Source: Clostridiales bacterium (GTDB lineage Bacteria > Bacillota > Clostridia > Lachnospirales > Lachnospiraceae). Taken from it: 64,000 bases of DNA. This document shows positions 1-64,000 of the stretch, piece after piece; positions within the stretch are counted from its first letter, which is position 1, and each line of letters starts with the position of its first letter. The stretch lies in assembly GCA_023663185.1 (NCBI GenBank), contig JAMPHY010000009.1:1751-65750 (forward strand), written 5' to 3'. The notes under the pieces are model-generated. The model did not search any database, was not told the DNA's origin, and saw nothing but the letters and a program-made list of their open reading frames with translations. The translations under genes were made by a program, and so were the position numbers.

Positions 1-75
1 ATAATAACAATGGCTATAATAACAATGGCTATAATAACAATGGCTATAATAACAATGGCTATAATAACAACGGCT
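1..75 (+). repeat. 15-bp coding minisatellite, five units
   Basis: Four exact copies of ATAATAACAATGGCT and a fifth with one change (AAC for AAT) run from the window edge. They are in frame with the following gene and encode repeated Asn-Asn-Asn-Gly-Tyr. The array may extend to the left of the window. Because 15 is a multiple of 3, copy-number change would lengthen or shorten the protein tail without breaking the frame. Confidence 0.9.
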
Positions 76-512
76 ACAACTATAACAATCCCTATAACTA
101 CGGGCGTCCCATATATCGACAGAACATACAGGAGCCGGGAAGCAGTTTGGCTTCTGCCGCTAAGGTTTTAGGCATTATCTCCCTTGTCATGAGTTTAATT
201 GATTTAATTTCAATGATTACGTCTTTACAATGTTCTGTATATCCGGCGTTTATGACAGGAGCCACGGCTATTGTACTTGCCCTGCTTTCCAAGGGCATGC
301 GTCCCAAACTGCCAAGCGCGGCAAAAAACGGTATAATAACCGGCACCGTAGGATTAGTTTTGAGTACGATAATTCTTACAAGCTTTACTATAATGCTATT
401 TACAAATGATACCCTCAAAGCCAGAGTCAATGAAACATTCGAGAGCATATACGGTCAGACTTTTGATGAAATGCTGGAAGAAATTTTAGAAGAGAGCGGT
501 TATACTGATTAA
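3..512 (+). CDS. DUF4190-like membrane protein, 5' end outside window
   Basis: The frame is open from the left edge. It starts with Asn/Gly/Tyr-rich repeats, then a short linker (PYNYGRPIYRQ), then a hydrophobic domain beginning SLASAAKVLGIISLVMSLI. Three membrane segments are visible, followed by a short acidic tail ending EESGYTD. A low-complexity soluble head followed by an 'AKVLGIISL' membrane pair is the usual layout of DUF4190-type proteins of Clostridia, whose function is unknown. The N-terminus is missing, so total length cannot be given. The next gene follows closely on the same strand. Confidence 0.65.
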   Translation, partial: NNNGYNNNGYNNNGYNNNGYNNNGYNYNNPYNYGRPIYRQNIQEPGSSLASAAKVLGIISLVMSLIDLISMITSLQCSVYPAFMTGATAIVLALLSKGMRPKLPSAAKNGIITGTVGLVLSTIILTSFTIMLFTNDTLKARVNETFESIYGQTFDEMLEEILEESGYTD

Positions 513-543
513 TGTTTATTTTGGGAAAGGAATGGTTATCGGT

Positions 544-1023
544 ATGGTAAACGGTATTAATCCATTAGCAAGTTCATATTTTCCGTCGCAGGCTGACGAA
601 AGTTATCAGATAATACGCAATCCCGGTCAGTCAACCGAGAAACTTCCGGGACGTGAATCTTCTCCTGCCGAATGTGAGACTTGCCGCAACCGTAAATATC
701 AGGACGGTTCCGACGAAAATGTTTCTTTTAAGGCAGCAGCGCATATTTCTCCCAATGCGGCGGCGTCAAAAGTTAGGAGCCACGAGCAAGAGCATGTTTC
801 CAACGCTTACAGAAAAGCTGCACAGAATAACGGAAAAGTTCTCTCCTGTAATGTTGCGATTCATACCTCCGTATGTCCGGAATGCGGACGCACTTTTGTT
901 TCAGGTGGAACCACGTCTACGCAGATTCGCTACTATAATGAGGAGAATCCCTATCAAAAGGAATTAAAGTCCTCAGACGCAGCAAACAAATATCTCGGTA
1001 TGAATGTCGATATTGCATGTTAA
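544..1023 (+). CDS. SprA-related putative metalloprotease
   Basis: A protein of about 159 residues. It has a Cys-x-x-Cys pair near residue 42 in the context CETCRNRKYQDGSDENVSFK, then the motif SHEQEHVSNA, an HExxH-like zinc-protease signature. A second Cys pair (CPECGR) lies further on. This combination (CxxC-x-x-R-x-Y-Q-D-G-S followed by HEQEH) is typical of the SprA-related family, which is conserved but not biochemically defined. An ATG at 532 almost abuts the GAAAGGA ribosome site, so the in-frame ATG at 544 is preferred. Protease activity is inferred from the motif only. Confidence 0.6.
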   Translation: MVNGINPLASSYFPSQADESYQIIRNPGQSTEKLPGRESSPAECETCRNRKYQDGSDENVSFKAAAHISPNAAASKVRSHEQEHVSNAYRKAAQNNGKVLSCNVAIHTSVCPECGRTFVSGGTTSTQIRYYNEENPYQKELKSSDAANKYLGMNVDIAC

Positions 1024-1059
1024 ACCGCTATTATAAAAAGTATTAATTGGAGTACATTT

Positions 1060-1797
1060 ATGGATAACTTAAATAGGTATAAATCTAATGAAGAATTAAA
1101 AGCTGCCGCCAAAGATCGTCTGTTCGGAAAATACGGCGTAGCAATAGGCGCCAGCATTGTTATCGGTTCCATTAATTTATTCGTCAGCAACTTTTCAACC
1201 GTATTCATTAATATGAATACGATTTACGGAATAGCGCTGGACTTTGTAATTTCCTTCGTTATATCCGTCCTGTCCGGCATTCTCACTTCAGGCTTAATAT
1301 ATTTATTTTTAAAAATATCCTGTAAACAGCCTGTGTCAGTAGGCGATATTTTTTATGGCTTTAAAATGTTTCCTGACAAAGCGGTGTTAATACAGTTGTA
1401 TATGTCCGCTTGGACTTATGCGGCTATGATACCTTATTTAATCTTCTTATATCTTGTAATAATTTATCCCGAAAATGCCGTGATTTCACTATTCTATTAT
1501 TTGTCGCTGCTTCTGTATTATGTGGTGTATGTGATGATTTTACTTATTTATTCACAGTCGTTTTATCTGCTGCATGACTTTCCGGAATATTCCGTCAGCA
1601 AGATATTATCTACAAGCAGGAAGCTTATGAAAGGCAACAAATTCAGGTTATTTTATTTTATGGTAAGTTTCTTCCCATTATTATTGCTCGGTTTGTTATC
1701 ATGCGGAATCGCATATTTCTGGATTGTACCATATGTTTATGCTGCAAATACTGAGTTCTTCTTAGACTTAGTTAAGAAAAATCAAGTGCCGGACTAA
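1060..1797 (+). CDS. DUF975 family integral membrane protein
   Basis: 245 residues with at least five hydrophobic segments. The N-terminus carries the ELKAAAKDRLFGKYG signature that opens DUF975 proteins, followed by GxxIVIGSINLFVSN. The middle contains the conserved 'VSVGDIFYGFK' loop and, later, 'ILSTSRKLMKGNKFRLFYF'. The function of the family is unknown; it is common in Lachnospiraceae. TTGGAG lies 8 bases before the ATG. The stop codon overlaps the end of the convergent prfB gene. Confidence 0.8.
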   Translation: MDNLNRYKSNEELKAAAKDRLFGKYGVAIGASIVIGSINLFVSNFSTVFINMNTIYGIALDFVISFVISVLSGILTSGLIYLFLKISCKQPVSVGDIFYGFKMFPDKAVLIQLYMSAWTYAAMIPYLIFLYLVIIYPENAVISLFYYLSLLLYYVVYVMILLIYSQSFYLLHDFPEYSVSKILSTSRKLMKGNKFRLFYFMVSFFPLLLLGLLSCGIAYFWIVPYVYAANTEFFLDLVKKNQVPD

Positions 1798-1809
1798 TGC
1801 CCGACACTT
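1784..1809. terminator. bidirectional hairpin over two convergent stop codons
   Basis: AAGTGCCGG and CCCGACACTT form an imperfect stem. A run of A precedes it and a short T run follows. The stop codons of the rightward DUF975 gene and the leftward prfB gene both lie inside it, so it probably serves as a compact two-way terminator. The stem has a mismatch and its strength was not calculated. Confidence 0.5.
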
Positions 1810-2904
1810 TTCCATTTCAGATATGAATTTATAAAAGGATCTATCGCCCCGTCCATAACTGCATCTACATTTCCCGATTCTTCGTTCGTCCTGTGGTCTT
1901 TAACCATTGTGTACGGCTGCATAACATACGAACGGATTTGATTGCCCCAGCCGATTTCTTTTACGTCTCCTCGAATGTCTGACAGTTTTTCGGCATTTTC
2001 CTCCTGCTTGAGCATATACAGCTTCGCTTTCAACATCTGCATCGCCTTATCCTTATTCATATGCTGGCTCCGCTCATTCTGGCACGTTACCACGATTCCG
2101 GTCGGGAAATGCGTAATTCTTATAGCAGATGAAGTTTTATTTATATGCTGTCCGCCTGCACCGCTGCTTCGATAGGTATCTACTCTTATATCTTCGTCTT
2201 TTATCTCTACGTCCAAATCCTCCTCAATATCAGGCATAACGTCTAAAGATACAAATGAGGTCTGGCGCTTGCCCTGCGCGTTAAAGGGAGAAATTCTCAC
2301 CAGTCTGTGTACGCCCTTTTCTGATTTAAGGTATCCGTAAGCATTCTCTCCGTTTATCTGGAATGTAACAGACTTAATTCCCGCTTCATCACCGTCCAGA
2401 AAATCCAATACCTCCAGCGAAAATCCTTTTCTTTCTGACCATCTTGTATACATACGGTACAACATACTGCACCAGTCGCAGCTTTCAGTTCCGCCGGCGC
2501 CCGCATTCAACCTGAGAATTGCATTATTCTTATCATACTCATCGGACAGCAGCGTGCTAATCCTGATTGTCTCAAATTCCGTTTTAAATGTTTCAAGTTC
2601 TTCTCTGATATCCGGAATAATAGCAGGATCATTGTCCTCATAGCCCATTTCAATTAATGTCAGTATGTCTTCGTAACGGTTTTTAAGCCCCTTCATCGTA
2701 TCCACAGTATCTTTGAGATTCTTAGACTCCTTCATCTTCTGGTTAGACTTTTCCGGATCGTCCCAGAAGCCCGGCTCCTGCATTTCCATCTCCAGCTCTT
2801 CAATCCGCTTCTCCTTAGCCGCTAAGTTAAAGTGAATCCCTCACTTCCGCTAATGGACTTTCATAACTCTGTAGTTCTAATTTCATATTATCAAGTTCTA
2901 CCAA
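1794..2904 (-). CDS. prfB: peptide chain release factor 2, with programmed +1 frameshift
   Basis: RF2 releases finished peptides at UGA and UAA stops. The long frame (start of its open part at 2828) contains the peptidyl-hydrolysis motif GAGGQHINKTSSAIRI and the RF2-type stop-recognition tripeptide in VRISPFNAQGKRQTS. The start is a TTG at 2904, behind GAGGGTGA, giving MVELDNMKLELQSYESP. Codon 25 is CTT and codon 26 is an in-frame TAA. A +1 slip on CTTTAAC continues as NLAAKEKRIEELEMEMQEPGFWDD, so the full product is about 369 residues, a normal RF2 length. It follows secA by 17 bases on the same strand and probably shares its transcript. The stop at the slip site is TAA rather than the usual TGA. 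Confidence 0.93.
2826..2843 (-). promoter_or_regulatory. RF2 +1 recoding site (CTTTAAC with upstream AGGG)
   Basis: Read on the minus strand the site is TGAGGGATTCACTTTAAC. AGGG can act as the internal Shine-Dalgarno-like stimulator, CTT is the slippery codon, and TAA is the zero-frame stop. The downstream +1 frame opens directly into conserved RF2 sequence. The layout matches the known RF2 autoregulatory frameshift except for the identity of the stop. Confidence 0.85.
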
Positions 2905-2921
2905 TAACGTCACCCTCTTTC

Positions 2922-5489
2922 TCACTTGTTCCTGCCGCAGCACTGTTTATACTTTTTACCTGAACCGCATGGACACGGATCATTAGGATATACTTTAGAT
3001 TCCATACGCTTAACCGGAGCTTTAGGCGCTGAATCGTCCTTATTGGTTCCCGTAACCTTCGCCACCTGCTCTCTTTCAACCTTCTGCTCGATACGTACAC
3101 GGAACAGCAGGCGCACAGTTTCTTCTTTGATATTCTGCGTCATTTCATCAAACATCTCATAACCGCTCATTTTATACTCTACAAGCGGGTCTCTCTGCCC
3201 ATACGCCTGTAAGCCCACGCCCTGACGCAATTGGTCCATATCGTCGATATGGTCCATCCACTTCCTGTCAATCGCTCTAAGTAAAATTACACGCTCGATT
3301 TCGCGTATAGCCTCTGGCTCCGGAAATTCGGCTTCTTTACTCTCATATAGCTTGACGGCTTCTTCCTTCAACTGCTGCTTTAAGCTATTCTTCTTAGGTT
3401 TTAGCACTCTCTCCGGATTTAAGGGCTGTAAAGGTATGATAGGAAGCAGTAATGAATTAAGCTCGGCAAAATTCCAATCCTCAAAATCGCTGTCGTCACC
3501 TATACATATATCGATACAATTCTCTACGGTATCCGTAATCATCTTGTAAATAGCGTCGCGCATACTCTCGCCGTTAAGCACCCGTCTTCTCTCTTCGTAT
3601 ATTATTTCTCTCTGCTCGTTCATAACCTGATCGTATTCAAGCAGATTTTTTCTAATTCCGAAGTTATTGCTTTCAATCTTCTTCTGTGCAGATTCAACCG
3701 CCTTAGTCAGTGCGCCATGCTCTATTTCCTGGTCTTCAGGAATACCCAGCGCATTAAACATGGATATCATTCTCTCAGAACCAAACAGCCTCATAAGGTC
3801 GTCCTCAAGTGAAATATAAAACTTTGATTCACCGGGATCTCCCTGTCTTCCGGAACGTCCGCGGAGCTGATTATCTATACGCCTCGACTCATGCCGCTCT
3901 GTGCCTATAATCTTAAGACCGCCGGCAGCCCTAGATTCATCGTCCAGCTTAATATCCGTACCACGTCCCGCCATATTGGTTGCAATCGTTATCGCCCCAT
4001 GAATACCGGCGTCCGCTACAATTTCAGCCTCCATCTCATGAAATTTAGCGTTCAATACTTTATGCTCCAAACCTCTTTTTTTCAAAAGAGCGCTCAATTC
4101 TTCAGAAGCTTCAATCGTAATCGTACCTACTAATACAGGCTGTCCTTTCGCATGCGCCTCTATAATAGCCTCTACGATGGCGTTCAGTTTTCCGCGTCTG
4201 GTCTTATATACGGCATCTTGTCTATCGATTCTGGCAATCGGCTCATTAGTCGGAATCTCAATAACGTCCATACCATAGATATCGCGGAACTCCTTTTCTT
4301 CTGTCAGCGCCGTACCTGTCATACCCGCCTTTTTCTCAAATTTATTGAAAAAGTTCTGGAAAGTAATAGTCGCAAGCGTCTTACTCTCCCTTTTAACCTT
4401 TACATGCTCTTTTGCTTCAATCGCCTGATGTAAGCCGTCGGAATAACGTCGTCCCGGCATAATACGTCCGGTAAATTCATCTACAATCAACACTTGGTCG
4501 TCTTTTACCACATAATCCTGATCTCTGAACATCAGGTTATGCGCCCTCAGAGCCAATGTGATATTGTGCTGGATTTCGAGATTTTCCGAATCCGCCAGAT
4601 TTTCTATCTGGAAGAAACGCTCCACCTTAGCTACGCCCTGTGCGGTCAGATTAACGACTTTATCCTTCTCATTAACAATAAAATCGCCCGTCTCTTCGCG
4701 CTCTACACCCATTATCGCGTCCATTTTGGATAATTCCGCCATGTCTTCGCCACGGACAAGCTGTTTCGCAAGAATATCACACGCTTCATAGAGCTTCGTC
4801 GATTTACCACTCTGTCCGGAAATAATAAGCGGCGTTCTTGCCTCATCAATAAGAACCGAGTCAACCTCATCAATAATGGCATAATGCAAATCCCTGAGTA
4901 CAAGCTGCTCCTTATATATAACCATATTATCGCGCAGATAATCAAAACCCAGCTCATTGTTAGTTACATAGGTAATATCGCAGTTATACGCTTCCCTTCG
5001 TTCGTCAGGCTTCATGCTGTTTAAAACCACGCCGACAGTCAAACCCAAAAATTCATGAACCTGTCCCATCCACTCGGCGTCACGCTTAGCCAGATAGTCG
5101 TTTACGGTAACGACATGTATGCCTTTTCCTTCCAAAGCATTCAAATATGCAGGAAGAAGACAGGTCTGCGTCTTACCTTCACCGGTTTTCATCTCGGCTA
5201 TACGCCCTTGATGGAGAATGATACCGCCAATCAACTGCACGCGGTAATGCTCAGTTCCGAGCACCCGCCTTGCCGCTTCCCTGACTACCGCATAAGCGTC
5301 AACAAGCAAATCGTCAAGAGTCTCTCCGTTCTCTAGACGTTTCTTAAATTCTTCGGTTTTAGCCCTTAGCTGTTCATCGCTCAACGCCATCATGGAATCC
5401 CTGAGTGCTTCAATCTGATTAACCAAGGAATTAATTCTCTTTATCTCTCTTTCACTATGTGTTCCAAAAACTTTCTGTACTACGTTCAT
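2922..5489 (-). CDS. secA: preprotein translocase ATPase subunit SecA
   Basis: SecA drives proteins through the SecYEG channel using ATP. Visible motifs are the Walker A region [15 protein letters not shown], the [15 protein letters not shown] motif (DEAD-type), the [10 protein letters not shown] helicase motif, the RQGDPGES segment, and the C-terminal zinc-binding tail [16 protein letters not shown]. About 855 residues from the preferred start [15 protein letters not shown] at 5489, which has GGGAGC just upstream; two earlier in-frame ATGs exist but lack better sites. It heads a leftward unit with prfB. Confidence 0.97.
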
Positions 5490-5686
5490 TCTTGCTCCCA
5501 TCTGTGCATTCTTACGCATGCCTTTTGCTTAAATAAAAGCATGTCCAAATGCAGCCACATTTCCTTTTTACAGAAAAAACCAATATATATTGTATCAGAT
5601 TTACTATACAAATTCAACTGTCCGCTGACGAAGCATATATGAATATTTTATAAATAAAAATTGATAAATTACATATACTATGATAA

Positions 5687-5731
5687 AATTATGGCAGATT
5701 TAGAATCCGATTCCAAATTTGCCATAATTTA
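5687..5731. repeat. near-perfect palindrome upstream of the AAA ATPase gene
   Basis: Arms AATTATGGCAGATTTAGAAT and ATTCCAAATTTGCCATAATT face each other almost without a loop, with two mismatches in about 20 bp. It ends about 10 bases before the AGGAG of the gene at 5752. It could be an operator, a leader hairpin, or the footprint of a small inverted-repeat element. Confidence 0.75.
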
Positions 5732-5751
5732 AAAATACAGGAGATTGATAT

Positions 5752-7011
5752 ATGGATTATATTTTCAGAGCCTTAGAAAACAGATTACGTAAATATGAAA
5801 AGACCTATAAAGCGATATTAGTTACCGGTGCGCGTCAGGTAGGTAAATCAACTATGCTAAAGAAAGTATTTGCTGATAGAAAATATGTATCTTTAGATGA
5901 TCCTTTTATGGAACAACAAGCCAAAGAGTCTAGCAATATGTTTTTGGAATTGAATTCTCCTCCTGTAACGATTGACGAGGTGCAAAGAGCAAAAGAACTG
6001 TTTCGGTATATTAAAATAAAATGTGATGAAAGTGAAGAAAAAGGGTTATTCTGCTTATCCGGTTCTCAACCGTTTCATTTAATGCAGAATGTTTCCGAGT
6101 CACTATCAGGAAGAATCGGAATTGTTGAACTTGGCGGCTTATCTATGCGCGAATGTATGGGAGATGCTTTTAACAGGCATTTTATTCCAACAATGGAATA
6201 TGTGACAGAGCGAAGAAAATCTGCAAAGAAACCTAATAATATTTGGGAAATTATTCATAGGGGCGGATATCCGGAACTTCAAGATAAAGATAAAGAATGG
6301 AATGCGTTTTATGCAGACTATGTAAAGACCTATATAGAAAGAGATGTTAGAGAATTGGCCGCAGTACAGGATTTAAATGCTTTCAGGCAATTCATGATTG
6401 CAGCCGCGGCAAGAACCGGAGAAATATTAAACTATTCCAACATAGCATCGGAAATCGGAAAAGACGTGGGAACAATTAAAAACTGGATATCTATTTTAGA
6501 GGCATCTGGGATTATATATTTGTTAGAACCATACTCCTCAGGCATTTTAAAACGTGCAATCAAATCTCCCAAGCTATATTTTCGTGATACAGGTCTTGTA
6601 TGCTATCTCACAAGATGGTTGAGTGCTGAAAATCTAGCTTACGGCGCAATGAGCGGTTCTATATTTGAAACATTTGTTGTATCCGAAATTTTAAAATCTT
6701 TTTCTAACGAAGGACTAGATTATCGACATTTTGTATCATATTACCGTGGGCGTGATAATAAAAAAGTGAAAGAAAACGGAAAAACAATAGAACTAGAGGC
6801 AGAAATTGATATAATTATTGACGAAAACGGAATCCTGTATCCAATCGAAATTAAAAAAAATACAGAAGCTAAGGCAATCATGACATCTTCATTTCCTGTG
6901 TTAGATCAGATTTCAGGGAAAAAGAGAGGTATGGGCGCAGTAATATGCAACTGCCCCGACGTAGGCGCACTTCGTGAAAATGTATTGCAGATACCAGTCT
7001 GGTATGTATAA
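5752..7011 (+). CDS. AAA_14/DUF4143 family ATPase
   Basis: 419 residues. Residues about 20-35 hold the Walker A loop (VTGARQVGKSTMLKK), followed by LDDPFMEQQA and a Walker B-like VTIDEVQRAKELF, then 'FCLSGSQPFHLM' (sensor region). The C-terminal half has the DUF4143 signature (LYFRDTGLVCYLTRW, GSIFETFVVSEI) and a nuclease-like EIDIIIDENGILYPIEIKK segment. These proteins are widespread, patchily distributed and of unclear function. The gene is visibly AT-richer than its neighbours and stands alone between secA and ptb, which suggests acquisition. AGGAG precedes the ATG. Confidence 0.9.
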   Translation: MDYIFRALENRLRKYEKTYKAILVTGARQVGKSTMLKKVFADRKYVSLDDPFMEQQAKESSNMFLELNSPPVTIDEVQRAKELFRYIKIKCDESEEKGLFCLSGSQPFHLMQNVSESLSGRIGIVELGGLSMRECMGDAFNRHFIPTMEYVTERRKSAKKPNNIWEIIHRGGYPELQDKDKEWNAFYADYVKTYIERDVRELAAVQDLNAFRQFMIAAAARTGEILNYSNIASEIGKDVGTIKNWISILEASGIIYLLEPYSSGILKRAIKSPKLYFRDTGLVCYLTRWLSAENLAYGAMSGSIFETFVVSEILKSFSNEGLDYRHFVSYYRGRDNKKVKENGKTIELEAEIDIIIDENGILYPIEIKKNTEAKAIMTSSFPVLDQISGKKRGMGAVICNCPDVGALRENVLQIPVWYV

Positions 7012-7172
7012 AAAGCAAGCATTAGGAGCTAAATCATTTTATCGGAAACATTTGATTTTTAGCAACAGAAGTGATACTATTTTTTTGTATGCTATATTAA
7101 TCATAATAAAAAGAACATATAGCAAATAAGAAGAGAGAAGTTAAATGTAGAATACTTCGGAATGGAGGAAAA

Positions 7173-8090
7173 ATGAGTAAGAGTTTTGATGACTTATTAT
7201 CTAAAGTATCTGAGTGCAGCGTCAAAAAAGTCGCTGTAGCCGTAGCGCAGGACAGCGCAGTATTAGAGGCGGTAAAAGCCGCTAAAGAGCGTAATATCGC
7301 AGAGGCAATTCTTGTCGGTGATGTGGACAAGATTAAGGAAGTAGCCGCTTCTATCAATATGGACGTAAGCGGATATGAAATCATTGACGAGAAGGACAAC
7401 TATACCGCAGCGCTTAAGGCTGTTGAGCTGGTACATACAGGCAAAGCAAATATGTATATGAAGGGGCTTATCGATACCAAATCTTTCTTAAAAAGTGTAC
7501 TGGATAAGGAAGTCGGCTTAAGAACCGGGAAAACCCTATCCCATGTTTGCGTATTTGAAGTTGAGGGAATCAACCATCTTTTATTCTTATCCGATGTGGC
7601 TTTCCTGACCTATCCTACTTTGGAAGAAAAAGTACATATTATTGAAAATACCGTTGAAGTCTGCCACGCCTGCGGCATTCCTAATCCCAAGGTTGCACCG
7701 CTTGCCGCAGTAGAGGTCGTAAATCCCAAGATGCCGGTTACATTAGAGGCTGAAGAACTGACCAAAATGTGCGAAGAAGGCAAAATCACAGGCTGCGTAG
7801 TAGACGGACCGCTTTCCTTAGACCTTGCCATTGATCCTGAGGCTGCTAAACATAAGGGCGCAGAAGGCAGAAAGATTGTAGGCGACGCCGACATACTTCT
7901 TTTCCCTGATATCCACGCGGGAAATCTTGTATACAAATGCCTTGTCCACACAGCTAAAGTTAAGAACGGAAATATTCTAACCGGTACAAAAGCACCTGTT
8001 ATTTTAACCTCACGTTCAGACGATTTTGAAACTAAGGTTAATTCCATCGCGCTTGGAGCAGTTATGGCGGAAGCAATGTCTAAATCATAG
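7173..8090 (+). CDS. ptb: phosphate butyryltransferase
   Basis: 305 residues of the phosphate acetyl/butyryltransferase family. It would convert butyryl-CoA (or a branched acyl-CoA) plus phosphate to acyl-phosphate and CoA. The start has TGGAGGAA in front. Family features are MYMKGLIDTKSFLKSVLDKEVGLRTGKTLSHVCV-like sequence in the middle, and GDADILLFPDIHAGNLVYK near the end. The kinase gene for the second step follows 39 bases later, forming the classical Ptb-Buk route that ends butyrate synthesis with ATP gain. Substrate chain length cannot be read from the sequence. Confidence 0.9.
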   Translation: MSKSFDDLLSKVSECSVKKVAVAVAQDSAVLEAVKAAKERNIAEAILVGDVDKIKEVAASINMDVSGYEIIDEKDNYTAALKAVELVHTGKANMYMKGLIDTKSFLKSVLDKEVGLRTGKTLSHVCVFEVEGINHLLFLSDVAFLTYPTLEEKVHIIENTVEVCHACGIPNPKVAPLAAVEVVNPKMPVTLEAEELTKMCEEGKITGCVVDGPLSLDLAIDPEAAKHKGAEGRKIVGDADILLFPDIHAGNLVYKCLVHTAKVKNGNILTGTKAPVILTSRSDDFETKVNSIALGAVMAEAMSKS

Positions 8091-8129
8091 AAAAATTTTT
8101 ACACAACAAAATGAAAGGCGGAAAACTAA

Positions 8130-9197
8130 ATGTCTGTTAAAAGTTTAATTATCAATCCCGGCTCCACATCTACCAAAATAGGAGTTTTCGAGGACGAAAC
8201 ATTGTTATTTGAGGAAACATTAAGGCACTCCACGGAAGAAATTGCCCGATACGCATCTATCGTGGACCAGAAGGACTTTAGGAAAGAAATCATCGTCAAT
8301 CTGTTAAAAGAAAAGAACTTTGATATTAATTCACTGAATATGGTGGTTGGACGCGGCGGTATGTTGAAACCGATTCCGGGCGGAACATATGAAGTAAGCG
8401 ACGATTTGCTTGAGGACTTAAAAATCGGCAAGCAAGGGCAGCACGCTTCCAACTTAGGCGGCATTCTTGCCAAAGAAATCGCCGATTCAATCGGAGTTCC
8501 TTCATATATTGTAGATCCTGTCGTAGTTGATGAGCTTGAGCCTGTTTCCAGATATTCAGGAGTACCCGAATTACCTAGAACCAGCGTATTCCACGCCCTA
8601 AATCAGAAGGCGGTTGCCAAGCGTTATGCTAAAGAAGTCGGCAAAGCTTACGAGTCCATGAATCTTATAGTTGTTCATATGGGCGGCGGCGTATCCGTAG
8701 GCGCACACAGACAGGGTAAAGTCGTGGACGTATTCAACGCCCTAGACGGCGACGGCGCGTTTTCTCCTGAAAGAGCCGGAGCAGTTCAAAGCGGTGCCCT
8801 CATTAAATTGTGCTTCTCTGGTAAATATACCGAAAAGGAAGTTTACAAAATGTTTGTCGGCAACGGCGGTTTTAACGCCTACTGCGGAACAAACGATATG
8901 CGCGATGTAGAAAAAATGGTGCAAAACGGCGATGCTAAAGCTGCCGAAGTACGCGAAGCTTTTATCACTCAGGTAGCAAAGGATATCGGCTCAATGGCTT
9001 GCGTCTTAAAGGGAAAAATCGACCAGATAATTGTAACAGGCGGTATCGCCTATGACAAAGTAGTGGTTGCAGGGCTGAAAGAAAAAGCCGGCTGGATTGC
9101 TCCGATGACCGTATATCCCGGCGAAGACGAGCTGCTTGCCCTTGTTCAAGGCGGACTGCGCGTGTTGAATGGTGAAGAGAAGGCTATGGTATATTAA
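8130..9197 (+). CDS. buk: butyrate kinase
   Basis: 355 residues of the acetate/butyrate kinase (ASKHA) fold. The N-terminal phosphate loop reads [16 protein letters not shown]; the middle has [21 protein letters not shown] and the C-terminal half [19 protein letters not shown]. Length matches butyrate kinases rather than the longer acetate kinases (about 400). It makes ATP and butyrate from butyryl-phosphate supplied by the upstream ptb product. AAAGGCGG precedes the start. A strong hairpin terminator follows. Confidence 0.92.
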
Positions 9198-9253
9198 GCA
9201 ATTTAACCAGAACAGTATTAAACACATGAAGTACTAAAAACATAACGGAATAT

Positions 9254-9288
9254 AAAACATGAACCATTTGAAGTGGTTCATGTTTTTT
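9254..9288. terminator. bidirectional intrinsic terminator
   Basis: AAAACATGAACCA and TGGTTCATGTTTT pair perfectly around a 7-base loop. A-rich and T-rich flanks allow use in both directions. It lies between the rightward buk and the leftward AICAR transformylase gene. Confidence 0.85.
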
Positions 9289-9321
9289 ATGTCCTATATA
9301 CTTAATTATCTTCTCTGACGC

Positions 9322-10503
9322 CTAGTGATGAAACAGCCTTATCCCCGTAAAGCACATCGCCATACCGTACTTATTGCAAGTCTCGATAACATTATCGTCC
9401 CTGACGGAGCCTCCCGGCTGCGCCACATATTTTACTCCGCTCTTATGCGCCCGCTCTATATTGTCGCCAAAGGGAAAGAATGCGTCCGAGCCGAGAGTCA
9501 CGTCGCTCATTGTATCCAGCCATGCGCGCTTTTCTTCTCTGGTAAAGCGTTCGGGCTTTACCTTGAATATTTTCTGCCATGCACCGTCAGCCAGCACGTC
9601 CATATCATCATCGCCCATATATAAATCAATGGCGTTATCTCTATCCGCCCGTCCTATTTTGTCTATAAATTGTAAGCCCAATACTTTAGGTGACTGACGT
9701 AAGAACCAGTTATCCGCCTTTGAGCCCGCCAGTCTGGTACAGTGTATTCTGGACTGCTGCCCCGCGCCGATACCGATTGCCTGACCGCCTTTTACATAGC
9801 ATACTGAATTGGACTGCGTATATTTTAAAGTAATCATGGCGATTGCTAAATCCACTTTCGCCTGCTCAGGAATTATTTTATTCTCCGTCACGACATTATC
9901 AAAAAATTTATCGTCGATTTTCAATTCATTCCTGCCCTGCTCAAAGCTGACGCCGTAAACCTGTTTCACCTCAAGCGGTGCGGGAACATAGTCCGGATTA
10001 ATCTCTATAACATTATATCCGCCCTTTTTCTTTGCCTTCAGAATTTCCAACGCCTCCGGCTCATATCCGGGCGCTATGACTCCGTCCGATACCTCTCTTT
10101 TAATAATTTTTGCCGTTGAGACATCGCATACATCTGAAAGTGAAATGAAATCGCCGAAAGAGGACATTCTATCAGCTCCACGCGCCCTTGCATACGCATT
10201 GGCAAGCGGCGTAAATTCCATATCCAAATCATCTACCCAATAAATCTTTTTCTCCACGTCTGTCAGCGGAAGTCCTACCGCCGCTCCAGCAGGCGATACA
10301 TGTTTAAAAGAAGCAGCCGCCGGAAGTCCTGTCGCCGCCTTTAACTCTTTCACAAGCTGCCAGCCGTTAAAAGCATCAAGAAAATTAATATATCCCGGCT
10401 TTCCGTTTAATACCTTAATCGGCAGTTCGCCGCCGTTTTCCATGTAAATCCTGGACGGTTTCTGGTTAGGATTGCAGCCGTATTTTAGTTCTAATTCGTT
10501 CAT
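9322..10503 (-). CDS. stand-alone AICAR transformylase (phosphoribosylaminoimidazolecarboxamide formyltransferase)
   Basis: 393 residues corresponding to the C-terminal formyltransferase part of PurH. It has LKYGCNPNQKPSRIY at the start, the KHVSPAGAAVG motif (the catalytic Lys-His pair), and SVCYVKGGQAIGIGAGQQSRIHCTRLAGSKA-like sequence in the middle; each is a hallmark of AICARFT. It transfers a formyl group to AICAR to give FAICAR. The IMP cyclohydrolase half of PurH is absent; a separate PurO-type cyclohydrolase gene lies 65 bases upstream, followed further upstream by guaB. A hairpin motif shared with the glnA leader precedes its ribosome site. Confidence 0.88.
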   Translation of the reverse strand: MNELELKYGCNPNQKPSRIYMENGGELPIKVLNGKPGYINFLDAFNGWQLVKELKAATGLPAAASFKHVSPAGAAVGLPLTDVEKKIYWVDDLDMEFTPLANAYARARGADRMSSFGDFISLSDVCDVSTAKIIKREVSDGVIAPGYEPEALEILKAKKKGGYNVIEINPDYVPAPLEVKQVYGVSFEQGRNELKIDDKFFDNVVTENKIIPEQAKVDLAIAMITLKYTQSNSVCYVKGGQAIGIGAGQQSRIHCTRLAGSKADNWFLRQSPKVLGLQFIDKIGRADRDNAIDLYMGDDDMDVLADGAWQKIFKVKPERFTREEKRAWLDTMSDVTLGSDAFFPFGDNIERAHKSGVKYVAQPGGSVRDDNVIETCNKYGMAMCFTGIRLFHH

Positions 10504-10535
10504 ATATTATTATTCCTTTCTCTTAGTCAATTACG

Positions 10536-10560
10536 AAACTCTATTCATTAACCAGAGTTT
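10536..10560 (-). promoter_or_regulatory. AAACTCT...AGAGTTT leader hairpin, copy 1
   Basis: Read on the minus strand, AAACTCT and AGAGTTT form a 7-bp stem around GGTTAATGAAT. Closely related sequence, including the loop start GGTTA and the following AATTG-CTAA, precedes glnA at 31714-31739. It lies between the stop of the IMP cyclohydrolase gene and the AICAR transformylase start. Confidence 0.6.
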
Positions 10561-10568
10561 AGTCTAAA

Positions 10569-11282
10569 TTACACATTCTTATTAACAATGCGCGTCTCAT
10601 ATTTTCCACTATTAATATCTATGTACCTTACAAACAGCGAAACCTTATTCTCTTCGTTCAGATTATCCCATATCATATTCGTAAAGGCGTCTATATCCCC
10701 GTCTATGTCAACCCATTCAGGCTCGCCCTCGAAGCTTGGCAGCGGATTACCGTCGCCCATATAAGTATGTATGAAATGTCCTTCTCCCGCAACCGGATTC
10801 TCATATGCAAAAGTATAGCGGTTGCACGCTGCCGGATTACCGTTATTGCTTTTCAAAATGGACATAGCGTAATTGTATTTTCCATCTTCTATGTGCATAA
10901 TCCCTGAAATGCGCGGAGTATAATTTGGTTCATCAGGTTCATAAGTCCTGCCCCTTAACGACTGCTCAAAGGTCTGCTGCTTATCCATCAGTTCGTAAAT
11001 AGTATCGGTCTGGTCTCCGTTAGTCACTATGGTTTTATTTCCAAGCACTCTGACCGGAGCATATATGACGAGACTCGGATCCTCTAACTTAGCGGGATCA
11101 TACGCCTGAGTGCGTATGCCCTCTCCATCTGTTACAAATATACGGTTTCTGCTGTTTGCGCTGCGTCCCATAATAAAATACGCCGTTACCGCATACTTTC
11201 CGTCTATGGATTTACCGATAACTATGCCGCGTCCCGGATATTGATTAGCTGCAAGCTCCTGTGCCAATGATAATTTTTTCAT
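10569..11282 (-). CDS. IMP cyclohydrolase, PurO-type
   Basis: 237 residues with the signature of the PurO-like IMP cyclohydrolases: NQYPGRGIVIGKSIDGKYAV near the N-terminus, YFIMGRSANSRNRIF, then YTPRISGIM and 'YMGDGNPLPSFEGEP' in the C-terminal half. It closes the FAICAR ring to IMP, the last step of purine synthesis. This fold was defined in archaea and is unrelated to the cyclohydrolase half of PurH. It sits directly downstream of guaB (IMP to XMP) and upstream of the AICAR transformylase, so three consecutive activities are encoded together. TAGGAGAT precedes the ATG. Confidence 0.85.
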   Translation of the reverse strand: MKKLSLAQELAANQYPGRGIVIGKSIDGKYAVTAYFIMGRSANSRNRIFVTDGEGIRTQAYDPAKLEDPSLVIYAPVRVLGNKTIVTNGDQTDTIYELMDKQQTFEQSLRGRTYEPDEPNYTPRISGIMHIEDGKYNYAMSILKSNNGNPAACNRYTFAYENPVAGEGHFIHTYMGDGNPLPSFEGEPEWVDIDGDIDAFTNMIWDNLNEENKVSLFVRYIDINSGKYETRIVNKNV

Positions 11283-11302
11283 ATAAATCTCCTATTAGTT
11301 TT

Positions 11303-12775
<1,473 letters not shown>

Positions 12776-12793
12776 TTATAAAATAGATACTTG

Positions 12794-12820
12794 GTAACTG
12801 TAGGGTTACTGAACAGTTAC
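12794..12820 (-). promoter_or_regulatory. hairpin in guaB leader
   Basis: GTAACTGT and ACAGTTAC are perfectly complementary around an 11-base loop, about 40 bases upstream of the guaB start. No U run follows, so it is not a plain terminator. It does not show the conserved core of a purine riboswitch. Confidence 0.45.
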
Positions 12821-12833
12821 GATATTTGTATAT

Positions 12834-12871
12834 AAAAGTACTGCCAGCTATATAACTGACAGTATACTTTT
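12834..12871 (-). terminator. intrinsic terminator after the DUF6106-like gene
   Basis: On the minus strand AAAAGTATACTGTCAG pairs with CTGGCAGTACTTTT with small bulges, right after the stop of the gene at 12874. It separates that gene from guaB. Confidence 0.65.
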
Positions 12872-12873
12872 CA

Positions 12874-13380
12874 TTAGTCCGTAAATACCTTACGGGGCGC
12901 CACATTTTGAATTGCTTTTATCATTTCCATGCTTGGCTCTAAAAGTATCTTCGTGTTGCCCTCATAGACCATCATATATCTTTTATCCGGCTGTTGCTCT
13001 ATTCCGGAACTGTAGTCTATCGTTTTCATCGTGCGATTTTTATATGAATCCAAATGATAAGATTTAATCGGTGCAAGAATTTCCATACGGTTTATGTCAT
13101 AAGAAACCATTCTTTTTCTCCGGCTCTTAGCCATTACCCTGTCAATGCTGATTTCTTTATCAAGATACAGATATTCATATTCAATATCCGCATTCATATA
13201 TGCAAAATATGCGCCTATTCCCAGCACCACAGCAATTATCAATGCTACAAAGGAAAGCGTAGTAGCCATCGCCAATAAGAAAAATACTACTGTAAGCGCT
13301 ATTAACACGGTTTTCAAAAGACGTATTAAAAAAGACGATTTCTTTGCAACAAGACATTCTACATATGTTTCACTTACCAT
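12874..13380 (-). CDS. DUF6106-like membrane-anchored protein
   Basis: 168 residues. Two close hydrophobic segments lie at about residues 20-60 (LLKTVLIALTVVFFLL; LSFVALIIAVVLGIGAYFAY), followed by a soluble region with EYEYLYLDKEISIDRVMAKSRRK and a C-terminal LLEPSMEMIKAIQNVAPRKVF. This layout is common to small Lachnospiraceae membrane proteins annotated as DUF6106; no function is known. GGAGGTAAAA precedes the start. It is separated from guaB by a terminator. Confidence 0.6.
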   Translation of the reverse strand: MVSETYVECLVAKKSSFLIRLLKTVLIALTVVFFLLAMATTLSFVALIIAVVLGIGAYFAYMNADIEYEYLYLDKEISIDRVMAKSRRKRMVSYDINRMEILAPIKSYHLDSYKNRTMKTIDYSSGIEQQPDKRYMMVYEGNTKILLEPSMEMIKAIQNVAPRKVFTD

Positions 13381-13449
13381 TTTTACCTCCGTCAGTCATA
13401 TTATGACTCGTCTGATTAAACAAATAATTTTAGATATGAAAATATCATA

Positions 13450-13872
13450 CTACACCATCTTTACTTTTGCAACAACCTTTCTGACTTGTTCAGGAGCTGC
13501 TACTGTAATACATGGCTTGTGCGCATCATTAGGATACAATACCACATAGCTTCCAGCAGTAAGCACGCATTTCATCATGTCAGACGGTTCATTCCAGAAA
13601 GCCACGTCTTTATCAGGATTGTACTCTTCTTTCACCTCTAAACCGCCTACGCTCACGCAGTCGATTCTCTCCGTACCGCTTATAATCCACTGTATGTCTA
13701 TGTAATTTTTATGGGATTCGAGGCGGCAGTCTGCTTCCGCTTTAGTAGTGTATTCCTGCACCATGTAGTAAAAATTATCATTTACCTGATATTTTCCCAC
13801 GGGCATGTTCGTCAAATCCTGTTCCTTTAAGTATGATATTGCTTCGCTTATTCTTGAGTCTAATTCGTTCAT
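13450..13872 (-). CDS. YhcH/YjgK/YiaL (DUF386) family protein
   Basis: 140 residues, the usual length for this cupin-like family, whose members include the beta subunit of evolved beta-galactosidase and proteins linked to sialic acid and sugar use. Visible family features are 'GKYQVNDNFYYMVQEYTTK', the metal-site region LESHKNYIDIQWIISGTERI, and VLYPNDAHKPCI with the conserved His near the C-terminus. AGGACGG precedes the ATG. The substrate is unknown here because no sugar operon is adjacent. Confidence 0.85.
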   Translation of the reverse strand: MNELDSRISEAISYLKEQDLTNMPVGKYQVNDNFYYMVQEYTTKAEADCRLESHKNYIDIQWIISGTERIDCVSVGGLEVKEEYNPDKDVAFWNEPSDMMKCVLTAGSYVVLYPNDAHKPCITVAAPEQVRKVVAKVKMV

Positions 13873-13944
13873 TGTAATCCGTCCTTTCTGAAAATATTAT
13901 TTTTCTTATGCGGTTATTATATCACACTCCAATAGATAATGCCA

Positions 13945-14376
13945 TTATCTGTCATGACATTTTTGCTCATAAATCTCTTTCAAATCATCGATAGCCATTT
14001 CAACGTCAAAAGTATGAAAACCAAGCCAGCACCCACTCATTGTTTCCGCATCAGCAATCTTATATATTTCATGACTATACTCACCAGTGTAGTAATGCCA
14101 ATAACGATAAGTATATCCTATCCAATACATTACTTCTGAAAAATAGGCTATTCCTGCTTTTTTTAGTCCGCCTGCTTCGTCATTTAGTTCCTCAAAAATA
14201 TATTCCTCGCCCGCCCATTGCAAGCGGTCATAGACATCATCAAGAGCAGCGGCGGTTTTACTGTTCATGAAAGTTTCTATAAATGACGGACAATCTAAGC
14301 CGGCTTTTATCGCAAGTTCAAATAGCCGTCCTTGTATGTCGCAAAGTTGACGCTTTTCAAGGGTAAGATTTGCCAT
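13945..14376 (-). CDS. small protein paired with the DUF3990 gene
   Basis: 143 residues, not firmly recognised. It begins MANLTLEKRQLCDIQGRLFELAIKAG and contains FIETFMNSKTAAALDDVYDRLQWAGEEYIF, then an aromatic stretch VMYWIGYTYRYWHYYTGE. It is largely helical by eye with no signal or membrane segment. Its start is 1 base from the stop of the DUF3990 gene, so the two are translationally linked. Position and soluble helical character fit an antidote or partner of the ADP-ribosyltransferase-like protein, but that is inference. Confidence 0.55.
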   Translation of the reverse strand: MANLTLEKRQLCDIQGRLFELAIKAGLDCPSFIETFMNSKTAAALDDVYDRLQWAGEEYIFEELNDEAGGLKKAGIAYFSEVMYWIGYTYRYWHYYTGEYSHEIYKIADAETMSGCWLGFHTFDVEMAIDDLKEIYEQKCHDR

Positions 14377-14377
14377 T

Positions 14378-15019
14378 TTAATAACCTTCCTTTAATATTT
14401 CATCAAAGAATCGACCGTCGCGACGATATTTCCGGCAAATTTCCTCAGCCATTGCAATACCATTAGAACGGTTATTCTCGCTCTCTTGTTTTAGTTTGCC
14501 GCGTTCATTTTCGGTAAGTTCATGTTCATCAAGAATTTCTATCTTTTGACAAGCCTTTTTAGTTAAAGCGACATATTGTTTACCAAGCTTCAATGCTGAA
14601 AGACTGTTAATAAGCGCCATATCAGTAATCTCTCCATTGAAAAAACGGTCCAGAACGACAAACATTCTATCATTGGCGATATAGCCGATAATCATATCGC
14701 AGTCTTTACTCCAATTTGCAAAATGATTATATATAGCCGAATATTTCGCGGACTCCATTTTGCCACGATTATACGCGATTAGCAATGCCCACTCTAACCC
14801 TGCCTCAACATCAAGGATTTTGAGACCTGACAAATTCACACTTAACGTATATATTTTAGCATTAGGATAATTACAAATTAAAGTAAGCGGCTGAATTTTG
14901 TCGGTTCCCATATAAAATCCTTTGCCAAAATCACAATGTTTTCGGCTTATTGGTGCAATCTCACCGTGGATTCCTGATTTTGAACCATGATAAAGAGTTA
15001 TAATTTCGGAGTTGTTCAT
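14378..15019 (-). CDS. DUF3990 protein, ADP-ribosyltransferase-like fold
   Basis: 213 residues. The N-terminus has LYHGSKSGIHGEIAPISRKHCDFGKGFYMGTDK, the conserved 'YHGS...DFGKGFY' pattern of DUF3990, a family whose motifs resemble NAD-binding ADP-ribosyltransferases. CDMIIGYIANDRMF follows in the middle and is also conserved in the family. Such genes occur as small two- or three-gene units that look like toxin-antitoxin modules. The promoter region at 15060-15122 faces both this gene and the rightward gene at 15451. Enzyme activity is inferred from motif likeness only. Confidence 0.75.
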   Translation of the reverse strand: MNNSEIITLYHGSKSGIHGEIAPISRKHCDFGKGFYMGTDKIQPLTLICNYPNAKIYTLSVNLSGLKILDVEAGLEWALLIAYNRGKMESAKYSAIYNHFANWSKDCDMIIGYIANDRMFVVLDRFFNGEITDMALINSLSALKLGKQYVALTKKACQKIEILDEHELTENERGKLKQESENNRSNGIAMAEEICRKYRRDGRFFDEILKEGY

Positions 15020-15059
15020 AGCATCCCCCTAAGTCGCGATATAACGTTTGAATGGCTAA

Positions 15060-15122
15060 ATTATAGCATATAGGATACTGAAATACAAGTTTCTTGCGCC
15101 GCAGAAAAACATATGCTATAAT
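15060..15122. promoter_or_regulatory. divergent promoters embedded in a 12-bp inverted repeat
   Basis: ATTATAGCATAT (15060-15071) and ATATGCTATAAT (15111-15122) are exact inverted copies 39 bases apart. The right arm supplies the -10 TATAAT of a rightward promoter with TTGCGC at 15094-15099 (17-base spacing). The left arm supplies a leftward TATAAT with a weaker TTGTAT 19 bases upstream. One factor could cover both promoters. Confidence 0.65.
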
Positions 15123-15450
15123 AGCAAAAGAAGAAAGAACAATTTGCATAAAATCAGTAATTACCGCGTTCGGGGACGGCACCCATAACAACAAACAGAA
15201 GGACGGTTGAAATTTCCTGCTTTTTATCTTTTAATTCTTACTTCTAAAAGTAACAAAGGGGGAGAAACCCATAGAAAAAAACATTATTGTTACGGATATT
15301 TCTGATAACGAAATCGGTCTGACATACCCGAAAAGGGCACGCGGGCTGGTAAAAAACGGCAGGGCGGAGTACGTCTCTGACTGCTGCATAAGGCTGCTCA
15401 AAGGCGTAAATTCTCCGTCCTCAAACAATAACAATACGGAGGATTTTAAA

Positions 15451-16248
15451 ATGAGTGATATAATGAATAATATTATTAATTTCAACGCCGGAGAGTTTAA
15501 ATTTGACGTGGACTGTAAAGACATGGATTGTGAAGACGAGGATTGCGAATCCGCAGGCGGCAGACTGTTCATATCTGATTTTGACGGTGAAAGCGTACAG
15601 GTTTTTGAAATTGGCGACTGGTTATGGACTTGGTCTCAGATTAAGTGTCAAAAACAGCTTGAACCACGTACCGATTATGTGTTCCGCTTTGCGCTGCAAG
15701 GCGGCATGAACGATACAGGCGACGGTCAATCCCGCTTTATAATCATGCAGGATAATGATTGGGACGACAGACAGGAATACCCGCTTGAGCAAAGCCGTTT
15801 CAAGCCCATACTGAGCAAGATAACGGACGATGGATTGGTGATGCTGAGAGTCTACGAGATACCGTTTAACAGCGGCGAGAGCGGCATGATTACATTTATC
15901 TTCAACGCCCATCATTTTGTCGAAACCATCATGCCTGCAAAGGAGCTTGAAGCTTACAGCCAGCTTAAAGACTATACATATGCCCAGTGGTGGCAGGAAA
16001 ATCCGAAAAGAGTTGAGCATGAAGGAAATTTTAACGGCAAAAGCGCTTATCTCGACTTGACAGGAGCCGTGATAAATGATGCCTATATTCTTGAAAAGAT
16101 TACGGATTTGGTTGAAAAAGGCGGTCACGTTAATTTAAACCGCGCTGTACTGGGCAGTAATAAGTCCAAATACATCGGCGATAATTTCACGTCGAATGGT
16201 TTTGAATCTCTGGCAAAGACTGTCATTAAAGAAGACGACAGCGAATAA
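15451..16248 (+). CDS. hypothetical protein, possible longer N-terminus
   Basis: 265 residues from the ATG at 15451, which has ACGGAGGA in front. Not recognised. The acidic head contains DVDCKDMDCEDEDCES, then 'GDWLWTWSQIKCQKQLEP', and the rest reads as a soluble beta-rich protein with a C-terminal AVINDAYILEKITDLVEKGGHVNLNRAVLG. The frame continues upstream to 15271, where ATA follows GGGGGAG by 7 bases; the extension (IEKNIIVTDISDNEIGLTYP, then KRARGLVKNGRAEYV) looks coding and resembles N-termini seen on other proteins of this bacterial family. If translated from ATA the protein has 325 residues. Confidence 0.7.
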   Translation: MSDIMNNIINFNAGEFKFDVDCKDMDCEDEDCESAGGRLFISDFDGESVQVFEIGDWLWTWSQIKCQKQLEPRTDYVFRFALQGGMNDTGDGQSRFIIMQDNDWDDRQEYPLEQSRFKPILSKITDDGLVMLRVYEIPFNSGESGMITFIFNAHHFVETIMPAKELEAYSQLKDYTYAQWWQENPKRVEHEGNFNGKSAYLDLTGAVINDAYILEKITDLVEKGGHVNLNRAVLGSNKSKYIGDNFTSNGFESLAKTVIKEDDSE

Positions 16249-16261
16249 TTTTAACAGACTT

Positions 16262-16289
16262 AAGTCCCCTGACATTTGTCGGGGGACTT
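16262..16289. terminator. bidirectional intrinsic terminator
   Basis: AAGTCCCCTGACA and TGTCGGGGGACTT pair around a 2-base loop, followed by TTTTATT and preceded by A/T-rich sequence. It lies between the rightward gene at 15451 and the end of leftward gatB. Confidence 0.85.
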
Positions 16290-16331
16290 TTTATTGGATA
16301 GCTGAGCAATTCACCGTTATGAGTTCAGGCT

Positions 16332-17765
16332 CTACAACAATTCCTTAAGAATCTGATTCACCATACCGGGATCAGCCTTTCCCTTCATCGCCTTCATCGT
16401 CTGCCCTACCAGATAGCCGATTGCTTTCTCTTTGCCGTTATGGTAATCTTCTACGGATTGGGGATTTTCGGCAATAACGGTCTCTATCGTCCTGCGGAGC
16501 GCGCCTTCGTCGTTGACGGTTTTTAACCCTTTTTCTTCCACATATTTCTCCGGATTTATATCTTTATCAAACATAATCTCAAAGACTTCTTTGGCTACCG
16601 AGCTGTTAATTACCTTGCTATCTACAAGCGCAATCAGCTTCGCAAGATTATCCGGCGAGAAACACAAGTCCTCAGCCTCAATCTCCTTTTCTTTCATCAG
16701 GCGCATAGTCTCCCCCATCAGCCAGTTGGAAACCTTCTTAGGCTGCCCTGATATTGCCGTCGCCGCCTCGAATAAATCCGCCATATGCTTTGAGCCTGTA
16801 ATGATATCAATATCATAATCCGGAATATCGTACTCTTTTTTATAACGCGCCATTTTCTCAGTGCGGAACTCAGGCTGTCTGCTTTTTATCTCGGCAAGCA
16901 TTTCCTCGCTCACCACAATCGGCGTAAGGTCAGGATCCGGAAAATAGCGATAGTCCTGCGCGTCCTCCTTGCTGCGCATTGCATAGGACTCACCGTTTGC
17001 ATCGTCCCACCTTCTAGTCTCCTGAATAACCTCTTCGCCGTCTTCTATCAAATCAATCTGTCGTTCTCTTTCGCCCTCGATAGCCCTTGCGATTGCCTTA
17101 AAGGAATTAAGGTTTTTCATCTCGGTTCTGGTTCCGAACTCCTGCGCTCCTTTTTCTCTCACGGACAGATTGACATCAGCTCTCATTGAGCCTTCCTGAA
17201 GTTTGCAGTCGGAAGCCCCAAGATATTGAATTATAAGGCGCAGTTTTTCCAGATATGCGATTACCTCTTCTGCGTTTCGCATATCGGGTTCTGAGACTAT
17301 CTCAATCAGCGGAATGCCTGAACGGTTATAATCCACTAAAGAGCAGTCTTCCCACTCGTCATGAATAAGTTTGCCAGCGTCTTCTTCCATATGGATTTCA
17401 TGGATTCCGATGGTTTTCTTTCCACCGTCCCCTGTTTCTATTTCCACTCCACCATTTCGACAAATCGGCAGATAGAGTTGTGATATCTGATAATTCTGCG
17501 GATTATCTGGATAAAAGTAATTCTTTCTGTCAAACTTTCCGTACCTTGTGATATCGCAATTCGTTGCAAGCCCGACCGCAATCGCATACTCCAACACCTG
17601 CTTATTCAATACAGGAAGTGAACCGGGCATTCCCGTACACACAGGGCATGTATGTGTATTCGGCTCTCCCCCAAACTCAGTGGAGCAGCCGCAGAAAATC
17701 TTAGTCTTTGTGGCAAGTTCCACATGAACTTCCAAGCCTATAACTGTTTCATATTCTTTCGCCAT
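16332..17765 (-). CDS. gatB: Asp-tRNA(Asn)/Glu-tRNA(Gln) amidotransferase subunit B
   Basis: 477 residues, normal GatB length. It activates misacylated Glu-tRNA(Gln) or Asp-tRNA(Asn) with ATP before amidation. Signatures are the N-terminal YETVIGLEVHVELATKTKIFCGC with zinc-binding cysteines and HTCPVCTGMPGSLPVLN, the nucleotide region around RSGIPLIEIVSEPDMR, and the C-terminal YqeY-like tail (LVGQTMKAMKGKADPGMVNQILKELL). It is the last gene of aspS-gatC-gatA-gatB, 8 bases after gatA. Confidence 0.97.
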   Translation of the reverse strand: MAKEYETVIGLEVHVELATKTKIFCGCSTEFGGEPNTHTCPVCTGMPGSLPVLNKQVLEYAIAVGLATNCDITRYGKFDRKNYFYPDNPQNYQISQLYLPICRNGGVEIETGDGGKKTIGIHEIHMEEDAGKLIHDEWEDCSLVDYNRSGIPLIEIVSEPDMRNAEEVIAYLEKLRLIIQYLGASDCKLQEGSMRADVNLSVREKGAQEFGTRTEMKNLNSFKAIARAIEGERERQIDLIEDGEEVIQETRRWDDANGESYAMRSKEDAQDYRYFPDPDLTPIVVSEEMLAEIKSRQPEFRTEKMARYKKEYDIPDYDIDIITGSKHMADLFEAATAISGQPKKVSNWLMGETMRLMKEKEIEAEDLCFSPDNLAKLIALVDSKVINSSVAKEVFEIMFDKDINPEKYVEEKGLKTVNDEGALRRTIETVIAENPQSVEDYHNGKEKAIGYLVGQTMKAMKGKADPGMVNQILKELL

Positions 17766-17773
17766 ATCAATAA

Positions 17774-19249
17774 CTATGCTCCTTTCTTAACTTCCACATC
17801 TGCCATCGGGAAGTCGCCTCTAACCTTTTCATAAGAAAAAGCTGTCCTAATAAGTTTTTTCTCCTGAAAACAGTCTCCAATCAACTGCAGGCCAATCGGG
17901 AGCCCGTTCTTATCCATACCGCATGGCAGGCATATGCCCGGCAGACCGGCAAGGTTTACGGCAATCGTATAGATATCTCCCAGATACATTTTAATAGGAT
18001 CCGCAAGGCTTGAGTCGAGTTTAGGCGCAGTAGTCGGAGCTGCGGGACCAAGTATTATGTCAAATTTTTCAAACGCTTCATCGAATGCCTTTTTTATCAA
18101 CGCTTTTACTTTCAACGCTTTCAGATAATATGCGTCATAGTATCCTGAACTCAGTACGAAAGAACCCAGCATTATGCGCCTTTTCACTTCTTCCCCGAAT
18201 CCTTCCGAGCGGGATTTTTTATACATATTATGAAGTCCGGCATACTCTTTGGTTCTATATCCGTACTTGATTCCGTCGAAGCGTTCAAGGTTGGAGCTTG
18301 CCTCGGCAGCCGCTATCGTATAATAAGCAGGAATTGCATAGTCCACCAAACTTAAGTCAAAACGCTCTACTATTGCACCCTTTTCTTCCAATGCTTTCGC
18401 CGCTTTAAGTATGGCGTCTTTAATTTCTATATCCAGACCTTCACCAAGATAATCATTCGGAATGCCGATGCGCATACCTTTCACATCATCGCTAAGCGCC
18501 GATGTAAAATCCGTATCCTCTCTTTCAATAGAAGTAGAGTCCTTCGTATCGTGGGAGGTAATTGCTTCAAGAACCGCCGCGCAGTCCGCTACATTCTTCG
18601 TAAGCGGTCCTATCTGGTCCAGTGAAGAGCCATAGGCAATAAGTCCATATCTTGACACAGTTCCGTAAGTCGGTTTCATTCCTACCACTCCGCAAAAAGA
18701 CGCCGGCTGCCTGATGGAACCGCCTGTATCAGAACCAAGCGCATAGAAGCACTCTCCTGCCGCCACCGCTGCGGCAGAGCCGCCCGAAGAACCGCCCGGT
18801 ACATGCTCCGTATTCCACGGATTTTTAGTCGCTCCAAACGCCGACGTCTCGGTAGTTGAGCCCATCGCGAACTCGTCCATATTTGTTTTTCCTAAAATTA
18901 TGGCGCCCGCCTTTTTCAAATTAAGCACCGCTTCAGCGGAATATGTCGGAATAAAGTTGCCGAGGATTTTGGAAGAACAGGTCGTCAGCAGTCCTTCCGT
19001 ACACATATTATCCTTAATCGCCACGGGCACTCCCGCCAGTGAGCCGCTAAGTTCTCCCGACTCTATCCTTTTTTGCACAATTTCCGCCTGCGCAAGCGCC
19101 GCTTCCTTATCCACGGTCACATAACAGTTATACAGAGCGTCTTTTTCTTCTATCCGCTCAAGACTCTCTTTTACAGCCTCTATCGCCGTTGTCTTTCCTT
19201 CTTTGATTGCCGCTGCAAGCTCAGTTGCAGTCATATTAAGCAGACTCAT
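17774..19249 (-). CDS. gatA: Asp-tRNA(Asn)/Glu-tRNA(Gln) amidotransferase subunit A
   Basis: 491 residues of the amidase signature family; frees ammonia from glutamine for GatB. The Ser-cisSer-Lys triad is visible: the lysine in GVPVAIKDNM, and the glycine/serine-rich loop VPGGSSGGSAAAVAAG with GSDTGGSIRQPASFCG. The C-terminal part has GLPGICLPCGMDKNGLPIGLQLIGD. It lies between gatC and gatB in one operon. The ribosome site (GGATTGATAG) is weak, so coupling to gatC is likely. Confidence 0.97.
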   Translation of the reverse strand: MSLLNMTATELAAAIKEGKTTAIEAVKESLERIEEKDALYNCYVTVDKEAALAQAEIVQKRIESGELSGSLAGVPVAIKDNMCTEGLLTTCSSKILGNFIPTYSAEAVLNLKKAGAIILGKTNMDEFAMGSTTETSAFGATKNPWNTEHVPGGSSGGSAAAVAAGECFYALGSDTGGSIRQPASFCGVVGMKPTYGTVSRYGLIAYGSSLDQIGPLTKNVADCAAVLEAITSHDTKDSTSIEREDTDFTSALSDDVKGMRIGIPNDYLGEGLDIEIKDAILKAAKALEEKGAIVERFDLSLVDYAIPAYYTIAAAEASSNLERFDGIKYGYRTKEYAGLHNMYKKSRSEGFGEEVKRRIMLGSFVLSSGYYDAYYLKALKVKALIKKAFDEAFEKFDIILGPAAPTTAPKLDSSLADPIKMYLGDIYTIAVNLAGLPGICLPCGMDKNGLPIGLQLIGDCFQEKKLIRTAFSYEKVRGDFPMADVEVKKGA

Positions 19250-19296
19250 CTATCAATCCTATTCCTTTCTAAACTGAATAATTGCTCCCCAAATTG

Positions 19297-19590
19297 CTAG
19301 TCAAATGTGCGTGGAACTGCAAACATGCCGTCTTTTGCTTCTGGCGCATTTGAAAGCAGCAGACTTCTTGTATCGCCGTTTGTCACTATGTCCTCCCTGA
19401 AAACATTCTGCACTGGGAACACATGCGACATAGGCTCTACGCCTTCCGTATCTAATTCGCCAAGTTTATCGATATAATCTAACATTCTTCCCATATCCTT
19501 TTTTGCCTGTTCCTTCTCGGCTTCCGAAAGTTCCAGCTTGGCAAGTATGCCGACATATTCTATGGTTTCGTCGCTTATTATATTGGACAT
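19297..19590 (-). CDS. gatC: Asp-tRNA(Asn)/Glu-tRNA(Gln) amidotransferase subunit C
   Basis: 97 residues, usual GatC length. It begins with the family pattern [23 protein letters not shown] and contains [26 protein letters not shown]. It wraps around GatA and stabilises the complex. GGGGGAAAT precedes the start and only 11 bases separate it from aspS, so it is cotranscribed with aspS under the T-box leader. Confidence 0.95.
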
Positions 19591-19601
19591 TGAATTTCCC
19601 C

Positions 19602-21356
19602 CTATCTTATCTTAATATGCACTTCCCTTAACTGCTGTTCGGTTACATCATTAGGCGCGCCGCACATGAAGTCCTGCGCCGTACCACTCATTGGAAACGC
19701 TATAACTTCCCTGATATTTTCCTCGTTGCGCAATAACATTATCATGCGGTCCACTCCCGGAGCCATTCCCGCATGAGGCGGAGCGCCATATTGAAATGCG
19801 TTGTAAAGCGCGCCGAATTTATTTTTCAAAGTTTCTTCGTCATATCCTGCGATTTCAAACGCCTTCACCATAATGTCCATATCGTGATTGCGGACAGCTC
19901 CCGATGAAAGCTCCACGCCATTGCATACAATATCATACTGATAAGCAAGTATATCCAGCGGATTTTTAGTATTTAACGCTTCTAAACCGCCCTGCGGCAT
20001 TGAAAACGGATTGTGTGTAAAGCCAATCTGCTTAGTATCAGAGTCCAGTTCATACATCGGAAAATCATTTACATAGCAGAAACGGTAAGCATTTTTCTCC
20101 ACCAGTTCCAAACGCTCTCCCAGCTCCTTGCGAAGCTGCCCTGCATAGTACGCCGCCCTCTCCTCTTTATCCGCAATAAAGAAAATCGTATCTCCTACGC
20201 TAAGTCCCGCTAAGCCTGCAAGCTCTTTTTTCAGTTCTTCCGGAATAAACTTGTCAATCGGTCCTTTATATGAAAGGTCTTCTGCCACTTCCAGATATCC
20301 TAAGCCGCCCATTCCCATGCCAGTTGCAAAATCGAGCAATTTCTCATGGAAACCCTTAGACATATCTGCATGTACTTTAATGGCGCGTACCGTTTTATTA
20401 TGAAAAGGCTTGAACGTACATTTAGCAAAAAATTCCGTCAAGTCTATTATACGCAGCGGATTTCTTAAATCAGGTTTATCGGTGCCAAATTCAAGCATCG
20501 CCTGTTTATAACTGATAATCGGATACGGCGCCTTTGTCACCTCATAGCCTTCCGGCGCAAACTTTTCAAATGTCGCAGACAGCACTTCCTCGCCTGCCTT
20601 AAACACATCTTCCTGAGTTGCAAAGCTCATTTCAAAATCGAGCTGGTAAAATTCGCCGGGAGAGCGGTCTGCACGCGCATCTTCATCTCTAAAACACGGC
20701 GCAATCTGGAAATATTTATCAAAGCCCGACGCCATCAAAAGCTGTTTATACTGTTGCGGCGCCTGCGGCAAAGCGTAAAATTTCCCTTTATATTTTCTGG
20801 AAGGAACTATATAATCCCTTGCTCCTTCTGGTGATGAAGCGCAAAGAATCGGCGTCTGGATTTCCAGAAAACCCATTTCGGTCATTTTTTCACGTAAGAA
20901 GCTTATTACCTGCGAGCGAAAAATTATATTGTCCTTGACTTTTTTATTTCTCAGGTCAAGATAACGATATTTTAACCTCACATCTTCGCGCGTTTCCTTA
21001 GACGTCATAACTTCAAACGGAAGCTGCTTATATACTTTACCAAGAACCTCTACCTTATGCGCTTCCAGTTCAATCGTGCCTGTCGGAATCTTCGGGTTAT
21101 AAGTCTCTTCGTCACGTTTCTCCACAAGCCCTTCCAAAGATATGCACATCTCCTTTGACAATCCGTTAAGAAGAGATGTATCGCGCATAACGACTTGAAG
21201 CACGCCGTACATATCGCGCAAATCCACAAAGGATACGCCGCCGTGGTCGCGGATATTTTCTACCCAGCCGGCAACCTTAAGTTCTTTTCCGATATCGTCC
21301 TCGCTAATCTGTTTCAGATTAACCTCTCTGTAGATGTTTCCTGTCTTCTTTTCCAT
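19602..21356 (-). CDS. aspS: aspartyl-tRNA synthetase
   Basis: 584 residues, the bacterial-type AspRS length with a GAD insertion. Motifs include the anticodon-binding start [21 protein letters not shown], the class II motif 2 region [30 protein letters not shown], and motif 3 [18 protein letters not shown]. It charges tRNA with aspartate. Being cotranscribed with gatCAB suggests it is non-discriminating and also makes Asp-tRNA(Asn) for amidation; that is inference, since no asparaginyl-tRNA synthetase could be checked outside the window. Expression is probably set by the upstream T-box. Confidence 0.97.
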
Positions 21357-21410
21357 AATAGTCCTCCTTCTTATTCAGCCTGCAAATTTACTTACATATT
21401 CCCGTGCATA

Positions 21411-21716
21411 AAAAAATCCCAGAATACATTTACTGTATTCCGGGACGGATAATCTGTTTTATCCGCGGTACCACCCGCATTGACAAGCCGCCACCTCAAT
21501 CAAGATGTTTATTCGCCCTGCCCTCTCTTACATTTAACGCATGTTGACGGATTACCCTAGCATAGCACATGATACATCATTATCTGTCATATGCTTGATG
21601 GTTCAGATAACCTGCTCCGGAGTGTTCCCAATCTCTACTTCCCGCGAACAGCGCTCTCAGTCGGTGACGCCGTATTCCTGTCGTTTTCCATAAAGTGAGT
21701 CTCTTTCAACGCATTT
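21411..21716 (-). ncRNA. T-box leader of aspS-gatCAB
   Basis: On the minus strand the leader contains the conserved T-box sequence TGCGGGTGGTACCGCGG (21463-21479). It then has a terminator in which CCCGGAATACA pairs with TGTATTCTGGG, followed by seven T (21411-21444). Stem I elements such as GAAAGAGA and the long helix region lie upstream. T-boxes read uncharged tRNA; the downstream genes predict tRNA(Asp) or tRNA(Asn). GAC triplets occur in the leader but the specifier was not assigned with certainty. Confidence 0.92.
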
Positions 21717-21721
21717 ATATA

Positions 21722-21750
21722 TTTATATCACAGACGGATTAAAAAAGCAA
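21722..21750 (-). promoter_or_regulatory. sigma-A type promoter for the T-box leader
   Basis: On the minus strand TTGCTT is followed after 17 bases by TATAAA, placing the transcript start near 21715, just upstream of stem I of the T-box. Confidence 0.7.
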
Positions 21751-21795
21751 TCATTTTATTGAAAAAAATATCCAAAGTGGAAATATCTATATGTC

Positions 21796-22923
21796 TCACC
21801 ACTCGCTTTTGTCTTGTTCTTCATCAATCCACTCTTTTAACTTTCGTTGCAATATTTTTTTATCCGGTAGATATAATTCATACTCTTTTGCATAAATATT
21901 AGCATCTTCCGGTAATGTCAAATCAACCAGTGCTTCATCACTCTTTTTGCAAAGCAAAATACCGATTGTTGGATTTTCCCCTTCTATTCTTTCATAGCGG
22001 TCATAATAATTGACATACATCTGCATCTGCCCTAAATCCTGATGGGTAAGCTCATCTACCTTAAAATCAATAAGCACATAACACCGTAACAAACGATTAT
22101 ATAAAATCAAATCAACATAAAAGGTTTTGTCATGAAACGTAAAACGTTTCTGACGTTGTTCAAATAAAAAACCTTTTCCCAATTCCAACAAAAATTTCTG
22201 CATTTTATCAATGACTGCTGATTCCAAATCACTTTCATGGTAAGATGCTTTGTCCTCCAATCCAGCAAATTCAAGAACATATGGCGTATGCAAGATATCT
22301 TCCGGCTTTTGCGGTATTGCACCTTCATTTGCCAATCGCAATACATCATCTTTATTCCTGCTTAAAGCAAGTCTTTCATAAAGGCTGGAATGATACTGTC
22401 TTTTCAAAGTAGATACATTCCAGCCGGAACGTATCGCTTCTTTTTCATAAAAATCCCTCTCGTCTTTATCTTCAATGCGCATAAGTACCTGATAATGCGT
22501 CCAACTCAGTCTAAATGGCAATTTAGAATATACTATGTTCAATTGTCCAATTCCTGATTGGATAATTTCATTTTCTTGTCCTAATTGTCCAATTTGCGAT
22601 TGGATAATTTCATTTTCTCTGTCCTTATAAGTCAAGTAAAACTGTCTCATTCCTGCAACATTACTTCTGGAAAATCCTCTTCCATATTCTTTTGTAAGAT
22701 AAGAAGATAATGAGTCAATCACTTTTGAACCGTATTTTGCACGTTCCTGCCCTTGCTGTTCCTGTTCGATAATATAGTGTCCTAACAAAAAGCTTGTAAT
22801 GACTGTAATGCTATTTGCCATCTGTCCCATATTGTTTCGAGCATTGTCAATCAGATTTATTGATTTCTGAAATAAAGATGTAAATTCTATATCGTTTATT
22901 ATGTCCATTTTTTTATTATTCAC
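21796..22923 (-). CDS. DUF1016 (YhcG-type) PDDEXK nuclease domain protein
   Basis: 375 residues from a GTG at 22923 with GGAGG 7 bases upstream. The N-terminal half has the DUF1016 helical region (ARNNMGQMANSITVITSFLLGHYIIEQEQQGQERA; YGRGFSRSNVAGMRQFYLTY). The C-terminal half has the nuclease-fold pattern FYVDLILYNRLLRCYVLIDFKVDELTHQDLGQMQMYVNYY, with the D...D-x-K core. Family members occur near restriction systems and as singletons; activity is unproven. An internal duplication (ENEIIQSQIGQLGQ / ENEIIQSGIGQL) lies at about 22535-22620. AT-rich and alone between operons, so probably acquired. Confidence 0.85.
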   Translation of the reverse strand: MNNKKMDIINDIEFTSLFQKSINLIDNARNNMGQMANSITVITSFLLGHYIIEQEQQGQERAKYGSKVIDSLSSYLTKEYGRGFSRSNVAGMRQFYLTYKDRENEIIQSQIGQLGQENEIIQSGIGQLNIVYSKLPFRLSWTHYQVLMRIEDKDERDFYEKEAIRSGWNVSTLKRQYHSSLYERLALSRNKDDVLRLANEGAIPQKPEDILHTPYVLEFAGLEDKASYHESDLESAVIDKMQKFLLELGKGFLFEQRQKRFTFHDKTFYVDLILYNRLLRCYVLIDFKVDELTHQDLGQMQMYVNYYDRYERIEGENPTIGILLCKKSDEALVDLTLPEDANIYAKEYELYLPDKKILQRKLKEWIDEEQDKSEW

Positions 22924-23087
22924 AAATCTGCCTCCGATAGTAATTTTTACAATAAACTTTTTATATATTATATCCCTATTGCAAAACAAATTCAATGATA
23001 TATTGTATTTTATAAAAAAAGAACTACAACATATTGTCATAGTTCCTTTTCTATCCTTAAAAATTTTATGCTATATTATTATGTTTC

Positions 23088-24908
23088 CTAATTCTTCTCC
23101 AGTCTCCTAACCAGATAACAAAATTCGTCCTTATATTCATCAGATTTTGTATCGATGTTTTTAAGTCTATCAATTACGCTGCGAAGGTCTGCATTGCCTT
23201 TATATGTGCTGTCTGTTACCACCAGTCCGAACTCCGCTACCGCCATTGCAAACTGCATATCTTTATTTGGAGTTTTCACATATTTATTTTTATCGACCGG
23301 ATATGAAAATAAAAGGCTTTTATCTTTATCCGGCTCTTTATATCTGATATTTACCGTGAACCATTCTTCGTCCGGAAGCTCGTTTCCTGAAGCATATTTC
23401 AAAGTTGTACCCGAATATGTGGCGGACGTATCGGTCGTAACTATTTCATACAATGCGGTAACAGTGTGTCCCGCCCCGATTTCTCCCGCGTCTTTTTTAT
23501 CATCGGCAAAATCCTGTTCTGCAAGCTGCCTGTTATCGTATCCGATTAAGCGGTATCCCGCAACTACTGCCGGATTAAATTCTACCTGAAATTTCACGTC
23601 CTTAGCTACTGTAACAAGCGTAGCCCCCATCTCTTCCACCAGAACCTTTTTTGCCTCTGTCAGCGAATCTATATAGGCATAATTGCCGTTGCCTTTATCG
23701 GCAAGCGTTTCCATTTTATTGTCTTTAATATTCCCTGTTCCGAAGCCAAGCACAGACAGATATACGCCGGATTCTCTTTTCTTACTTATCAGGTTTTCCA
23801 ATTCTTCCTGTGTAGTCAGCCCCACATTCAAATCGCCGTCTGTCGCCAGAATGACTCTGTTATTTCCGTCTTTAATGAAATATTTTTCCGCTATTTCATA
23901 TGCCGTGATAAGCCCTGCGCTGCCTGCCGTTGAGCCGCCCGCTTCCAGAGAGTTAATCGCGTCCGTAATCTCTTTATGACTGCTGCCGCTTACTCCTTCC
24001 ATAACCACTCTGTCTTCTCCTGCATAAACTACGATTGACACCTTATCTTTTGCGGTAAGCTCTTCTGTCAAAAGTGAAAACGATTTTTGCAAAAGCGGAA
24101 GCTTATCGTCTAAATACATAGAACCGGAAACGTCCAGTAAAAATACCAGATTAGAAGCAGTCGCCTCAGAAAAATCTATATCCATAGTCTTTAAGCCAAT
24201 CAGGGCGATTTTAGTATTCTCATTCCACGGGCAGTCCGCAATCTGCGTCGTTACGCCGAACGGTTCTCCCTTTTTCGGTTTTGCATAATCATAATCAAAA
24301 TAATTCAGCAGTTCTTCAATTCTGACAGCTCCGTCAGGTATATCTTCCAGCGCATAACCGTCCTCAATCAATCTTCTTAAATTGCTGTATGACGCGGTAT
24401 CAACGTCCGCTGAGAAAGTGGAAAGCGGATTTAAAGTCGCTGCGGTAAATCCCATTTCGTCTAACGCATTATATTCCTCCGTGTTTTGCATTTCAGAGTA
24501 GCTAGATGCCGGATATCCACAGATTAAGTCTGTATCAGGCGCCGCGTCATTAGTAGCAAAATATCCTTCGCCCAATGCGTCATTATACATGCTCTTCTCT
24601 GCTTCAGCAGCACTATTTAAACTGCCTGTATCATAATCTTCTGACGGACTCTGTTGTGTCTGCGATGATGCCGGCGCTTCCGACACTCCTGTCTGTGCTT
24701 CTGCCGTTATTTCTGGTGCTTTTGCCGGTGTTTCCGCATATGATGATTGCCCGCCGTCCGCATTATCCGACGCGGTTCCACCTGACGACGCACCGTTTGT
24801 ACCGTTCTCTGCCGCCATATCCGAGTTGCCGCAGCCGGCAAGCATACTACATGCCATCATCATAGCCATTAACATACATGCAGTTCTTTTTTTCAAATTC
24901 TTCTTCAT
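23088..24908 (-). CDS. von Willebrand factor A domain lipoprotein (YfbK-type)
   Basis: 606 residues. Lipoprotein signal peptide with lipobox MLAGC at about residues 22-26, then a Ser/Thr/Ala/Gln-rich linker. A vWA N-terminal domain (ADVDTASYSNLRRLIEDGY) precedes the vWA domain with intact MIDAS motif DVSGSM and the later TDGDLNVG. The tail has the DUF3520-like end FAMAVAEFGLVVTDS and LVRRLEKN. vWA proteins bind ligands through a metal ion, and this type is often surface-attached and linked to stress sigma factors. It lies downstream of the ECF sigma/anti-sigma pair in the same direction, and likely belongs to that regulon. Confidence 0.88.
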   Translation of the reverse strand: MKKNLKKRTACMLMAMMMACSMLAGCGNSDMAAENGTNGASSGGTASDNADGGQSSYAETPAKAPEITAEAQTGVSEAPASSQTQQSPSEDYDTGSLNSAAEAEKSMYNDALGEGYFATNDAAPDTDLICGYPASSYSEMQNTEEYNALDEMGFTAATLNPLSTFSADVDTASYSNLRRLIEDGYALEDIPDGAVRIEELLNYFDYDYAKPKKGEPFGVTTQIADCPWNENTKIALIGLKTMDIDFSEATASNLVFLLDVSGSMYLDDKLPLLQKSFSLLTEELTAKDKVSIVVYAGEDRVVMEGVSGSSHKEITDAINSLEAGGSTAGSAGLITAYEIAEKYFIKDGNNRVILATDGDLNVGLTTQEELENLISKKRESGVYLSVLGFGTGNIKDNKMETLADKGNGNYAYIDSLTEAKKVLVEEMGATLVTVAKDVKFQVEFNPAVVAGYRLIGYDNRQLAEQDFADDKKDAGEIGAGHTVTALYEIVTTDTSATYSGTTLKYASGNELPDEEWFTVNIRYKEPDKDKSLLFSYPVDKNKYVKTPNKDMQFAMAVAEFGLVVTDSTYKGNADLRSVIDRLKNIDTKSDEYKDEFCYLVRRLEKN

Positions 24909-25105
24909 AATAATATTCCTCCCTTTGCCGTACTGTATGCGGCGTCATGTATCAGCCGCTTATACTAAAGATACGCATAGGAAGGAATATTTTTATGGGT
25001 TTTTTTGTAATTTTTTTACTTTTTATCCGTGCGGTTATAATACAATTGTCTGTTTGCCCCCAGTTTATTGCAGTGCAGGCGTAATGTTGAACCAGCAGCC
25101 TACCC

Positions 25106-25939
25106 TTAAATGAAGCAAACACGGGTGACGATATATCTTCCGTTCTCTATCCGCAGGGAAACATCATATTTCTCATTTTCTTTCAGCATCTTATCTTCCG
25201 TATTAGACAATGAAACATATTCCGTATCAGAATCGCATATAATTTCCATCTGCATACCTTTAAGCAAAACCGCGTCATTATCCTGCTCAACTACCACAGC
25301 CTGATATATCATTTCCTGACCTGATGATTCTATGATTTCCACAATCTCCACAGTTATATTCTCTATTACTTGTCCGTCTCCTACAGCCGATAGCGCCTCA
25401 TCAACACTATCTTCTTGCGGCGTGTTTTGCATATCTGCTGTCGCTCCGGCTGCTGTACTGCTTTCTGCTCCATCAGTTCTTTCGTACTCTTCTGCTATGG
25501 CTTCTGTTGTGACTGTTGCGTCTTCTGCATAATCATCTGCTGCAGCTCCCGTCGCCGTATTACTACCCGCACCGTTATCCGCCGCAGATTGCGCTGCTGT
25601 ATCCATTGCCGGAGAAGCGGACATATCTGTTTGTGGCATGCCTCCACTCATATTATTTTTCCTGCCGCCATTTTTTATTGCCAATGAAAGCGCCGGAATA
25701 ATTATTACCGCGCATATGCATGCCGCTGCCAGCGTCCCCCATTTTCTGATATTTATTTTTCTAATTGGAGTGCTAGTTTTTCTATCAAATTCATTTACTT
25801 TTATAATCGATGCGTTTAATTTATCAGGTTCACTTGCAGTTACTTTTCTTTCGGAGAGTCCGGCTTCAATGCGATTCCATAAATCCGGCGTTTCGCTTTG
25901 TTTGAGTTGTTTAAATTCTTTTTCAAAATCCCGTTCCAT
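25106..25939 (-). CDS. membrane-bound anti-sigma factor-like protein
   Basis: 277 residues. The cytoplasmic head (MERDFEKEFKQLKQSETPDLWNRIEAGL) is typical of anti-sigma-like proteins next to ECF factors. One membrane helix (WGTLAAACICAVIIIPALSLAI) lies near residues 67-88, followed by a low-complexity Ala/Thr/Asp-rich outside region and a C-terminal domain (VTVEIVEIIESSGQEMIYQAVV...). The start overlaps the end of the sigma gene by 17 bases, so the two are translationally coupled. Anti-sigma function is inferred from position and layout. Confidence 0.75.
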   Translation of the reverse strand: MERDFEKEFKQLKQSETPDLWNRIEAGLSERKVTASEPDKLNASIIKVNEFDRKTSTPIRKINIRKWGTLAAACICAVIIIPALSLAIKNGGRKNNMSGGMPQTDMSASPAMDTAAQSAADNGAGSNTATGAAADDYAEDATVTTEAIAEEYERTDGAESSTAAGATADMQNTPQEDSVDEALSAVGDGQVIENITVEIVEIIESSGQEMIYQAVVVEQDNDAVLLKGMQMEIICDSDTEYVSLSNTEDKMLKENEKYDVSLRIENGRYIVTRVCFI

Positions 25940-26483
25940 AACCGCACCTCCTTAATTTTTTTACTGCGTTCTGATATCTCCAAGTAACCGTCCCTAACGG
26001 CAGCTTAAGCGTACCCGCTATCTCCTGAAAAGTCATTTCGCCTAAGATTTTCATATTCATAATCTGGCGTTCTTTTTCCTTTAGCCCCGCCAACGCTTCC
26101 TTAATCATTGCGTCTCCTATGACCTTCTGCTCTACCGGACTGTTTAACTCGTTTTCCTGTCCTTTAACGCTTTCATACTCGGCGTCGTCTATAAGACCAT
26201 GCTTTTCCTCTTTTTTGTATTTACGCTGATAATCAATCGCCATATTCCTTGCAATCGTAGTCAGCCATGTCTTATGCCCTCTACCGCTTTGGTATGTGTC
26301 AGCCTTATCCCACAGCTTTATAAAAAATTCACTTGCCACATCTTCGGCGTTCTCTTTATTTTGTAAAACGTCTTTCGCGATAGCATAAATCAAGCCAATA
26401 TAAGCTTCATAGATTTCACGGAGTCCGTCTTTATCGCCCTGCCTGATTTTCATCATGGCGGCGTCAAATTGTATGTCCGTCAT
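25923..26483 (-). CDS. ECF-type sigma-70 family RNA polymerase sigma factor
   Basis: 186 residues. Region 2 shows EIYEAYIGLIYAIAKDVLQNKENAEDVASEFFIKLW and KTWLTTIARNMAIDYQRK (promoter melting and -10 recognition). Region 4 shows LKEKERQIMNMKILGEMTFQEIAGTLKLPLGTVTWRYQNAVKKLRR (helix-turn-helix for -35). First gene of a sigma / anti-sigma / vWA lipoprotein unit. AAAGGGAT precedes the start. It probably directs its own operon, but no matching promoter motif could be confirmed by eye. Confidence 0.93.
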   Translation of the reverse strand: MTDIQFDAAMMKIRQGDKDGLREIYEAYIGLIYAIAKDVLQNKENAEDVASEFFIKLWDKADTYQSGRGHKTWLTTIARNMAIDYQRKYKKEEKHGLIDDAEYESVKGQENELNSPVEQKVIGDAMIKEALAGLKEKERQIMNMKILGEMTFQEIAGTLKLPLGTVTWRYQNAVKKLRRCGYGTGF

Positions 26484-26523
26484 ATGTATCCCTTTCTTTT
26501 TAATTTTTATTCAAATTTTACGC

Positions 26524-26564
26524 AAAAAAATATTCTTATCCGTATCGTATTACAGATAAGAATA
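26524..26564 (-). terminator. intrinsic terminator of dapF-dapL unit
   Basis: On the minus strand TATTCTTATC pairs with GATAAGAATA around a 14-base loop, followed by TTTTTTTG. It lies just after the dapL stop and before the sigma operon. Confidence 0.8.
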
Positions 26565-26572
26565 CCTTTTGA

Positions 26573-27787
26573 TTACATTTTTGTCAATCTGTCAACTGCC
26601 TCTACCGTGTTTTCATAGCTGCCAAATGCTGTCAGCCTGAAATATGTCTCGCCGCTTGGTCCAAAGCCCGAACCCGGCGTACCGACCACGTTGGCGTTTT
26701 CCAACAGATAATCGAAAAACTCCCAGCTTGTCATGCCCTTTGGCGCTTTAAGCCATATATAAGGAGCGTTTATGCCGCCGGAAACGGTATAGCCTGCGCC
26801 TTTAAGACCGTCGAGAATATATTTTGCGTTCTTCATGTAGTAGGCAACCAGTTCTTTTGTCTCTTTTTTACCGGCTTCGGAATATACGGCTTCGCCCGCC
26901 CTCTGTATTATATAAGGCGCTCCGTTATACTTAGTTCCGTGCCGTCTTGCCCAGAGTGCGTGAAGTGAAACATCACCGACTTTAAGCTCTTTGGGAATAA
27001 CCGTAAATCCCAGACGCACGCCCGTAAATCCGGCATTCTTGGAAAAAGAACGCAGCTCTATGGCGCAGGTCTGCGCGCCTTCGCACTCATAAATCGTGTG
27101 CGGTACATCTTCTTCCGAAATATATGCTTCGTAGGCGGCGTCATAAATAATAACTGAACCATTCTTATTGGCATAATCAACCCACTCTTGAAGCTGTGCC
27201 TTCGTAATTGTCGAGCCTGTAGGATTGTTAGGGAAACAAAGGTAAATCAAATCCGGAACTTCCTTCGGCAGTTCGGGTGCAAAATTATTTTCCGCCGTAC
27301 ACGGCATATAGATAACGTCACTCCAGTTGCCGCTTTTCTCATCATATGTTCCGGTTCTGCCCGCCATTACGTTAGTATCCACATATACGGGATATACTGG
27401 ATCGCAGACGGCAATCTTATTATCTATGCTGAAAATTTCCTGAATGTTGCCGGAATCGCATTTTGCGCCGTCGGATATAAATATTTCGTCCGCTTCGATA
27501 TTGCACCCTTTTAATTTATAATCATTCTCTGCAATAGCCGTTCTTAAAAATTCATATCCCAAATCCGGAGCATATCCGCGAAAAGTCTTAGCGTCAGCCA
27601 TCTCGTCTACCGCTTTATGAAGCGCGCTTATAACGGCAGGAGACAACGGCTGCGTAACATCGCCAATCCCCAGACGTATAATCTTCTTATCCGGGTGTGC
27701 CTTAGCATACGCATTTACCTTTTTGCCAATCGTGGAAAAAAGATAGCTGCCCGGAAGTTTTAAATAATTATCGTTTACTTTTACCAT
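26573..27787 (-). CDS. dapL: LL-diaminopimelate aminotransferase
   Basis: 404 residues of class I/II PLP-dependent aminotransferases. It converts tetrahydrodipicolinate directly to LL-diaminopimelate, bypassing the acylated intermediates of lysine and peptidoglycan precursor synthesis. DapL-type features are the start VNDNYLKLPGSYLF, IRLGIGDVTQPL, FRGYAPDLGYEFLR, LCFPNNPTGST, and the PLP lysine in LRSFSKNAGFTGVRLGFT. MVKV at 27787 is preferred over MNHM at 27796 because AAAGG would otherwise abut the start codon. dapF, the next enzyme, lies immediately upstream. Confidence 0.96.
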   Translation of the reverse strand: MVKVNDNYLKLPGSYLFSTIGKKVNAYAKAHPDKKIIRLGIGDVTQPLSPAVISALHKAVDEMADAKTFRGYAPDLGYEFLRTAIAENDYKLKGCNIEADEIFISDGAKCDSGNIQEIFSIDNKIAVCDPVYPVYVDTNVMAGRTGTYDEKSGNWSDVIYMPCTAENNFAPELPKEVPDLIYLCFPNNPTGSTITKAQLQEWVDYANKNGSVIIYDAAYEAYISEEDVPHTIYECEGAQTCAIELRSFSKNAGFTGVRLGFTVIPKELKVGDVSLHALWARRHGTKYNGAPYIIQRAGEAVYSEAGKKETKELVAYYMKNAKYILDGLKGAGYTVSGGINAPYIWLKAPKGMTSWEFFDYLLENANVVGTPGSGFGPSGETYFRLTAFGSYENTVEAVDRLTKM

Positions 27788-27837
27788 ATGATTCATGCCT
27801 TTCTATAATTTGTTCATTTTTCATAAGCTCAATTATA

Positions 27838-28677
27838 TCATACCGTTCCTTCAAATACAGTTCGTGCAGGTCCCGTCATATAAACAAGATTCTCTTCTCT
27901 ATTCCATGTGATTTCAAGTTCTCCACCCAGAAGTTTTACCGTAACCGTATTGTCAGTCAGTCCGTTTAAGATACATGCTACTACCGTAGCGCAAGTACCC
28001 GTTCCACATGCAAGCGTCTCACCTGTTCCACGCTCCCATACACGCATCTGCGCATGCGTCCTGTCAAGAACCTTCACAAATTCCGTATTCGTCCTATTTG
28101 GGAAACGCTCATGGTTCTCAAAATAAGGTCCAATCTGCTCTATCTCAAGATTGTCAACATCATCTATAAAAACTACCGCGTGTGGATTTCCCATTGACAC
28201 GCATGTCATTTTATATTTCCTGCCCTTTACGATAATGTTCTCTCCAACAACAGTGTCTTTATTTCCGTCTACTATCACCGGAATCCTGTCGGCGTTTAAT
28301 TCAGGCGCGCCCATATTTACTCTGACGATATCAACTTTGTCGTCTTTAAGGAAAAGTTCAAGATATTTGATTTGACCGCAGCTAATAATGCTAATGTTAG
28401 TCTTATCTGTCAAGCCTTTATCATACACATACTTTGCTACGCAGCGGATTCCATTTCCACACATCTCCGCCCTGCTGCCGTCGGCATTATACATTTCCAT
28501 CTCAAAATCCGCTTCTTCTGAGGGATTTATAAAAATCACCCCGTCTCCGCCGATGCCAAAATGTCTGTCACTGAGTTTGCGCACAAGCTCTGGTTTGTTT
28601 TCCTGCGATACTTCTTCCGTAAATCCATTTATATATATATAGTCGTTGCCACAGCCGTGCATTTTCGTAAACTGCAT
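27838..28677 (-). CDS. dapF: diaminopimelate epimerase
   Basis: 279 residues from MQFTKMHGCGNDY at 28677; an upstream in-frame ATG would add an atypical head. It interconverts LL- and meso-diaminopimelate. The two catalytic cysteines appear in MCGNGIRCVAKY and in ETLACGTGTCATVVA; 'MGNPHAVVFIDD' and GIGGDGVIFI are also conserved. It leads a two-gene unit with dapL, so the two consecutive enzymes of the aminotransferase variant pathway are made together. Confidence 0.96.
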   Translation of the reverse strand: MQFTKMHGCGNDYIYINGFTEEVSQENKPELVRKLSDRHFGIGGDGVIFINPSEEADFEMEMYNADGSRAEMCGNGIRCVAKYVYDKGLTDKTNISIISCGQIKYLELFLKDDKVDIVRVNMGAPELNADRIPVIVDGNKDTVVGENIIVKGRKYKMTCVSMGNPHAVVFIDDVDNLEIEQIGPYFENHERFPNRTNTEFVKVLDRTHAQMRVWERGTGETLACGTGTCATVVACILNGLTDNTVTVKLLGGELEITWNREENLVYMTGPARTVFEGTV

Positions 28678-28792
28678 ATAAATAACCCTGCCCTTTCGCA
28701 ACTTGCGGCTTTTTAAGCCTGCTTACTTATTTACCATTATATGCCATTAGTATTGATTTTACAAGGTTTTGTTTGTAACGATTTGGCTCTTA

Positions 28793-28823
28793 GGTGCATA
28801 CGACATACATAGTTCTATGCACC
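28793..28823 (-). terminator. hairpin after the XRE regulator gene
   Basis: AGGTGCAT and ATGCACCT pair perfectly around a 15-base loop, just past the stop of the leftward gene at 28837. The following T run is weak. Confidence 0.4.
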
Positions 28824-28836
28824 TGTGACTGAACGC

Positions 28837-29598
28837 TTACTTATGCTTCGAAGCCGCCACATACATAGGCGCAAAGAATACAACAAAAAACAACGACATA
28901 GCAGCAAAGACAAATCCGTTTGCTATATCGGGTAGAAGCTTGCCCCATATAAAATAAAGTATAGGGAAAACTACCGCCGAAATGAGCATTCCTTTAACTG
29001 CCGCGCTCTTAATATAACGCCAGTTGCGGTTATTGAAATGTATCCCCGGCATGTTCATACGGAAAAGTTTATCGCTGTATGTATCTATTTCGTAATTATC
29101 ATAGTATTCCGGCAGTATGTCTTTTGCAAAAAAGCAGAAATAGGCTGAAAAAATGAAAAACAGCGGTTCATAGGTGGCAAGATTCAAGCTTATATCTTCT
29201 ATATTGTATCCGCAAAACAGCAGTCCGCATATCTCTGCTATCACTATAATCAGACATATTACATACCATGTTTTTTCTTTCCTTCGCCTCTTAAGGCGTT
29301 CTGACTGCGGTTCCTCCGTGTATGTGATAGCCTTATGTATCAGCTCGTCCACCTTATCAGAAGCCATTACCGCTTGTTCCATACGGCGACATTCCAAAAG
29401 TTCTGCCACAGTAACGCCCAAAGCTTCCGAGAGTGGAATAAGCAATGTGATGTCCGGCATACTCAAGCCTCGCTCCCATTTGCTCACAGCTTTATCCGAC
29501 ACATAGACCTTTTGTGCTAATTCCTTCTGCGTCATTCCTTGTTCTTTACGAAGCCCCGCTACAAAGACTCCAAATTTTTCCTTGTCAATCTCATACAT
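28837..29598 (-). CDS. XRE-family regulator with membrane domain
   Basis: 253 residues. An N-terminal helix-turn-helix (FVAGLRKEQGMTQKELAQKVYVSDKAVSKWERGLSMPD, residues about 8-45) is followed by LLIPLSEALGVTVAELLECRR. The C-terminal half has four hydrophobic segments. This HTH-plus-membrane layout is common in Clostridia, where the membrane part may sense envelope signals; no target is known. The ATG at 29598, with GGGGAAGGA upstream, gives the usual MYEIDKEKFG start. It stands alone. Confidence 0.85.
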   Translation of the reverse strand: MYEIDKEKFGVFVAGLRKEQGMTQKELAQKVYVSDKAVSKWERGLSMPDITLLIPLSEALGVTVAELLECRRMEQAVMASDKVDELIHKAITYTEEPQSERLKRRRKEKTWYVICLIIVIAEICGLLFCGYNIEDISLNLATYEPLFFIFSAYFCFFAKDILPEYYDNYEIDTYSDKLFRMNMPGIHFNNRNWRYIKSAAVKGMLISAVVFPILYFIWGKLLPDIANGFVFAAMSLFFVVFFAPMYVAASKHK

Positions 29599-29751
29599 AA
29601 AAATCCTTCCCCTTTCAAGCAAAATAATCAAAACGCTTAATCTTTTCATGCGCAAGCCGTTATGTCTTTTATACTATTTTGCAAGTCAGGGCGCAATCGA
29701 CTGACGGTAGAATTTGTAACTGTTCAGCAAGTCTGCACATTTACCGGAATT

Positions 29752-30300
29752 TTATGTTTTCATCATGGCAAGAATCATCTGCGCGGTTTCCACCATGTTA
29801 GTTCCGCTGTCCATACTGCATTTCTGGATATAGCGGTGCGCCTCCTCCTCTGTCATGTTATTACGAATCATCAACAGTTCTTTAGCTTCTTTAATCAATG
29901 CGGTATCTTTTTCGCTGCGTACTTTAGGCTGCTGTCTTGCTTTTTTACGTCTTCTTTGTATCGCCTGACACATCATGGAGACTGTATCTAGCAATTCATG
30001 GACTTTAATAGGCATGGTGAGACAGACTATATTATTGTCAAGGCATTCGTTCATAACATTGCTCGATGCCATAAGAAGCATGTCGAATCCTTCCGGAAGG
30101 CATTCGTGCAATTCTGAATACATCATATCCGTCAATTTGTAGCCGCATACAATAATTCCGTCATTCAATTCATCAGTCTGACTTAACGCCTGCGCTCCTG
30201 TTGTGCACACTGCTGTTACAAAAAATCCGTTTTTCATCAGTATGCTGCGAATCCCTTTTGCTTCTTCCAGTTTGGGCAAGGCTATAATTATGTTGACCAC
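29752..30300 (-). CDS. ANTAR-domain response regulator
   Basis: 182 residues. The N-terminal part resembles a degenerate receiver (VNIIIALPKLEEAKGIRSILMKNGFFV) that lacks a clear phospho-acceptor aspartate. The C-terminal ANTAR domain is LIKEAKELLMIRNNMTEEEAHRYIQKCSMDSGTNMVETAQMILAM. ANTAR proteins bind paired RNA hairpins and prevent termination. The gene lies 39 bases downstream of glnA, a common pairing in Clostridia, so it probably controls glnA or other nitrogen genes by antitermination. Confidence 0.9.
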   Translation of the reverse strand: MVNIIIALPKLEEAKGIRSILMKNGFFVTAVCTTGAQALSQTDELNDGIIVCGYKLTDMMYSELHECLPEGFDMLLMASSNVMNECLDNNIVCLTMPIKVHELLDTVSMMCQAIQRRRKKARQQPKVRSEKDTALIKEAKELLMIRNNMTEEEAHRYIQKCSMDSGTNMVETAQMILAMMKT

Positions 30301-30339
30301 ACATCTGCCCCCTTACGCCAAAGATTTACCTATCAAATA

Positions 30340-31674
30340 TCAGAACTTGTTCAGATATTCGTCAATCTCCCACTCACTCACCTGTGAGCGATAACGATGC
30401 CATTCCTCCTTTTTGGCAGATATATATTTTTGAAAAGTATGCTCTCCAAGCACGTCCTTGATAAGTTCGTCTTTTTCCGTCTCATATAGCGCCTCAATCA
30501 ACGTTCCCGGTATCTCGTCTATACCATATTTTGCCTTCTGCTCGCTACTCATCTCAAAAATATTACAATCTACGCTTTCCGGCGGCATAATCTTATTCAC
30601 TATGCCGTCCAAACCCGCCTTTAAACATACCGCCAGCGCAAGATAAGGATTTGCCGCAGGATCCGGACAGCGCAGCTCTATGCGTGTTCCTTTTCCGTGG
30701 CTGGCGGGAATCCTGATAAGCGGACTTCTGTTAGTAGTGCTCCATGCAATATATACAGGGGCTTCAAAACCCGGCACAAGCCGCTTATAAGAATTAATAA
30801 GCGGATTCGTAATCGCCGTCATTCCCTTCATATGCTTCATAATTCCACCGATAAAATAATACGCTTCCTTACTGAGTCCATACCTATCGTTTTCATCGAC
30901 AAAAATATTTTTTCCGTCCTTAGACAACGACATATTTATGTGCATACCTGAACCGTTTACTCCATATTTGGGCTTCGGCATAAAAGTTGCGTGTAATCCG
31001 TGCCGCTTGGCGATAGTCTTAACCGCCAGCTTAAATGTCATGATATTATCCGCTGTGGAAAGCGCTTCATCATAGTGAAAATCAATCTCATGCTGTGCCG
31101 GTGCCACCTCATGATGCGACGCTTCAACGACAAAGCCCATCTCCTCTAAAGTAAGCACCATATCGCGTCTGGCATTCTCACCGAAATCCACCGGACCTAA
31201 ATCGAAATATCCTGCCTGCTCGTTAGTATTCGTGGTAGGCATTGCATTCTCATCGGTATTAAACAGGAAAAACTCGCACTCCGGTCCCACATCAAAGCCA
31301 TAGCCTAATTTCTCAGCTTCCTTAATGGCGCGCTTCAAAATATAACGCGGATCTCCCTCAAACGGTTCTCCATTAGGTCTGTATACATCACAAATCAGTC
31401 TTGCCACTTTGCCCTGCTGCGGTCTCCACGGAAAAATGACAAATGTGTCAAAATCCGGATATAAGTACATGTCGGATTCCTCAATCCTTGCAAATCCTTC
31501 TATCGACGAACCATCAAACATGCACTCATTATTCAACGCTCTCTCCAACTGACTTACCGTAACCGCGACATTTTTCAGATTTCCGAAAATATCCGTAAAT
31601 TGAAGGCGGATAAATTCCACATCTTCCTCCTGAACCAGCCTTATAATGTCCTGCTTCGTATAATTCTTTCCCAT
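30340..31674 (-). CDS. glnA: glutamine synthetase type I
   Basis: 444 residues from [14 protein letters not shown] (31674), which has AGGAGG at good spacing; the ATG at 31683 is too close to it. It makes glutamine from glutamate, ammonia and ATP. Signatures are [52 protein letters not shown] and the ATP-binding [10 protein letters not shown] region. The size matches GSI-alpha; no adenylylation-type extension is present. A leader of about 170 bases with hairpins precedes it, and an ANTAR regulator follows. Confidence 0.97.
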
Positions 31675-31713
31675 TTCTTCCATTCCTCCTGATTTTATAT
31701 ATTTAGCAATTCA

Positions 31714-31739
31714 AAACTCTATTTTAATAACCAGAGTTT
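31714..31739 (-). promoter_or_regulatory. AAACTCT...AGAGTTT leader hairpin, copy 2
   Basis: The minus strand has AAACTCT, loop GGTTATTAAAAT, then AGAGTTT, followed by TGAATTGCTAA. It is nearly the same as the hairpin before the AICAR transformylase gene (10536-10560). It lies about 40 bases upstream of the glnA ribosome site. Confidence 0.6.
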
Positions 31740-31844
31740 GTTCATTTTAAGCATGAGCAAACTCGTCACTTTGTATAATAAAAAACGCCCCTAATCTTCC
31801 TACAACAAAAATAATGCTAATAAGCACTTCCATTGTATTGGATA

Positions 31845-31860
31845 AGAACGCCTTTGTTCT
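31845..31860 (-). promoter_or_regulatory. ANTAR-type hairpin with hexaloop in glnA leader
   Basis: AGAAC and GTTCT form a stem around the six-base loop AAAGGC, which has A at position 1 and G at position 4 as reported for ANTAR target hairpins. It lies at the start of the predicted glnA transcript. A second matching hexaloop hairpin was not found by eye. Confidence 0.45.
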
Positions 31861-31865
31861 GTATC

Positions 31866-31895
31866 AGAATATCATTTTATGCACATATCTGTCAA
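31866..31895 (-). promoter_or_regulatory. promoter of glnA
   Basis: On the minus strand TTGACA is followed after 18 bases by TATTCT. The consensus -35 and the position upstream of the leader hairpins support this as the glnA promoter. Confidence 0.65.
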
Positions 31896-31938
31896 GACGG
31901 CGGTATATGTAAATTCATTCTTATAACATTCATTTATA

Positions 31939-33459
31939 TTATTCTCTAAAATATACTTTATTTTTTGTTTTTCCAGTGCCTTTAAGAATATCCAGTTTTT
32001 CAGCTTTCAATAGTAAACGGCTTGCCGTCTTTATCCCAACTTCCAATAATTTTGCTGCGACAGAACTATTTATTTCTTTATTTGTTTCCAAATAGAGCAA
32101 AATAATCTGCATTCTCGCTCTTTCCAATTCGGACATTGATTCGGACATTGATTCGGACATTGATTCGGACATTTTCTCCTCTCTTTCAAATCCGTCTCTT
32201 ATGCGAATAATTGTATTCAAATAAGTTCTTTCTTCGTCCATATCAAACTCAGGCTCTGGTGAACCATTTTGTTTCAATTCTCTTAATATTTTAGGAATAC
32301 CTGTCCCCTTTTTTTCAGATAAATCAATCTCCTTAAAAAATTCTCCAATTCTTCTGTTACGATATTTTCTTCCTTTAGTCTTGCCTAATGCAAAATGCTC
32401 AAGATTAATCCATTTAGCAAGTCCGGGATAATTCAATATCTGAATGCTATCTACATATATACGGATTTCCACTGGTTCCGGTTCACGATAGGACTTATGA
32501 AATACTGCATTTACCAATGCTTCTTCCAATGCATTATATGGATAATTAAAATATCGCTCTACTTCCGCCTGACCTTGTACTTTTACAACTTTTTGCTCAA
32601 TCACTGTTGTCTTTATATAATCCAAAGCATCCTGAACTTGTTTCCATATTGGTCCTATGAATGTTTTTTCTGTAAAATCATCCGATGCCTCAGCTTCTTT
32701 TGAATGAAACCTAATCAGTTCAATATATGCCCCCGGAATCAATTTCTCTGGATATTCCGCAAACATCAATACACCAATATTTCTGATATCCAATTCTGTA
32801 TCTGTCTCATTTGCAACTTCCTGTGCAAGCAACAATTCCTCTAATGAACTGCTATTAAGTTCCAGCATCAAACTACTATTGCTCTTCCTGATAAAATCTT
32901 CAAGATAACCTCTCCTGATATTATCAATTTTTGCTTTTCTGTTTACACGATCATCAAATGGAACAGAATTAAATTTATCAAACAATTCAGATATTTCATC
33001 TTGCTTTGCATCCGTAGTTAATGATGCCGGTCTAATCCAATATTTTAAACTTTTGTCCACTTTTTCACCATTTTCAGCATATACCGATTTAGGTGCTTGA
33101 TAAGGACCACTATCACCTGCTGAACACCACAAATATATCAAGTAAGTTCCTTCATTCATATAATCAACCACTTCTATTCTTGGAATATACCGTGGAATAA
33201 TTTGATTGCAATACTGAAATATTTCCTGTTGAATAGAGTCCAACTCCGCTTTCGGAACACCTTTTAACGGAAATACCGGCATACCATTTTTCTCTTTTAC
33301 TCCTATGACGATGTACCCACCATTAGTATTATCATAGTCATTGGCAAAAGCACAAATAGAATGGATAATATCATTGGGATTCCATCCTGTTTTATACTCT
33401 ACGCGGTCATGTTCAACAACACGCCCTTCTAACAAAGTTTCTATTTTTAATGGTATCAT
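31939..33459 (-). CDS. AlbA_2 (Schlafen-type) domain regulator with C-terminal HTH
   Basis: 506 residues. The N-terminal AlbA_2 domain shows VEHDRVEYKTGWNPNDIIHSICAFAND and GGYIVIGVKEKNGMPVF. The middle has NYPYNALEEALVNAVFHKSY and IQILNYPGLAKWINLEHF, typical of the associated ATP-binding HATPase_c_4 domain. The tail carries an SMSE repeat and then a winged-helix-like end. Family members are treated as putative transcriptional regulators; no target is known. AT-rich compared with the flanking glnA and nadE, and isolated, so probably acquired. Confidence 0.85.
   Translation of the reverse strand: MIPLKIETLLEGRVVEHDRVEYKTGWNPNDIIHSICAFANDYDNTNGGYIVIGVKEKNGMPVFPLKGVPKAELDSIQQEIFQYCNQIIPRYIPRIEVVDYMNEGTYLIYLWCSAGDSGPYQAPKSVYAENGEKVDKSLKYWIRPASLTTDAKQDEISELFDKFNSVPFDDRVNRKAKIDNIRRGYLEDFIRKSNSSLMLELNSSSLEELLLAQEVANETDTELDIRNIGVLMFAEYPEKLIPGAYIELIRFHSKEAEASDDFTEKTFIGPIWKQVQDALDYIKTTVIEQKVVKVQGQAEVERYFNYPYNALEEALVNAVFHKSYREPEPVEIRIYVDSIQILNYPGLAKWINLEHFALGKTKGRKYRNRRIGEFFKEIDLSEKKGTGIPKILRELKQNGSPEPEFDMDEERTYLNTIIRIRDGFEREEKMSESMSESMSESMSELERARMQIILLYLETNKEINSSVAAKLLEVGIKTASRLLLKAEKLDILKGTGKTKNKVYFRE
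32127..32174 (+). repeat. 12-bp tandem repeat, four units
   Basis: ATTCGGACATTG is repeated in tandem (the last unit differs by one base) inside the AlbA_2 gene. On the coding strand it encodes repeated Met-Ser-Glu-Ser between the central domain and the C-terminal HTH. Length changes would keep the frame. Confidence 0.85.
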
Positions 33460-33676
33460 TCAAGCGCCTCGCTTTCTGTTACGAATTATTCACAGTAATC
33501 TAATAATACATTATAAAATCTATTTTTAATTATAGCACTTATCGGACAACTAAGTTATTAAATCTTCATTATAACAAAAAGATTTTTTCATTCATATAAA
33601 GATTTATCATTCTCATGCAATCAGCCATATTAAATGGCATTTTTGTGCTTTCACACTTTTGTCATCAATCAGTCAT

Positions 33677-33713
33677 AATCTTTTCATCAGGCACATAAAC
33701 TGATAAAAAGATT
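33677..33713 (+). promoter_or_regulatory. leader hairpin before the gene at 33731
   Basis: AATCTTTTCATCAG and CTGATAAAAAGATT pair over 14 positions with one mismatch around a 9-base loop. It ends 8 bases before the GAGGATAT ribosome site, so it might affect translation or act as a terminator for upstream transcription. Confidence 0.5.
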
Positions 33714-33730
33714 TTCTATGAGGATATTTT

Positions 33731-34234
33731 ATGAGTTCCAAAACCAAAATTGTTGTACTTCATCTAAAAGAATTGATATATACCGGAATCTTTGCCGTGC
33801 TCGGTATCCTTTTAATTATTTTGCTCATTATTATGTTTCTGCCTAAAAATGCTCAAAATAAAAATAAAGCCGTCACGACTATGACTCAGACTACTGCAAA
33901 TACCTATGTCCCCGGCGTATATACAACTTCATTGATTCTGAACGACAACGTGGTGGAAATAGAAGTTACCGTTGATGAGAAAAACATCAACTCCATACGG
34001 CTCGTAAATCTTGATGAAGCAGTTACGACGATGTATCCTCTGATTCAGCCTTCGTTTGAAAGCCTTGCAAGTCAAATCATCGTCAACCAGAGTCTTGATG
34101 GCATTACATACCCTGATGACAGCAAGTATACCTCAATGATTCTGTTAAATGCAATAAGCGCATCATTGGAAAAAGCAATCGATCCGGAAGATGCAGTTCA
34201 GTTGGACTTAAATGAGTCTGGGAAACAACATTAA
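33731..34234 (+). CDS. membrane-anchored extracytoplasmic protein, FMN-binding-like domain
   Basis: 167 residues. One uncleaved membrane helix (IYTGIFAVLGILLIILLIIMFL) near residues 16-37, a Thr-rich linker, then an exterior domain with GVYTTSLILNDNVVEIEVTVDEKNINSIRLVNLDEAVTTMYP. The pattern 'vEieVtVDenkI..i.iv.l.E...' resembles FMN_bind-type domains, but the flavin-attachment threonine motif is not obvious. The stop overlaps the end of convergent nadE by 4 bases. Function unknown. Confidence 0.6.
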   Translation: MSSKTKIVVLHLKELIYTGIFAVLGILLIILLIIMFLPKNAQNKNKAVTTMTQTTANTYVPGVYTTSLILNDNVVEIEVTVDEKNINSIRLVNLDEAVTTMYPLIQPSFESLASQIIVNQSLDGITYPDDSKYTSMILLNAISASLEKAIDPEDAVQLDLNESGKQH

Positions 34235-36141
34235 AGTTCATCAACCTGACGCAGCCACAACTCGCCGCAGGCGTCTGAGGGCATACGCCAATCGCCCCTC
34301 GGAGAGAGCGCAACGCTTCCAACCTTAGGTCCGTCCGGCAGACATGAGCGCTTGAACTGCTGCGTAAAAAATCTGCGGTAAAAAGTTTTAAGCCATTTTA
34401 AGATTTCTTTATCTTCATACTGACCGGCGAAGGATATTCCGGCAATACGGTATATTTTCGCCGGTTCAAAGCCGAACCTCATCATATAGTAGAGGAAAAA
34501 ATCATGCAGCTCATAAGGACCGACTATATCCTCAGTCTTTTGTGAAATAACTCCATTTTCCGCGGGAAGCAGTTCAGGACTGACAGGCGTGTCAAGTATA
34601 TCCTCAAGTATTTTCGCCATTGTCTCATTAGTACAAGTATCGGCATAGTATTGCACTAAATGGCGTACCAGAGTCTTAGGGACGCCGCTGTTGACACCAT
34701 ACATGGACATATGATCTCCGTTATAGGTCGCCCAACCCAGCGCCAGCTCGGACATATCTCCGGTTCCTATCACAAGCGCGCCCGTTTGATTTGCCATATC
34801 CATTAAAACCTGTGTGCGCTCTCTTGCCTGCGCATTCTCATAAGTTACGTCTCTTTTATCTTCATCTTGTCCAATATCGTGAAGATGAACATTAACCGCT
34901 TCTTTTATATCTATCTTTCTTAAATCCGTTCCCAGCTCTTTTGCAAGTTTACACGCATTTTCATAGGTTCTGTCTGTCGTGCCAAAGCATGGCATTGTTA
35001 CGGAGATAATATTTTTTCTGTCTATTCCGAGCATATCAAAAGTGCGTGCGGTAACAAGCAGCGCAAGAGTGGAGTCCAAACCGCCTGAAATACCGACTAC
35101 CGCCGTCTCCACGCCTGTATGTTCATAGCGTTTTTTCAGTCCGTATGACTGAATAGAGAGAATTTCATCACACCTTTTCTCCCTCTCTTCTTTCGTAGAC
35201 GGTACAAACGGTGTCCGGCTGAAAGTACGCTCTAGCTTCGTTTCTTCTTTATCCAGATGAAAAGTGATTATTCTGTAATTCTGCCTCTCCCCCGTCGGAT
35301 AAGACGTCATTCTGCGTCTTTCATGGGCAATTCTGTGGATATCGATATCGGCGTATATTATTCCTGTACTGAAATGTTTAGATTCCGCCAGTATAGAGCC
35401 GTTCTCAACAATCATATTGTGTCCGCCATATACCAAATCCTGCGTAGATTCCCCTTCACCTGCAGAAGCATAAATATATCCTACGATATTTTTGGCGCTT
35501 GCCGATTTAACTAACATCTCACGGTAACTGTCTTTACCTACTATTTCATTGGAAGCCGACAGATTTACAAGCACGCTTGCGCCCGCCATTGCATGATGTG
35601 TCCCCGGCGAATCAGGAGCCCAGATATCCTCGCAGATTTCACACGCTGCTGTAAGCTCTTCCATACAATCCGCCTGCAACAAAATATTTGTGCCAAAAGG
35701 TATATCAACATCATCAAACCTATAACTTTCGGGAATGCCATTCCCTATTGTAAAGTACCGGCTCTCATAAAATTCCGCATATGAAGGAATATAGCTTTTG
35801 GGGATAAAAGCTAAAATTTCGCCATTCTGAATGACTGCCGCCACATTGTAGAGTTTATTATTCTTTTCCATAGGCAGACCGACAAAAACCAGCACGTCAT
35901 TACCTGCCGACTCACCCGCTATTACGCCAAGCTGCTCTTTTGCCCCGCGCAGCAATAATTCCTGAAGAAATAAATCTCCGCATGAATATCCGGTAATACA
36001 CAGCTCCGGAAAAACGATAATCTTCGCGCCTTTCTCCGCCGCCTCTTCCATACATGAACAAATCTGCTGCCTATTATAAACCGGCTCCGCCACCTTTATC
36101 TTAGGCGTAACCGCCGCTACCTTCACAAAGCCATGCTCCAT
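34231..36141 (-). CDS. nadE: glutamine-dependent NAD+ synthetase
   Basis: 636 residues with two domains. The N-terminal nitrilase-type glutaminase has FPELCITGYSCGDLF (Glu), the catalytic Cys region AACEICEDIWAPDSP, and SASNEIVGK. The C-terminal synthetase domain has the P-loop VGISGGLDSTLALLV, GTGDMSELALGWATYNGDHMSMYGVN, and ends with KVGSVALSPRGDWRMPSDA. It converts deamido-NAD to NAD using ammonia channelled from glutamine. The length fits the two-domain form. No cotranscribed NAD genes are visible. Confidence 0.96.
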   Translation of the reverse strand: MEHGFVKVAAVTPKIKVAEPVYNRQQICSCMEEAAEKGAKIIVFPELCITGYSCGDLFLQELLLRGAKEQLGVIAGESAGNDVLVFVGLPMEKNNKLYNVAAVIQNGEILAFIPKSYIPSYAEFYESRYFTIGNGIPESYRFDDVDIPFGTNILLQADCMEELTAACEICEDIWAPDSPGTHHAMAGASVLVNLSASNEIVGKDSYREMLVKSASAKNIVGYIYASAGEGESTQDLVYGGHNMIVENGSILAESKHFSTGIIYADIDIHRIAHERRRMTSYPTGERQNYRIITFHLDKEETKLERTFSRTPFVPSTKEEREKRCDEILSIQSYGLKKRYEHTGVETAVVGISGGLDSTLALLVTARTFDMLGIDRKNIISVTMPCFGTTDRTYENACKLAKELGTDLRKIDIKEAVNVHLHDIGQDEDKRDVTYENAQARERTQVLMDMANQTGALVIGTGDMSELALGWATYNGDHMSMYGVNSGVPKTLVRHLVQYYADTCTNETMAKILEDILDTPVSPELLPAENGVISQKTEDIVGPYELHDFFLYYMMRFGFEPAKIYRIAGISFAGQYEDKEILKWLKTFYRRFFTQQFKRSCLPDGPKVGSVALSPRGDWRMPSDACGELWLRQVDEL

Positions 36142-36167
36142 ACTGCCAGTCCGCTCCTTTTTAATAA

Positions 36168-36974
36168 TTATGATATCTTTTTATGCTGTTCTCTCGCTAT
36201 AACGTAAATTCTCTCGCTTTCTGTCGTCACTTCTTTATGCGTGTCCGCGTCCAGCGCGTCAACAAACTCCATGCCCGATTTTTCAACCAACGCCTTCATT
36301 TGCTTAAGCGTATATCCGCGCTGGTAATGAGTCTCGCTAAATTTCTTAAAACAGTTATCCTTATCATTCTTGACAAAAAAAGTCAAATCATACTCATTAA
36401 TTTCCTCTTCCTGATGGTAATAGTTCTCCCATATAAAACTACAATTCTCACGATTTTCGGCTATTGTGGCGTCTCCAATCACAACTTCATATTTATAAAC
36501 CGTATTAAAATCAAAAATAAACAGCCCTCTTGGATACAAATAGTTATCCACTAAACGAAAGACTGCAAGCAGCTCATTTTCATCAAGAATATAGTTTATG
36601 GAATCGCATACGCTTATGACGGCTCCGACAGTGCCATACAACTCAAACTCACGCATGTCCTGTTGCAAATACAGAATATCGTATCCGGAACGCTGCTTTT
36701 TCTCCATAGCAATTTGGAGCATTTCCTGAGAATTGTCGATACCAATCATATCATAGCCCTTCGCCGCTAGAAGTTCAGTCAGAGCCCCCGTTCCACAGCC
36801 TAAGTCCAGAATAGTGTTTCGCTCCTGCTTAAGCGCGCCGCTTGCTGCACTGTCTTGTGTATTATCTACACCATACTTCTGCAATAAACTGACAATAAAC
36901 TCGCACCATTCCCCATATGGCGTCTCGTCCATAAAAATATCATAAACTTCGGCAAAATCAGTATATGCGTCCAT
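36168..36974 (-). CDS. class I SAM-dependent methyltransferase
   Basis: 268 residues from MDAYTDFAEVYDIFMDETPY (36974; AAGGGAA upstream). Motif I is ILDLGCGTGALTELLAAKGYDMIGIDNS, followed by DILYLQQDMREFEL and VISVCDSINYIL. It is the common small-molecule type methyltransferase seen in Firmicutes; the substrate is unknown. It precedes nadE in the same direction with a short gap. Confidence 0.85.
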   Translation of the reverse strand: MDAYTDFAEVYDIFMDETPYGEWCEFIVSLLQKYGVDNTQDSAASGALKQERNTILDLGCGTGALTELLAAKGYDMIGIDNSQEMLQIAMEKKQRSGYDILYLQQDMREFELYGTVGAVISVCDSINYILDENELLAVFRLVDNYLYPRGLFIFDFNTVYKYEVVIGDATIAENRENCSFIWENYYHQEEEINEYDLTFFVKNDKDNCFKKFSETHYQRGYTLKQMKALVEKSGMEFVDALDADTHKEVTTESERIYVIAREQHKKIS

Positions 36975-37092
36975 TTTCACATTCCCTTCGTATGTGTGAA
37001 ATCTCATAAATAATTGCGAAATTTATCATTTCACAACGTAACTTAACCAAAAAGTCAGGCAGCCGCCTGACCTTTTATTAAATACATTTATA

Positions 37093-37593
37093 CTATCCTA
37101 ATATAGCCCCAAGTAATCCATAGGAAACAACCGACATAATAATAGTCGCTATCGCAATTCCCAACAGCTCAGCAATAATCGCCTTCTTAAAATCAATCTC
37201 AAGAAGCGCCGCAATCAACGAACCCGTCCATGCACCCGTGCCCGGCAGCGGAATACCGACAAACAATACAAGCCCCCAGAACTCATATTTTTTAATTGAA
37301 TCGCTCTTTCCCATTGCCCTTGATTCCAGCTTTTCAATAATGCCTTTAAATATTTTAACCTTTTTCAATATCTTAAATATCTTCTTGATAAAAAGCAGAA
37401 TAAACGGAATGGGAATAATATTCCCAATAATACATATCGGAGCCGCCAATGTTATCGGCACATCTATCAATGAAGCGACAAGCAGACCGCCCCTAAGCTC
37501 CAAAATCGGCACCATTGAGATAAAAAATATAACAAATTCCTTTGATACATATCGTCCTAACGTCTCGGCAAACCAAACCGCTAAACTATCCAT
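37093..37593 (-). CDS. small multidrug export family (COG2426) membrane protein
   Basis: 166 residues and several membrane helices. Family markers are FISMVPILELRGGLLVASLIDVP near the N-terminus and GIPLPGTGAWTGSLIAALL in the C-terminal half. Members are annotated as small multidrug exporters, but transport has little direct support. Good ribosome site AAAGGACA. It follows hisC in the same direction. Confidence 0.85.
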   Translation of the reverse strand: MDSLAVWFAETLGRYVSKEFVIFFISMVPILELRGGLLVASLIDVPITLAAPICIIGNIIPIPFILLFIKKIFKILKKVKIFKGIIEKLESRAMGKSDSIKKYEFWGLVLFVGIPLPGTGAWTGSLIAALLEIDFKKAIIAELLGIAIATIIMSVVSYGLLGAILG

Positions 37594-37631
37594 ATAATAA
37601 CCGTGTCCTTTCTTAACCTACAAATGTATTT

Positions 37632-38696
37632 TTATAATATTTCCTTAAGCGCCGCAAATAAAGCGTCCATCTGCTCATCTGTGCCGATGGTTATCCTTAG
37701 ATAGTTTGCAATCCGCCCCTTATTCCAATATCTGACATATATGTCATGTTTTTTGAGTTTATCAAAAATCTCCTGCGCAGCAACACGCTCATGCGATGCA
37801 AATATAAAATTAGCATATGACTTAGGAAAAGTAAAGCCCAGCGCACGCAGTTCTTTCTCTGTTCTTTCCCTTGTAGCTATGATTTTATTACAGATTTCTT
37901 TAAAATATGCGTCGTCCTTTACTGCCGCTTCGCCTATTGCAAGCGCCATGCGGTTCATAGTATAAGAATTGACGGAATACTTGACGTCATTCATATATTT
38001 AATTAATTTCTCATTACCGATAGCATACCCTATTCTTGCTCCCGCCATAGCCCTTGATTTAGAAAAAGTCTGCACAATCAAAAGGTTATCATACTTTGGA
38101 AGCAGGTCAATACAGCTTATTCCGCCGAAATCTATATAAGCCTCGTCGATAATAACCACAACGTCACGATTAGCTCTTATAATTTCCTCGATATCTCCAA
38201 TGCTCATAAGAATGCCTGTAGGCGCATTCGGGTTAGGAAAAATAACGCCGCCGTTTTCAGTAAAATAATCTTCCTTACGAATACATAAATTCTCATCTAA
38301 AGGCTTTACCTCATACGGTATCTTATATATATCCGCCCATACATCATAAAAAGAATATGTAATATCGGGGAAAAATATCGGCTTCGTCGAATTAAAAAAA
38401 GTCAAAAAAGCCATCGATAATACATCGTCCGAACCCACGCCGACAAAAATCTGTTCTTTCTTGACATGATAATACTCCGCCAGTGTAAAATTAAGCGAAG
38501 TTTTCTCAGGAAATTCCGGATACAGACGCAAATCCTGATATGCCATCTCCTGCAGTTTTTTCTCTACCATAGGCGCAGGCGGATACGGACATTCATTAGT
38601 GTTCAGCTTTATTATACCGCTTTTAACCGGCTGCTCACCCGGCACATAGGGCACTACTTTTCTGACATTCTCTTCCCACTTCATTTGTTTACTCAT
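37632..38696 (-). CDS. hisC: histidinol-phosphate aminotransferase family protein
   Basis: About 354 residues of fold-type I PLP enzymes. VGVGSDDVLSMAF (cofactor pocket), FPNPNAPTGI, VVIIDEAYIDFGG and the PLP lysine in VQTFSKSRAMAGARIGYAIG are the HisC pattern; the end LRITIGTDEQMDALFAALKEIL fits too. It would transaminate imidazole acetol phosphate in histidine synthesis. It is not in a his operon but next to a glycosyltransferase, so a related aromatic or other aminotransferase role remains possible. MSKQMKW is the likely start. Confidence 0.85.
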   Translation of the reverse strand: MSKQMKWEENVRKVVPYVPGEQPVKSGIIKLNTNECPYPPAPMVEKKLQEMAYQDLRLYPEFPEKTSLNFTLAEYYHVKKEQIFVGVGSDDVLSMAFLTFFNSTKPIFFPDITYSFYDVWADIYKIPYEVKPLDENLCIRKEDYFTENGGVIFPNPNAPTGILMSIGDIEEIIRANRDVVVIIDEAYIDFGGISCIDLLPKYDNLLIVQTFSKSRAMAGARIGYAIGNEKLIKYMNDVKYSVNSYTMNRMALAIGEAAVKDDAYFKEICNKIIATRERTEKELRALGFTFPKSYANFIFASHERVAAQEIFDKLKKHDIYVRYWNKGRIANYLRITIGTDEQMDALFAALKEIL

Positions 38697-38714
38697 CTTA
38701 TACCCATGCACCTT

Positions 38715-39728
38715 TCAACCTTTCCACTCCGATGCAAGCCTTTCATATTCTTCTGCCTGCTCACTATTTCCCATAATCCTGTAACACTCGGCAAGTCTTT
38801 TTAAGGGAATATCGCCGCCACAGTGTATATTAAGAATGCTTTCTGTCTCATACGCTCCATTATAATACCAAATGACAGCTTCATCAAGCTCCTGATTATC
38901 CATAAAATACTGCCCTAATTCGCAGCATATCTCCGCACAGCCCTCACAGGCAACAACTTTAAGCGCATATTTAAAAAACTTCGCCGTATCTTTTCTAATT
39001 CTTGCCGCATGCGCCACCACGCACGCCGCTTCCTTAATTTCGTCCCCTGAACGCTCCGTATCCAGACACGAAGCCTCAAAAAAAGCCTCTGCCGCCAGAA
39101 AATCCTTATCATCTCCCGACACAAAAAGCTCTTTTGCATAAATATTATGGAGCCTCTTGGACAAGCGTTCTCCCGAAGATGCCAGCCGTACAAATGAAGC
39201 TAAGTCACGGTCTTTGTGATTAGTCTCCGGCATATGCGTTATAGTGACGTCACTGTCATAAATCACCGGTGTCAGAATTACCTGTTCATGAATAGGCTCC
39301 GCCCATGTAAACGTCCTCAGCCGTTTAAACAGCTTAGGACGCAGTTCTTTATCATAATTATATATGGTTCCGAACGAGAGCTGATTGGCATAATACATCT
39401 GTACAATATCAATCTGCGGCAGCAACATTTCTTTCAGCTTCTTAAACGCCGCCCTGTTCTCTTCGTCCAGAACCTCGTCTGCATCTGCAGAATAAATATA
39501 TTCCATTTCTGCCTTAGAAAATGCAAAATTTCTTGCTGCGGAAAAATCATTTACCCACTCAAAATTATAAAGCTTATCCGTATACCGCGCGGCTATTTCC
39601 TTCGTCCTATCGGTAGAGCCGGTATCTACGATAATGATTTCGTCCATAATGTCTGCCACGCTGTCCAGGCATCTTGCAAGCAGCTTTTCTTCATTTTTCA
39701 CAATCATGCACAAACTTATTGTAATCAT
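38715..39728 (-). CDS. family 2 glycosyltransferase with TPR-like C-terminus
   Basis: 337 residues. The start ISLCMIVKNEEKLLARCLDSV and EIIIVDTGSTDRTKEIAA are the GT2 nucleotide-sugar region; YIYSADADEVLDEENRAAF carries the DxD metal motif. The C-terminal half is helical with TPR-like repeats ending RLAECYRIMGNSEQAEEYERLA. This two-part architecture is common in Firmicutes and is often linked to surface glycans or flagellin glycosylation; the acceptor is unknown. It ends a few bases before hisC. Confidence 0.9.
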   Translation of the reverse strand: MITISLCMIVKNEEKLLARCLDSVADIMDEIIIVDTGSTDRTKEIAARYTDKLYNFEWVNDFSAARNFAFSKAEMEYIYSADADEVLDEENRAAFKKLKEMLLPQIDIVQMYYANQLSFGTIYNYDKELRPKLFKRLRTFTWAEPIHEQVILTPVIYDSDVTITHMPETNHKDRDLASFVRLASSGERLSKRLHNIYAKELFVSGDDKDFLAAEAFFEASCLDTERSGDEIKEAACVVAHAARIRKDTAKFFKYALKVVACEGCAEICCELGQYFMDNQELDEAVIWYYNGAYETESILNIHCGGDIPLKRLAECYRIMGNSEQAEEYERLASEWKG

Positions 39729-39748
39729 ACATTCCCCTATTGCAGAGA

Positions 39749-40462
39749 TTAATTGGCAAAATTTTTCTGCATCATGGCATACGCCTTGTCGCGAATTCCT
39801 TCATCAAAAAATCCCATTGCCTGATCCGGCAGCTCGCTGCCCTCCGTACCAAGCGCTGCCCTATCCCGATAATAAAATCCTATACAGTGAAGGGTAAAAC
39901 GATATGTAGTTTTCATCTTTGCCCCGCTCTGAGTCGTCGTATGTGATTCTTCGCGGGTTTCTATATGCTCAATATCAGCCAAACGTACCAGATTAACCAA
40001 TGGGCTGCCGCCACGCATATAAGCGTAATTCTCTGTTACGATTACGCTTGCCGGAGTATGATTCGACTTAGGACCTACCATTTCAAAATCCAGTTGTGAT
40101 TCCGGTTTGCCTGCTGCTTCCAGCATTTCTCTGCCAAGCTGTTCCTTTTGCGCATCATTTAGCTTCAGGAATTTAACGCCTTGATTAATGCCTTTAACCA
40201 TGCGTCCTCCGCTAAGTCCCGATGATAAAATCAGAATATAGCATCCTATTATAAGTACGCCAAAAATAAATCCGGTTGCAAACATTTCAACCGCTTCAAT
40301 AATCGGGCTGCCATTTACTAATGCCATGCCGCCGAATACCACTCCCAATATAATTGCGGTCAACGGCAATACAAGCGTCTGTGTCTTTTTAAGCGTCTTC
40401 TTGCGGTATGCGCCCATCCAATCTTTTTCCTGTTGCAGCCATTTTTCATAACTTGTTCCCAT
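39749..40462 (-). CDS. membrane protein of unknown function
   Basis: 237 residues. Two membrane helices near residues 30-75 (TLVLPLTAIILGVVFGGMALV; MFATGFIFGVLIIGCYILILS), then a soluble region containing VIVTENYAYMRGGSPLVNLVRLADIEHIETRE and YRFTLHCIGFYYRDR. Reminiscent of small proteins with a PH-like (YcxB-type) domain, but not firmly assigned. AGGACACA precedes the start. Confidence 0.55.
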   Translation of the reverse strand: MGTSYEKWLQQEKDWMGAYRKKTLKKTQTLVLPLTAIILGVVFGGMALVNGSPIIEAVEMFATGFIFGVLIIGCYILILSSGLSGGRMVKGINQGVKFLKLNDAQKEQLGREMLEAAGKPESQLDFEMVGPKSNHTPASVIVTENYAYMRGGSPLVNLVRLADIEHIETREESHTTTQSGAKMKTTYRFTLHCIGFYYRDRAALGTEGSELPDQAMGFFDEGIRDKAYAMMQKNFAN

Positions 40463-40493
40463 CTTGTGTCCTCTCCTTTTTGTCTTGTTTTAT

Positions 40494-41360
40494 CTATACA
40501 GAAACGTCTACGCTCGCTCCTTCAACCTGTACCGGAACTTCCGAAGTCTCCACAGGCATATCTACGCCCCCAAGCTCCAAAGAAACGCTGCCCGAATTAC
40601 CTGAATCCGCCGATGCCGCCGAGCTGCTCTGACCACTCATAGCTGCCTGCTTTTCTTTCGCCATCTGCTCAAACAAAGCCTTAAGATACTTCATATCGGC
40701 TTCAATAATCTCACGAAGTTCGTCGTTTCTATGCCGCTTTTTCAAGCGTTCAACGTCCTCTTTGTCCATATGCGTATGTGCGGCGCCAATAAGTCCGTCC
40801 GCAAGCTCTTTTAAGGCATCGCTCATGGTTTCCTCCACAGTCTCTTCCATTGTTTCTTCCATAAGCTCTTTTAGTTCCTGCTCTAATTTGCGCAGTTTTT
40901 CTTCATTAGCCCTAGCTTCCTGCTCTCTTGCCGCTTCTTCATTCTCGGAAACCGATTCTTCTTTCTCATTCACGGCGTCTTCATTATAAGCGCCGGTCCG
41001 CTTGGCCCGCTCTTCTTCGTCTATGTGTTTCTTTCTCTTTTTGGCTATACGCACCATTTTTTCAGCATGAATAATTGCATTTTTCAATTCTGTATCATCA
41101 TATTCGCTACTTCTTAACTTCCTTTTCAATGACGCAACCATTCTGCGCGCCCTGCCAACTGTCTGCTGGGCGCTGTCCGGCGTTTTTGACTGCAGAATTT
41201 GATTGGAAATTTTTTTATAATTATACGGAAGGCGTTTCTTCCTCTGCATATATTTATTTTTAGGTTTCGTAATCGTAATTGTCCCCGCCGTAGTTCCGTC
41301 AGGATATTTATAAATCTTTCTTATTGTCGTATTATTACTCGTGCCTACCATCATGCCCAT
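40494..41360 (-). CDS. coiled-coil protein of unknown function
   Basis: 288 residues. A basic N-terminal part (KPKNKYMQRKKRLPYNYKKISNQILQSKTPDSAQQTVGRARRMVASLKRKLRSSEYDD) is followed by long charged helices rich in Glu, Lys and Arg, with the heptad-like EELMEETMEETVEETMSDALKELADG. The C-terminus is Ser/Ala/Gly-rich. This looks like a conserved Lachnospiraceae protein with a YKKIS-type N-terminus; its function is unknown. It precedes the split deacetylase on the same strand. Confidence 0.6.
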   Translation of the reverse strand: MGMMVGTSNNTTIRKIYKYPDGTTAGTITITKPKNKYMQRKKRLPYNYKKISNQILQSKTPDSAQQTVGRARRMVASLKRKLRSSEYDDTELKNAIIHAEKMVRIAKKRKKHIDEEERAKRTGAYNEDAVNEKEESVSENEEAAREQEARANEEKLRKLEQELKELMEETMEETVEETMSDALKELADGLIGAAHTHMDKEDVERLKKRHRNDELREIIEADMKYLKALFEQMAKEKQAAMSGQSSSAASADSGNSGSVSLELGGVDMPVETSEVPVQVEGASVDVSV

Positions 41361-41472
41361 ACGCTCATCCTCCTTGATGTTTTAAGCTCTGCCACGGCAA
41401 TTCCCTTTACCGCATACTTTATATTGTTATCGGCAGATTTTGGTAGGAAGTTTATATATTTTTGCAGATGAG

Positions 41473-41973
41473 TCAATTCTTTATCTGCCGTCCCTCATGG
41501 TTTAAATGGTAATTATCCTTATAAATCAACTGCGAAATCGGTACAAGCTCATATCCCTGCTCTTGTAAAGAATTAATCAACGTTTCCAACGCCTGCGCCG
41601 TATATTTTGCGCCGTTATGACAAAGAATAATGCTGCCGTTTCCGAGGTTCTTATGCTTCGTCACTGTTTCAATAATAGAGTCCACGCCATAGTCTTTCCA
41701 ATCGAGAGAATCCACGTCCCACTGAATAGGATAATAGCCACATTTCTTCGCTACATTTATGACGTCATTGTCATAATCTCCATACGGTGGACGGAACAAA
41801 AACATCTCGTATCCTGTCAGCTCTAGCACCTTATTATGTACCTGCATCAGTTCGTCTTCGCATTCACTGTTAGAGAGCTGAGACATATTTTTGTGGTTCT
41901 CGCTGTGGTTTCCCAAGTCGTGCCCGTCTGCGAGAATCGCTTTAACGTCGTCCGGGTAGGATTCCACCCACCC
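41473..41973 (-). pseudogene. polysaccharide deacetylase (PdaB-like), 3' part cut off by the element
   Basis: About 166 codons encode the C-terminal two thirds of a NodB-type deacetylase domain, starting at the att core: GWVESYPDDVKAILADGHDLGNHSENHKNMSQLS (metal-binding H-x3-H motif), FRPPYGDYDNDVI, WDVDSLDWKDYG and SIILCHNGA. The N-terminal third with the catalytic aspartate is at 60917-61292. An ATG inside the recombinase gene (42024) could start a peptide, but it would lack the aspartate motif. Joining the two parts across the 10-bp core gives a continuous protein of about 288 residues. Confidence 0.9.
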
Positions 41974-43549
41974 AGATTGGCATATCGTAAACACTTTGTC
42001 CGCCTTTTCTGTTGCCTTTATCATAATCTATTGACAGAAAATCCAAACCCTTTAAAAAGTCAAGATATACGTCTAGTCTCTTTTCATAAACTTTAATTTG
42101 TTCAATATGGGAACACATCAGCGGAACTTCTATTCCTTTTTCTGTTTTATTTTCAAACAACGCCTTTACCTGATTCAGCCGTTCAAGCAACTCGCCGTTT
42201 TCTTCTTTCTTCTCCTGCACCCTGATTTCCTTTTCACTTAATGCCGCCATCTGCTCGGAAATATCATTCACTTTTGAAGAATAATCGGTTTTTGTGATTG
42301 TTCCGTCTAATAACAAATCCATAAGAGTATCTTTTCTTTTATTCAATTTTTCCTTTTGTGCTTGTATATCTTCTACATTTTCACCACTATAAGAATCAGT
42401 CAATCCTGCATAAATCTTTCTAATTGCCTTACTCAATACTTCTTCTTTCTTTTCCTTTGCAATTAACTGATTACCCAAATGCTCTATCACAGATAATATT
42501 TCATCTTCCTTTAAATTGAGCGACACACATTTCATTCCTGTTTTTTCCCTAACTTTTCCTGAACGTGCGCCCTCACTGCAATACCAGTAAATACCTTGCG
42601 TCCTTTTGTTTCTCCAATATTTAGACTCGCACTCGCCGCATATGATTTTAGAAGATAGCAATGTATTGCCTTTATTAATCCCTACATTATGCGTCCTGTC
42701 TACTGTTTTTCTACTGTTTATCTGCGCATTGGCTTTTTCCCACAAATCATCACTGACAATACGGGGCACAATCCCTTCTCTGTATATCCACTCGCTCTCA
42801 GGATTTTTGATAATCTTCTTGGTCTCAAAATCAAAATGCTCCTTATTCATTACTGCAATTCCTTTGTAAAGCGGATTTTTCACAATTTCACGGATTGTAT
42901 TTTCTGATAAGGTTTTACCATTTCTATTCCTGATACCGTCGTCATGTAAGATTCTTGCAACTACGCGCCCACCCAAGCCGTCAGCAAACAGTTTATATAT
43001 CCGCGTGACAAGTTTTGCCTCTTCTTCATCTATTAATATTTCACCATTGACATTTTTAAATCCCCATGTGCGATTAGTAATAATCGGCTTGCCCTTTTCC
43101 TGCCGCCGCCTTTTAGCTGCATTGCCTTTCTTACTCAAATCGCGGCTGTATTCTTCTGCCATCATTGCTTTAATGCCGTATATGAATTTATCATTCGGAT
43201 TAAAAAATATATTCTCCAAATAGAAATATAACCTTTTCTGGTTCTGCGTAATTTCATGCAAAAATATGTACCAATCCATCGTGTTACGCTGTAAGCGCGA
43301 CTGGTCTTTTACTACAATAATGTCAAACTTATCCTTTTTAATATCATCAAGCAGGCGTATATATTCATTTCTCTTCTTTGCCTGTGTGCCTGTAATCCCT
43401 TTATCTATATATCTGTCTACCAGAATCCAGCCTTTATCATGAATAACATCTATATTTTCTTCTATCTGCTTTTCGATTGCGTTTAGCTGCTCTTCTTCCT
43501 CTGTACTCACTCTCGCATAGAATACGGCTCGCAACTTCTTCTCTTCCAT
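41942..43549 (-). CDS. large serine recombinase (integrase)
   Basis: 535 residues. The catalytic N-terminal domain begins RAVFYARVSTEEEEQL with the nucleophilic serine and has VVKDQSRLQRNTMDWY. The recombinase domain follows (TWGFKNVNGEILIDEEEAKLVTRIYKLFADG; VARILHDDGIRNRNGK), then the zinc ribbon (CGECESKYWRNKRTQGIYWYCSE) and a coiled-coil motif. It inserts and removes the element at the deacetylase core. AAGGAGTG precedes the ATG. The last six codons (ILPGRR) lie in host DNA beyond the att core, so the C-terminus differs in the circular form. Confidence 0.96.
   Translation of the reverse strand: MEEKKLRAVFYARVSTEEEEQLNAIEKQIEENIDVIHDKGWILVDRYIDKGITGTQAKKRNEYIRLLDDIKKDKFDIIVVKDQSRLQRNTMDWYIFLHEITQNQKRLYFYLENIFFNPNDKFIYGIKAMMAEEYSRDLSKKGNAAKRRRQEKGKPIITNRTWGFKNVNGEILIDEEEAKLVTRIYKLFADGLGGRVVARILHDDGIRNRNGKTLSENTIREIVKNPLYKGIAVMNKEHFDFETKKIIKNPESEWIYREGIVPRIVSDDLWEKANAQINSRKTVDRTHNVGINKGNTLLSSKIICGECESKYWRNKRTQGIYWYCSEGARSGKVREKTGMKCVSLNLKEDEILSVIEHLGNQLIAKEKKEEVLSKAIRKIYAGLTDSYSGENVEDIQAQKEKLNKRKDTLMDLLLDGTITKTDYSSKVNDISEQMAALSEKEIRVQEKKEENGELLERLNQVKALFENKTEKGIEVPLMCSHIEQIKVYEKRLDVYLDFLKGLDFLSIDYDKGNRKGGQSVYDMPIWVGGILPGRR
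41964..41973 (-). other. attachment core, left end
   Basis: GGGTGGGTGG on the minus strand, shared with the right end. It falls inside both the recombinase 3' end and the deacetylase frame. Confidence 0.85.
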
Positions 43550-43562
43550 ATATCCGCACTCC

Positions 43563-43817
43563 TTAACTGAATTTGTATAGAACCGTCTGGTATTCTTCCT
43601 CTGTAATTATACCATGAGTTCTCATAATATTCAACAAATACTTAATAACCATTTTTTCATCTTCCGGTGAAATATTTGATAGTTCTTCTTTCAAGCACAA
43701 TTCCTCATTTTTGGAAGAATTACTATTAATATATTCAGGTATATATAATTTATCAATCGTAAAAGAAAGATATTGATTATAATTTCGCGTTTTAATCTGT
43801 GTAGCTGTATTAATAAT
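43563..43817 (-). CDS. small SHOCT-like protein, no standard start codon
   Basis: An open frame that reads as coding: INTATQIKTRNYNQYLSFTI, then DKLYIPEYINSNSSKNEE, ending with EDEKMVIKYLLNIMRTHG and IITEEEYQTVLYKFS, which resembles the SHOCT (short C-terminal) pattern. It ends 13 bases before the recombinase start, a position where small accessory proteins often sit. There is no ATG, GTG or TTG before residue 56. The best-placed start is ATT at 43817, 6 bases after AAGGGA, giving 84 residues. It may instead be a 5'-mutated remnant. Confidence 0.5.
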   Translation of the reverse strand: MINTATQIKTRNYNQYLSFTIDKLYIPEYINSNSSKNEELCLKEELSNISPEDEKMVIKYLLNIMRTHGIITEEEYQTVLYKFS

Positions 43818-44005
43818 ATCAATTCCCTTCGTGTAGAAATTTATTATAAAAGGGTACTGCTGAAAATTGCGACAGTACCCCTGAAATTATATTAGTATTT
43901 AGTTTTTTATTATTGTTCAATATATTTGGAATATGGCCTGCCACTTTAAGCGAACCATATTCACATCGGCTTTGTTTTCAGTTGCATTGTTTCGCTACTT
44001 TTAAA

Positions 44006-44311
44006 TTATCTTCTTCTGTTTCTTGCGTTTGAATTGACTGTGTTGCTTGTGTTTCCTACGATATTGCAGATATGAAGTTCATTCAACCGTCCCATCGGTT
44101 CTTTTACATAAACACTCTGCATTGGTCTTAATTCAATGTTGGGTATGCCGCACGGAACTGTTCTTTCTTGTCCTGTTTCGTCTGTGATTACATAACCGTT
44201 CTTTTCGATTCTTTTTATGACTGTTTTGTAGGTGCGGTCAACTTTACAGTTAGCAACCGCCCTATCAACCATGCCTTGTATGGATTTGAAGATTTCTTGT
44301 TTGAAGTTCAT
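44006..44311 (-). CDS. phage-like small protein of unknown function
   Basis: 101 residues: helical head (FKQEIFKSIQGMVDRAVANCKVDRTYKTVIKRIEKNGYVITDE), then a short beta-like part ending MGRLNELHICNIVGNTSNTVNSNARNRRR. Small proteins with the 'VYVKEPMGRLNELHI' ending accompany phage structural genes in Clostridia; the exact role is unknown. AAAGGAGTTGG precedes the start. It lies alone between the recombinase partner and the membrane-protein gene, separated from the tail remnant by a rightward cargo gene. Confidence 0.5.
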   Translation of the reverse strand: MNFKQEIFKSIQGMVDRAVANCKVDRTYKTVIKRIEKNGYVITDETGQERTVPCGIPNIELRPMQSVYVKEPMGRLNELHICNIVGNTSNTVNSNARNRRR

Positions 44312-44353
44312 TTTTTAGATTTCCAACTCCTTTCAAATAGTACGTCAAACATG

Positions 44354-44452
44354 CTATCTTATAAATAAATGTATACCAATTAAAATAAGTCCAATAAATT
44401 CTACAAATATGCAGAAATCACAACAAGATATATTTTCAGTGAGCATTTCCAT
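44354..44452 (-). CDS. 32-residue hydrophobic peptide
   Basis: ATG at 44452 follows AAGGAGG at ideal spacing. The product MEMLTENISCCDFCIFVEFI continues with a short hydrophobic stretch (GLILIGIHLF) and ends IR. One predicted membrane span. It faces away from the membrane protein gene at 44536. Such very short membrane peptides are sometimes type I toxins; no antisense RNA was identified, so this is only a possibility. Confidence 0.5.
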   Translation of the reverse strand: MEMLTENISCCDFCIFVEFIGLILIGIHLFIR

Positions 44453-44473
44453 TAAATTAATCCTCCTTCATAT

Positions 44474-44502
44474 TTGATATATTTTATACAATATGGTAAA
44501 AT
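44474..44502 (+). promoter_or_regulatory. promoter of the membrane-protein gene at 44536
   Basis: TTGATA, a 17-base spacer and TAAAAT lie about 35 bases before the ATG, which has a strong AGAGGGGGG ribosome site. Confidence 0.6.
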
Positions 44503-44535
44503 TTTCTTGACTATTGTAGAGGGGGGTAAATATTT

Positions 44536-45357
44536 ATGGCATATATATTTCAAAATCAGCAATTTATAATCAACTGTCTTCTTAGTATATTGGGAATTAT
44601 ATTTACTATATACTTTTCAATTAAACGTAAATATAGACAGCTTGCATATACTTATAATACCATACATATTACTTCTACTAATGCCGATAATAATTTTATT
44701 AAAAAATTATCATATAACGAGCATCCTATAAATAATATTTATTACACAGATTTAATTATATGGTGTAAAGGCAAAATCGTAATTAATGATTCAGATGTTG
44801 CGCCAAAGTCACCACTCAATATTAATATTCCTGATAATATGAATATTCTTGATTATCATATTATTGCTCAAAATGAACTGGCAAATAATATTAAGTTACA
44901 AACAAATGATAATTGTATAAAAGTAACTTTTGATTATTTAAGTTATAAAAACGGTGTGGCAATACGAATCATTCATAGCGGAAACAGCAAAAACATGTCT
45001 GTTACATGTAAACTTAAAGATGGGAGAAGGACTTTATTTATTTGTAAACGTAAAGGATTTTTATATAAATTTTTAAACAATAAATTTGTCAAATATATAT
45101 TATCAAGCAAAATAACAAGTTTCATTTTTATTATATTTACAGTATTTCTTTTCCCTAATGCATTTGTACAATCAGGTAATTATTCAGGAAATAACTTTTT
45201 TGATTTGCCTAGCACAAACATATTTATGAATTTAGATTCGTTGATAATTTTAATTTTGTGTTGCATATCATTTATACTTGCAATTCCACATGTTTATAAT
45301 ATTTTTAAAACAGAAGTACCAAACAATCTGCTTAACAATACATCTTGCGAAAAATAA
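44536..45357 (+). CDS. membrane protein with extramembrane beta-rich domain, cargo gene
   Basis: 273 residues. One membrane helix lies at the N-terminus (FIINCLLSILGIIFTIYFSI), a soluble domain at about residues 35-180 contains YYTDLIIWCKGKIVINDSDVAPKSPLNINIPDN and VTFDYLSYKNGVAIRIIHSGN, and two more helices lie near the C-terminus. The pattern 'iWn.G...i..sDi....pl.i' with 'FDYl....G..i.iiHtG' recurs in uncharacterised bacterial proteins, often on mobile DNA. It is oriented against the surrounding genes with its own promoter, as expected of a cargo or defence gene. Very AT-rich. Confidence 0.6.
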   Translation: MAYIFQNQQFIINCLLSILGIIFTIYFSIKRKYRQLAYTYNTIHITSTNADNNFIKKLSYNEHPINNIYYTDLIIWCKGKIVINDSDVAPKSPLNINIPDNMNILDYHIIAQNELANNIKLQTNDNCIKVTFDYLSYKNGVAIRIIHSGNSKNMSVTCKLKDGRRTLFICKRKGFLYKFLNNKFVKYILSSKITSFIFIIFTVFLFPNAFVQSGNYSGNNFFDLPSTNIFMNLDSLIILILCCISFILAIPHVYNIFKTEVPNNLLNNTSCEK

Positions 45358-45422
45358 TTATCTTCATGGCTGCACCCGTTTTTCAGAGTACAGCCATATT
45401 ATCATAATATACTTCTCTAAAA

Positions 45423-46413
45423 TTATCTGATTCTGCTTTGCTGGTCAACATAGTTATGGAATCCGTTGAATTGCTTATCTAATTCTTTACCTAAAATATT
45501 TCCAAGACGCTCTGCAACTTGCTGTTCAGTAACTCCGGGACATGTAACATTGATGTTATTCACTATAGGTTGTTGTACATTCCTATTATTAGCAATATTA
45601 TTGATAACTGTATTATTCGTTATCTCCTTTGTCCATTGTTCCATCTGCTTTTGACCTGCAAACACGGCATTAGAAATAATTTCTTCCTCGCCGCTAAGAA
45701 TCTTTTGTACTAATGGCTCAAGGGCTTTCATTAGGTCATAGCCTTTATCGCCTTGCTGGAGTGGACGTAAAATATGTCCATCAGGTGTAAGAATCTTACC
45801 ACCGCCAACAGTTCCATCAGCATATGCCTTTCCGCGTCCAGATATACGTCCATTCTTTAAGAGTTCTTCCGTCTGTTTATGATTGAAAATGATATCACCC
45901 TTATGAATGTTCGTCATTTCAGCCCCATTATCACCAACAGTAAAGAATTTACCGTCACGGACAATGAGTTCCCTTCCAACCTCGCCTACTAAAGCATTAT
46001 ACTCATTAGACTGTACAGCCCAGTTGCCTTGTACATTCGCAGTCCCTTCCACATGTGCGCTTCCTTCAACACGCGCTTTGCCGCCGCCACCATGAGAAGC
46101 ACCATTACTAAATTCACCAGTAATAGCACTTGCAGAACCATTACCAACCACATTTAAAGTCACTGTAAATTCCTTGCCGTCTAAATCTTCAAGCGTAGAC
46201 TTTATTGAAGTGACCTTTTCATCAGCTTCACCCAGCGGAACATTTAATTCTTCCCATGCAACAGTCTGCGCAGGAATACCGCTTTCTTCGTCTAATGCCG
46301 CCTCTGTCTGTTCTATCAGTGAAGACATTAAGCTTTATGTTTATAGCATTAAATTGTCTGTTTAATATTGAAAATGTTTCCTCAACTGTTATCGCGTTCC
46401 CTGTAATAATCAT
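45423..46413 (-). pseudogene. phage tail tape-measure gene remnant
   Basis: The 3' part (45423-46328, about 301 codons) encodes a typical tape-measure C-terminus: GGKARVEGSAHVEGTANVQGNWAVQ, GEVGRELIVRDGKFFTVGDNGAEMTNIHKGDIIFNHKQTEELL, and IVNNINVTCPGVTEQQVAERLG. Tape measures are usually far longer. A start with strong GGAGG lies at 46413 (MIITGNAITVEETFSILNRQ), but that frame leaves the tape-measure frame near 46330. Most of the gene has been deleted and the remaining piece is joined out of frame to a short 5' piece. Confidence 0.75.
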
Positions 46414-46438
46414 AATAATTTTACCTCCATCTAATCAT

Positions 46439-46648
46439 TTATTTTAAATACACCGCTTCATACACTCTCATAATCTTTTGCTGACCTTCTTCATAACTTT
46501 TACAAGTTGCAATAATTTCCTGAACTTCTTTTCTATATAGAAGACCGAAATCTCTAGCCAGTGTTTTCAAGTCTTTCTTTTCCTGCTTATTTATAGTTTT
46601 CTTAATCAGCTCTTTTGATATTTCTGCCGAAGATATTCCACTCTCCAT
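46439..46648 (-). CDS. small helical protein, unknown
   Basis: 69 residues, all helical by eye: MESGISSAEISKELIKKTIN, then KQEKKDLKTLARDFGLLYRK and EVQEIIATCKSYEEGQQKIM. Its start overlaps the stop of the LexA-like gene, so it is translationally coupled. No function recognised. Confidence 0.55.
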   Translation of the reverse strand: MESGISSAEISKELIKKTINKQEKKDLKTLARDFGLLYRKEVQEIIATCKSYEEGQQKIMRVYEAVYLK

Positions 46649-46905
46649 TATTCATTTTCCTCCACTTTCACCAGATTATAACCTATCACTCTTATTGATC
46701 TAGGTATATTTTCTTTCATATCAATTTTCCCTAAAATCTGTAACATCAAAAGATGATTGTATACACTCGCTGTAGATTTTAAACCAGTTCCATCACATAT
46801 TTCTTTTATAGACGGAGAATAACCATTTTTCTTGATAAACTCCACAATGAAGTTATACACTCGTTCCCGTCCGTTTCCTCTGGCTGATTTATTTACACTT
46901 TCCAT
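46648..46905 (-). CDS. LexA-type DNA-binding domain protein
   Basis: 85 residues matching only the winged-helix N-terminal domain of LexA: RERVYNFIVEFIKKNGYSPSIKEICDGTGLKSTASVYNHLLML. The peptidase/dimerisation half is absent, so it cannot self-cleave on its own. Such truncated LexA-like proteins are common on clostridial elements and probably regulate local genes. It is part of a leftward string with overlaps to its neighbour. Confidence 0.85.
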   Translation of the reverse strand: MESVNKSARGNGRERVYNFIVEFIKKNGYSPSIKEICDGTGLKSTASVYNHLLMLQILGKIDMKENIPRSIRVIGYNLVKVEENE

Positions 46906-46911
46906 AGCTTA

Positions 46912-47136
46912 TCACCTGTCCTTTAATCCATGTTCTTCATTCCATGTAGATTCAATATCATCCATAATGTCAATTAGATTCTGCTTCGCATCCTTTAACC
47001 AATAGAGCGAACCATTTAATTCACATGGCTTTCCAATCTCGAATTGATGAATAATGTGTTCCTCTAACTGTTTTCGTCCTACTTCTACGCCCAACTTGAA
47101 AAATTCATTGTTTGTCAAATCCACATTGTTACCCAT
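46912..47136 (-). CDS. small protein, unknown
   Basis: 74 residues from MGNNVDLTNNEFFKLGVEVG (47136; GGAGG upstream, which overlaps an earlier ATG at 47151). Contains KQLEEHIIHQFEIGKPCELNGSLYWLKDAKQNLIDIMDDIE. Not recognised. First gene of a leftward set with the LexA-like gene and the tail remnant. Confidence 0.55.
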   Translation of the reverse strand: MGNNVDLTNNEFFKLGVEVGRKQLEEHIIHQFEIGKPCELNGSLYWLKDAKQNLIDIMDDIESTWNEEHGLKDR

Positions 47137-47243
47137 TCTGTTATCCTCCATCTGTCTGTTTTATTGTTTAGAATCTCTTACTGTTTCCGTTCTCTTTCTA
47201 TATATAATAAATTTCTACCCGATTACTCCAAAAAAATTAAAAT

Positions 47244-47885
47244 TTATTTATTTTCTTTCTTTTTCATAATTCCTACATATTTGTAAAATGTACTCACCGC
47301 TATACCCTGCAATTTAGCAAACTGGACAACTGAAATACTTCCATATTCTCCGGATTGAAATTTACTATATTCCTTAATAAATTCTTTCGGTACTCCTGTA
47401 GCTGGTCTGCCTAGCTTTTTACCTTTTGCCTTTGCTACGTCTAAACCCTGCATAACTCTATCATGCATCTTTTCTTTTTCCTGCTGTGCTATATGTGCTT
47501 TTAATGTAACAAAAATATCAATTATCATCTTTGATAAGCTATCATTATTCATTTTTTCCCAATCATTCAGGAATGGAACATCTAAAGCAACTACCCTGAT
47601 TCCTTTTGCTTGTAAATCCTTAATCTCTACAATCACATCATCTGCATTTCTACCTAATCGGTCTACATCAGATATAACCAATATGTCACCAGTTCTAAGC
47701 TGTTTCTTCATATTGTGATAGTTTGGTCTGTTATCCGCTTTTGTTCCTCCGGTAATAACATCAGACACAAATTCATCAATGTTAAATCCATTGTTCACAG
47801 AATATTCAATGATGGTCTGTTGCTGCCTGTCTGTTCTTTGATGATTAGTCGATATCCTCATATATGCAAAAATCTTGTTTTCCAT
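47244..47885 (-). CDS. serine recombinase, resolvase/invertase family
   Basis: 213 residues. Catalytic domain MENKIFAYMRISTNHQRTDRQQQ with the active serine, ILVISDVDRLGRNADDVIVEI, and a C-terminal HTH (VVQFAKLQGIAVSTFYKYV) after LGRPATG. Small serine recombinases resolve or invert DNA between short sites. No flanking inverted repeats or invertible segment were identified. Distinct from the large integrase at the left end. GGAGG lies 8 bases before the ATG. Confidence 0.93.
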   Translation of the reverse strand: MENKIFAYMRISTNHQRTDRQQQTIIEYSVNNGFNIDEFVSDVITGGTKADNRPNYHNMKKQLRTGDILVISDVDRLGRNADDVIVEIKDLQAKGIRVVALDVPFLNDWEKMNNDSLSKMIIDIFVTLKAHIAQQEKEKMHDRVMQGLDVAKAKGKKLGRPATGVPKEFIKEYSKFQSGEYGSISVVQFAKLQGIAVSTFYKYVGIMKKKENK

Positions 47886-48107
47886 CCATAATCCTCCACA
47901 AAATCCATATCCATTTTCATATATGACTTTCTTAGCATATCTATATTGAAATACTTTTTATTATCCCCTACATAAAATCGAATATTTTTATATAAGGTCA
48001 ATACAAGAAAATTCCTTGCATTTTCCACTGTTTCAACCTACTATTTATATATAATAAAATCATGCTGATTTTTCCAAACATCACGCAAAAAATTTTTTAA
48101 GTAGGAG

Positions 48108-48395
48108 ATGATAACGATAGATATAGAACTTAAAGACCGTAACCAGACAAAAGAATTTTTCCACAAGCTACATAGTAAACTGGAAGATATACTATTCTCC
48201 ATCATTCAAAAGATACCAGAAAAATTTATTCCCCACTGTCTCATGAATCGGCTTGAAAAGTATTTAGACAAGCGGATCAGCGAATTAAAACAAGAATCCA
48301 TTAAAATGACTTGGAAGAATATGTATTTACAATCCGCTGTTGATAATATCCATTCCAGGCAGCAGGACACAAAAGAAGCACTTTCAGATGATTAA
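48108..48395 (+). CDS. conserved mobile-element protein, unknown function
   Basis: 95 residues if started at ATG 48108. The body (EFFHKLHSKLEDILFSIIQK, then EKFIPHCLMNRLEKYLDKRI, then MTWKNMYLQSAVDNIHSRQQ) is of a type common on clostridial integrative elements, with no known role. AGGAG abuts the ATG, and similar proteins appear to begin around the ATA codon at 48117 (DIELKDRNQTKE), so the true start is uncertain. A hairpin terminator overlaps the stop. Confidence 0.65.
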   Translation: MITIDIELKDRNQTKEFFHKLHSKLEDILFSIIQKIPEKFIPHCLMNRLEKYLDKRISELKQESIKMTWKNMYLQSAVDNIHSRQQDTKEALSDD

Positions 48396-48415
48396 GTTCA
48401 TCCGTTGGTGCTTCT
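48374..48415 (+). terminator. hairpin overlapping the stop of the gene at 48108
   Basis: AGAAGCAC and GTGCTTCT form the outer stem; GATGA and TCATC form an inner stem. The following T run is short. Confidence 0.5.
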
Positions 48416-48486
48416 CTTAATTTAACATTTCTATTTTTCGACTAAACAAGTTAGACTAATTTCCAAAATGTTAAGTTTTCAGTATG

Positions 48487-48660
48487 CTATGCTTTCTGCA
48501 ATCTTCCAGCCTCAATCTCTTTCAGAAATGCCCTTCCACGCTCATTATAGTAATTACGTCTTTCCTGTGGTGGCATATCTTTAGTCATTTCATAGTTATA
48601 CTCACGCAATTTATGAATATCTTCAATCGTGAAATTAGGACTTAAAATAGGTTTTTCCAT
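48487..48660 (-). CDS. antitoxin-like protein, tandem copy 2
   Basis: 57 residues: MEKPILSPNFTIEDIHKLRE, then YNYEMTKDMPPQERRNYYNE and RGRAFLKEIEAGRLQKA. It is a clear paralogue of the product of the gene immediately upstream (shared FTIEDIHK-REY-YE-TK pattern and NEGGRAFLKE-type ending). It was missed by length filters but is fully open. Third gene of a PIN/antitoxin unit, 2 bases after copy 1. Antitoxin role is inferred from position. Confidence 0.7.
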   Translation of the reverse strand: MEKPILSPNFTIEDIHKLREYNYEMTKDMPPQERRNYYNERGRAFLKEIEAGRLQKA

Positions 48661-48662
48661 AA

Positions 48663-48836
48663 TCATCCTTTTTGCAACTTCCGCTCTTCCATTTCCTTTA
48701 AAAAGGCTCTTCCACCTTCATTATAGAAATTAATCTTTTCCTGCGTAGTCATATTCTTAGTAAGTTCATAATGGTATTCCCTGATTTTATGAATATCCTC
48801 AATGGTAAAATCCGGACTAATAACCAATGCTTCCAT
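48663..48836 (-). CDS. antitoxin-like protein, tandem copy 1
   Basis: 57 residues: MEALVISPDFTIEDIHKIRE, then YHYELTKNMTTQEKINFYNE and GGRAFLKEMEERKLQKG. It starts 2 bases after the PIN gene stop and is followed 2 bases later by its paralogue. Small proteins of this kind ('FTIEDIHKLREYNYE') occur next to PIN-domain genes in Clostridia and are presumed antitoxins. Confidence 0.72.
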   Translation of the reverse strand: MEALVISPDFTIEDIHKIREYHYELTKNMTTQEKINFYNEGGRAFLKEMEERKLQKG

Positions 48837-48838
48837 AG

Positions 48839-49315
48839 TCATTCCTCACTTTCTAACAATACAGAAGGATTCCATATCTCAATCATCTTATATCCTTCTA
48901 AGTTTGTAATCGCCCTTACGCCTCTGATCGTCTTCACATTAACAATATGCTTAAAATTCCACGATATAATACAATCACATTCATTTATAATGGCTGCCCC
49001 TATATGTTGGCAGTCATCAAAACTCTTTTGTGTCAATATACCCATATCAATAATCTTTTCTGCCATCGCCACAACACCGTCCGTAATATCCAATGTTGTG
49101 AACTGGATTTCATTTAAGCAGTCCATAAGTTGTGTTTTCTTCGGCTCAGAACATTTTTGTATCTCTCTTAATGTTACCGTAGACAAATACACATCATACT
49201 TGCCATCTTTGAACATTTCCCATAATTTTCTTGTGTCTGCCATCTTCTCAGGTACATCTTCCTGCAACAAATGACTGACAACCGATGTATCTAAATATAC
49301 CTTCAATTTCCGCAT
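48839..49315 (-). CDS. PIN-domain ribonuclease toxin (VapC-like)
   Basis: 158 residues. LKVYLDTSVVSHLLQEDVP carries the first PIN aspartate; SEPKKTQLMDCLNEI, 'SFDDCQHIGAAIINECDCIISWNFKHIVNVKTI' supply the remaining acidic residues. PIN toxins cut RNA. Two tandem antitoxin-like genes follow with 2-base gaps, so the order is toxin first, unlike most vapBC pairs. The stated function is by family. Confidence 0.88.
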   Translation of the reverse strand: MRKLKVYLDTSVVSHLLQEDVPEKMADTRKLWEMFKDGKYDVYLSTVTLREIQKCSEPKKTQLMDCLNEIQFTTLDITDGVVAMAEKIIDMGILTQKSFDDCQHIGAAIINECDCIISWNFKHIVNVKTIRGVRAITNLEGYKMIEIWNPSVLLESEE

Positions 49316-49460
49316 ATAGCATCACTCCTTAAATCCACTTACTATCATTTTACCCATTTATATTATAATGTATGTTTTACGTCTTTTCAATATTGATGAA
49401 AAATATCGTTGTGGACTGCCTAAATTCCAGACTGTCCACATTAATATATCATTACTTCAA

Positions 49461-49712
49461 CTAAACTAATCCACATAAGCAAGCTATTTTATATATTGGA
49501 TTCCGCAGCCGCTTGCGCTCTGCTTCTTTCCGCTTCTTATTCTCTAACCGTTCCATATAATACAATTGATTGTCCATTGCATTGTATTCCATCATCTGTA
49601 AAGGCGTAAGACTGTCATACATCGTTTTAATGTTCATATCTATTATCTGGTTTCCATCTGGTGTATCAATTATCCTAAAGCTAAACATACTATTTTCCGT
49701 CCTTTCCGCCAT
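49461..49712 (-). CDS. conserved element protein next to sigma-like gene
   Basis: 83 residues: MAERTENSMFSFRIIDTPDG, then NQIIDMNIKTMYDSLTPLQM, a basic helix (ERLENKKRKEAERKRLRN) and the end PIYKIACLCGLV. Proteins with this 'FRIID-DG' head and 'P-Y-ACLCGLV' tail recur on clostridial mobile elements beside sigma-like genes; no function known. It follows the gene at 49737 in the same direction. Confidence 0.6.
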   Translation of the reverse strand: MAERTENSMFSFRIIDTPDGNQIIDMNIKTMYDSLTPLQMMEYNAMDNQLYYMERLENKKRKEAERKRLRNPIYKIACLCGLV

Positions 49713-49736
49713 CTGCTTACTGATTAGGGATTTTCC

Positions 49737-50291
49737 CTAGTCAATCATTTCCGCTAATGCTTTCCTAATCCGCCTTATCTCCACATAATAAGTTGACCGC
49801 CGAATCTCCAATGACAGATAGATTTCTTTACTGCTATATCCGTCAAGTTTCATTTGTGCAATTTTCCGTTGTGTATCTGAAAGATTATTTAAAAATTCCG
49901 TCAATCGCTCCGCTTCCAACATTTCCGATTCAGGGGAATTTCCACTTATATCACCAATGCAATTATAAAGGTTTTCCGTTTCTGAATATTCCGCATCCAG
50001 ACTAACAACCGTTTCCGATGGTTTCCGTTTCTTTGCGTTCTCCGTTCTGAAATGGTTTCCAATCTCCGACCTCATATATTGCTGACTGATAAAAGGAAAT
50101 GCGTATTTTTTCCGCAAATCTTCCCTGCGGTTATATATCTGCACCGCCTTTAAATATCCAAACACGGCTATATCATAATAAGTTTCCACGTCATAACCGT
50201 ATTGGTGCAAAAATCCATATATAAGATTATGGTTTTCCATCGCAAATTTCCGTTCTGCATCTGTCAATTTTTCCAATTTAAAATTATCCAA
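49737..50291 (-). CDS. sigma-70-like protein of mobile elements
   Basis: 184 residues from a TTG at 50291 (GGCAGGA upstream). The N-terminus LTDAERKFAMENHNLIYGFLHQYGYDVETYYDIAVFGYLKAVQIYN resembles sigma region 2, and the C-terminus LSDTQRKIAQMKLDGYSSKEIYLSLEIRRSTYYVEIRRIRKAL resembles region 4. Such proteins are found on conjugative and phage-like elements. A shorter-match relative lies at 51916 on the other side of the IS. Its ability to direct RNA polymerase is not shown. Confidence 0.75.
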   Translation of the reverse strand: MDNFKLEKLTDAERKFAMENHNLIYGFLHQYGYDVETYYDIAVFGYLKAVQIYNRREDLRKKYAFPFISQQYMRSEIGNHFRTENAKKRKPSETVVSLDAEYSETENLYNCIGDISGNSPESEMLEAERLTEFLNNLSDTQRKIAQMKLDGYSSKEIYLSLEIRRSTYYVEIRRIRKALAEMID

Positions 50292-50361
50292 TAATCTATA
50301 TCCTGCCTTTCCAGTGTCGGGGAATTGCCACCGCTGACAACTCCCCTATGTAATTATTTAG

Positions 50362-50414
50362 CCATGAGCAAAACTCCACACATGCAGTATTTATGTGGAT
50401 TTGCGAGGCATGGC
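50362..50414. repeat. long imperfect hairpin left of the IS
   Basis: GCCATGAGCAAAACTCCACA and TGTGGATTTGCGAGGCATGG form a stem of about 20 positions with a few mismatches around a 13-base loop. It lies between the sigma-like gene start and the transposase. It could be a structured end of the IS or a transcription barrier. Confidence 0.6.
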
Positions 50415-50503
50415 AAACCTCTTTATCACTCATATTTATAGAAACAGTCAGCTCCAAATGGTATAATTAAGTTGTCAAAATCAATAACACCTGAAAGGAG
50501 CTG

Positions 50504-51775
50504 ATTGTTATCTATCGTCAGGAAATTTTACAAGACATCCGTCTCTTCACTTCCCAGCCAGCCGCTAAGTTTTATGATTCCTTATTTTTAAATCTTGACC
50601 TCTCATTCGTCCAAGAGTATCCGCCTACCGGACGTAAAGGCTTTTCCAACCATGCTATGCTCTGTTCCTTTATTGTTATGAAATGCGAAGGCTTTTCCAT
50701 GATATCTGACCTTGTTGATTATCTGAATAACAACCTTCTCATTGCACATTACTGCGGTTTTGATATTTCCAAACCGATTCCTTCCTACTGGACTTTTGAC
50801 CGGTTCCTGATGGGCTTCGATAATTCCATCCTCTCTGACATTATGAAGTCACAGGTCCTTTCCCTTGCTGAAAAAGGTATTATTGATACTTCTTTTATAG
50901 GTCTGGATTCCACTCCCGTAGAAGCCAATACCTCTCAGAACAACCCAAAATCTTTTTTCAGCAATAAATTTAATCCTCAAAACCAGCCAAAAGCTGATAA
51001 AGACTGTAACCTTGGCGTACATACCGCTTCCAACCAGACAGATGAGAAAAATTATTCATTCTACTGGGGTTACAAAAACCATGTCCTTGTAGATTGTATC
51101 TCAGGACTTCCCATTTATGAAATAACCACAACCGCTGAAGTTGCTGATTCCACCGTTGCACTGGATATCCTTGCTGATACTCACCGTTTTCTTCCTGTTT
51201 CTGACTGTACCTTTCTTGCAGACAAGGGCTATGATGTCAAAAACATCTACAATCAGGTAAAACAGCTTTATCATGGTGAGTGCATCATCCCTTTGAATAA
51301 AAGAAACACACAAAATCCAAAGCTGCTTCCACAAGGAAATCCTGTCTGCGAAGCCGGGCTTGCCATGTGGAAAGATGGTAAGTTTTCCGACCGTGGTCGT
51401 ACCCGTCAAAAATTTTGTTGTCCGTTAAAAAACTCCTCCGGCACGGACTGCCCCTGCCATCATAAGAACTTTTATAACGGAAAGAAGCATCGCGGCTGCA
51501 CCAGATATATAACGATCCCTGACGACCTGCAGCTTCTTCTTGACCGTGGCAGTAAATATTTCAAGCGCACTTATGCCCTGCGTACAGAATGTGAACGTTA
51601 CAATTCCAGATTCAAAGGTACGGGGCAGGAACGTATGTGGGTAAGGAACAAAAACTCTGTTACAAACCTAAATACCCTTGCCCACATCAGTCTGCTGGCT
51701 GTTGCCATTTCAGCCATCAATATGCCGGGAAGCCAGTCTTACAGAAAATTAAAATCCATAAAACGGACTGCCTGA
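50504..51775 (+). CDS. DDE transposase (IS1182/IS4-like)
   Basis: DDE triad is visible: first Asp in IGLDSTPVEANTSQN, second in FLADKGYDVKNIY, Glu in LRTECERYNSRFKGTG. A Cys/His cluster (CCPLKNSSGTDCPCHHKNF) lies between. 372 residues follow the first ATG (50657), but the frame is open and coding to 50494 (IYRQEILQDIRLFTSQPAAK). The full-length start is then non-ATG: ATT at 50504 or ATC at 50510 after AAAGGAG, giving about 423 residues. Terminal inverted repeats were not resolved, so the IS limits and exact family are open. Confidence 0.85.
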   Translation: MVIYRQEILQDIRLFTSQPAAKFYDSLFLNLDLSFVQEYPPTGRKGFSNHAMLCSFIVMKCEGFSMISDLVDYLNNNLLIAHYCGFDISKPIPSYWTFDRFLMGFDNSILSDIMKSQVLSLAEKGIIDTSFIGLDSTPVEANTSQNNPKSFFSNKFNPQNQPKADKDCNLGVHTASNQTDEKNYSFYWGYKNHVLVDCISGLPIYEITTTAEVADSTVALDILADTHRFLPVSDCTFLADKGYDVKNIYNQVKQLYHGECIIPLNKRNTQNPKLLPQGNPVCEAGLAMWKDGKFSDRGRTRQKFCCPLKNSSGTDCPCHHKNFYNGKKHRGCTRYITIPDDLQLLLDRGSKYFKRTYALRTECERYNSRFKGTGQERMWVRNKNSVTNLNTLAHISLLAVAISAINMPGSQSYRKLKSIKRTA

Positions 51776-51915
51776 TGTTCCCAGCTTTTATAACATCCTT
51801 TCGTCGTAGGTTTTGGACTTACGTCAATTTTACTGTGCATTAAAATATCCTTTTCTTAGATAATGCAATCTGACTGCCAAATTTTAATTTTCGATTCATG
51901 TGTTTTTAATTATTA

Positions 51916-52557
51916 TTAAAATCCGAACACCTCTTTGAATATCTGTCTGAATCCGTCAATATCCCTTTGCAAGTTATAAAGCGTATAGCCGTAAGGGTAC
52001 TGCTTTTCTGTTTTCTTCCATGTCTGGTATTCTGAATATCCTTCTAAAAGTAAATCTAATTCGCATTTCAGGTATTCGCTTGTAAAAGCCTCTTCATCAA
52101 AATCATCTATAATAGTGATACATTTTCTGTAAAATTCCTGAAAAAGCTCTTTAAATATGACTTGTTTTTCAACATTAACCTTATGGTCTATAAACCATGA
52201 TTCAATATGCTGCTCTCTCCCATTGTCGCCCTCTATAACTAAATCAAGGCTACAAGTTCCACCTTCCGGCTTCCGTTTCTGTACAGTCATTGCATTATAA
52301 TAATTTCCCCCTGCACTGTCTAATGACTTGAAAAGAATTGTACTGAATTTATACTGCTGCAAGTGTGGAATATTTAGATACTTTTTAACTGCCCTTAAAT
52401 AATGTAAAATCAAAATATCATACCACTCTTCTTGATCCAGCTTGTTAATTTTCATATACTTAAAAAACAGATTATAGTTTTCTAAGTCGGCGCTAAACGC
52501 CTTTTCTTCTGCTGTCAACGGCTCCATGTTTTTAAGACTAATTCTTTCTTTTTTCAT
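51916..52557 (-). CDS. sigma-like element protein, divergent paralogue
   Basis: 213 residues. The head LTAEEKAFSADLENYNLFFKYMKINKLDQEEWYDILILHYLRAVKKYLN matches the layout of the sigma-like protein at 49737 (LTDAERKFAMENHNLIYGFL...AVFGYLKAVQIYN), including a following QKRKPEGGTCSLD segment like KKRKPSETVVSLD. The C-terminal region-4-like HTH is degenerate (LLEGYSEYQTWKKTEKQYPYGYTLYNLQRDIDGF). AAGGAAGG precedes the ATG. Its operon is the leftward one controlled by the operator array at 53049-53177. Confidence 0.65.
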   Translation of the reverse strand: MKKERISLKNMEPLTAEEKAFSADLENYNLFFKYMKINKLDQEEWYDILILHYLRAVKKYLNIPHLQQYKFSTILFKSLDSAGGNYYNAMTVQKRKPEGGTCSLDLVIEGDNGREQHIESWFIDHKVNVEKQVIFKELFQEFYRKCITIIDDFDEEAFTSEYLKCELDLLLEGYSEYQTWKKTEKQYPYGYTLYNLQRDIDGFRQIFKEVFGF

Positions 52558-52673
52558 AATTAAATACCTACCTTCCTTTGATTGATTATTATTTTTATTG
52601 TGGTATTTCTACCGATAGGGAAGCGGGGAAACTGAATCCACCACAGCTTAACCGTCACTCCCTTTTTATTGCT

Positions 52674-52991
52674 TTAACTGATACGCAACACTGGATAAGT
52701 GTTTATCTTGCTGACTTTTTGATATTCCTCATCAGATAAAATTTTCTTAACTTCATCTTTATTAACTGTTTCCCTTGACTGCCACGCATATGTCGCTTTA
52801 TAATCGGAACCGATATACTACAATATTGGTTCTCCCTTTTTATTGACTGCCTGACATTCCTCAGTTTCTTGTAGGAAATCAATAACTTCATTTTCTAATG
52901 CCTTGATTGCGTTTTCTGTTTCTTCTTTTAATGCTTTAAGGCTTCTTATTTCAGCTACTTTTTTGTTTAATTCTTCCTTTGATATGCACAT
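52674..52991 (-). pseudogene. small phage-type coiled-coil gene with in-frame TAG
   Basis: ATG at 52991 behind CTAGGAGGTAG starts MCISKEELNKKVAEIRSLKA, continuing LKEETENAIKALENEVIDFL. This is the head of a small protein common next to phage and element regulators. Codon 58 is TAG (52818-52820); the frame then continues for 48 codons (YIGSDYKATYAWQSRETVNK, then DEVKKILSDEEYQKVSKINT) to TAA at 52674. The continuation looks coding, so one nonsense mutation or readthrough is likely. Confidence 0.65.
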
Positions 52992-53048
52992 ATAGCTACC
53001 TCCTAGATGATTTTTTATTGTGGTCTTGCTTGACCTTGTAATAACTAT

Positions 53049-53177
53049 ACACTTATTTTAAGTGTACGTATATTGACATTCTCCATAAAACATACACCCG
53101 TTTTTTGTGCATATTATACACTCGTTTTAAGTGTTTATGTAAGTTATGATATTTATTTGTTCACTTGAAATAAGTGT
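53049..53177. promoter_or_regulatory. operator cluster A: four 17-bp dyads
   Basis: Sites at 53049-53065 (ACACTTATTTTAAGTGT), 53094-53110 (ACACCCGTTTTTTGTGC, weaker), 53118-53134 (ACACTCGTTTTAAGTGT) and 53161-53177 (TCACTTGAAATAAGTGT). All fit the dyad ACACT-N7-AAGTGT family. The third lies between the -35 and -10 of the leftward promoter, and the fourth overlaps the -35 of the rightward promoter of the XRE gene. Confidence 0.88.
53113..53142 (-). promoter_or_regulatory. leftward promoter in the switch region
   Basis: On the minus strand TTACAT, 18 bases, TATAAT. The spacer is an operator (53118-53134) and another operator follows the -10 directly, so the repressor would block it. Confidence 0.7.
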
Positions 53178-53193
53178 AGTGGTATGTTATACT
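53165..53193 (+). promoter_or_regulatory. rightward promoter of the XRE repressor gene
   Basis: TTGAAA, 17 bases, TATACT. The -35 overlaps the operator at 53161-53177, which implies autoregulation. Confidence 0.7.
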
Positions 53194-53258
53194 GTTAAAA
53201 AAGAAAAGACACTTTAAAATTTTTTATTATCTATTAAAAAAGCAGGAGGCATTTTTCT

Positions 53259-53471
53259 ATGTTGAAATATAAAATAGATATATTAGATGCTTTAAAAGAA
53301 AAAGGATATACTTCATACAAAATAAGAAAAGATAAATTAATTGGTGAAGCTCAATTAACAAAAATAAGAAATGGTGAAATTGCAAGCAAGGAAACATTAA
53401 ATACAATTTGCAAACTTTTAATATGTCAACCTGGCGACATACTAGAATATATAGAAGCCGACACAGAATAG
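53259..53471 (+). CDS. small XRE-family repressor
   Basis: 70 residues, a single helix-turn-helix: ILDALKEKGYTSYKIRKDKLIGEAQLTKIRNGEIASKETLNTICKLLICQPGDILEYIE. This is the compact Cro-like type with recognition helix near residues 25-40. AGGAGG precedes the ATG. Four 17-bp dyads lie upstream and three downstream, and its own promoter overlaps one of them. It is therefore the probable master switch of the element's leftward and rightward genes. Confidence 0.88.
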   Translation: MLKYKIDILDALKEKGYTSYKIRKDKLIGEAQLTKIRNGEIASKETLNTICKLLICQPGDILEYIEADTE

Positions 53472-53496
53472 AACTATATACATATATAAAATTTAT

Positions 53497-53583
53497 ACAC
53501 TCGTTTCAAGTGTGTGTTATGCACAAGAAACGAGTGTATTTTTTATGCACTATTACATATTTACATGCACTTATTTCAAGTGC
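53497..53583. promoter_or_regulatory. operator cluster B: three 17-bp dyads
   Basis: Sites at 53497-53513 (ACACTCGTTTCAAGTGT), 53521-53537 (GCACAAGAAACGAGTGT, inverse orientation) and 53567-53583 (GCACTTATTTCAAGTGC). Same family as cluster A. They lie between the XRE gene and the promoter at 53644 that drives the rightward genes. Confidence 0.88.
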
Positions 53584-53643
53584 ATAATTATCTTAGCAAA
53601 TCAATCAAACAACAACATAAAGTACCTTGATAATTTAATAGCC

Positions 53644-53672
53644 TTTACACTTTTCATTGAATCCGCTATAAT
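53644..53672 (+). promoter_or_regulatory. promoter of the rightward gene set
   Basis: TTTACA, 17 bases, TATAAT, followed by the small gene at 53718. It lies 60 bases after operator cluster B. Confidence 0.65.
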
Positions 53673-53717
53673 AATTGTAGCATTTAACAAATGTTTCAAT
53701 TTAAAGGCGGGGGAAAT

Positions 53718-53924
53718 ATGGATGTAATAGAAGAAATGAATAATGGTGAAATCATTCAAAAAGGATTAGAAGATTTTAGAAGCATTCAACAGCATATGAT
53801 TTTGGCAAAAGAAGAAAACGCAACAAAAACATATGCCAGCTTAAAAGAACAATATCTTTCTTTAAAAGCATTACTTAATAGTTTAGGCGTAAACATGACC
53901 GATATTGACAAAATCAAAGAATAA
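53718..53924 (+). CDS. 68-residue helical protein, unknown
   Basis: Starts MDVIEEMNNGEIIQKGLEDF at the ATG after GGCGGGGGAA. All helical, no Cys, no membrane segment; ends GVNMTDIDKIKE. First gene of the rightward set under the 53644 promoter. A perfect hairpin with T run follows. No function recognised. Confidence 0.6.
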   Translation: MDVIEEMNNGEIIQKGLEDFRSIQQHMILAKEENATKTYASLKEQYLSLKALLNSLGVNMTDIDKIKE

Positions 53925-53946
53925 CAACTAATCACTAAAAATAAAG

Positions 53947-53988
53947 AGTGTAAAGTCTATTAGATTATCAAGGACTTTACACTTTTTT
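53947..53988 (+). terminator. intrinsic terminator
   Basis: AGTGTAAAGTC and GACTTTACACT are perfectly complementary over 11 bp with a 15-base loop and are followed by TTTTTATTTT. Confidence 0.8.
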
Positions 53989-54006
53989 ATTTTAGGATGT
54001 TATGAG

Positions 54007-54525
54007 ATGAATAAATACTTTAAAGATGTTCACACACTGGAAGAATTAAGAAGACAATACAGGGATTTATTAAAGAAGTATCACCCTGATAACCCACAAG
54101 GTAGCACAGAAGCAACACAAGAAATCAACGCAGAATATGACAGACTTTTCAGAGTATTAAAAGATAGACATGAAAGCGAATCAGCGGACAACAAAGAGAA
54201 CAATGCAAAAACAGACTTCAATAATATGAAATATGACTTTTCAGAAGATCAGAAATTAAGGGATGTATTACAGCAGATTATATTTTTTGATGGTATCAAC
54301 ATTGAGGTGTGCGGCTCGTGGATATGGGCATTTAATTCATATACATATAGAAAAGAATTGAAAGATATTGGTTTTAAATATGCCCCTAAAAAACAAGCTT
54401 GGTATTGGCATAGTGAAGCATTCAGGAAAAAAGGACGCAAGAGCTTATCAATGGACGATATACGCAACTATTATGGAAGTACAGAGATAGAAGCAGAAGA
54501 AACAAAGAGATTGAAACAAGCGTAA
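54007..54525 (+). CDS. J-domain (DnaJ-like) protein of mobile elements
   Basis: 172 residues. N-terminal J domain: LEELRRQYRDLLKKYHPDNPQGSTEATQEINAEYDRLFRVLKD, with the HPD motif that stimulates Hsp70 ATPase. The C-terminal part (ICGSWIWAF-type aromatic region, YTYRKELKDIGFKYAPKKQAWYWHSEAFRKKGRK) is a conserved module of plasmid and element DnaJ-like proteins and may bind a partner. It has no zinc-finger domain of true DnaJ. Probably recruits host DnaK for element replication or gene control; this is inference. Confidence 0.88.
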   Translation: MNKYFKDVHTLEELRRQYRDLLKKYHPDNPQGSTEATQEINAEYDRLFRVLKDRHESESADNKENNAKTDFNNMKYDFSEDQKLRDVLQQIIFFDGINIEVCGSWIWAFNSYTYRKELKDIGFKYAPKKQAWYWHSEAFRKKGRKSLSMDDIRNYYGSTEIEAEETKRLKQA

Positions 54526-54538
54526 ATGTAAGTAAAAA

Positions 54539-54575
54539 ATCAGGGTGTAACCAATCGCAACGGCTACACCCTGAT
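54539..54575 (+). terminator. long hairpin after the J-domain gene
   Basis: ATCAGGGTGTAACC and GGCTACACCCTGAT pair over 14 positions with one mismatch around a 9-base loop. The T run is weak. Confidence 0.55.
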
Positions 54576-54603
54576 ATATAAAAGAAAAGGAAGGTATAAA
54601 AAT

Positions 54604-54753
54604 ATGATGACTATTAAAGAAGCTTATCAATGGATATGGGAAAACACAAACTTAATGCAAGATACAATGATGCTAAATTTTCAGTGTTTATTATATTGTG
54701 TTAGGCATGGGATATTAAAAGAAGTTTATAAAGAACATTTTGCAGTAGCATAA
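54604..54753 (+). CDS. 49-residue protein, unknown
   Basis: MMTIKEAYQWIWENTNLMQD followed by TMMLNFQCLLYCVRHGILKE and a short tail. AAGGAAGG precedes the double ATG. Not recognised; located between two hairpins in the rightward set. Confidence 0.5.
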   Translation: MMTIKEAYQWIWENTNLMQDTMMLNFQCLLYCVRHGILKEVYKEHFAVA

Positions 54754-54785
54754 GCAATTATAAAAAGAGAAGGAGATCAAACACT

Positions 54786-55061
54786 ATGAAGAAATCAATT
54801 AAAACTATCGGAATTATTGCAACTATGGGATTTATGCTTGTATGTGCTTATCTGTTAGGCATTACGCAAGCGGAAATAATAACAGAAATACAGACTGTAA
54901 CGGAGATAAAGGAAGTTATACCAGATGGATATATACGACTTGATGATAGTATTGTAGATATGGATTCAGTGATTGGCTTTTCGGCTACTGAATACGGCTT
55001 GCAACTGTATTTTGATGATGGTGCAGGCTACTTATATAGAACGGTAAACAGCGATATATAA
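54786..55061 (+). CDS. small membrane-anchored protein
   Basis: 91 residues. A basic start (MKKSIKTIG), one hydrophobic helix (IIATMGFMLVCAYLLGITQA) that could be a signal anchor, then a soluble part with VIPDGYIRLDDSIVDMDSVIGFSATEYGLQLYFDDGAGYLYR. Excellent ribosome site GAGAAGGAG. Similar short anchored proteins occur on clostridial elements with no known role. Confidence 0.65.
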   Translation: MKKSIKTIGIIATMGFMLVCAYLLGITQAEIITEIQTVTEIKEVIPDGYIRLDDSIVDMDSVIGFSATEYGLQLYFDDGAGYLYRTVNSDI

Positions 55062-55098
55062 TACAGGTTATGAGTCTATACGCTCATAGCCTGTATTT
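55061..55098 (+). terminator. terminator ending the rightward set
   Basis: ATACAGGTTATGAG pairs with CTCATAGCCTGTAT (14 bp, one G-U) around an 8-base loop, starting at the stop codon of the preceding gene. Confidence 0.65.
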
Positions 55099-55709
55099 AT
55101 GCGTTGTAATAGTCTTAATTGTATGGTTATATTATGATTTTAGGCTCATTTTCGGCTTGAAATGGGATTATTGATAATTTATAGGGTAACGCCTGGAAAA
55201 TGGCTAAAATCGGCGTATAACGTGCTTATTTATGGGTATCTATGGCAACAGACACAAGGGTATATGCCGGTAGGTTTACATTTTATTTGAAGTGTTCTTT
55301 TTCTGAAAAGCCCACAGTAGTTCTACACACACGTCCGCTTAATTTTCTGACTTCCAAATTCATAGACCTTCAAAATCAACTGTACATCTTAGAATTTTAA
55401 TCAATATAAACATTACCCTACCAATTTACCATATATAACAATTCCATCTGAAATTTAAAGATATATCATCGATTAGAAAGCAAGAATATGATATCTGCAT
55501 ATGGACAATCACCAAACAGGGGTAGTGGTATGCTTCAATTCTACAGATAATTTACTACCCTATATAACCATGTACCCCTATACAAAACGCTAAATCTTAT
55601 CGAATGTCGCTACGTTATCTCAATAAGTGCAAGAAAATATACATCAAAACATCAGTAGATAAATATTGACTTTCTCATACCAATAACACATCTTGGGCAT
55701 TTTGAATGG
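55099..55709. other. non-coding stretch of about 610 bases
   Basis: Stop codons are frequent in all six frames and no ribosome site with a plausible start was found. AT-rich with no strong repeat. It separates the rightward set from the leftward nuclease group and may be the remnant of lost genes or contain a replication or transfer site that cannot be recognised by eye. Confidence 0.5.
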
Positions 55710-55973
55710 TTATTTCATCTTTATTAGGTTCTTTACCCAATGACAAAAAATTAAAATTTTAAAGTCAAATCTTTTATTTCTTTTGTCATACTCATCAAAA
55801 AAGCACTTTATTACAAAATCATTATCATTGTGAACACTTTTTGCCATATTATATACAAATTCAGAAACACCATTTTTATACCGATTAATTTCATTAACTT
55901 TTTCAATTATCTGTTCATCCGAAAAATTTTATATCCACGTTTTTAACATTTGCCGCTCATTTTCATAATCCAT
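55710..55973 (-). pseudogene. small gene downstream of the nuclease, with in-frame TAA
   Basis: ATG at 55973 starts MDYENERQMLKTWI, then TAA (55929-55931); the frame continues NFSDEQIIEKVNEINRYKNG, then VSEFVYNMAKSVHNDNDFVI to the TAA at 55710. The continuation reads as a genuine 72-codon protein segment. It is the last gene of the nuclease group, a typical position for an immunity protein. Inactivated or restarted internally. Confidence 0.5.
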
Positions 55974-56000
55974 ATAATTATCTCCCTTAAAATTTCACAT

Positions 56001-56825
56001 TCATGGTTTACAATTCCCACAAGGTTTATATCCATTATCTTTTAAAAACTTCCTTGGACATTCAATCTCTCTTTTATTATATTCTTCTATATTTTTAGCT
56101 TCATTGCAAATTGATTCATTACAATCTTTTTTATGAAATTTATGTGTAGCAATATTTAAAATATATGCTCTTCTCTTGTCCCTATATATTATATTAGGAA
56201 AGATATTTACACACCAGTCTTTATCTTCTTCACTCTTACCTTCTTTATAATTTATAGCAACTCCTGGCTGTGCATTATATATAAATTTATTAAAGCATAA
56301 TCCTTTTCCATTATCTTCGACAGAATATGCCTCCATCTGTACTCCTCTAACCAACTGATCGCCCTCATTCAATATTGGTGTGACGCGATACAATACTTGA
56401 TTTCTTGGGTTTTCCTCTAAATACTTTCTTACTTTATTCTCAAGCGGTAACATTCCTTTTTCATTCATATAACGTGTTCCTACAATAAGGTTTCTTTTAT
56501 CTGTTTTTTCTTTAAGTAATTGATAAGCAATTAAATGACAATAATTAAATAGATATTTGTCCCCTTTTATGAAATCATATTTATCAGGATAAATTTCAGA
56601 TACTCCGTTACTCTCATCAAGCCTTGACATATCAACAGATAAATCCTCCCCTTTGATACAGGCAAATGCGGAATATATTGTGTACTCTTCCCCACATCTT
56701 TCATAACTACCCAATTTCTTATATTTTTCACCTTGAAAGTTTTCACTAAAATCTGGTAAATTATTAGCAATTTTTATGCAGGGTTTTCCAAAATACTCTG
56801 GTATGTTTATTCCATTTATGTACAT
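56001..56825 (-). CDS. DNA/RNA non-specific endonuclease (EndA/NucA-like)
   Basis: About 274 residues from MYINGINIPEYFG (56825). The catalytic region is YLFNYCHLIAYQLL with the conserved His, then NLIVGTRYMNEKGMLPLENKVRKYL, VLYRVTPILNEGDQLVRGVQMEAYSVEDNGKG and FIYNAQPGVAINYKEG. The C-terminal tail has a His/Cys pattern (THKFHKKDCNES...GYKPCGNCKP) as in related secreted nucleases. No signal peptide is visible. It is the third gene after two small helical proteins, so it may be an effector of a toxin-immunity type unit. Confidence 0.88.
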   Translation of the reverse strand: MYINGINIPEYFGKPCIKIANNLPDFSENFQGEKYKKLGSYERCGEEYTIYSAFACIKGEDLSVDMSRLDESNGVSEIYPDKYDFIKGDKYLFNYCHLIAYQLLKEKTDKRNLIVGTRYMNEKGMLPLENKVRKYLEENPRNQVLYRVTPILNEGDQLVRGVQMEAYSVEDNGKGLCFNKFIYNAQPGVAINYKEGKSEEDKDWCVNIFPNIIYRDKRRAYILNIATHKFHKKDCNESICNEAKNIEEYNKREIECPRKFLKDNGYKPCGNCKP

Positions 56826-56908
56826 TTTTATCACCTATCCTTAACAACTATATTATTGATTTTAAGAATCTTTACTTTCATTATCTTTGGTTACTTAAAA
56901 CTAGAATT

Positions 56909-57151
56909 TTAACTACTTTTTATATTCTTGCTAATAGTCCTTATCCTTTCAAGAACATAATCGCAATTTTTCCAGACTAACCAACTACAATCCTTGTCCT
57001 TTTCAGCATTCATTACTTTAGTAATAATAGCAATATCAGTATCAAGCAATTTTTCTGCAATATTATCCCAATATTTAGAATCTATCCATCTTTTGAATCT
57101 TGGTTGATAATATTTTACTTCATCACATTCTGTACTCATAAAACCAGCCAT
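56909..57151 (-). CDS. small protein of the nuclease group, unknown
   Basis: 80 residues: MAGFMSTECDEVKYYQPRFK, then RWIDSKYWDNIAEKLLDTDI and ending VLERIRTISKNIKSS. Its ATG directly follows the stop of the upstream gene, so the pair is translationally coupled; a second ATG at 57139 is possible. Helical, soluble. Not recognised. Confidence 0.55.
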   Translation of the reverse strand: MAGFMSTECDEVKYYQPRFKRWIDSKYWDNIAEKLLDTDIAIITKVMNAEKDKDCSWLVWKNCDYVLERIRTISKNIKSS

Positions 57152-57448
57152 TCATTGTGACTTGATTTCTGCTAAGACTTTTAAAAAATCCACAAGCCTT
57201 TCATATACACAATTATAATAATCTCTTACAGTAGAATCTTTTTCTAATTCCATATCAATTAACTCCAATTTCCCTAATAAACTCTCAACACACGGCTTAA
57301 TTTCTTCAGACTTTGTAATAATTAGTCCACCTATTTCTTTTTTACCATCTTTTAATTCTTTACTCAGAAAAATTGCTTTATCTAATTCTTTTTCTATTTC
57401 TCTTATTTCTTTTCTTACCTCTTTACATGCATTTAATTTTGTCCCCAT
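57152..57448 (-). CDS. 98-residue helical protein heading the nuclease group
   Basis: Two long charged helices: MGTKLNACKEVRKEIREIEK, then ELDKAIFLSKELKDGKKEIG and a second helix ending LVDFLKVLAEIKSQ. GAGGAGAG lies just before the ATG. Size and helical-hairpin character recall small secretion-linked (WXG100-like) proteins, but no WXG motif is present, so the family is unknown. First of the group 57448 to 55710. Confidence 0.55.
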   Translation of the reverse strand: MGTKLNACKEVRKEIREIEKELDKAIFLSKELKDGKKEIGGLIITKSEEIKPCVESLLGKLELIDMELEKDSTVRDYYNCVYERLVDFLKVLAEIKSQ

Positions 57449-57623
57449 ATTTCTCTCCTCTTAAAAACAGCATTTTATTCCCAAATCAAACATTAATTTA
57501 TTATATCATCATACCAAAAATCCCATTTCACTTCCACATTTCAGCAAAAATAGCACAAAAACCGGCAAAATTTGCAAAAAAATAAGGCACACCAAACTTT
57601 TACATCTGATATGCCCTACATAA

Positions 57624-57971
57624 TCATTTTTTGGGTAATGTCCCATCCATAAAATGAATATACATCTCTTCAATTTTTTCCAAATCGTCTGGATGCAAAT
57701 CACCTATTTTAAAAATAAAATCTTCTGGTTGTAAATTCATCACCTTTGAAACTCTTGCCGTAGAAGCCAGTCTTAAATTTGCCTGCTGCCAATATAAAAT
57801 AGGTGTATCATATGGATCATTACTGCGCACTTTATGTTTTGTTACTTTAACGGAAAGCACTCCTAACTTATCTTCGTCCAACACAATAACTGGTCTGTTT
57901 ATAATCTGTGTATCGTCTTCCTCTAATGGAAATCCTACAAACCATACTTCTCCTTCGTGAAAATTGTTCAT
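57624..57971 (-). CDS. PemK/MazF-family toxin
   Basis: 115 residues. Typical strands: FHEGEVWFVGFPLEEDDTQIINRPVIVLDEDKLGVLSVKVTKHKV and SKVMNLQPEDFIFKIGDLHPDDLEKIEEMY. The 'GEVW...RPVIVL' pattern marks the MazF/PemK ribosome-independent mRNA endonuclease fold. It starts 1 base after the stop of the small upstream gene, the usual antitoxin-toxin order. GGAGAAATAG precedes the ATG. Confidence 0.82.
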   Translation of the reverse strand: MNNFHEGEVWFVGFPLEEDDTQIINRPVIVLDEDKLGVLSVKVTKHKVRSNDPYDTPILYWQQANLRLASTARVSKVMNLQPEDFIFKIGDLHPDDLEKIEEMYIHFMDGTLPKK

Positions 57972-57972
57972 A

Positions 57973-58206
57973 CTATTTCTCCATCTGTCTTTTAGAATTC
58001 ATCAATTCAAATAAATCATCCCATTCAGATTCATCTACCCACTCATCATTTTTAGAGATTACAGGACGATTCTGTTTATTATGCTTTGTATTAGCAGTTG
58101 CAAACAAATATGCCTGTTCCCTATTAGTTTCCATATATTGTGCTAATGCCGACATAGAATCATCCTCCTTTGCTTTCTCTATACTTGTCTCGTTTTCTTT
58201 ATCCAT
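57973..58206 (-). CDS. antitoxin of the PemK/MazF-like pair
   Basis: 77 residues, acidic and probably disordered: MDKENETSIEKAKEDDSMSA, LAQYMETNREQAYLFATANT and the C-terminal NDEWVDESEWDDLFELMNSK, which may bind the toxin. Good ribosome site GAGGTGAT. Assignment rests on position, size and acidity. Confidence 0.65.
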   Translation of the reverse strand: MDKENETSIEKAKEDDSMSALAQYMETNREQAYLFATANTKHNKQNRPVISKNDEWVDESEWDDLFELMNSKRQMEK

Positions 58207-58399
58207 ATTATATCACCTCAGTTATCAGAATTCAATAACCGAGCATATAATATCTTCTACTCTTATCATCTTGTAGGTAAGAGTCTATCACATACTCAGC
58301 CAAAAATCAATTCTTTTCACATATTATGCCTAGTAATGATATAAACATTCATGCTTTTAGCATACCAGATAGAATATCCCTATCCGATATGCCTTATAA

Positions 58400-58855
58400 T
58401 TATTTATAGTTCAACGCCTGAATATATACTTCTGCCATGTGTGGATCAATATTTGCTAATCTTTCTATATTTTTATAGAAATCTGCCTTTTCAGCCTCTT
58501 CCTTTTTCTTTTGTTTTATCACCTTTCGCTCCGCCTCTTTCTTTTCAAGGAAATCATTTACAAAAGCATCATTTCTAGCAACACGGTTTTCATGCTCCTG
58601 CTTTTCGCACTCAATACGTTCCTGTCTACGAATATTAGCCCTCTCATACTCATCTTCTCTCTGTTGTCTGATACTTTTACATGTCCTCTCAACATTTAGA
58701 ATATCATCATATAATTTATTATTTGGTTTTGCATGTTCTAGCAGACCACCATACCTATCTTGGACTGTCTGCTCGCGTTCCTGTTTTGTTCCGTAATCTA
58801 CATGATTATTATCCATATATTTATCTAATAAATGTCCATATTTGTTTTCTAGCAT
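58400..58855 (-). CDS. coiled-coil protein, unknown
   Basis: 151 residues. The N-terminus MLENKYGHLLDKYMDNNHVD is followed by a long Arg/Glu/Lys-rich helix (YERANIRRQERIECEKQEHENRV, KKEAERKVIKQKKKEEAEKAD). It ends with a short ERLANIDPHMAEVYIQALNYK. Not recognised. GGAGATTTT precedes the start. Confidence 0.5.
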   Translation of the reverse strand: MLENKYGHLLDKYMDNNHVDYGTKQEREQTVQDRYGGLLEHAKPNNKLYDDILNVERTCKSIRQQREDEYERANIRRQERIECEKQEHENRVARNDAFVNDFLEKKEAERKVIKQKKKEEAEKADFYKNIERLANIDPHMAEVYIQALNYK

Positions 58856-58918
58856 AATTTAAAAATCTCCTTATCTTTATAATTTTTTGGTCTTCCCACA
58901 ATAAAATCTTCCTAAAAT

Positions 58919-59923
58919 TTAATATGGTTGTACTTCAACCTTTAACAAAGCATCATATACTTTCTTTGGCACTTTATTCTTATACTTATCAGCCATAATC
59001 AATATATCTGCCTGTTTATGCCTTTTATATTCCTCAAATGCTTCTTCCGGTGAAGTCCAATAAGATAACTTAATCAGTTCATCATGTCCATATGGTTTAA
59101 TCTCACCATAATACATTTTCATAGCACTGTCATACCTTACCCCTAGCGGTAAATCCATTCTGGCACTCTTCCATTTAGACAGCTTATGTTTCTTGCAATT
59201 AGACAGCATAGTATTTAATGTCTGCGGAATAATACAGCATTTATCAGGCGCATATTCTTTATTGTCTGGAAATAGTAAGTCTTTGTCTACTGCCATTGAT
59301 TCACCATCATACTCATAATATTCAGCACTCCACCACTCAGCAAAAGAATCCTTATCATTTTTCCACAAATCACACATAAATGAACCATCATACGCTTCAT
59401 CACCCTTATAGCATCTATTATAGATGCCGTTCCAGATTGAATATGCTGTGTTGGATTTCAGTGTAATATATGGTATATATTCCTGCTGTCTGCCTAATTC
59501 TTCTACAAGCACAATCCCACGCTGTAAATCAATATATTCTTCATTATTCACCCATACAAGATTTTTGTAAAAGCAGTTATCCTTATCCTTGTCAATGTGC
59601 CATATTTTGTTATATTTATCACTCTTTTCAAGAAAATGCCCTGCTACTAATTTATCTGTATAGCTTTCAATCTTCTTATTTACACCACTTAGCGTAAAAT
59701 GTGCATATCCTGTTTTATGCACACGGAAATTGCCATGCAAATTATTTATCAGCCTTCCATGATTACTGATCCAGTAATTATTTGTACCATTTACTAATAC
59801 AAAAACCTCATCATCGGCAATCAATTCTATTCCTGACGCTTTAATATCCAATACCCTTTTATCTGCTATGGATAAATATTCTTTAAATTCTTTTCTTTGT
59901 TCTAATTTCTTTTTACTTCTCAT
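58919..59923 (-). CDS. NUMOD4/HNH-like homing-type endonuclease
   Basis: 334 residues. NYWISNHGRLINNLHGNFRVHKTGYAHFTLSG is a NUMOD4-like DNA-binding module. IWHIDKDKDNCFYKNLVWVNNEEYIDL is an HNH-like site with the H-x-D-x-x-x-x-N pattern. The C-terminal half (GVRYDSAMKMYYGEIKPYG...SPEEAFEEYKRHKQ) resembles an AP2-type DNA-binding part. Phage and element homing endonucleases have such parts. No intron or intein was seen near it, so it is probably free-standing. Confidence 0.78.
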   Translation of the reverse strand: MRSKKKLEQRKEFKEYLSIADKRVLDIKASGIELIADDEVFVLVNGTNNYWISNHGRLINNLHGNFRVHKTGYAHFTLSGVNKKIESYTDKLVAGHFLEKSDKYNKIWHIDKDKDNCFYKNLVWVNNEEYIDLQRGIVLVEELGRQQEYIPYITLKSNTAYSIWNGIYNRCYKGDEAYDGSFMCDLWKNDKDSFAEWWSAEYYEYDGESMAVDKDLLFPDNKEYAPDKCCIIPQTLNTMLSNCKKHKLSKWKSARMDLPLGVRYDSAMKMYYGEIKPYGHDELIKLSYWTSPEEAFEEYKRHKQADILIMADKYKNKVPKKVYDALLKVEVQPY

Positions 59924-60194
59924 TTTTACTTATAATAATTCCTTTCGATATGACTTTAGATAACCCACCACGATTTCATGGTTGTTAATATTTGAGCATC
60001 TAAGAATAAACGCTCCGAATCCTATTCATAATAAAAAAGACAATACGACTTATTCATACTGTCTCTGTAAATACCATATTCAGTTGTAATATATTTTTAT
60101 TGCTATGAGGCAGCAGGTTTCTAAATTTGTGCAATTATTTTGAACTCCCACTAAATTTAATGTAATTTCACTTTTAATTATCTGCTCTTAATAA

Positions 60195-60647
60195 TCAGTC
60201 ATTTTCTTCATTCTTATTATCTTCCGTTTCTATACCTTCCGCTATATATCCGCTGCCTTTTAAAATAGCAAGCTGTTGTTCGCTGAATGGAAGCTTCTTT
60301 AAACCATAGATACCATTTTTTACATTTTGTATCAAAACCCTGTTCATATCATCTCTTGTTTTAATGCTTCTGTATATCCTGAGTTTCGTATGTGGGGGAT
60401 TACCGCCTTCTTTATTACAGTTCGGCATATTATAAGCCATGCACACTTTTAATTCTGGTATAATTGTTCCTACTTTTGTAATATGTACGCTCTCTCCTGC
60501 TGATATTGCTTTTTGACATTCCTCCATATACATATCCAGAATATTTTTAATTACTTTCTCATCATAAATATTATCCTTCCTTCCATTGATGCGTTTTGCC
60601 ATTTTAGACGCATTTAATGATATCTTTGTTCCTTTTGCCCTCGGCAT
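60195..60647 (-). CDS. HU/IHF-like DNA-binding protein of mobile element
   Basis: 150 residues. The N-terminal part KISLNASKMAKRINGRKDNIYDEKVIKNILDMYMEECQKAISAGESVHITKVGTIIPEL follows the HU pattern (helices then 'G..v.i...Gt' strand). It continues with KVCMAYNMPNCNKEGGNPPHTKLRIYRSIKTRDDMN. A C-terminal extension ends acidic (TEDNKNEEND). HU-like proteins bend DNA and may aid the recombinase or replication of the element. AGGGGGT lies upstream. Closest gene to the right att core. Confidence 0.72.
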   Translation of the reverse strand: MPRAKGTKISLNASKMAKRINGRKDNIYDEKVIKNILDMYMEECQKAISAGESVHITKVGTIIPELKVCMAYNMPNCNKEGGNPPHTKLRIYRSIKTRDDMNRVLIQNVKNGIYGLKKLPFSEQQLAILKGSGYIAEGIETEDNKNEEND

Positions 60648-60908
60648 TTTCTTTTATACCCCCGTTACTCTATTTAATTTTTGCCAATGAAACAAGCTTT
60701 TCAAGTCTGTGTCTACATTAAGGCACTAAATAAGCCTCCATCAGTCATATTCCTACAACTGATAGGGGCTTATGCTAATACCCTAATATCTTTAATTAAA
60801 TATATGCCCTTACTTCAATTTCCCTACACTCAAAACCGCTCTTCTTCCTATGGCTTGTCCGCTGTAAACAGCACGTTCCACGCCATATTTCAGTTTTTTC
60901 ATGTATGC

Positions 60909-61292
60909 CTATCCGACCACCCACCCCCCTGTCATAAAAAACGTCACCTTAACATTATGCTTCTTCAATATTTCCAGAATCTTAGCGGTATCATCATTCC
61001 CCCAAGCCGCATCGAAGCTGAGCGCAACCTGCTTTTTATCTGTCTCTACGCAATAAATCGGAAGTTCCCTTCCGTTCACCGTATTGCTGACGGTTGCGGC
61101 TCCCGGCAGCACTCTTACGACGCCGCGTATCAATGCCGCCGTTGCAAGCAGAAACGCCACAGACATTATCACGCGCATTATGATTTCCTGCCGTACCTCT
61201 GCCTTACCTTTGTTTTCATCGCTAATTTTACTTTCCAACTCATTTAAAGCCAGCTTAATTTTGTCATTCCATGTTCTTTTATTTTTGCTCAT
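60909..61292 (-). pseudogene. polysaccharide deacetylase (PdaB-like), 5' part cut off by the element
   Basis: 127 codons: cytoplasmic head, one membrane helix (IMRVIMSVAFLLATAALIRGVVRVL), then the start of the NodB domain with VALSFDAAWGNDDTAKILEILKKHNVKVTFFMTGGWV, which holds the catalytic aspartate pair. It ends with two element-derived residues and TAG. The other part is at 41473-41973. In the uninterrupted form it would be a membrane-anchored deacetylase acting on peptidoglycan or another surface glycan; the DAAWG motif is like that of PdaB (DISWG). Confidence 0.9.
60917..60926 (-). other. attachment core, right end
   Basis: GGGTGGGTGG on the minus strand, identical to the left core. It lies in the deacetylase 5' fragment at codons for GWV; the frame then runs into element DNA and stops within three codons. 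Confidence 0.85.
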
Positions 61293-61367
61293 AGAAGTCC
61301 CCTGATATTATCATTTATACAGTATATGCCAGTGAACTCCTATCTTAGAAAATAATTTACAAAACTG

Positions 61368-61856
61368 TTACTGTCCTTTTTTTATCTGCTCTATCTCGCG
61401 TTCTATCTTATCGTCTATTTCGCGCGCACGTTTTTTGTTATCGTCTATTTCTTTTATGTCCGCCTTTTCTTCCGTATCATGCGGTCGGGAAGCTAATAAT
61501 ATTCTCGCAAGTATTCCCACTCCGCCAAAAATAAGCACTAAAATCAAAATCCATTCGTATAATGAAACACGTACAAGTGTAATATTTGTGGAAAGAATAA
61601 TAGCTGCAATAATAATCAGTACTCCCAGTGCGGTAAATATCTTGGATACAAAACTTCCGCCGGAAGCAAACATCCATATAATTCCTATAATCAACGGTAT
61701 CATAACCATGCCGTTATTTATATGCAGACCGCCGAGACTCATACCGGCCAAAAACGACGACGTAACCATAACTTTCTGCGCTAAAATATAAAGCCCCACA
61801 ACCAGCATTGCAAGTCCGCCCACAAACTGCAGCAATTCGTTTCCCGGTTTTCTCAT
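61368..61856 (-). CDS. membrane protein, unknown
   Basis: 162 residues from MRKPGNELLQFVGGLAMLVV (61856; GAAGGATAT upstream). Four hydrophobic segments, then a charged cytoplasmic tail (HDTEEKADIKEIDDNKKRAREIDDKIEREIEQIKKGQ). The N-terminal 'GLYILAQKVMVTSSF' is seen in small uncharacterised Lachnospiraceae membrane proteins. It is upstream of the split deacetylase on the same strand. Confidence 0.6.
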   Translation of the reverse strand: MRKPGNELLQFVGGLAMLVVGLYILAQKVMVTSSFLAGMSLGGLHINNGMVMIPLIIGIIWMFASGGSFVSKIFTALGVLIIIAAIILSTNITLVRVSLYEWILILVLIFGGVGILARILLASRPHDTEEKADIKEIDDNKKRAREIDDKIEREIEQIKKGQ

Positions 61857-62149
61857 ATATCCTTCTCTGCCTCCTATTTTCATATCTCTGTTTTCTTTCT
61901 ATTATGACTTAATTAGCTAAACTCTGCAAGCAAAAATCTCGCATTTAAAACATTCTGTTGGGAAAATGCCAAAATAATTAAAAAATTAGAAATTTTTTCA
62001 ATTTACCCCTTTACAAATAGCAGTAAAATCCGAAATAATATATATAAGAATGAATCTGTAAAAATGTTTCGACACGGACGTCGATAGAACATGCAGCAAG
62101 AAAGTAACAGATATACTTTCTGCCTAAACAAATCAAAGGAGTGATAATT

Positions 62150-63379
62150 ATGGGAGTAAGTCTTTCAGGCTTAAATTCAGGTGTTGGCGATGTTTATTCC
62201 AGCTTGTTAAGTTCAGGCGGCACATCTTCTTCAAGCGGCTTTGATGGCTCAAGCCTTTTGAGCGACTATGCCTCTATCAAGAACGGCAGTTATGGTAAAA
62301 TGATGAAAGCATACTATGCAAAGCAAAAAGCTTTAGACGAAGATGAGTCCTCTGTTTCCGAAGCAAAGAAGTCAAGGGAAACAAAAGATGCTGCGTCGGC
62401 AAGCTCAGCAAGAAAATTCTACGAAACTGCCTCTAAAATGAGCAGTCTTGATTACAGTGAGGGCAATATTGATAAGTTATATGACGAGGTATCCGCTTTT
62501 GTTAAGGATTACAATTCTTTAATAACCACAGCTTCTAAGAGCAAAAATTCTGTCGTTCAGGCACAGGCTGACGCGCTGAATGATTATACTTATCAGAACT
62601 ACAAATTATTTGCCAAAATCGGAATTACAATGAATTCCGACCGTACGTTATCTATTGATGAAGATACATTTAAGAAAGTAAATGAAAAAACCGGAGCTAC
62701 AAATGTTCCCACTATTACTACTTTATTTAAAGGTAATAATTCATTTGCAAGCAGGGCGGCGGACAGAGCAAGCAAAATCTATCGCGTTGCCGGAGACGGT
62801 GAAGCAGTTACTTCTTCCAAAGCAAAATACGCCGGCTCTACAGGAAGCGCTTCTTCAAGCAGCAAGACCGCTTCCGAAAAAGAAGCTTCTAAAACTGTTA
62901 AGGATTCATCATCGGCAGAGTTAGCGGAAGCGCTTTATAAATCCGTTGATAAACTTGGCGCAATGGAAATCACTAACGAGAATAAGGATAAAGTGTACGA
63001 CGCATTTTCCGCTGTTATTAAAGATTATAACTCTTTGGTAGAGAAATCTTCCAAGAGTGAAAACTCTAACGTTACTAACCAGACAAATTACTTAAAGAAC
63101 CTTGTAAGCGGCAATAAGAGCGCCTTCTCCAGAATGGGCGTTACGGTTAATTCCGATAAGACCTTGTCTATTGACGAGAAGACTTTCAAAGAATCTGATA
63201 TGAGCAATGTGAAAAATCTGTTTAACGGAGCATATTCTTTTGCTGAGAAGATGAAAGACAGAGTCAATCAGATTCACCGTTATGCTACGCAGGGAGAAGC
63301 CCTTAATAACAAGACTTATACAAGTCAGGGCGGTTATACTTCCTTAGATACTGATTCAATAATAAATTCTATCGTATAG
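62150..63379 (+). CDS. FliD C-terminal domain-like protein with internal duplication
   Basis: 409 residues from ATG 62150 (AAAGGAG, 8-base spacing; a GTG at 62141 overlaps the site). Ser/Gly-rich head, then two similar modules at about residues 100-220 and 255-400: 'DKLYDEVSAFVKDYNSLI...IGITMNSDRTLSIDEDTFKK' and 'DKVYDAFSAVIKDYNSLV...MGVTVNSDKTLSIDEKTFKE'. The 'FVKDYNSLI' and 'LSIDE..F' pattern is that of the flagellar cap protein FliD C-terminal part. It lacks a FliD N-terminus, so it may be a secreted flagellum-related or surface protein. No flagellar genes are adjacent. Confidence 0.75.
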   Translation: MGVSLSGLNSGVGDVYSSLLSSGGTSSSSGFDGSSLLSDYASIKNGSYGKMMKAYYAKQKALDEDESSVSEAKKSRETKDAASASSARKFYETASKMSSLDYSEGNIDKLYDEVSAFVKDYNSLITTASKSKNSVVQAQADALNDYTYQNYKLFAKIGITMNSDRTLSIDEDTFKKVNEKTGATNVPTITTLFKGNNSFASRAADRASKIYRVAGDGEAVTSSKAKYAGSTGSASSSSKTASEKEASKTVKDSSSAELAEALYKSVDKLGAMEITNENKDKVYDAFSAVIKDYNSLVEKSSKSENSNVTNQTNYLKNLVSGNKSAFSRMGVTVNSDKTLSIDEKTFKESDMSNVKNLFNGAYSFAEKMKDRVNQIHRYATQGEALNNKTYTSQGGYTSLDTDSIINSIV

Positions 63380-63433
63380 GAATAAAGCTCTGATACACAT
63401 AGTTCAAAGAATATTTTGACATATCTGTCATAT

Positions 63434-63468
63434 AAAAACTCTCGCAGGCAAACCTGCGAGAGTTTTTT
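63434..63468. terminator. strong bidirectional terminator
   Basis: AAAAACTCTCGCAGG and CCTGCGAGAGTTTTT pair perfectly over 15 bp around loop CAAA, between the convergent FliD-like and isomerase genes. Confidence 0.92.
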
Positions 63469-63496
63469 ATGTCATAATGCTATTCTCAAACTTCTT

Positions 63497-64000
63497 TTAT
63501 GCAAACGGATTTTCCGTAGGATACGGAAGGTTCTTAGGCTGATTGTATCCGATTTCGCTCACATCTACGCCGATGTATTTGAATACTTCATAGAGCGCTT
63601 TTCCATAGTGACCGAAAGCAACTGCGCCATGATGAGGATAATTTTTCTCAATCAATACATGACGGTAAAATCTTCCCATCTCTGGAATTGCGAATACGCC
63701 GATACCACCGAATGACCTTGTTGCAACCGGAAGCACCTCGCCCTGCGCTACATATGCCCGTAAAATATTATCGGCTGTGCTTTGCAGGCGGTAGAATGTG
63801 ATATCGCCGGGAACGATATCGCCTTCCAAAGTACCCTGAGTAACTTCTTCAGGAAGGCTTCTTGCCATTATCATTTGGTATTCCATGCTGCACTTGGAAA
63901 GTTTCTTAGAGCAGGTATTTCCACAGTGGAAGCCCATAAATGTATCGGTATACTTATAGTTAAATTTGTTCTCAATAGATTCCTTATACATATCCTTCGG
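63497..64000 (-). CDS. L-fucose isomerase family protein, 3' part
   Basis: The frame is open to the right edge, so the N-terminus is missing. Visible part: MGFHCGNTCSKKLSKCSMEYQMIMARSLPEEVTQGTLEGDI, then GDITFYRLQSTADNILRAYVAQGEVLPVATRSFGGIGVFAIPEMGRFYRHVLIEKNYPHHGAVAFGHYG. This is the C-terminal domain of the L-fucose/L-arabinose isomerase family, including the conserved 'HHGAVAFGHYGKAL' metal-site region. It would interconvert an aldose and its ketose in sugar use. A bidirectional terminator follows. Confidence 0.85.
   Translation of the reverse strand, partial: PKDMYKESIENKFNYKYTDTFMGFHCGNTCSKKLSKCSMEYQMIMARSLPEEVTQGTLEGDIVPGDITFYRLQSTADNILRAYVAQGEVLPVATRSFGGIGVFAIPEMGRFYRHVLIEKNYPHHGAVAFGHYGKALYEVFKYIGVDVSEIGYNQPKNLPYPTENPFA

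Follow-up and report, generated by a model that had tools for sequence, protein, structure and literature searches.

A serine recombinase element inside a PdaB-like deacetylase gene of a Clostridiales bacterium: a probable skin-like intervening element

The intervening elements of sporulation genes that we found in the literature are described gene by gene and mostly strain by strain. The skin element, which lies in sigK of Bacillus subtilis and Clostridioides difficile, encodes a serine recombinase, as does the element described here; it interrupts a sporulation gene and restores it exactly (PMC5025042). The same source describes a 72-aa directionality factor of the C. difficile skin under the control of sigma-E and SpoIIID, as well as independent integrations at different sites of sigK, as is also the case for the gene considered below. 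SP-beta is a prophage inside the spore-envelope gene spsM, which is rejoined in sporulation (PMC4191935), and gin, an intervening element that is not a phage, interrupts gerE of Bacillus cereus ATCC10987, carries three genes for serine recombinases and has a 9-bp core (PMC5595907). Elements are also described in spoVFB (vfbin) and yabG (yin), likewise genes of sporulation (PMC10747680). No account of a PdaB-like deacetylase gene being split came up among the matches listed in a literature search limited to open-licence PMC papers. Three polysaccharide deacetylases of C. difficile are described as being under sigma-E (PMC3789822), a possible parallel to the present gene.

The element and the gene that it splits

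The window (the whole stretch of 64,000 nucleotides that was analysed) contains a deacetylase gene in two parts on the minus strand: a 5' half at 60917..61292, with its ATG at 61292, and a 3' half at 41473..41973. Both match Pfam Polysacc_deac_1 (E = 1e-10 and 7.8e-22, respectively), and they do so over complementary parts of the profile (3-44 and 40-122 of 124). Exactly two copies of the 10-bp core GGGTGGGTGG (minus strand) lie in the window, at 60917..60926 at the 5' half and at 41964..41973 at the 3' half; the open reading frame of the 5' half (60909-61292) ends at a stop codon just beyond it. The element including both core copies (41964..60926, no strand assigned; core-to-core length 18,953 bp) splits the gene at what we call site 2, which encodes TGGWV. 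As in skin-type elements, precise excision at the short repeat would restore the gene in frame, the predicted join over the core being a single open frame of 288 codons. The original prediction of an element that splits a deacetylase gene and would restore it exactly, of a 10-bp core common to both junctions and of a joined frame of about 288 codons was thus borne out.

An uninterrupted homologue, the best match among the 60 relatives searched, is present in genome G007 (locus L086). The predicted join is identical to it at 115/120 nt and 276/288 aa, without indels and with the same frame through the junction; the relative differs from the core at 1 of 10 bases. Comparison with an intact relative had been named as the check that could overturn the original prediction, and the join withstood it. 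In the window's own genome (a draft of 54 contigs) the 3' half is present once, in split form, and no further copy of this deacetylase was found at E 0.001, the only other matches being two paralogues (28% and 31%).

The description of the gene as PdaB-like holds as a likeness: the best NCBIfam model for the intact relative's protein is the spore PdaB model TIGR02764, at a score (219.2 bits) that is below the cut-off of 237.4 required of a PdaB equivalog. A -10-like motif, CATATACT, is located at 61321..61328 (minus strand), 36 nt ahead of the deacetylase ATG. Of the 29 upstream regions, 23 have the corresponding sigma-E-like pattern, CATATA[C/T]T (mononucleotide shuffles: 0.9%), and SpoIVA scores above cut-off in 54 of 61 genomes, including that of the window.

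The element encodes its own large serine recombinase (LSR), as site-specific elements of the skin type do. This protein of 535 aa (41942..43549, minus strand) has the Resolvase, Recombinase and zinc-ribbon domains of an LSR in one chain, and the 3' end of its gene runs across the core into the deacetylase gene. Directly upstream, on the same strand, is a small frame (43563..43886, stop-to-stop) whose conserved part (about 43563-43751) has no ATG at its start. A similar frame precedes the LSR gene in 18 of 20 site-2 loci, which makes it a candidate directionality factor; it matches SHOCT only at E 0.03, below that model's cut-off. A promoter was sought for the LSR gene and for the small frame, and none could be assigned to either. 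Other genes of the element encode, on the minus strand, a tail tape-measure protein fragment (45423..46328; phrog_167, E = 6.2e-9), a LexA-type DNA-binding protein (46648..46905), a small serine recombinase of the invertase/resolvase type (47244..47885), a PIN domain protein (48839..49315), a sigma-70-like protein (49737..50291), a PemK/MazF-like protein (57624..57971), an HNH endonuclease-like protein (58919..59923) and an HU-like DNA-binding protein (60195..60647; 22.9 bits, slightly above the cut-off of 22.4); on the plus strand are genes for a DDE transposase (50657..51775) and a DnaJ-domain protein (54007..54525; 29.1 bits, slightly above the cut-off of 27.8). The tape-measure fragment is the one structural match among the 10 element proteins scanned against PHROGs, so that the element does not qualify as a complete prophage.

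Recombinase lineages and insertion sites in the deacetylase gene

All 19 loci returned by a search for recombinases at least 66% identical to that of the window lie at the same gene, 18 of them at the same site and in the same orientation and 1 inverted; a chance origin of the split is therefore excluded. Two further recombinase lineages occupy two further sites in this gene. Recombinase identity between site lineages is low (mean 18-22%), and in a midpoint-rooted FastTree phylogeny the recombinases sort by site, those of site 1 (n = 11), site 2 (n = 11) and site 3 (n = 10) forming one clade each (support 0.66, 0.83 and 1.0). There are also signs of a fourth and a fifth insertion site. Some genes carry two elements: at sites 1 and 2 in G008 and L080, which are one and the same contig, at sites 2 and 3 in G036 and L064, again a single contig, and in L068, and at sites 1 and 3 in G086. 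Loci L063 and L069 perhaps combine sites 2 and 5, although no recombinase was found for site 5. The partner of the site-3 half in G036 is uncertain. Searches of viral sequences gave only distant relatives of the LSR in IMG/VR contigs (3 loci at 34%) and 280 relatives in phage records, all below 60% identity.

As a control, a paralogue was followed in 23 genomes of the same genus (G000-G022). It is apparently split in 1 (G022) of the 22 that have it at E 1e-20, a threshold that may hide short pieces; paralogue matches from two other searches, whose score-ranked lists drop fragments, were left out of this control. The target gene is split or probably split in 7 of the 20 of these genomes where it could be classified (G001, G003 and G004 were dropped). 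On these small numbers, the contrast supports targeting of the deacetylase gene. Choosing the core as the longest common substring was abandoned in favour of a codon-by-codon view, because cores are short and imperfect, so that at most diverged loci the resulting join was incorrect or out of frame.

Tentatively, one mother-cell wall gene may have become a common docking place for no fewer than three unrelated lineages of recombinase, which would each be specialised on another of its conserved motifs. Where such a gene carries two elements, it would take two different recombinases to make it whole, which would amount to a two-lock developmental DNA switch.

Selection, inheritance and rejoined forms

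The halves examined have open frames and evolve under strong purifying selection (omega 0.015-0.046). At site 2 (20 loci), 14/14 complete 3' halves are open to the normal stop, with an omega of 0.046 over 164 codons. At site 3, none of the 32 half alignments from 16 genomes has an inner stop (the halves are on different contigs in 9 of the 16), and omega is 0.025 and 0.015 in 8 split genomes of family f17. G016 was dropped as a case of a split at site 3, since its contig has a joined gene with an N gap and its second 3' piece has a different flank; it is now counted as intact. In the species pair G231/G201, where the insertion is at another site than that of the window, the 15.5-kb element aligns end to end at 85.8%, the flank at 85.7%, and the gene halves have dN/dS of 0.018 and 0.013 at dS of 1.48 and 0.86. 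Such a comparison indicates that the element is vertically inherited, and since the split gene is nevertheless constrained, passive decay is unlikely in this pair.

These data bear on whether the LSR simply targets a conserved, dispensable gene, whose halves would be intact as the insertions are young and which would be lost while the element stays. LSR and gene distances are not correlated among 14 site-2 loci (Mantel r = -0.04, a value reached in 2820 of 5000 permutations), so that site-2 elements move, and several of these insertions, including that of the window, may be recent. Because G001 (87% complete) gave no orthologue, the gene may be dispensable. Passive disruption also accords with the uninterrupted gene of G007, with a copy in G035 (C43) that has stops and an LSR remnant beside two other open copies, and with attR-like scars, which are found downstream of the gene in four genomes (G161, G084, G024, G010) and at a separate place in G016. 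However, it has to accommodate an element inherited across a species divergence in G231/G201, the lack of any decayed half in the site-2 and site-3 sets above, and the lack of a second full copy among the matches listed for 11 split genomes of the same genus. We consider it unlikely, albeit the least unlikely of the alternatives. The original prediction had left the choice between developmental switch and passive disruption undecided; the open halves, the low omega values and the vertically inherited element now lean towards a maintained, excisable gene; most of this evidence concerns relatives, and a different site of the gene, rather than the window's own element.

Rejoined forms provide a further line of evidence. 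In three drafts (G244, G050 and G198, all at site 3) the rejoined form is present or reached where a contig breaks off, no more than 22 nt from a crossover; the rejoined sequence of G244 has a 127-nt overlap, and in G222 a fork in a 77-nt overlap falls at the point where the predicted attB departs from attL. A search at E 1e-25 found no recombinase of the site-3 type in G244 or G198, and breaks between contigs may stem from a mixture of strains instead of excision. Forms of this kind would also be expected if excision occurred at a low rate in all cells, independently of sporulation, and supplied enough rejoined gene, a form of bet-hedging as in active lysogeny; the recombinase of the C. difficile skin is described as made constitutively (PMC5025042). 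The spore-type gene family and the conserved sigma-E-like motif point instead to a late, cell-type-specific need, and untimed excision ranks next among the alternatives as a doubtful one. It is very improbable that the halves are made as separate chains which then assemble: both are conserved and the 3' half of the window has an in-frame ATG within the LSR gene, but in L068 a stop six codons ahead of the junction W closes the frame of the 3' half, and insertion sites vary between species, so that a split protein would have to function with each of several break points. An assembly artefact, conceivable in a draft genome, is scarcely credible, since the junction recurs in independent assemblies and the single-contig genome G266 has site-3 halves about 46 kb apart.

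Proposed cycle and comparison with known systems

We therefore favour, with a probability of roughly 0.7, a skin-like element that would be excised by its LSR so as to rejoin the PdaB-like gene, most likely in sporulating mother cells. The element belongs to a family of compact integrative elements; its LSR would recognise the DNA coding for TGGWV in this one gene and, in some cells, cut the element out precisely; the small protein encoded upstream would probably act as directionality factor. By analogy with skin in sigK, the excising cells are most likely mother cells, and the forespore would keep the element, because mother cells die. A mother-cell-type cell-wall gene that is needed whole only late in sporulation would therefore be a harmless landing place, on which several unrelated recombinase lineages may have converged at different sites.

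The present case differs from those described before in that several recombinase lineages have independently entered one and the same gene, at different positions and in genomes from across a bacterial order, and in that selection on the split gene can be measured. Whether such elements are parasites in a harmless place or switches kept by the host thus becomes a testable question, and the case yields a collection of recombinases whose native targets all lie in the same gene. No deacetylase is among the cases that the introduction of PMC10747680 lists, vfbin and yin being in other genes. SP-beta is described as an active prophage (PMC4191935), whereas the window element has only a tape-measure fragment among the proteins scanned. 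The gin element is larger (28.6 kb) and lies in a different gene (PMC5595907). Unlike skin, the element considered here lies in a deacetylase gene, its excision is predicted from sequence, and its target has three recombinase lineages, signs of five sites and some double insertions.

Splitting of the deacetylase gene and its exact restorability

The deacetylase gene in the window is split and exactly restorable. The core GGGTGGGTGG occurs exactly twice within the 64-kb window, on the minus strand at 41964-41973 and 60917-60926, and the spacing of 18,953 bp between these copies agrees with the originally predicted 18.95-kb element having a 10-bp core at both junctions. The 5' half of the gene has its ATG at 61292 and reaches a stop shortly beyond the core. 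The 3' half extends to 41473, and the two match complementary parts of the Pfam profile Polysacc_deac_1. Joining them across the core gives an open frame of 288 codons, the length of the continuous frame (about 288 codons) that the prediction had claimed. The uninterrupted homologue that was to be sought in close relatives was found in genome G007, the best match among 60 relatives, and it agrees with the predicted join: 115 of 120 nt around the junction are identical with no indels, as are 276 of 288 amino acids, and 1 of the 10 core bases differs from the window. The flanks of the two genes are collinear on both sides at ~90-93% identity (over ~3 kb on one side; on the other the contig ends after 0.8 kb), and comparison of the two genes gives a dN/dS of 0.08 in the 5' half and of 0.014 in the 3' half. 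No second deacetylase copy was found in the window's own genome, only paralogues with 28% and 31% identity.

In 2-kb windows along the stretch, the G+C content of the element (~0.30-0.40) is below that of its flanks (0.39-0.45 at 36-42 kb and past 61 kb). Its cargo comprises a tape-measure fragment and LexA-type, PIN, sigma-like, transposase, DnaJ, PemK-like, HNH and HU-like proteins. At 41942-41973 the frame of the large serine recombinase (LSR) does not stop at the core but reads on into the host gene (near YDMPIxVGG), so that the LSR C-terminus would change on excision; this is also seen in most loci sharing the insertion point (site 2), unlike locus L072, where the frame ends before the core.

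Recurrence of insertion and site-specific recombinase lineages

The same junction recurs in other genomes. The LSR scan, limited by design to close relatives with one genome per species, returned 21 loci; 19 of these encode an LSR with 66% identity or more, every one of them located at the deacetylase gene. The remaining two (37-38% identity) gave no match to that gene. The 3' half overlaps or abuts the LSR end in 17 of the 19 (L069 among them), and L063 has a short piece of the 3' half at the LSR. At L079 (5215-7063) the LSR adjoins the 5' half but points the other way, which would fit an inverted insertion. The site-2 elements range from ~2.3 kb (L063) up to the 19 kb of the window's, with 3.3 kb (L072, L073) and 7.7 and 8.5 kb (L067, L076) in between. 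Their cargo varies too: L080, for instance, encodes a MATE-family transporter, and L073 a protein with a GHKL domain.

Further insertion points were found by mapping the intact gene onto the fetched regions and viewing the junctions codon by codon: site 1 (AWGN, ~residue 97), site 3 (WDVDSLDW, ~residue 209) and site 4 (near RPPYG, ~residue 187; L133 and genome G142). There are signs of a fifth (AGHD, ~residue 138) in L063 and L069 and as 3' pieces in G009 and G022; no recombinase was identified for site 5. A midpoint-rooted tree of 32 recombinases beside sites 1, 2 and 3 (11, 11 and 10 sequences, a subset of those available) gave one clade per site, with support of 0.66, 0.83 and 1.0, respectively, and mean identity between the three sites is 18-22%. 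Two site-4 recombinases are 24% alike and occupy separate positions in the tree. Two elements are present in one gene in G008/L080 (sites 1 and 2), G036/L064 and L068 (sites 2 and 3) and G086 (sites 1 and 3), and perhaps also in L063 and L069 (sites 2 and 5).

Among 37 genomes of the same genus, own included, we class the gene as split by a recombinase-encoding element in 11 (G000, G008, G010, G012, G015, G025, G026, G029, G030, G031 and G036; G015, G025, G026, G030 and G036 were so classed with the 5' half outside the stretch read) and is probably split in three others (G011, G022, G033). It is intact in 20, some with a diverged N-terminus and G016 with an N gap; three fall outside these classes (G001, no orthologue; G003, 3' fragment only; G004, contig end). 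A paralogous deacetylase gene of G022 (C4:26868-27050 and 32195-32596) is apparently split too, with ~5 kb between its parts. The largest element seen is in the single-contig genome G266 (C1:1395697-1442548), where the site-3 halves lie ~46 kb apart.

Selection on the halves and signs of a rejoined form

Both halves of the split gene are under selection. At site 2 (the window plus L063-L081, 20 loci), the 3' half is complete in 14 loci and in all 14 is open through to the normal stop, with omega = 0.046 (codon model; the fit began at 0.057). The six incomplete ones meet a site-3 element (L064, L068), are cut at site 5 (L063, L069), run to a contig end (L075) or have no 3' half on the locus (L079). 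LSR and gene distances are uncorrelated at this site (Mantel r = −0.04, a value equalled or exceeded in 2820 of 5000 permutations), and therefore some of the selection recorded may date from before insertion.

Site 3 is a cleaner case. All 32 half alignments, some with the half partly covered, lack an inner stop in 16 genomes (17 were aligned; the intact G211 is left out). In seven of these (G241, G266, G231, G201, G059, G029, G222) both halves sit on a single contig or are linked by an overlap; in nine they are on separate contigs, including G244, G050 and G198, where a contig break in the joined form is all that splits the gene. For eight split genomes of family f17, omega is 0.025 over 113 codons of the 5' half and 0.015 over 76 codons of the 3' half. 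The species pair G231/G201, from a single genus, shares a 15.5-kb element that aligns end to end at 85.8% identity, equal to that of the 6-kb flank (85.7%), and the element was hence inherited with the chromosome. Synonymous against non-synonymous differences number 44 versus 7 and 23 versus 2 in the two gene halves (dN/dS 0.018 and 0.013), a pattern that a permanently broken gene should not display. For G266 and G259, dN/dS is 0.043 in the 5' half; dS is saturated for the 3' half. In contrast, stops and the remnant of an LSR mark the copy at G035:C43, whose genome has two more copies, both open.

A contig break coincides with the site-3 crossover, or lies no more than 22 nt from it, in 4 of 20 genomes checked; these were spotted because gene matches stopped at contig ends. 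In G244, C51 stops at the crossover; it has an exact 127-nt overlap with C125, which continues into the 3' half, giving the rejoined gene. In G222, C28 halts at the base after which the element junction parts from the predicted join, and overlaps by exactly 77 nt with C27, which enters the element. The contigs overlap in the joined form by 17 nt in G050 and, weakly and by eye, by 7 nt in G198. The likeliest reading of these forks is that both forms are present in the reads, which in a single clone means excision. They could instead come from two strains in a metagenome; no site-3-type recombinase was found in G244 or G198 at E 1e-25, so a strain mixture is possible in these two. The window's own element showed no sign of a rejoined form. 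At site 1, one contig (L201; G184:C93:1-60) starts 3 nt before the TGGGG core.

Several genomes with an intact main gene carry extra 3' deacetylase pieces starting at site 3 behind attR-like DNA (L148, 5807 and 12321; L149, 6754; L100, 10401; L102, 9263; L205, 23; L197). These pieces are putative scars of former elements.

Possible link to sporulation and comparison with known elements

SpoIVA is above cut-off in 54 of the 61 genomes searched, the window's own (643 bits) included, and the top NCBIfam model for the intact relative is the spore protein PdaB, with a score under cut-off. CATATA[C/T]T is present 21-38 nt upstream of the start (the first ATG of the frame, script-chosen) in 23 of 29 regions, which are related and not independent, versus 0.9% of mononucleotide shuffles. 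We take this motif to resemble the -10 element of sigma-E promoters (the -10 part alone). Of the 20 site-2 loci, the window among them, 18 have a small frame directly ahead of the LSR, and L072 and L081 lack it; in two of three tested, Pfam gave only a sub-threshold likeness to SHOCT (E 0.02-0.03).

In Clostridioides difficile, three polysaccharide deacetylases are under sigma-E control (PMC3789822). Here the LSR, probably with a small partner, would excise the element in the mother cell, the element staying in the spore line. The small frame is proposed as the directionality factor because that of the C. difficile skin element is likewise small (72 aa; PMC5025042), the likeness being one of size alone. 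The skin LSR is constitutive and its partner under sigma-E (PMC5025042); by analogy, such regulation would fit a small frame close to the LSR.

Two further loci in our set have sigK-like sequence beside a serine recombinase: a truncated sigK-type gene, skin-like (L199; G052:C39:1772-3928), and a partial match to the sigK model immediately next to the recombinase (L200; G041:C99:1161-3031). In L198 (G054:C54), an element that encodes a serine recombinase (C54:8857-10329) splits a SpoIVA gene (3372-4595 and 11455-11736); TATACATAT is common to both halves and, by eye, the frame continues across it.

Sporulation genes on record as split include sigK, spsM, spoVFB, gerE and yabG (PMC5595907, PMC10747680), and independent integrations at separate sites of one gene are described for sigK (PMC5025042); no report of a split deacetylase gene came up in searches of the open-licence PMC literature. 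The kind of element is thus already known and, within that literature, what appear to be new are the deacetylase gene as its target and the fact that several lineages have converged on this gene.
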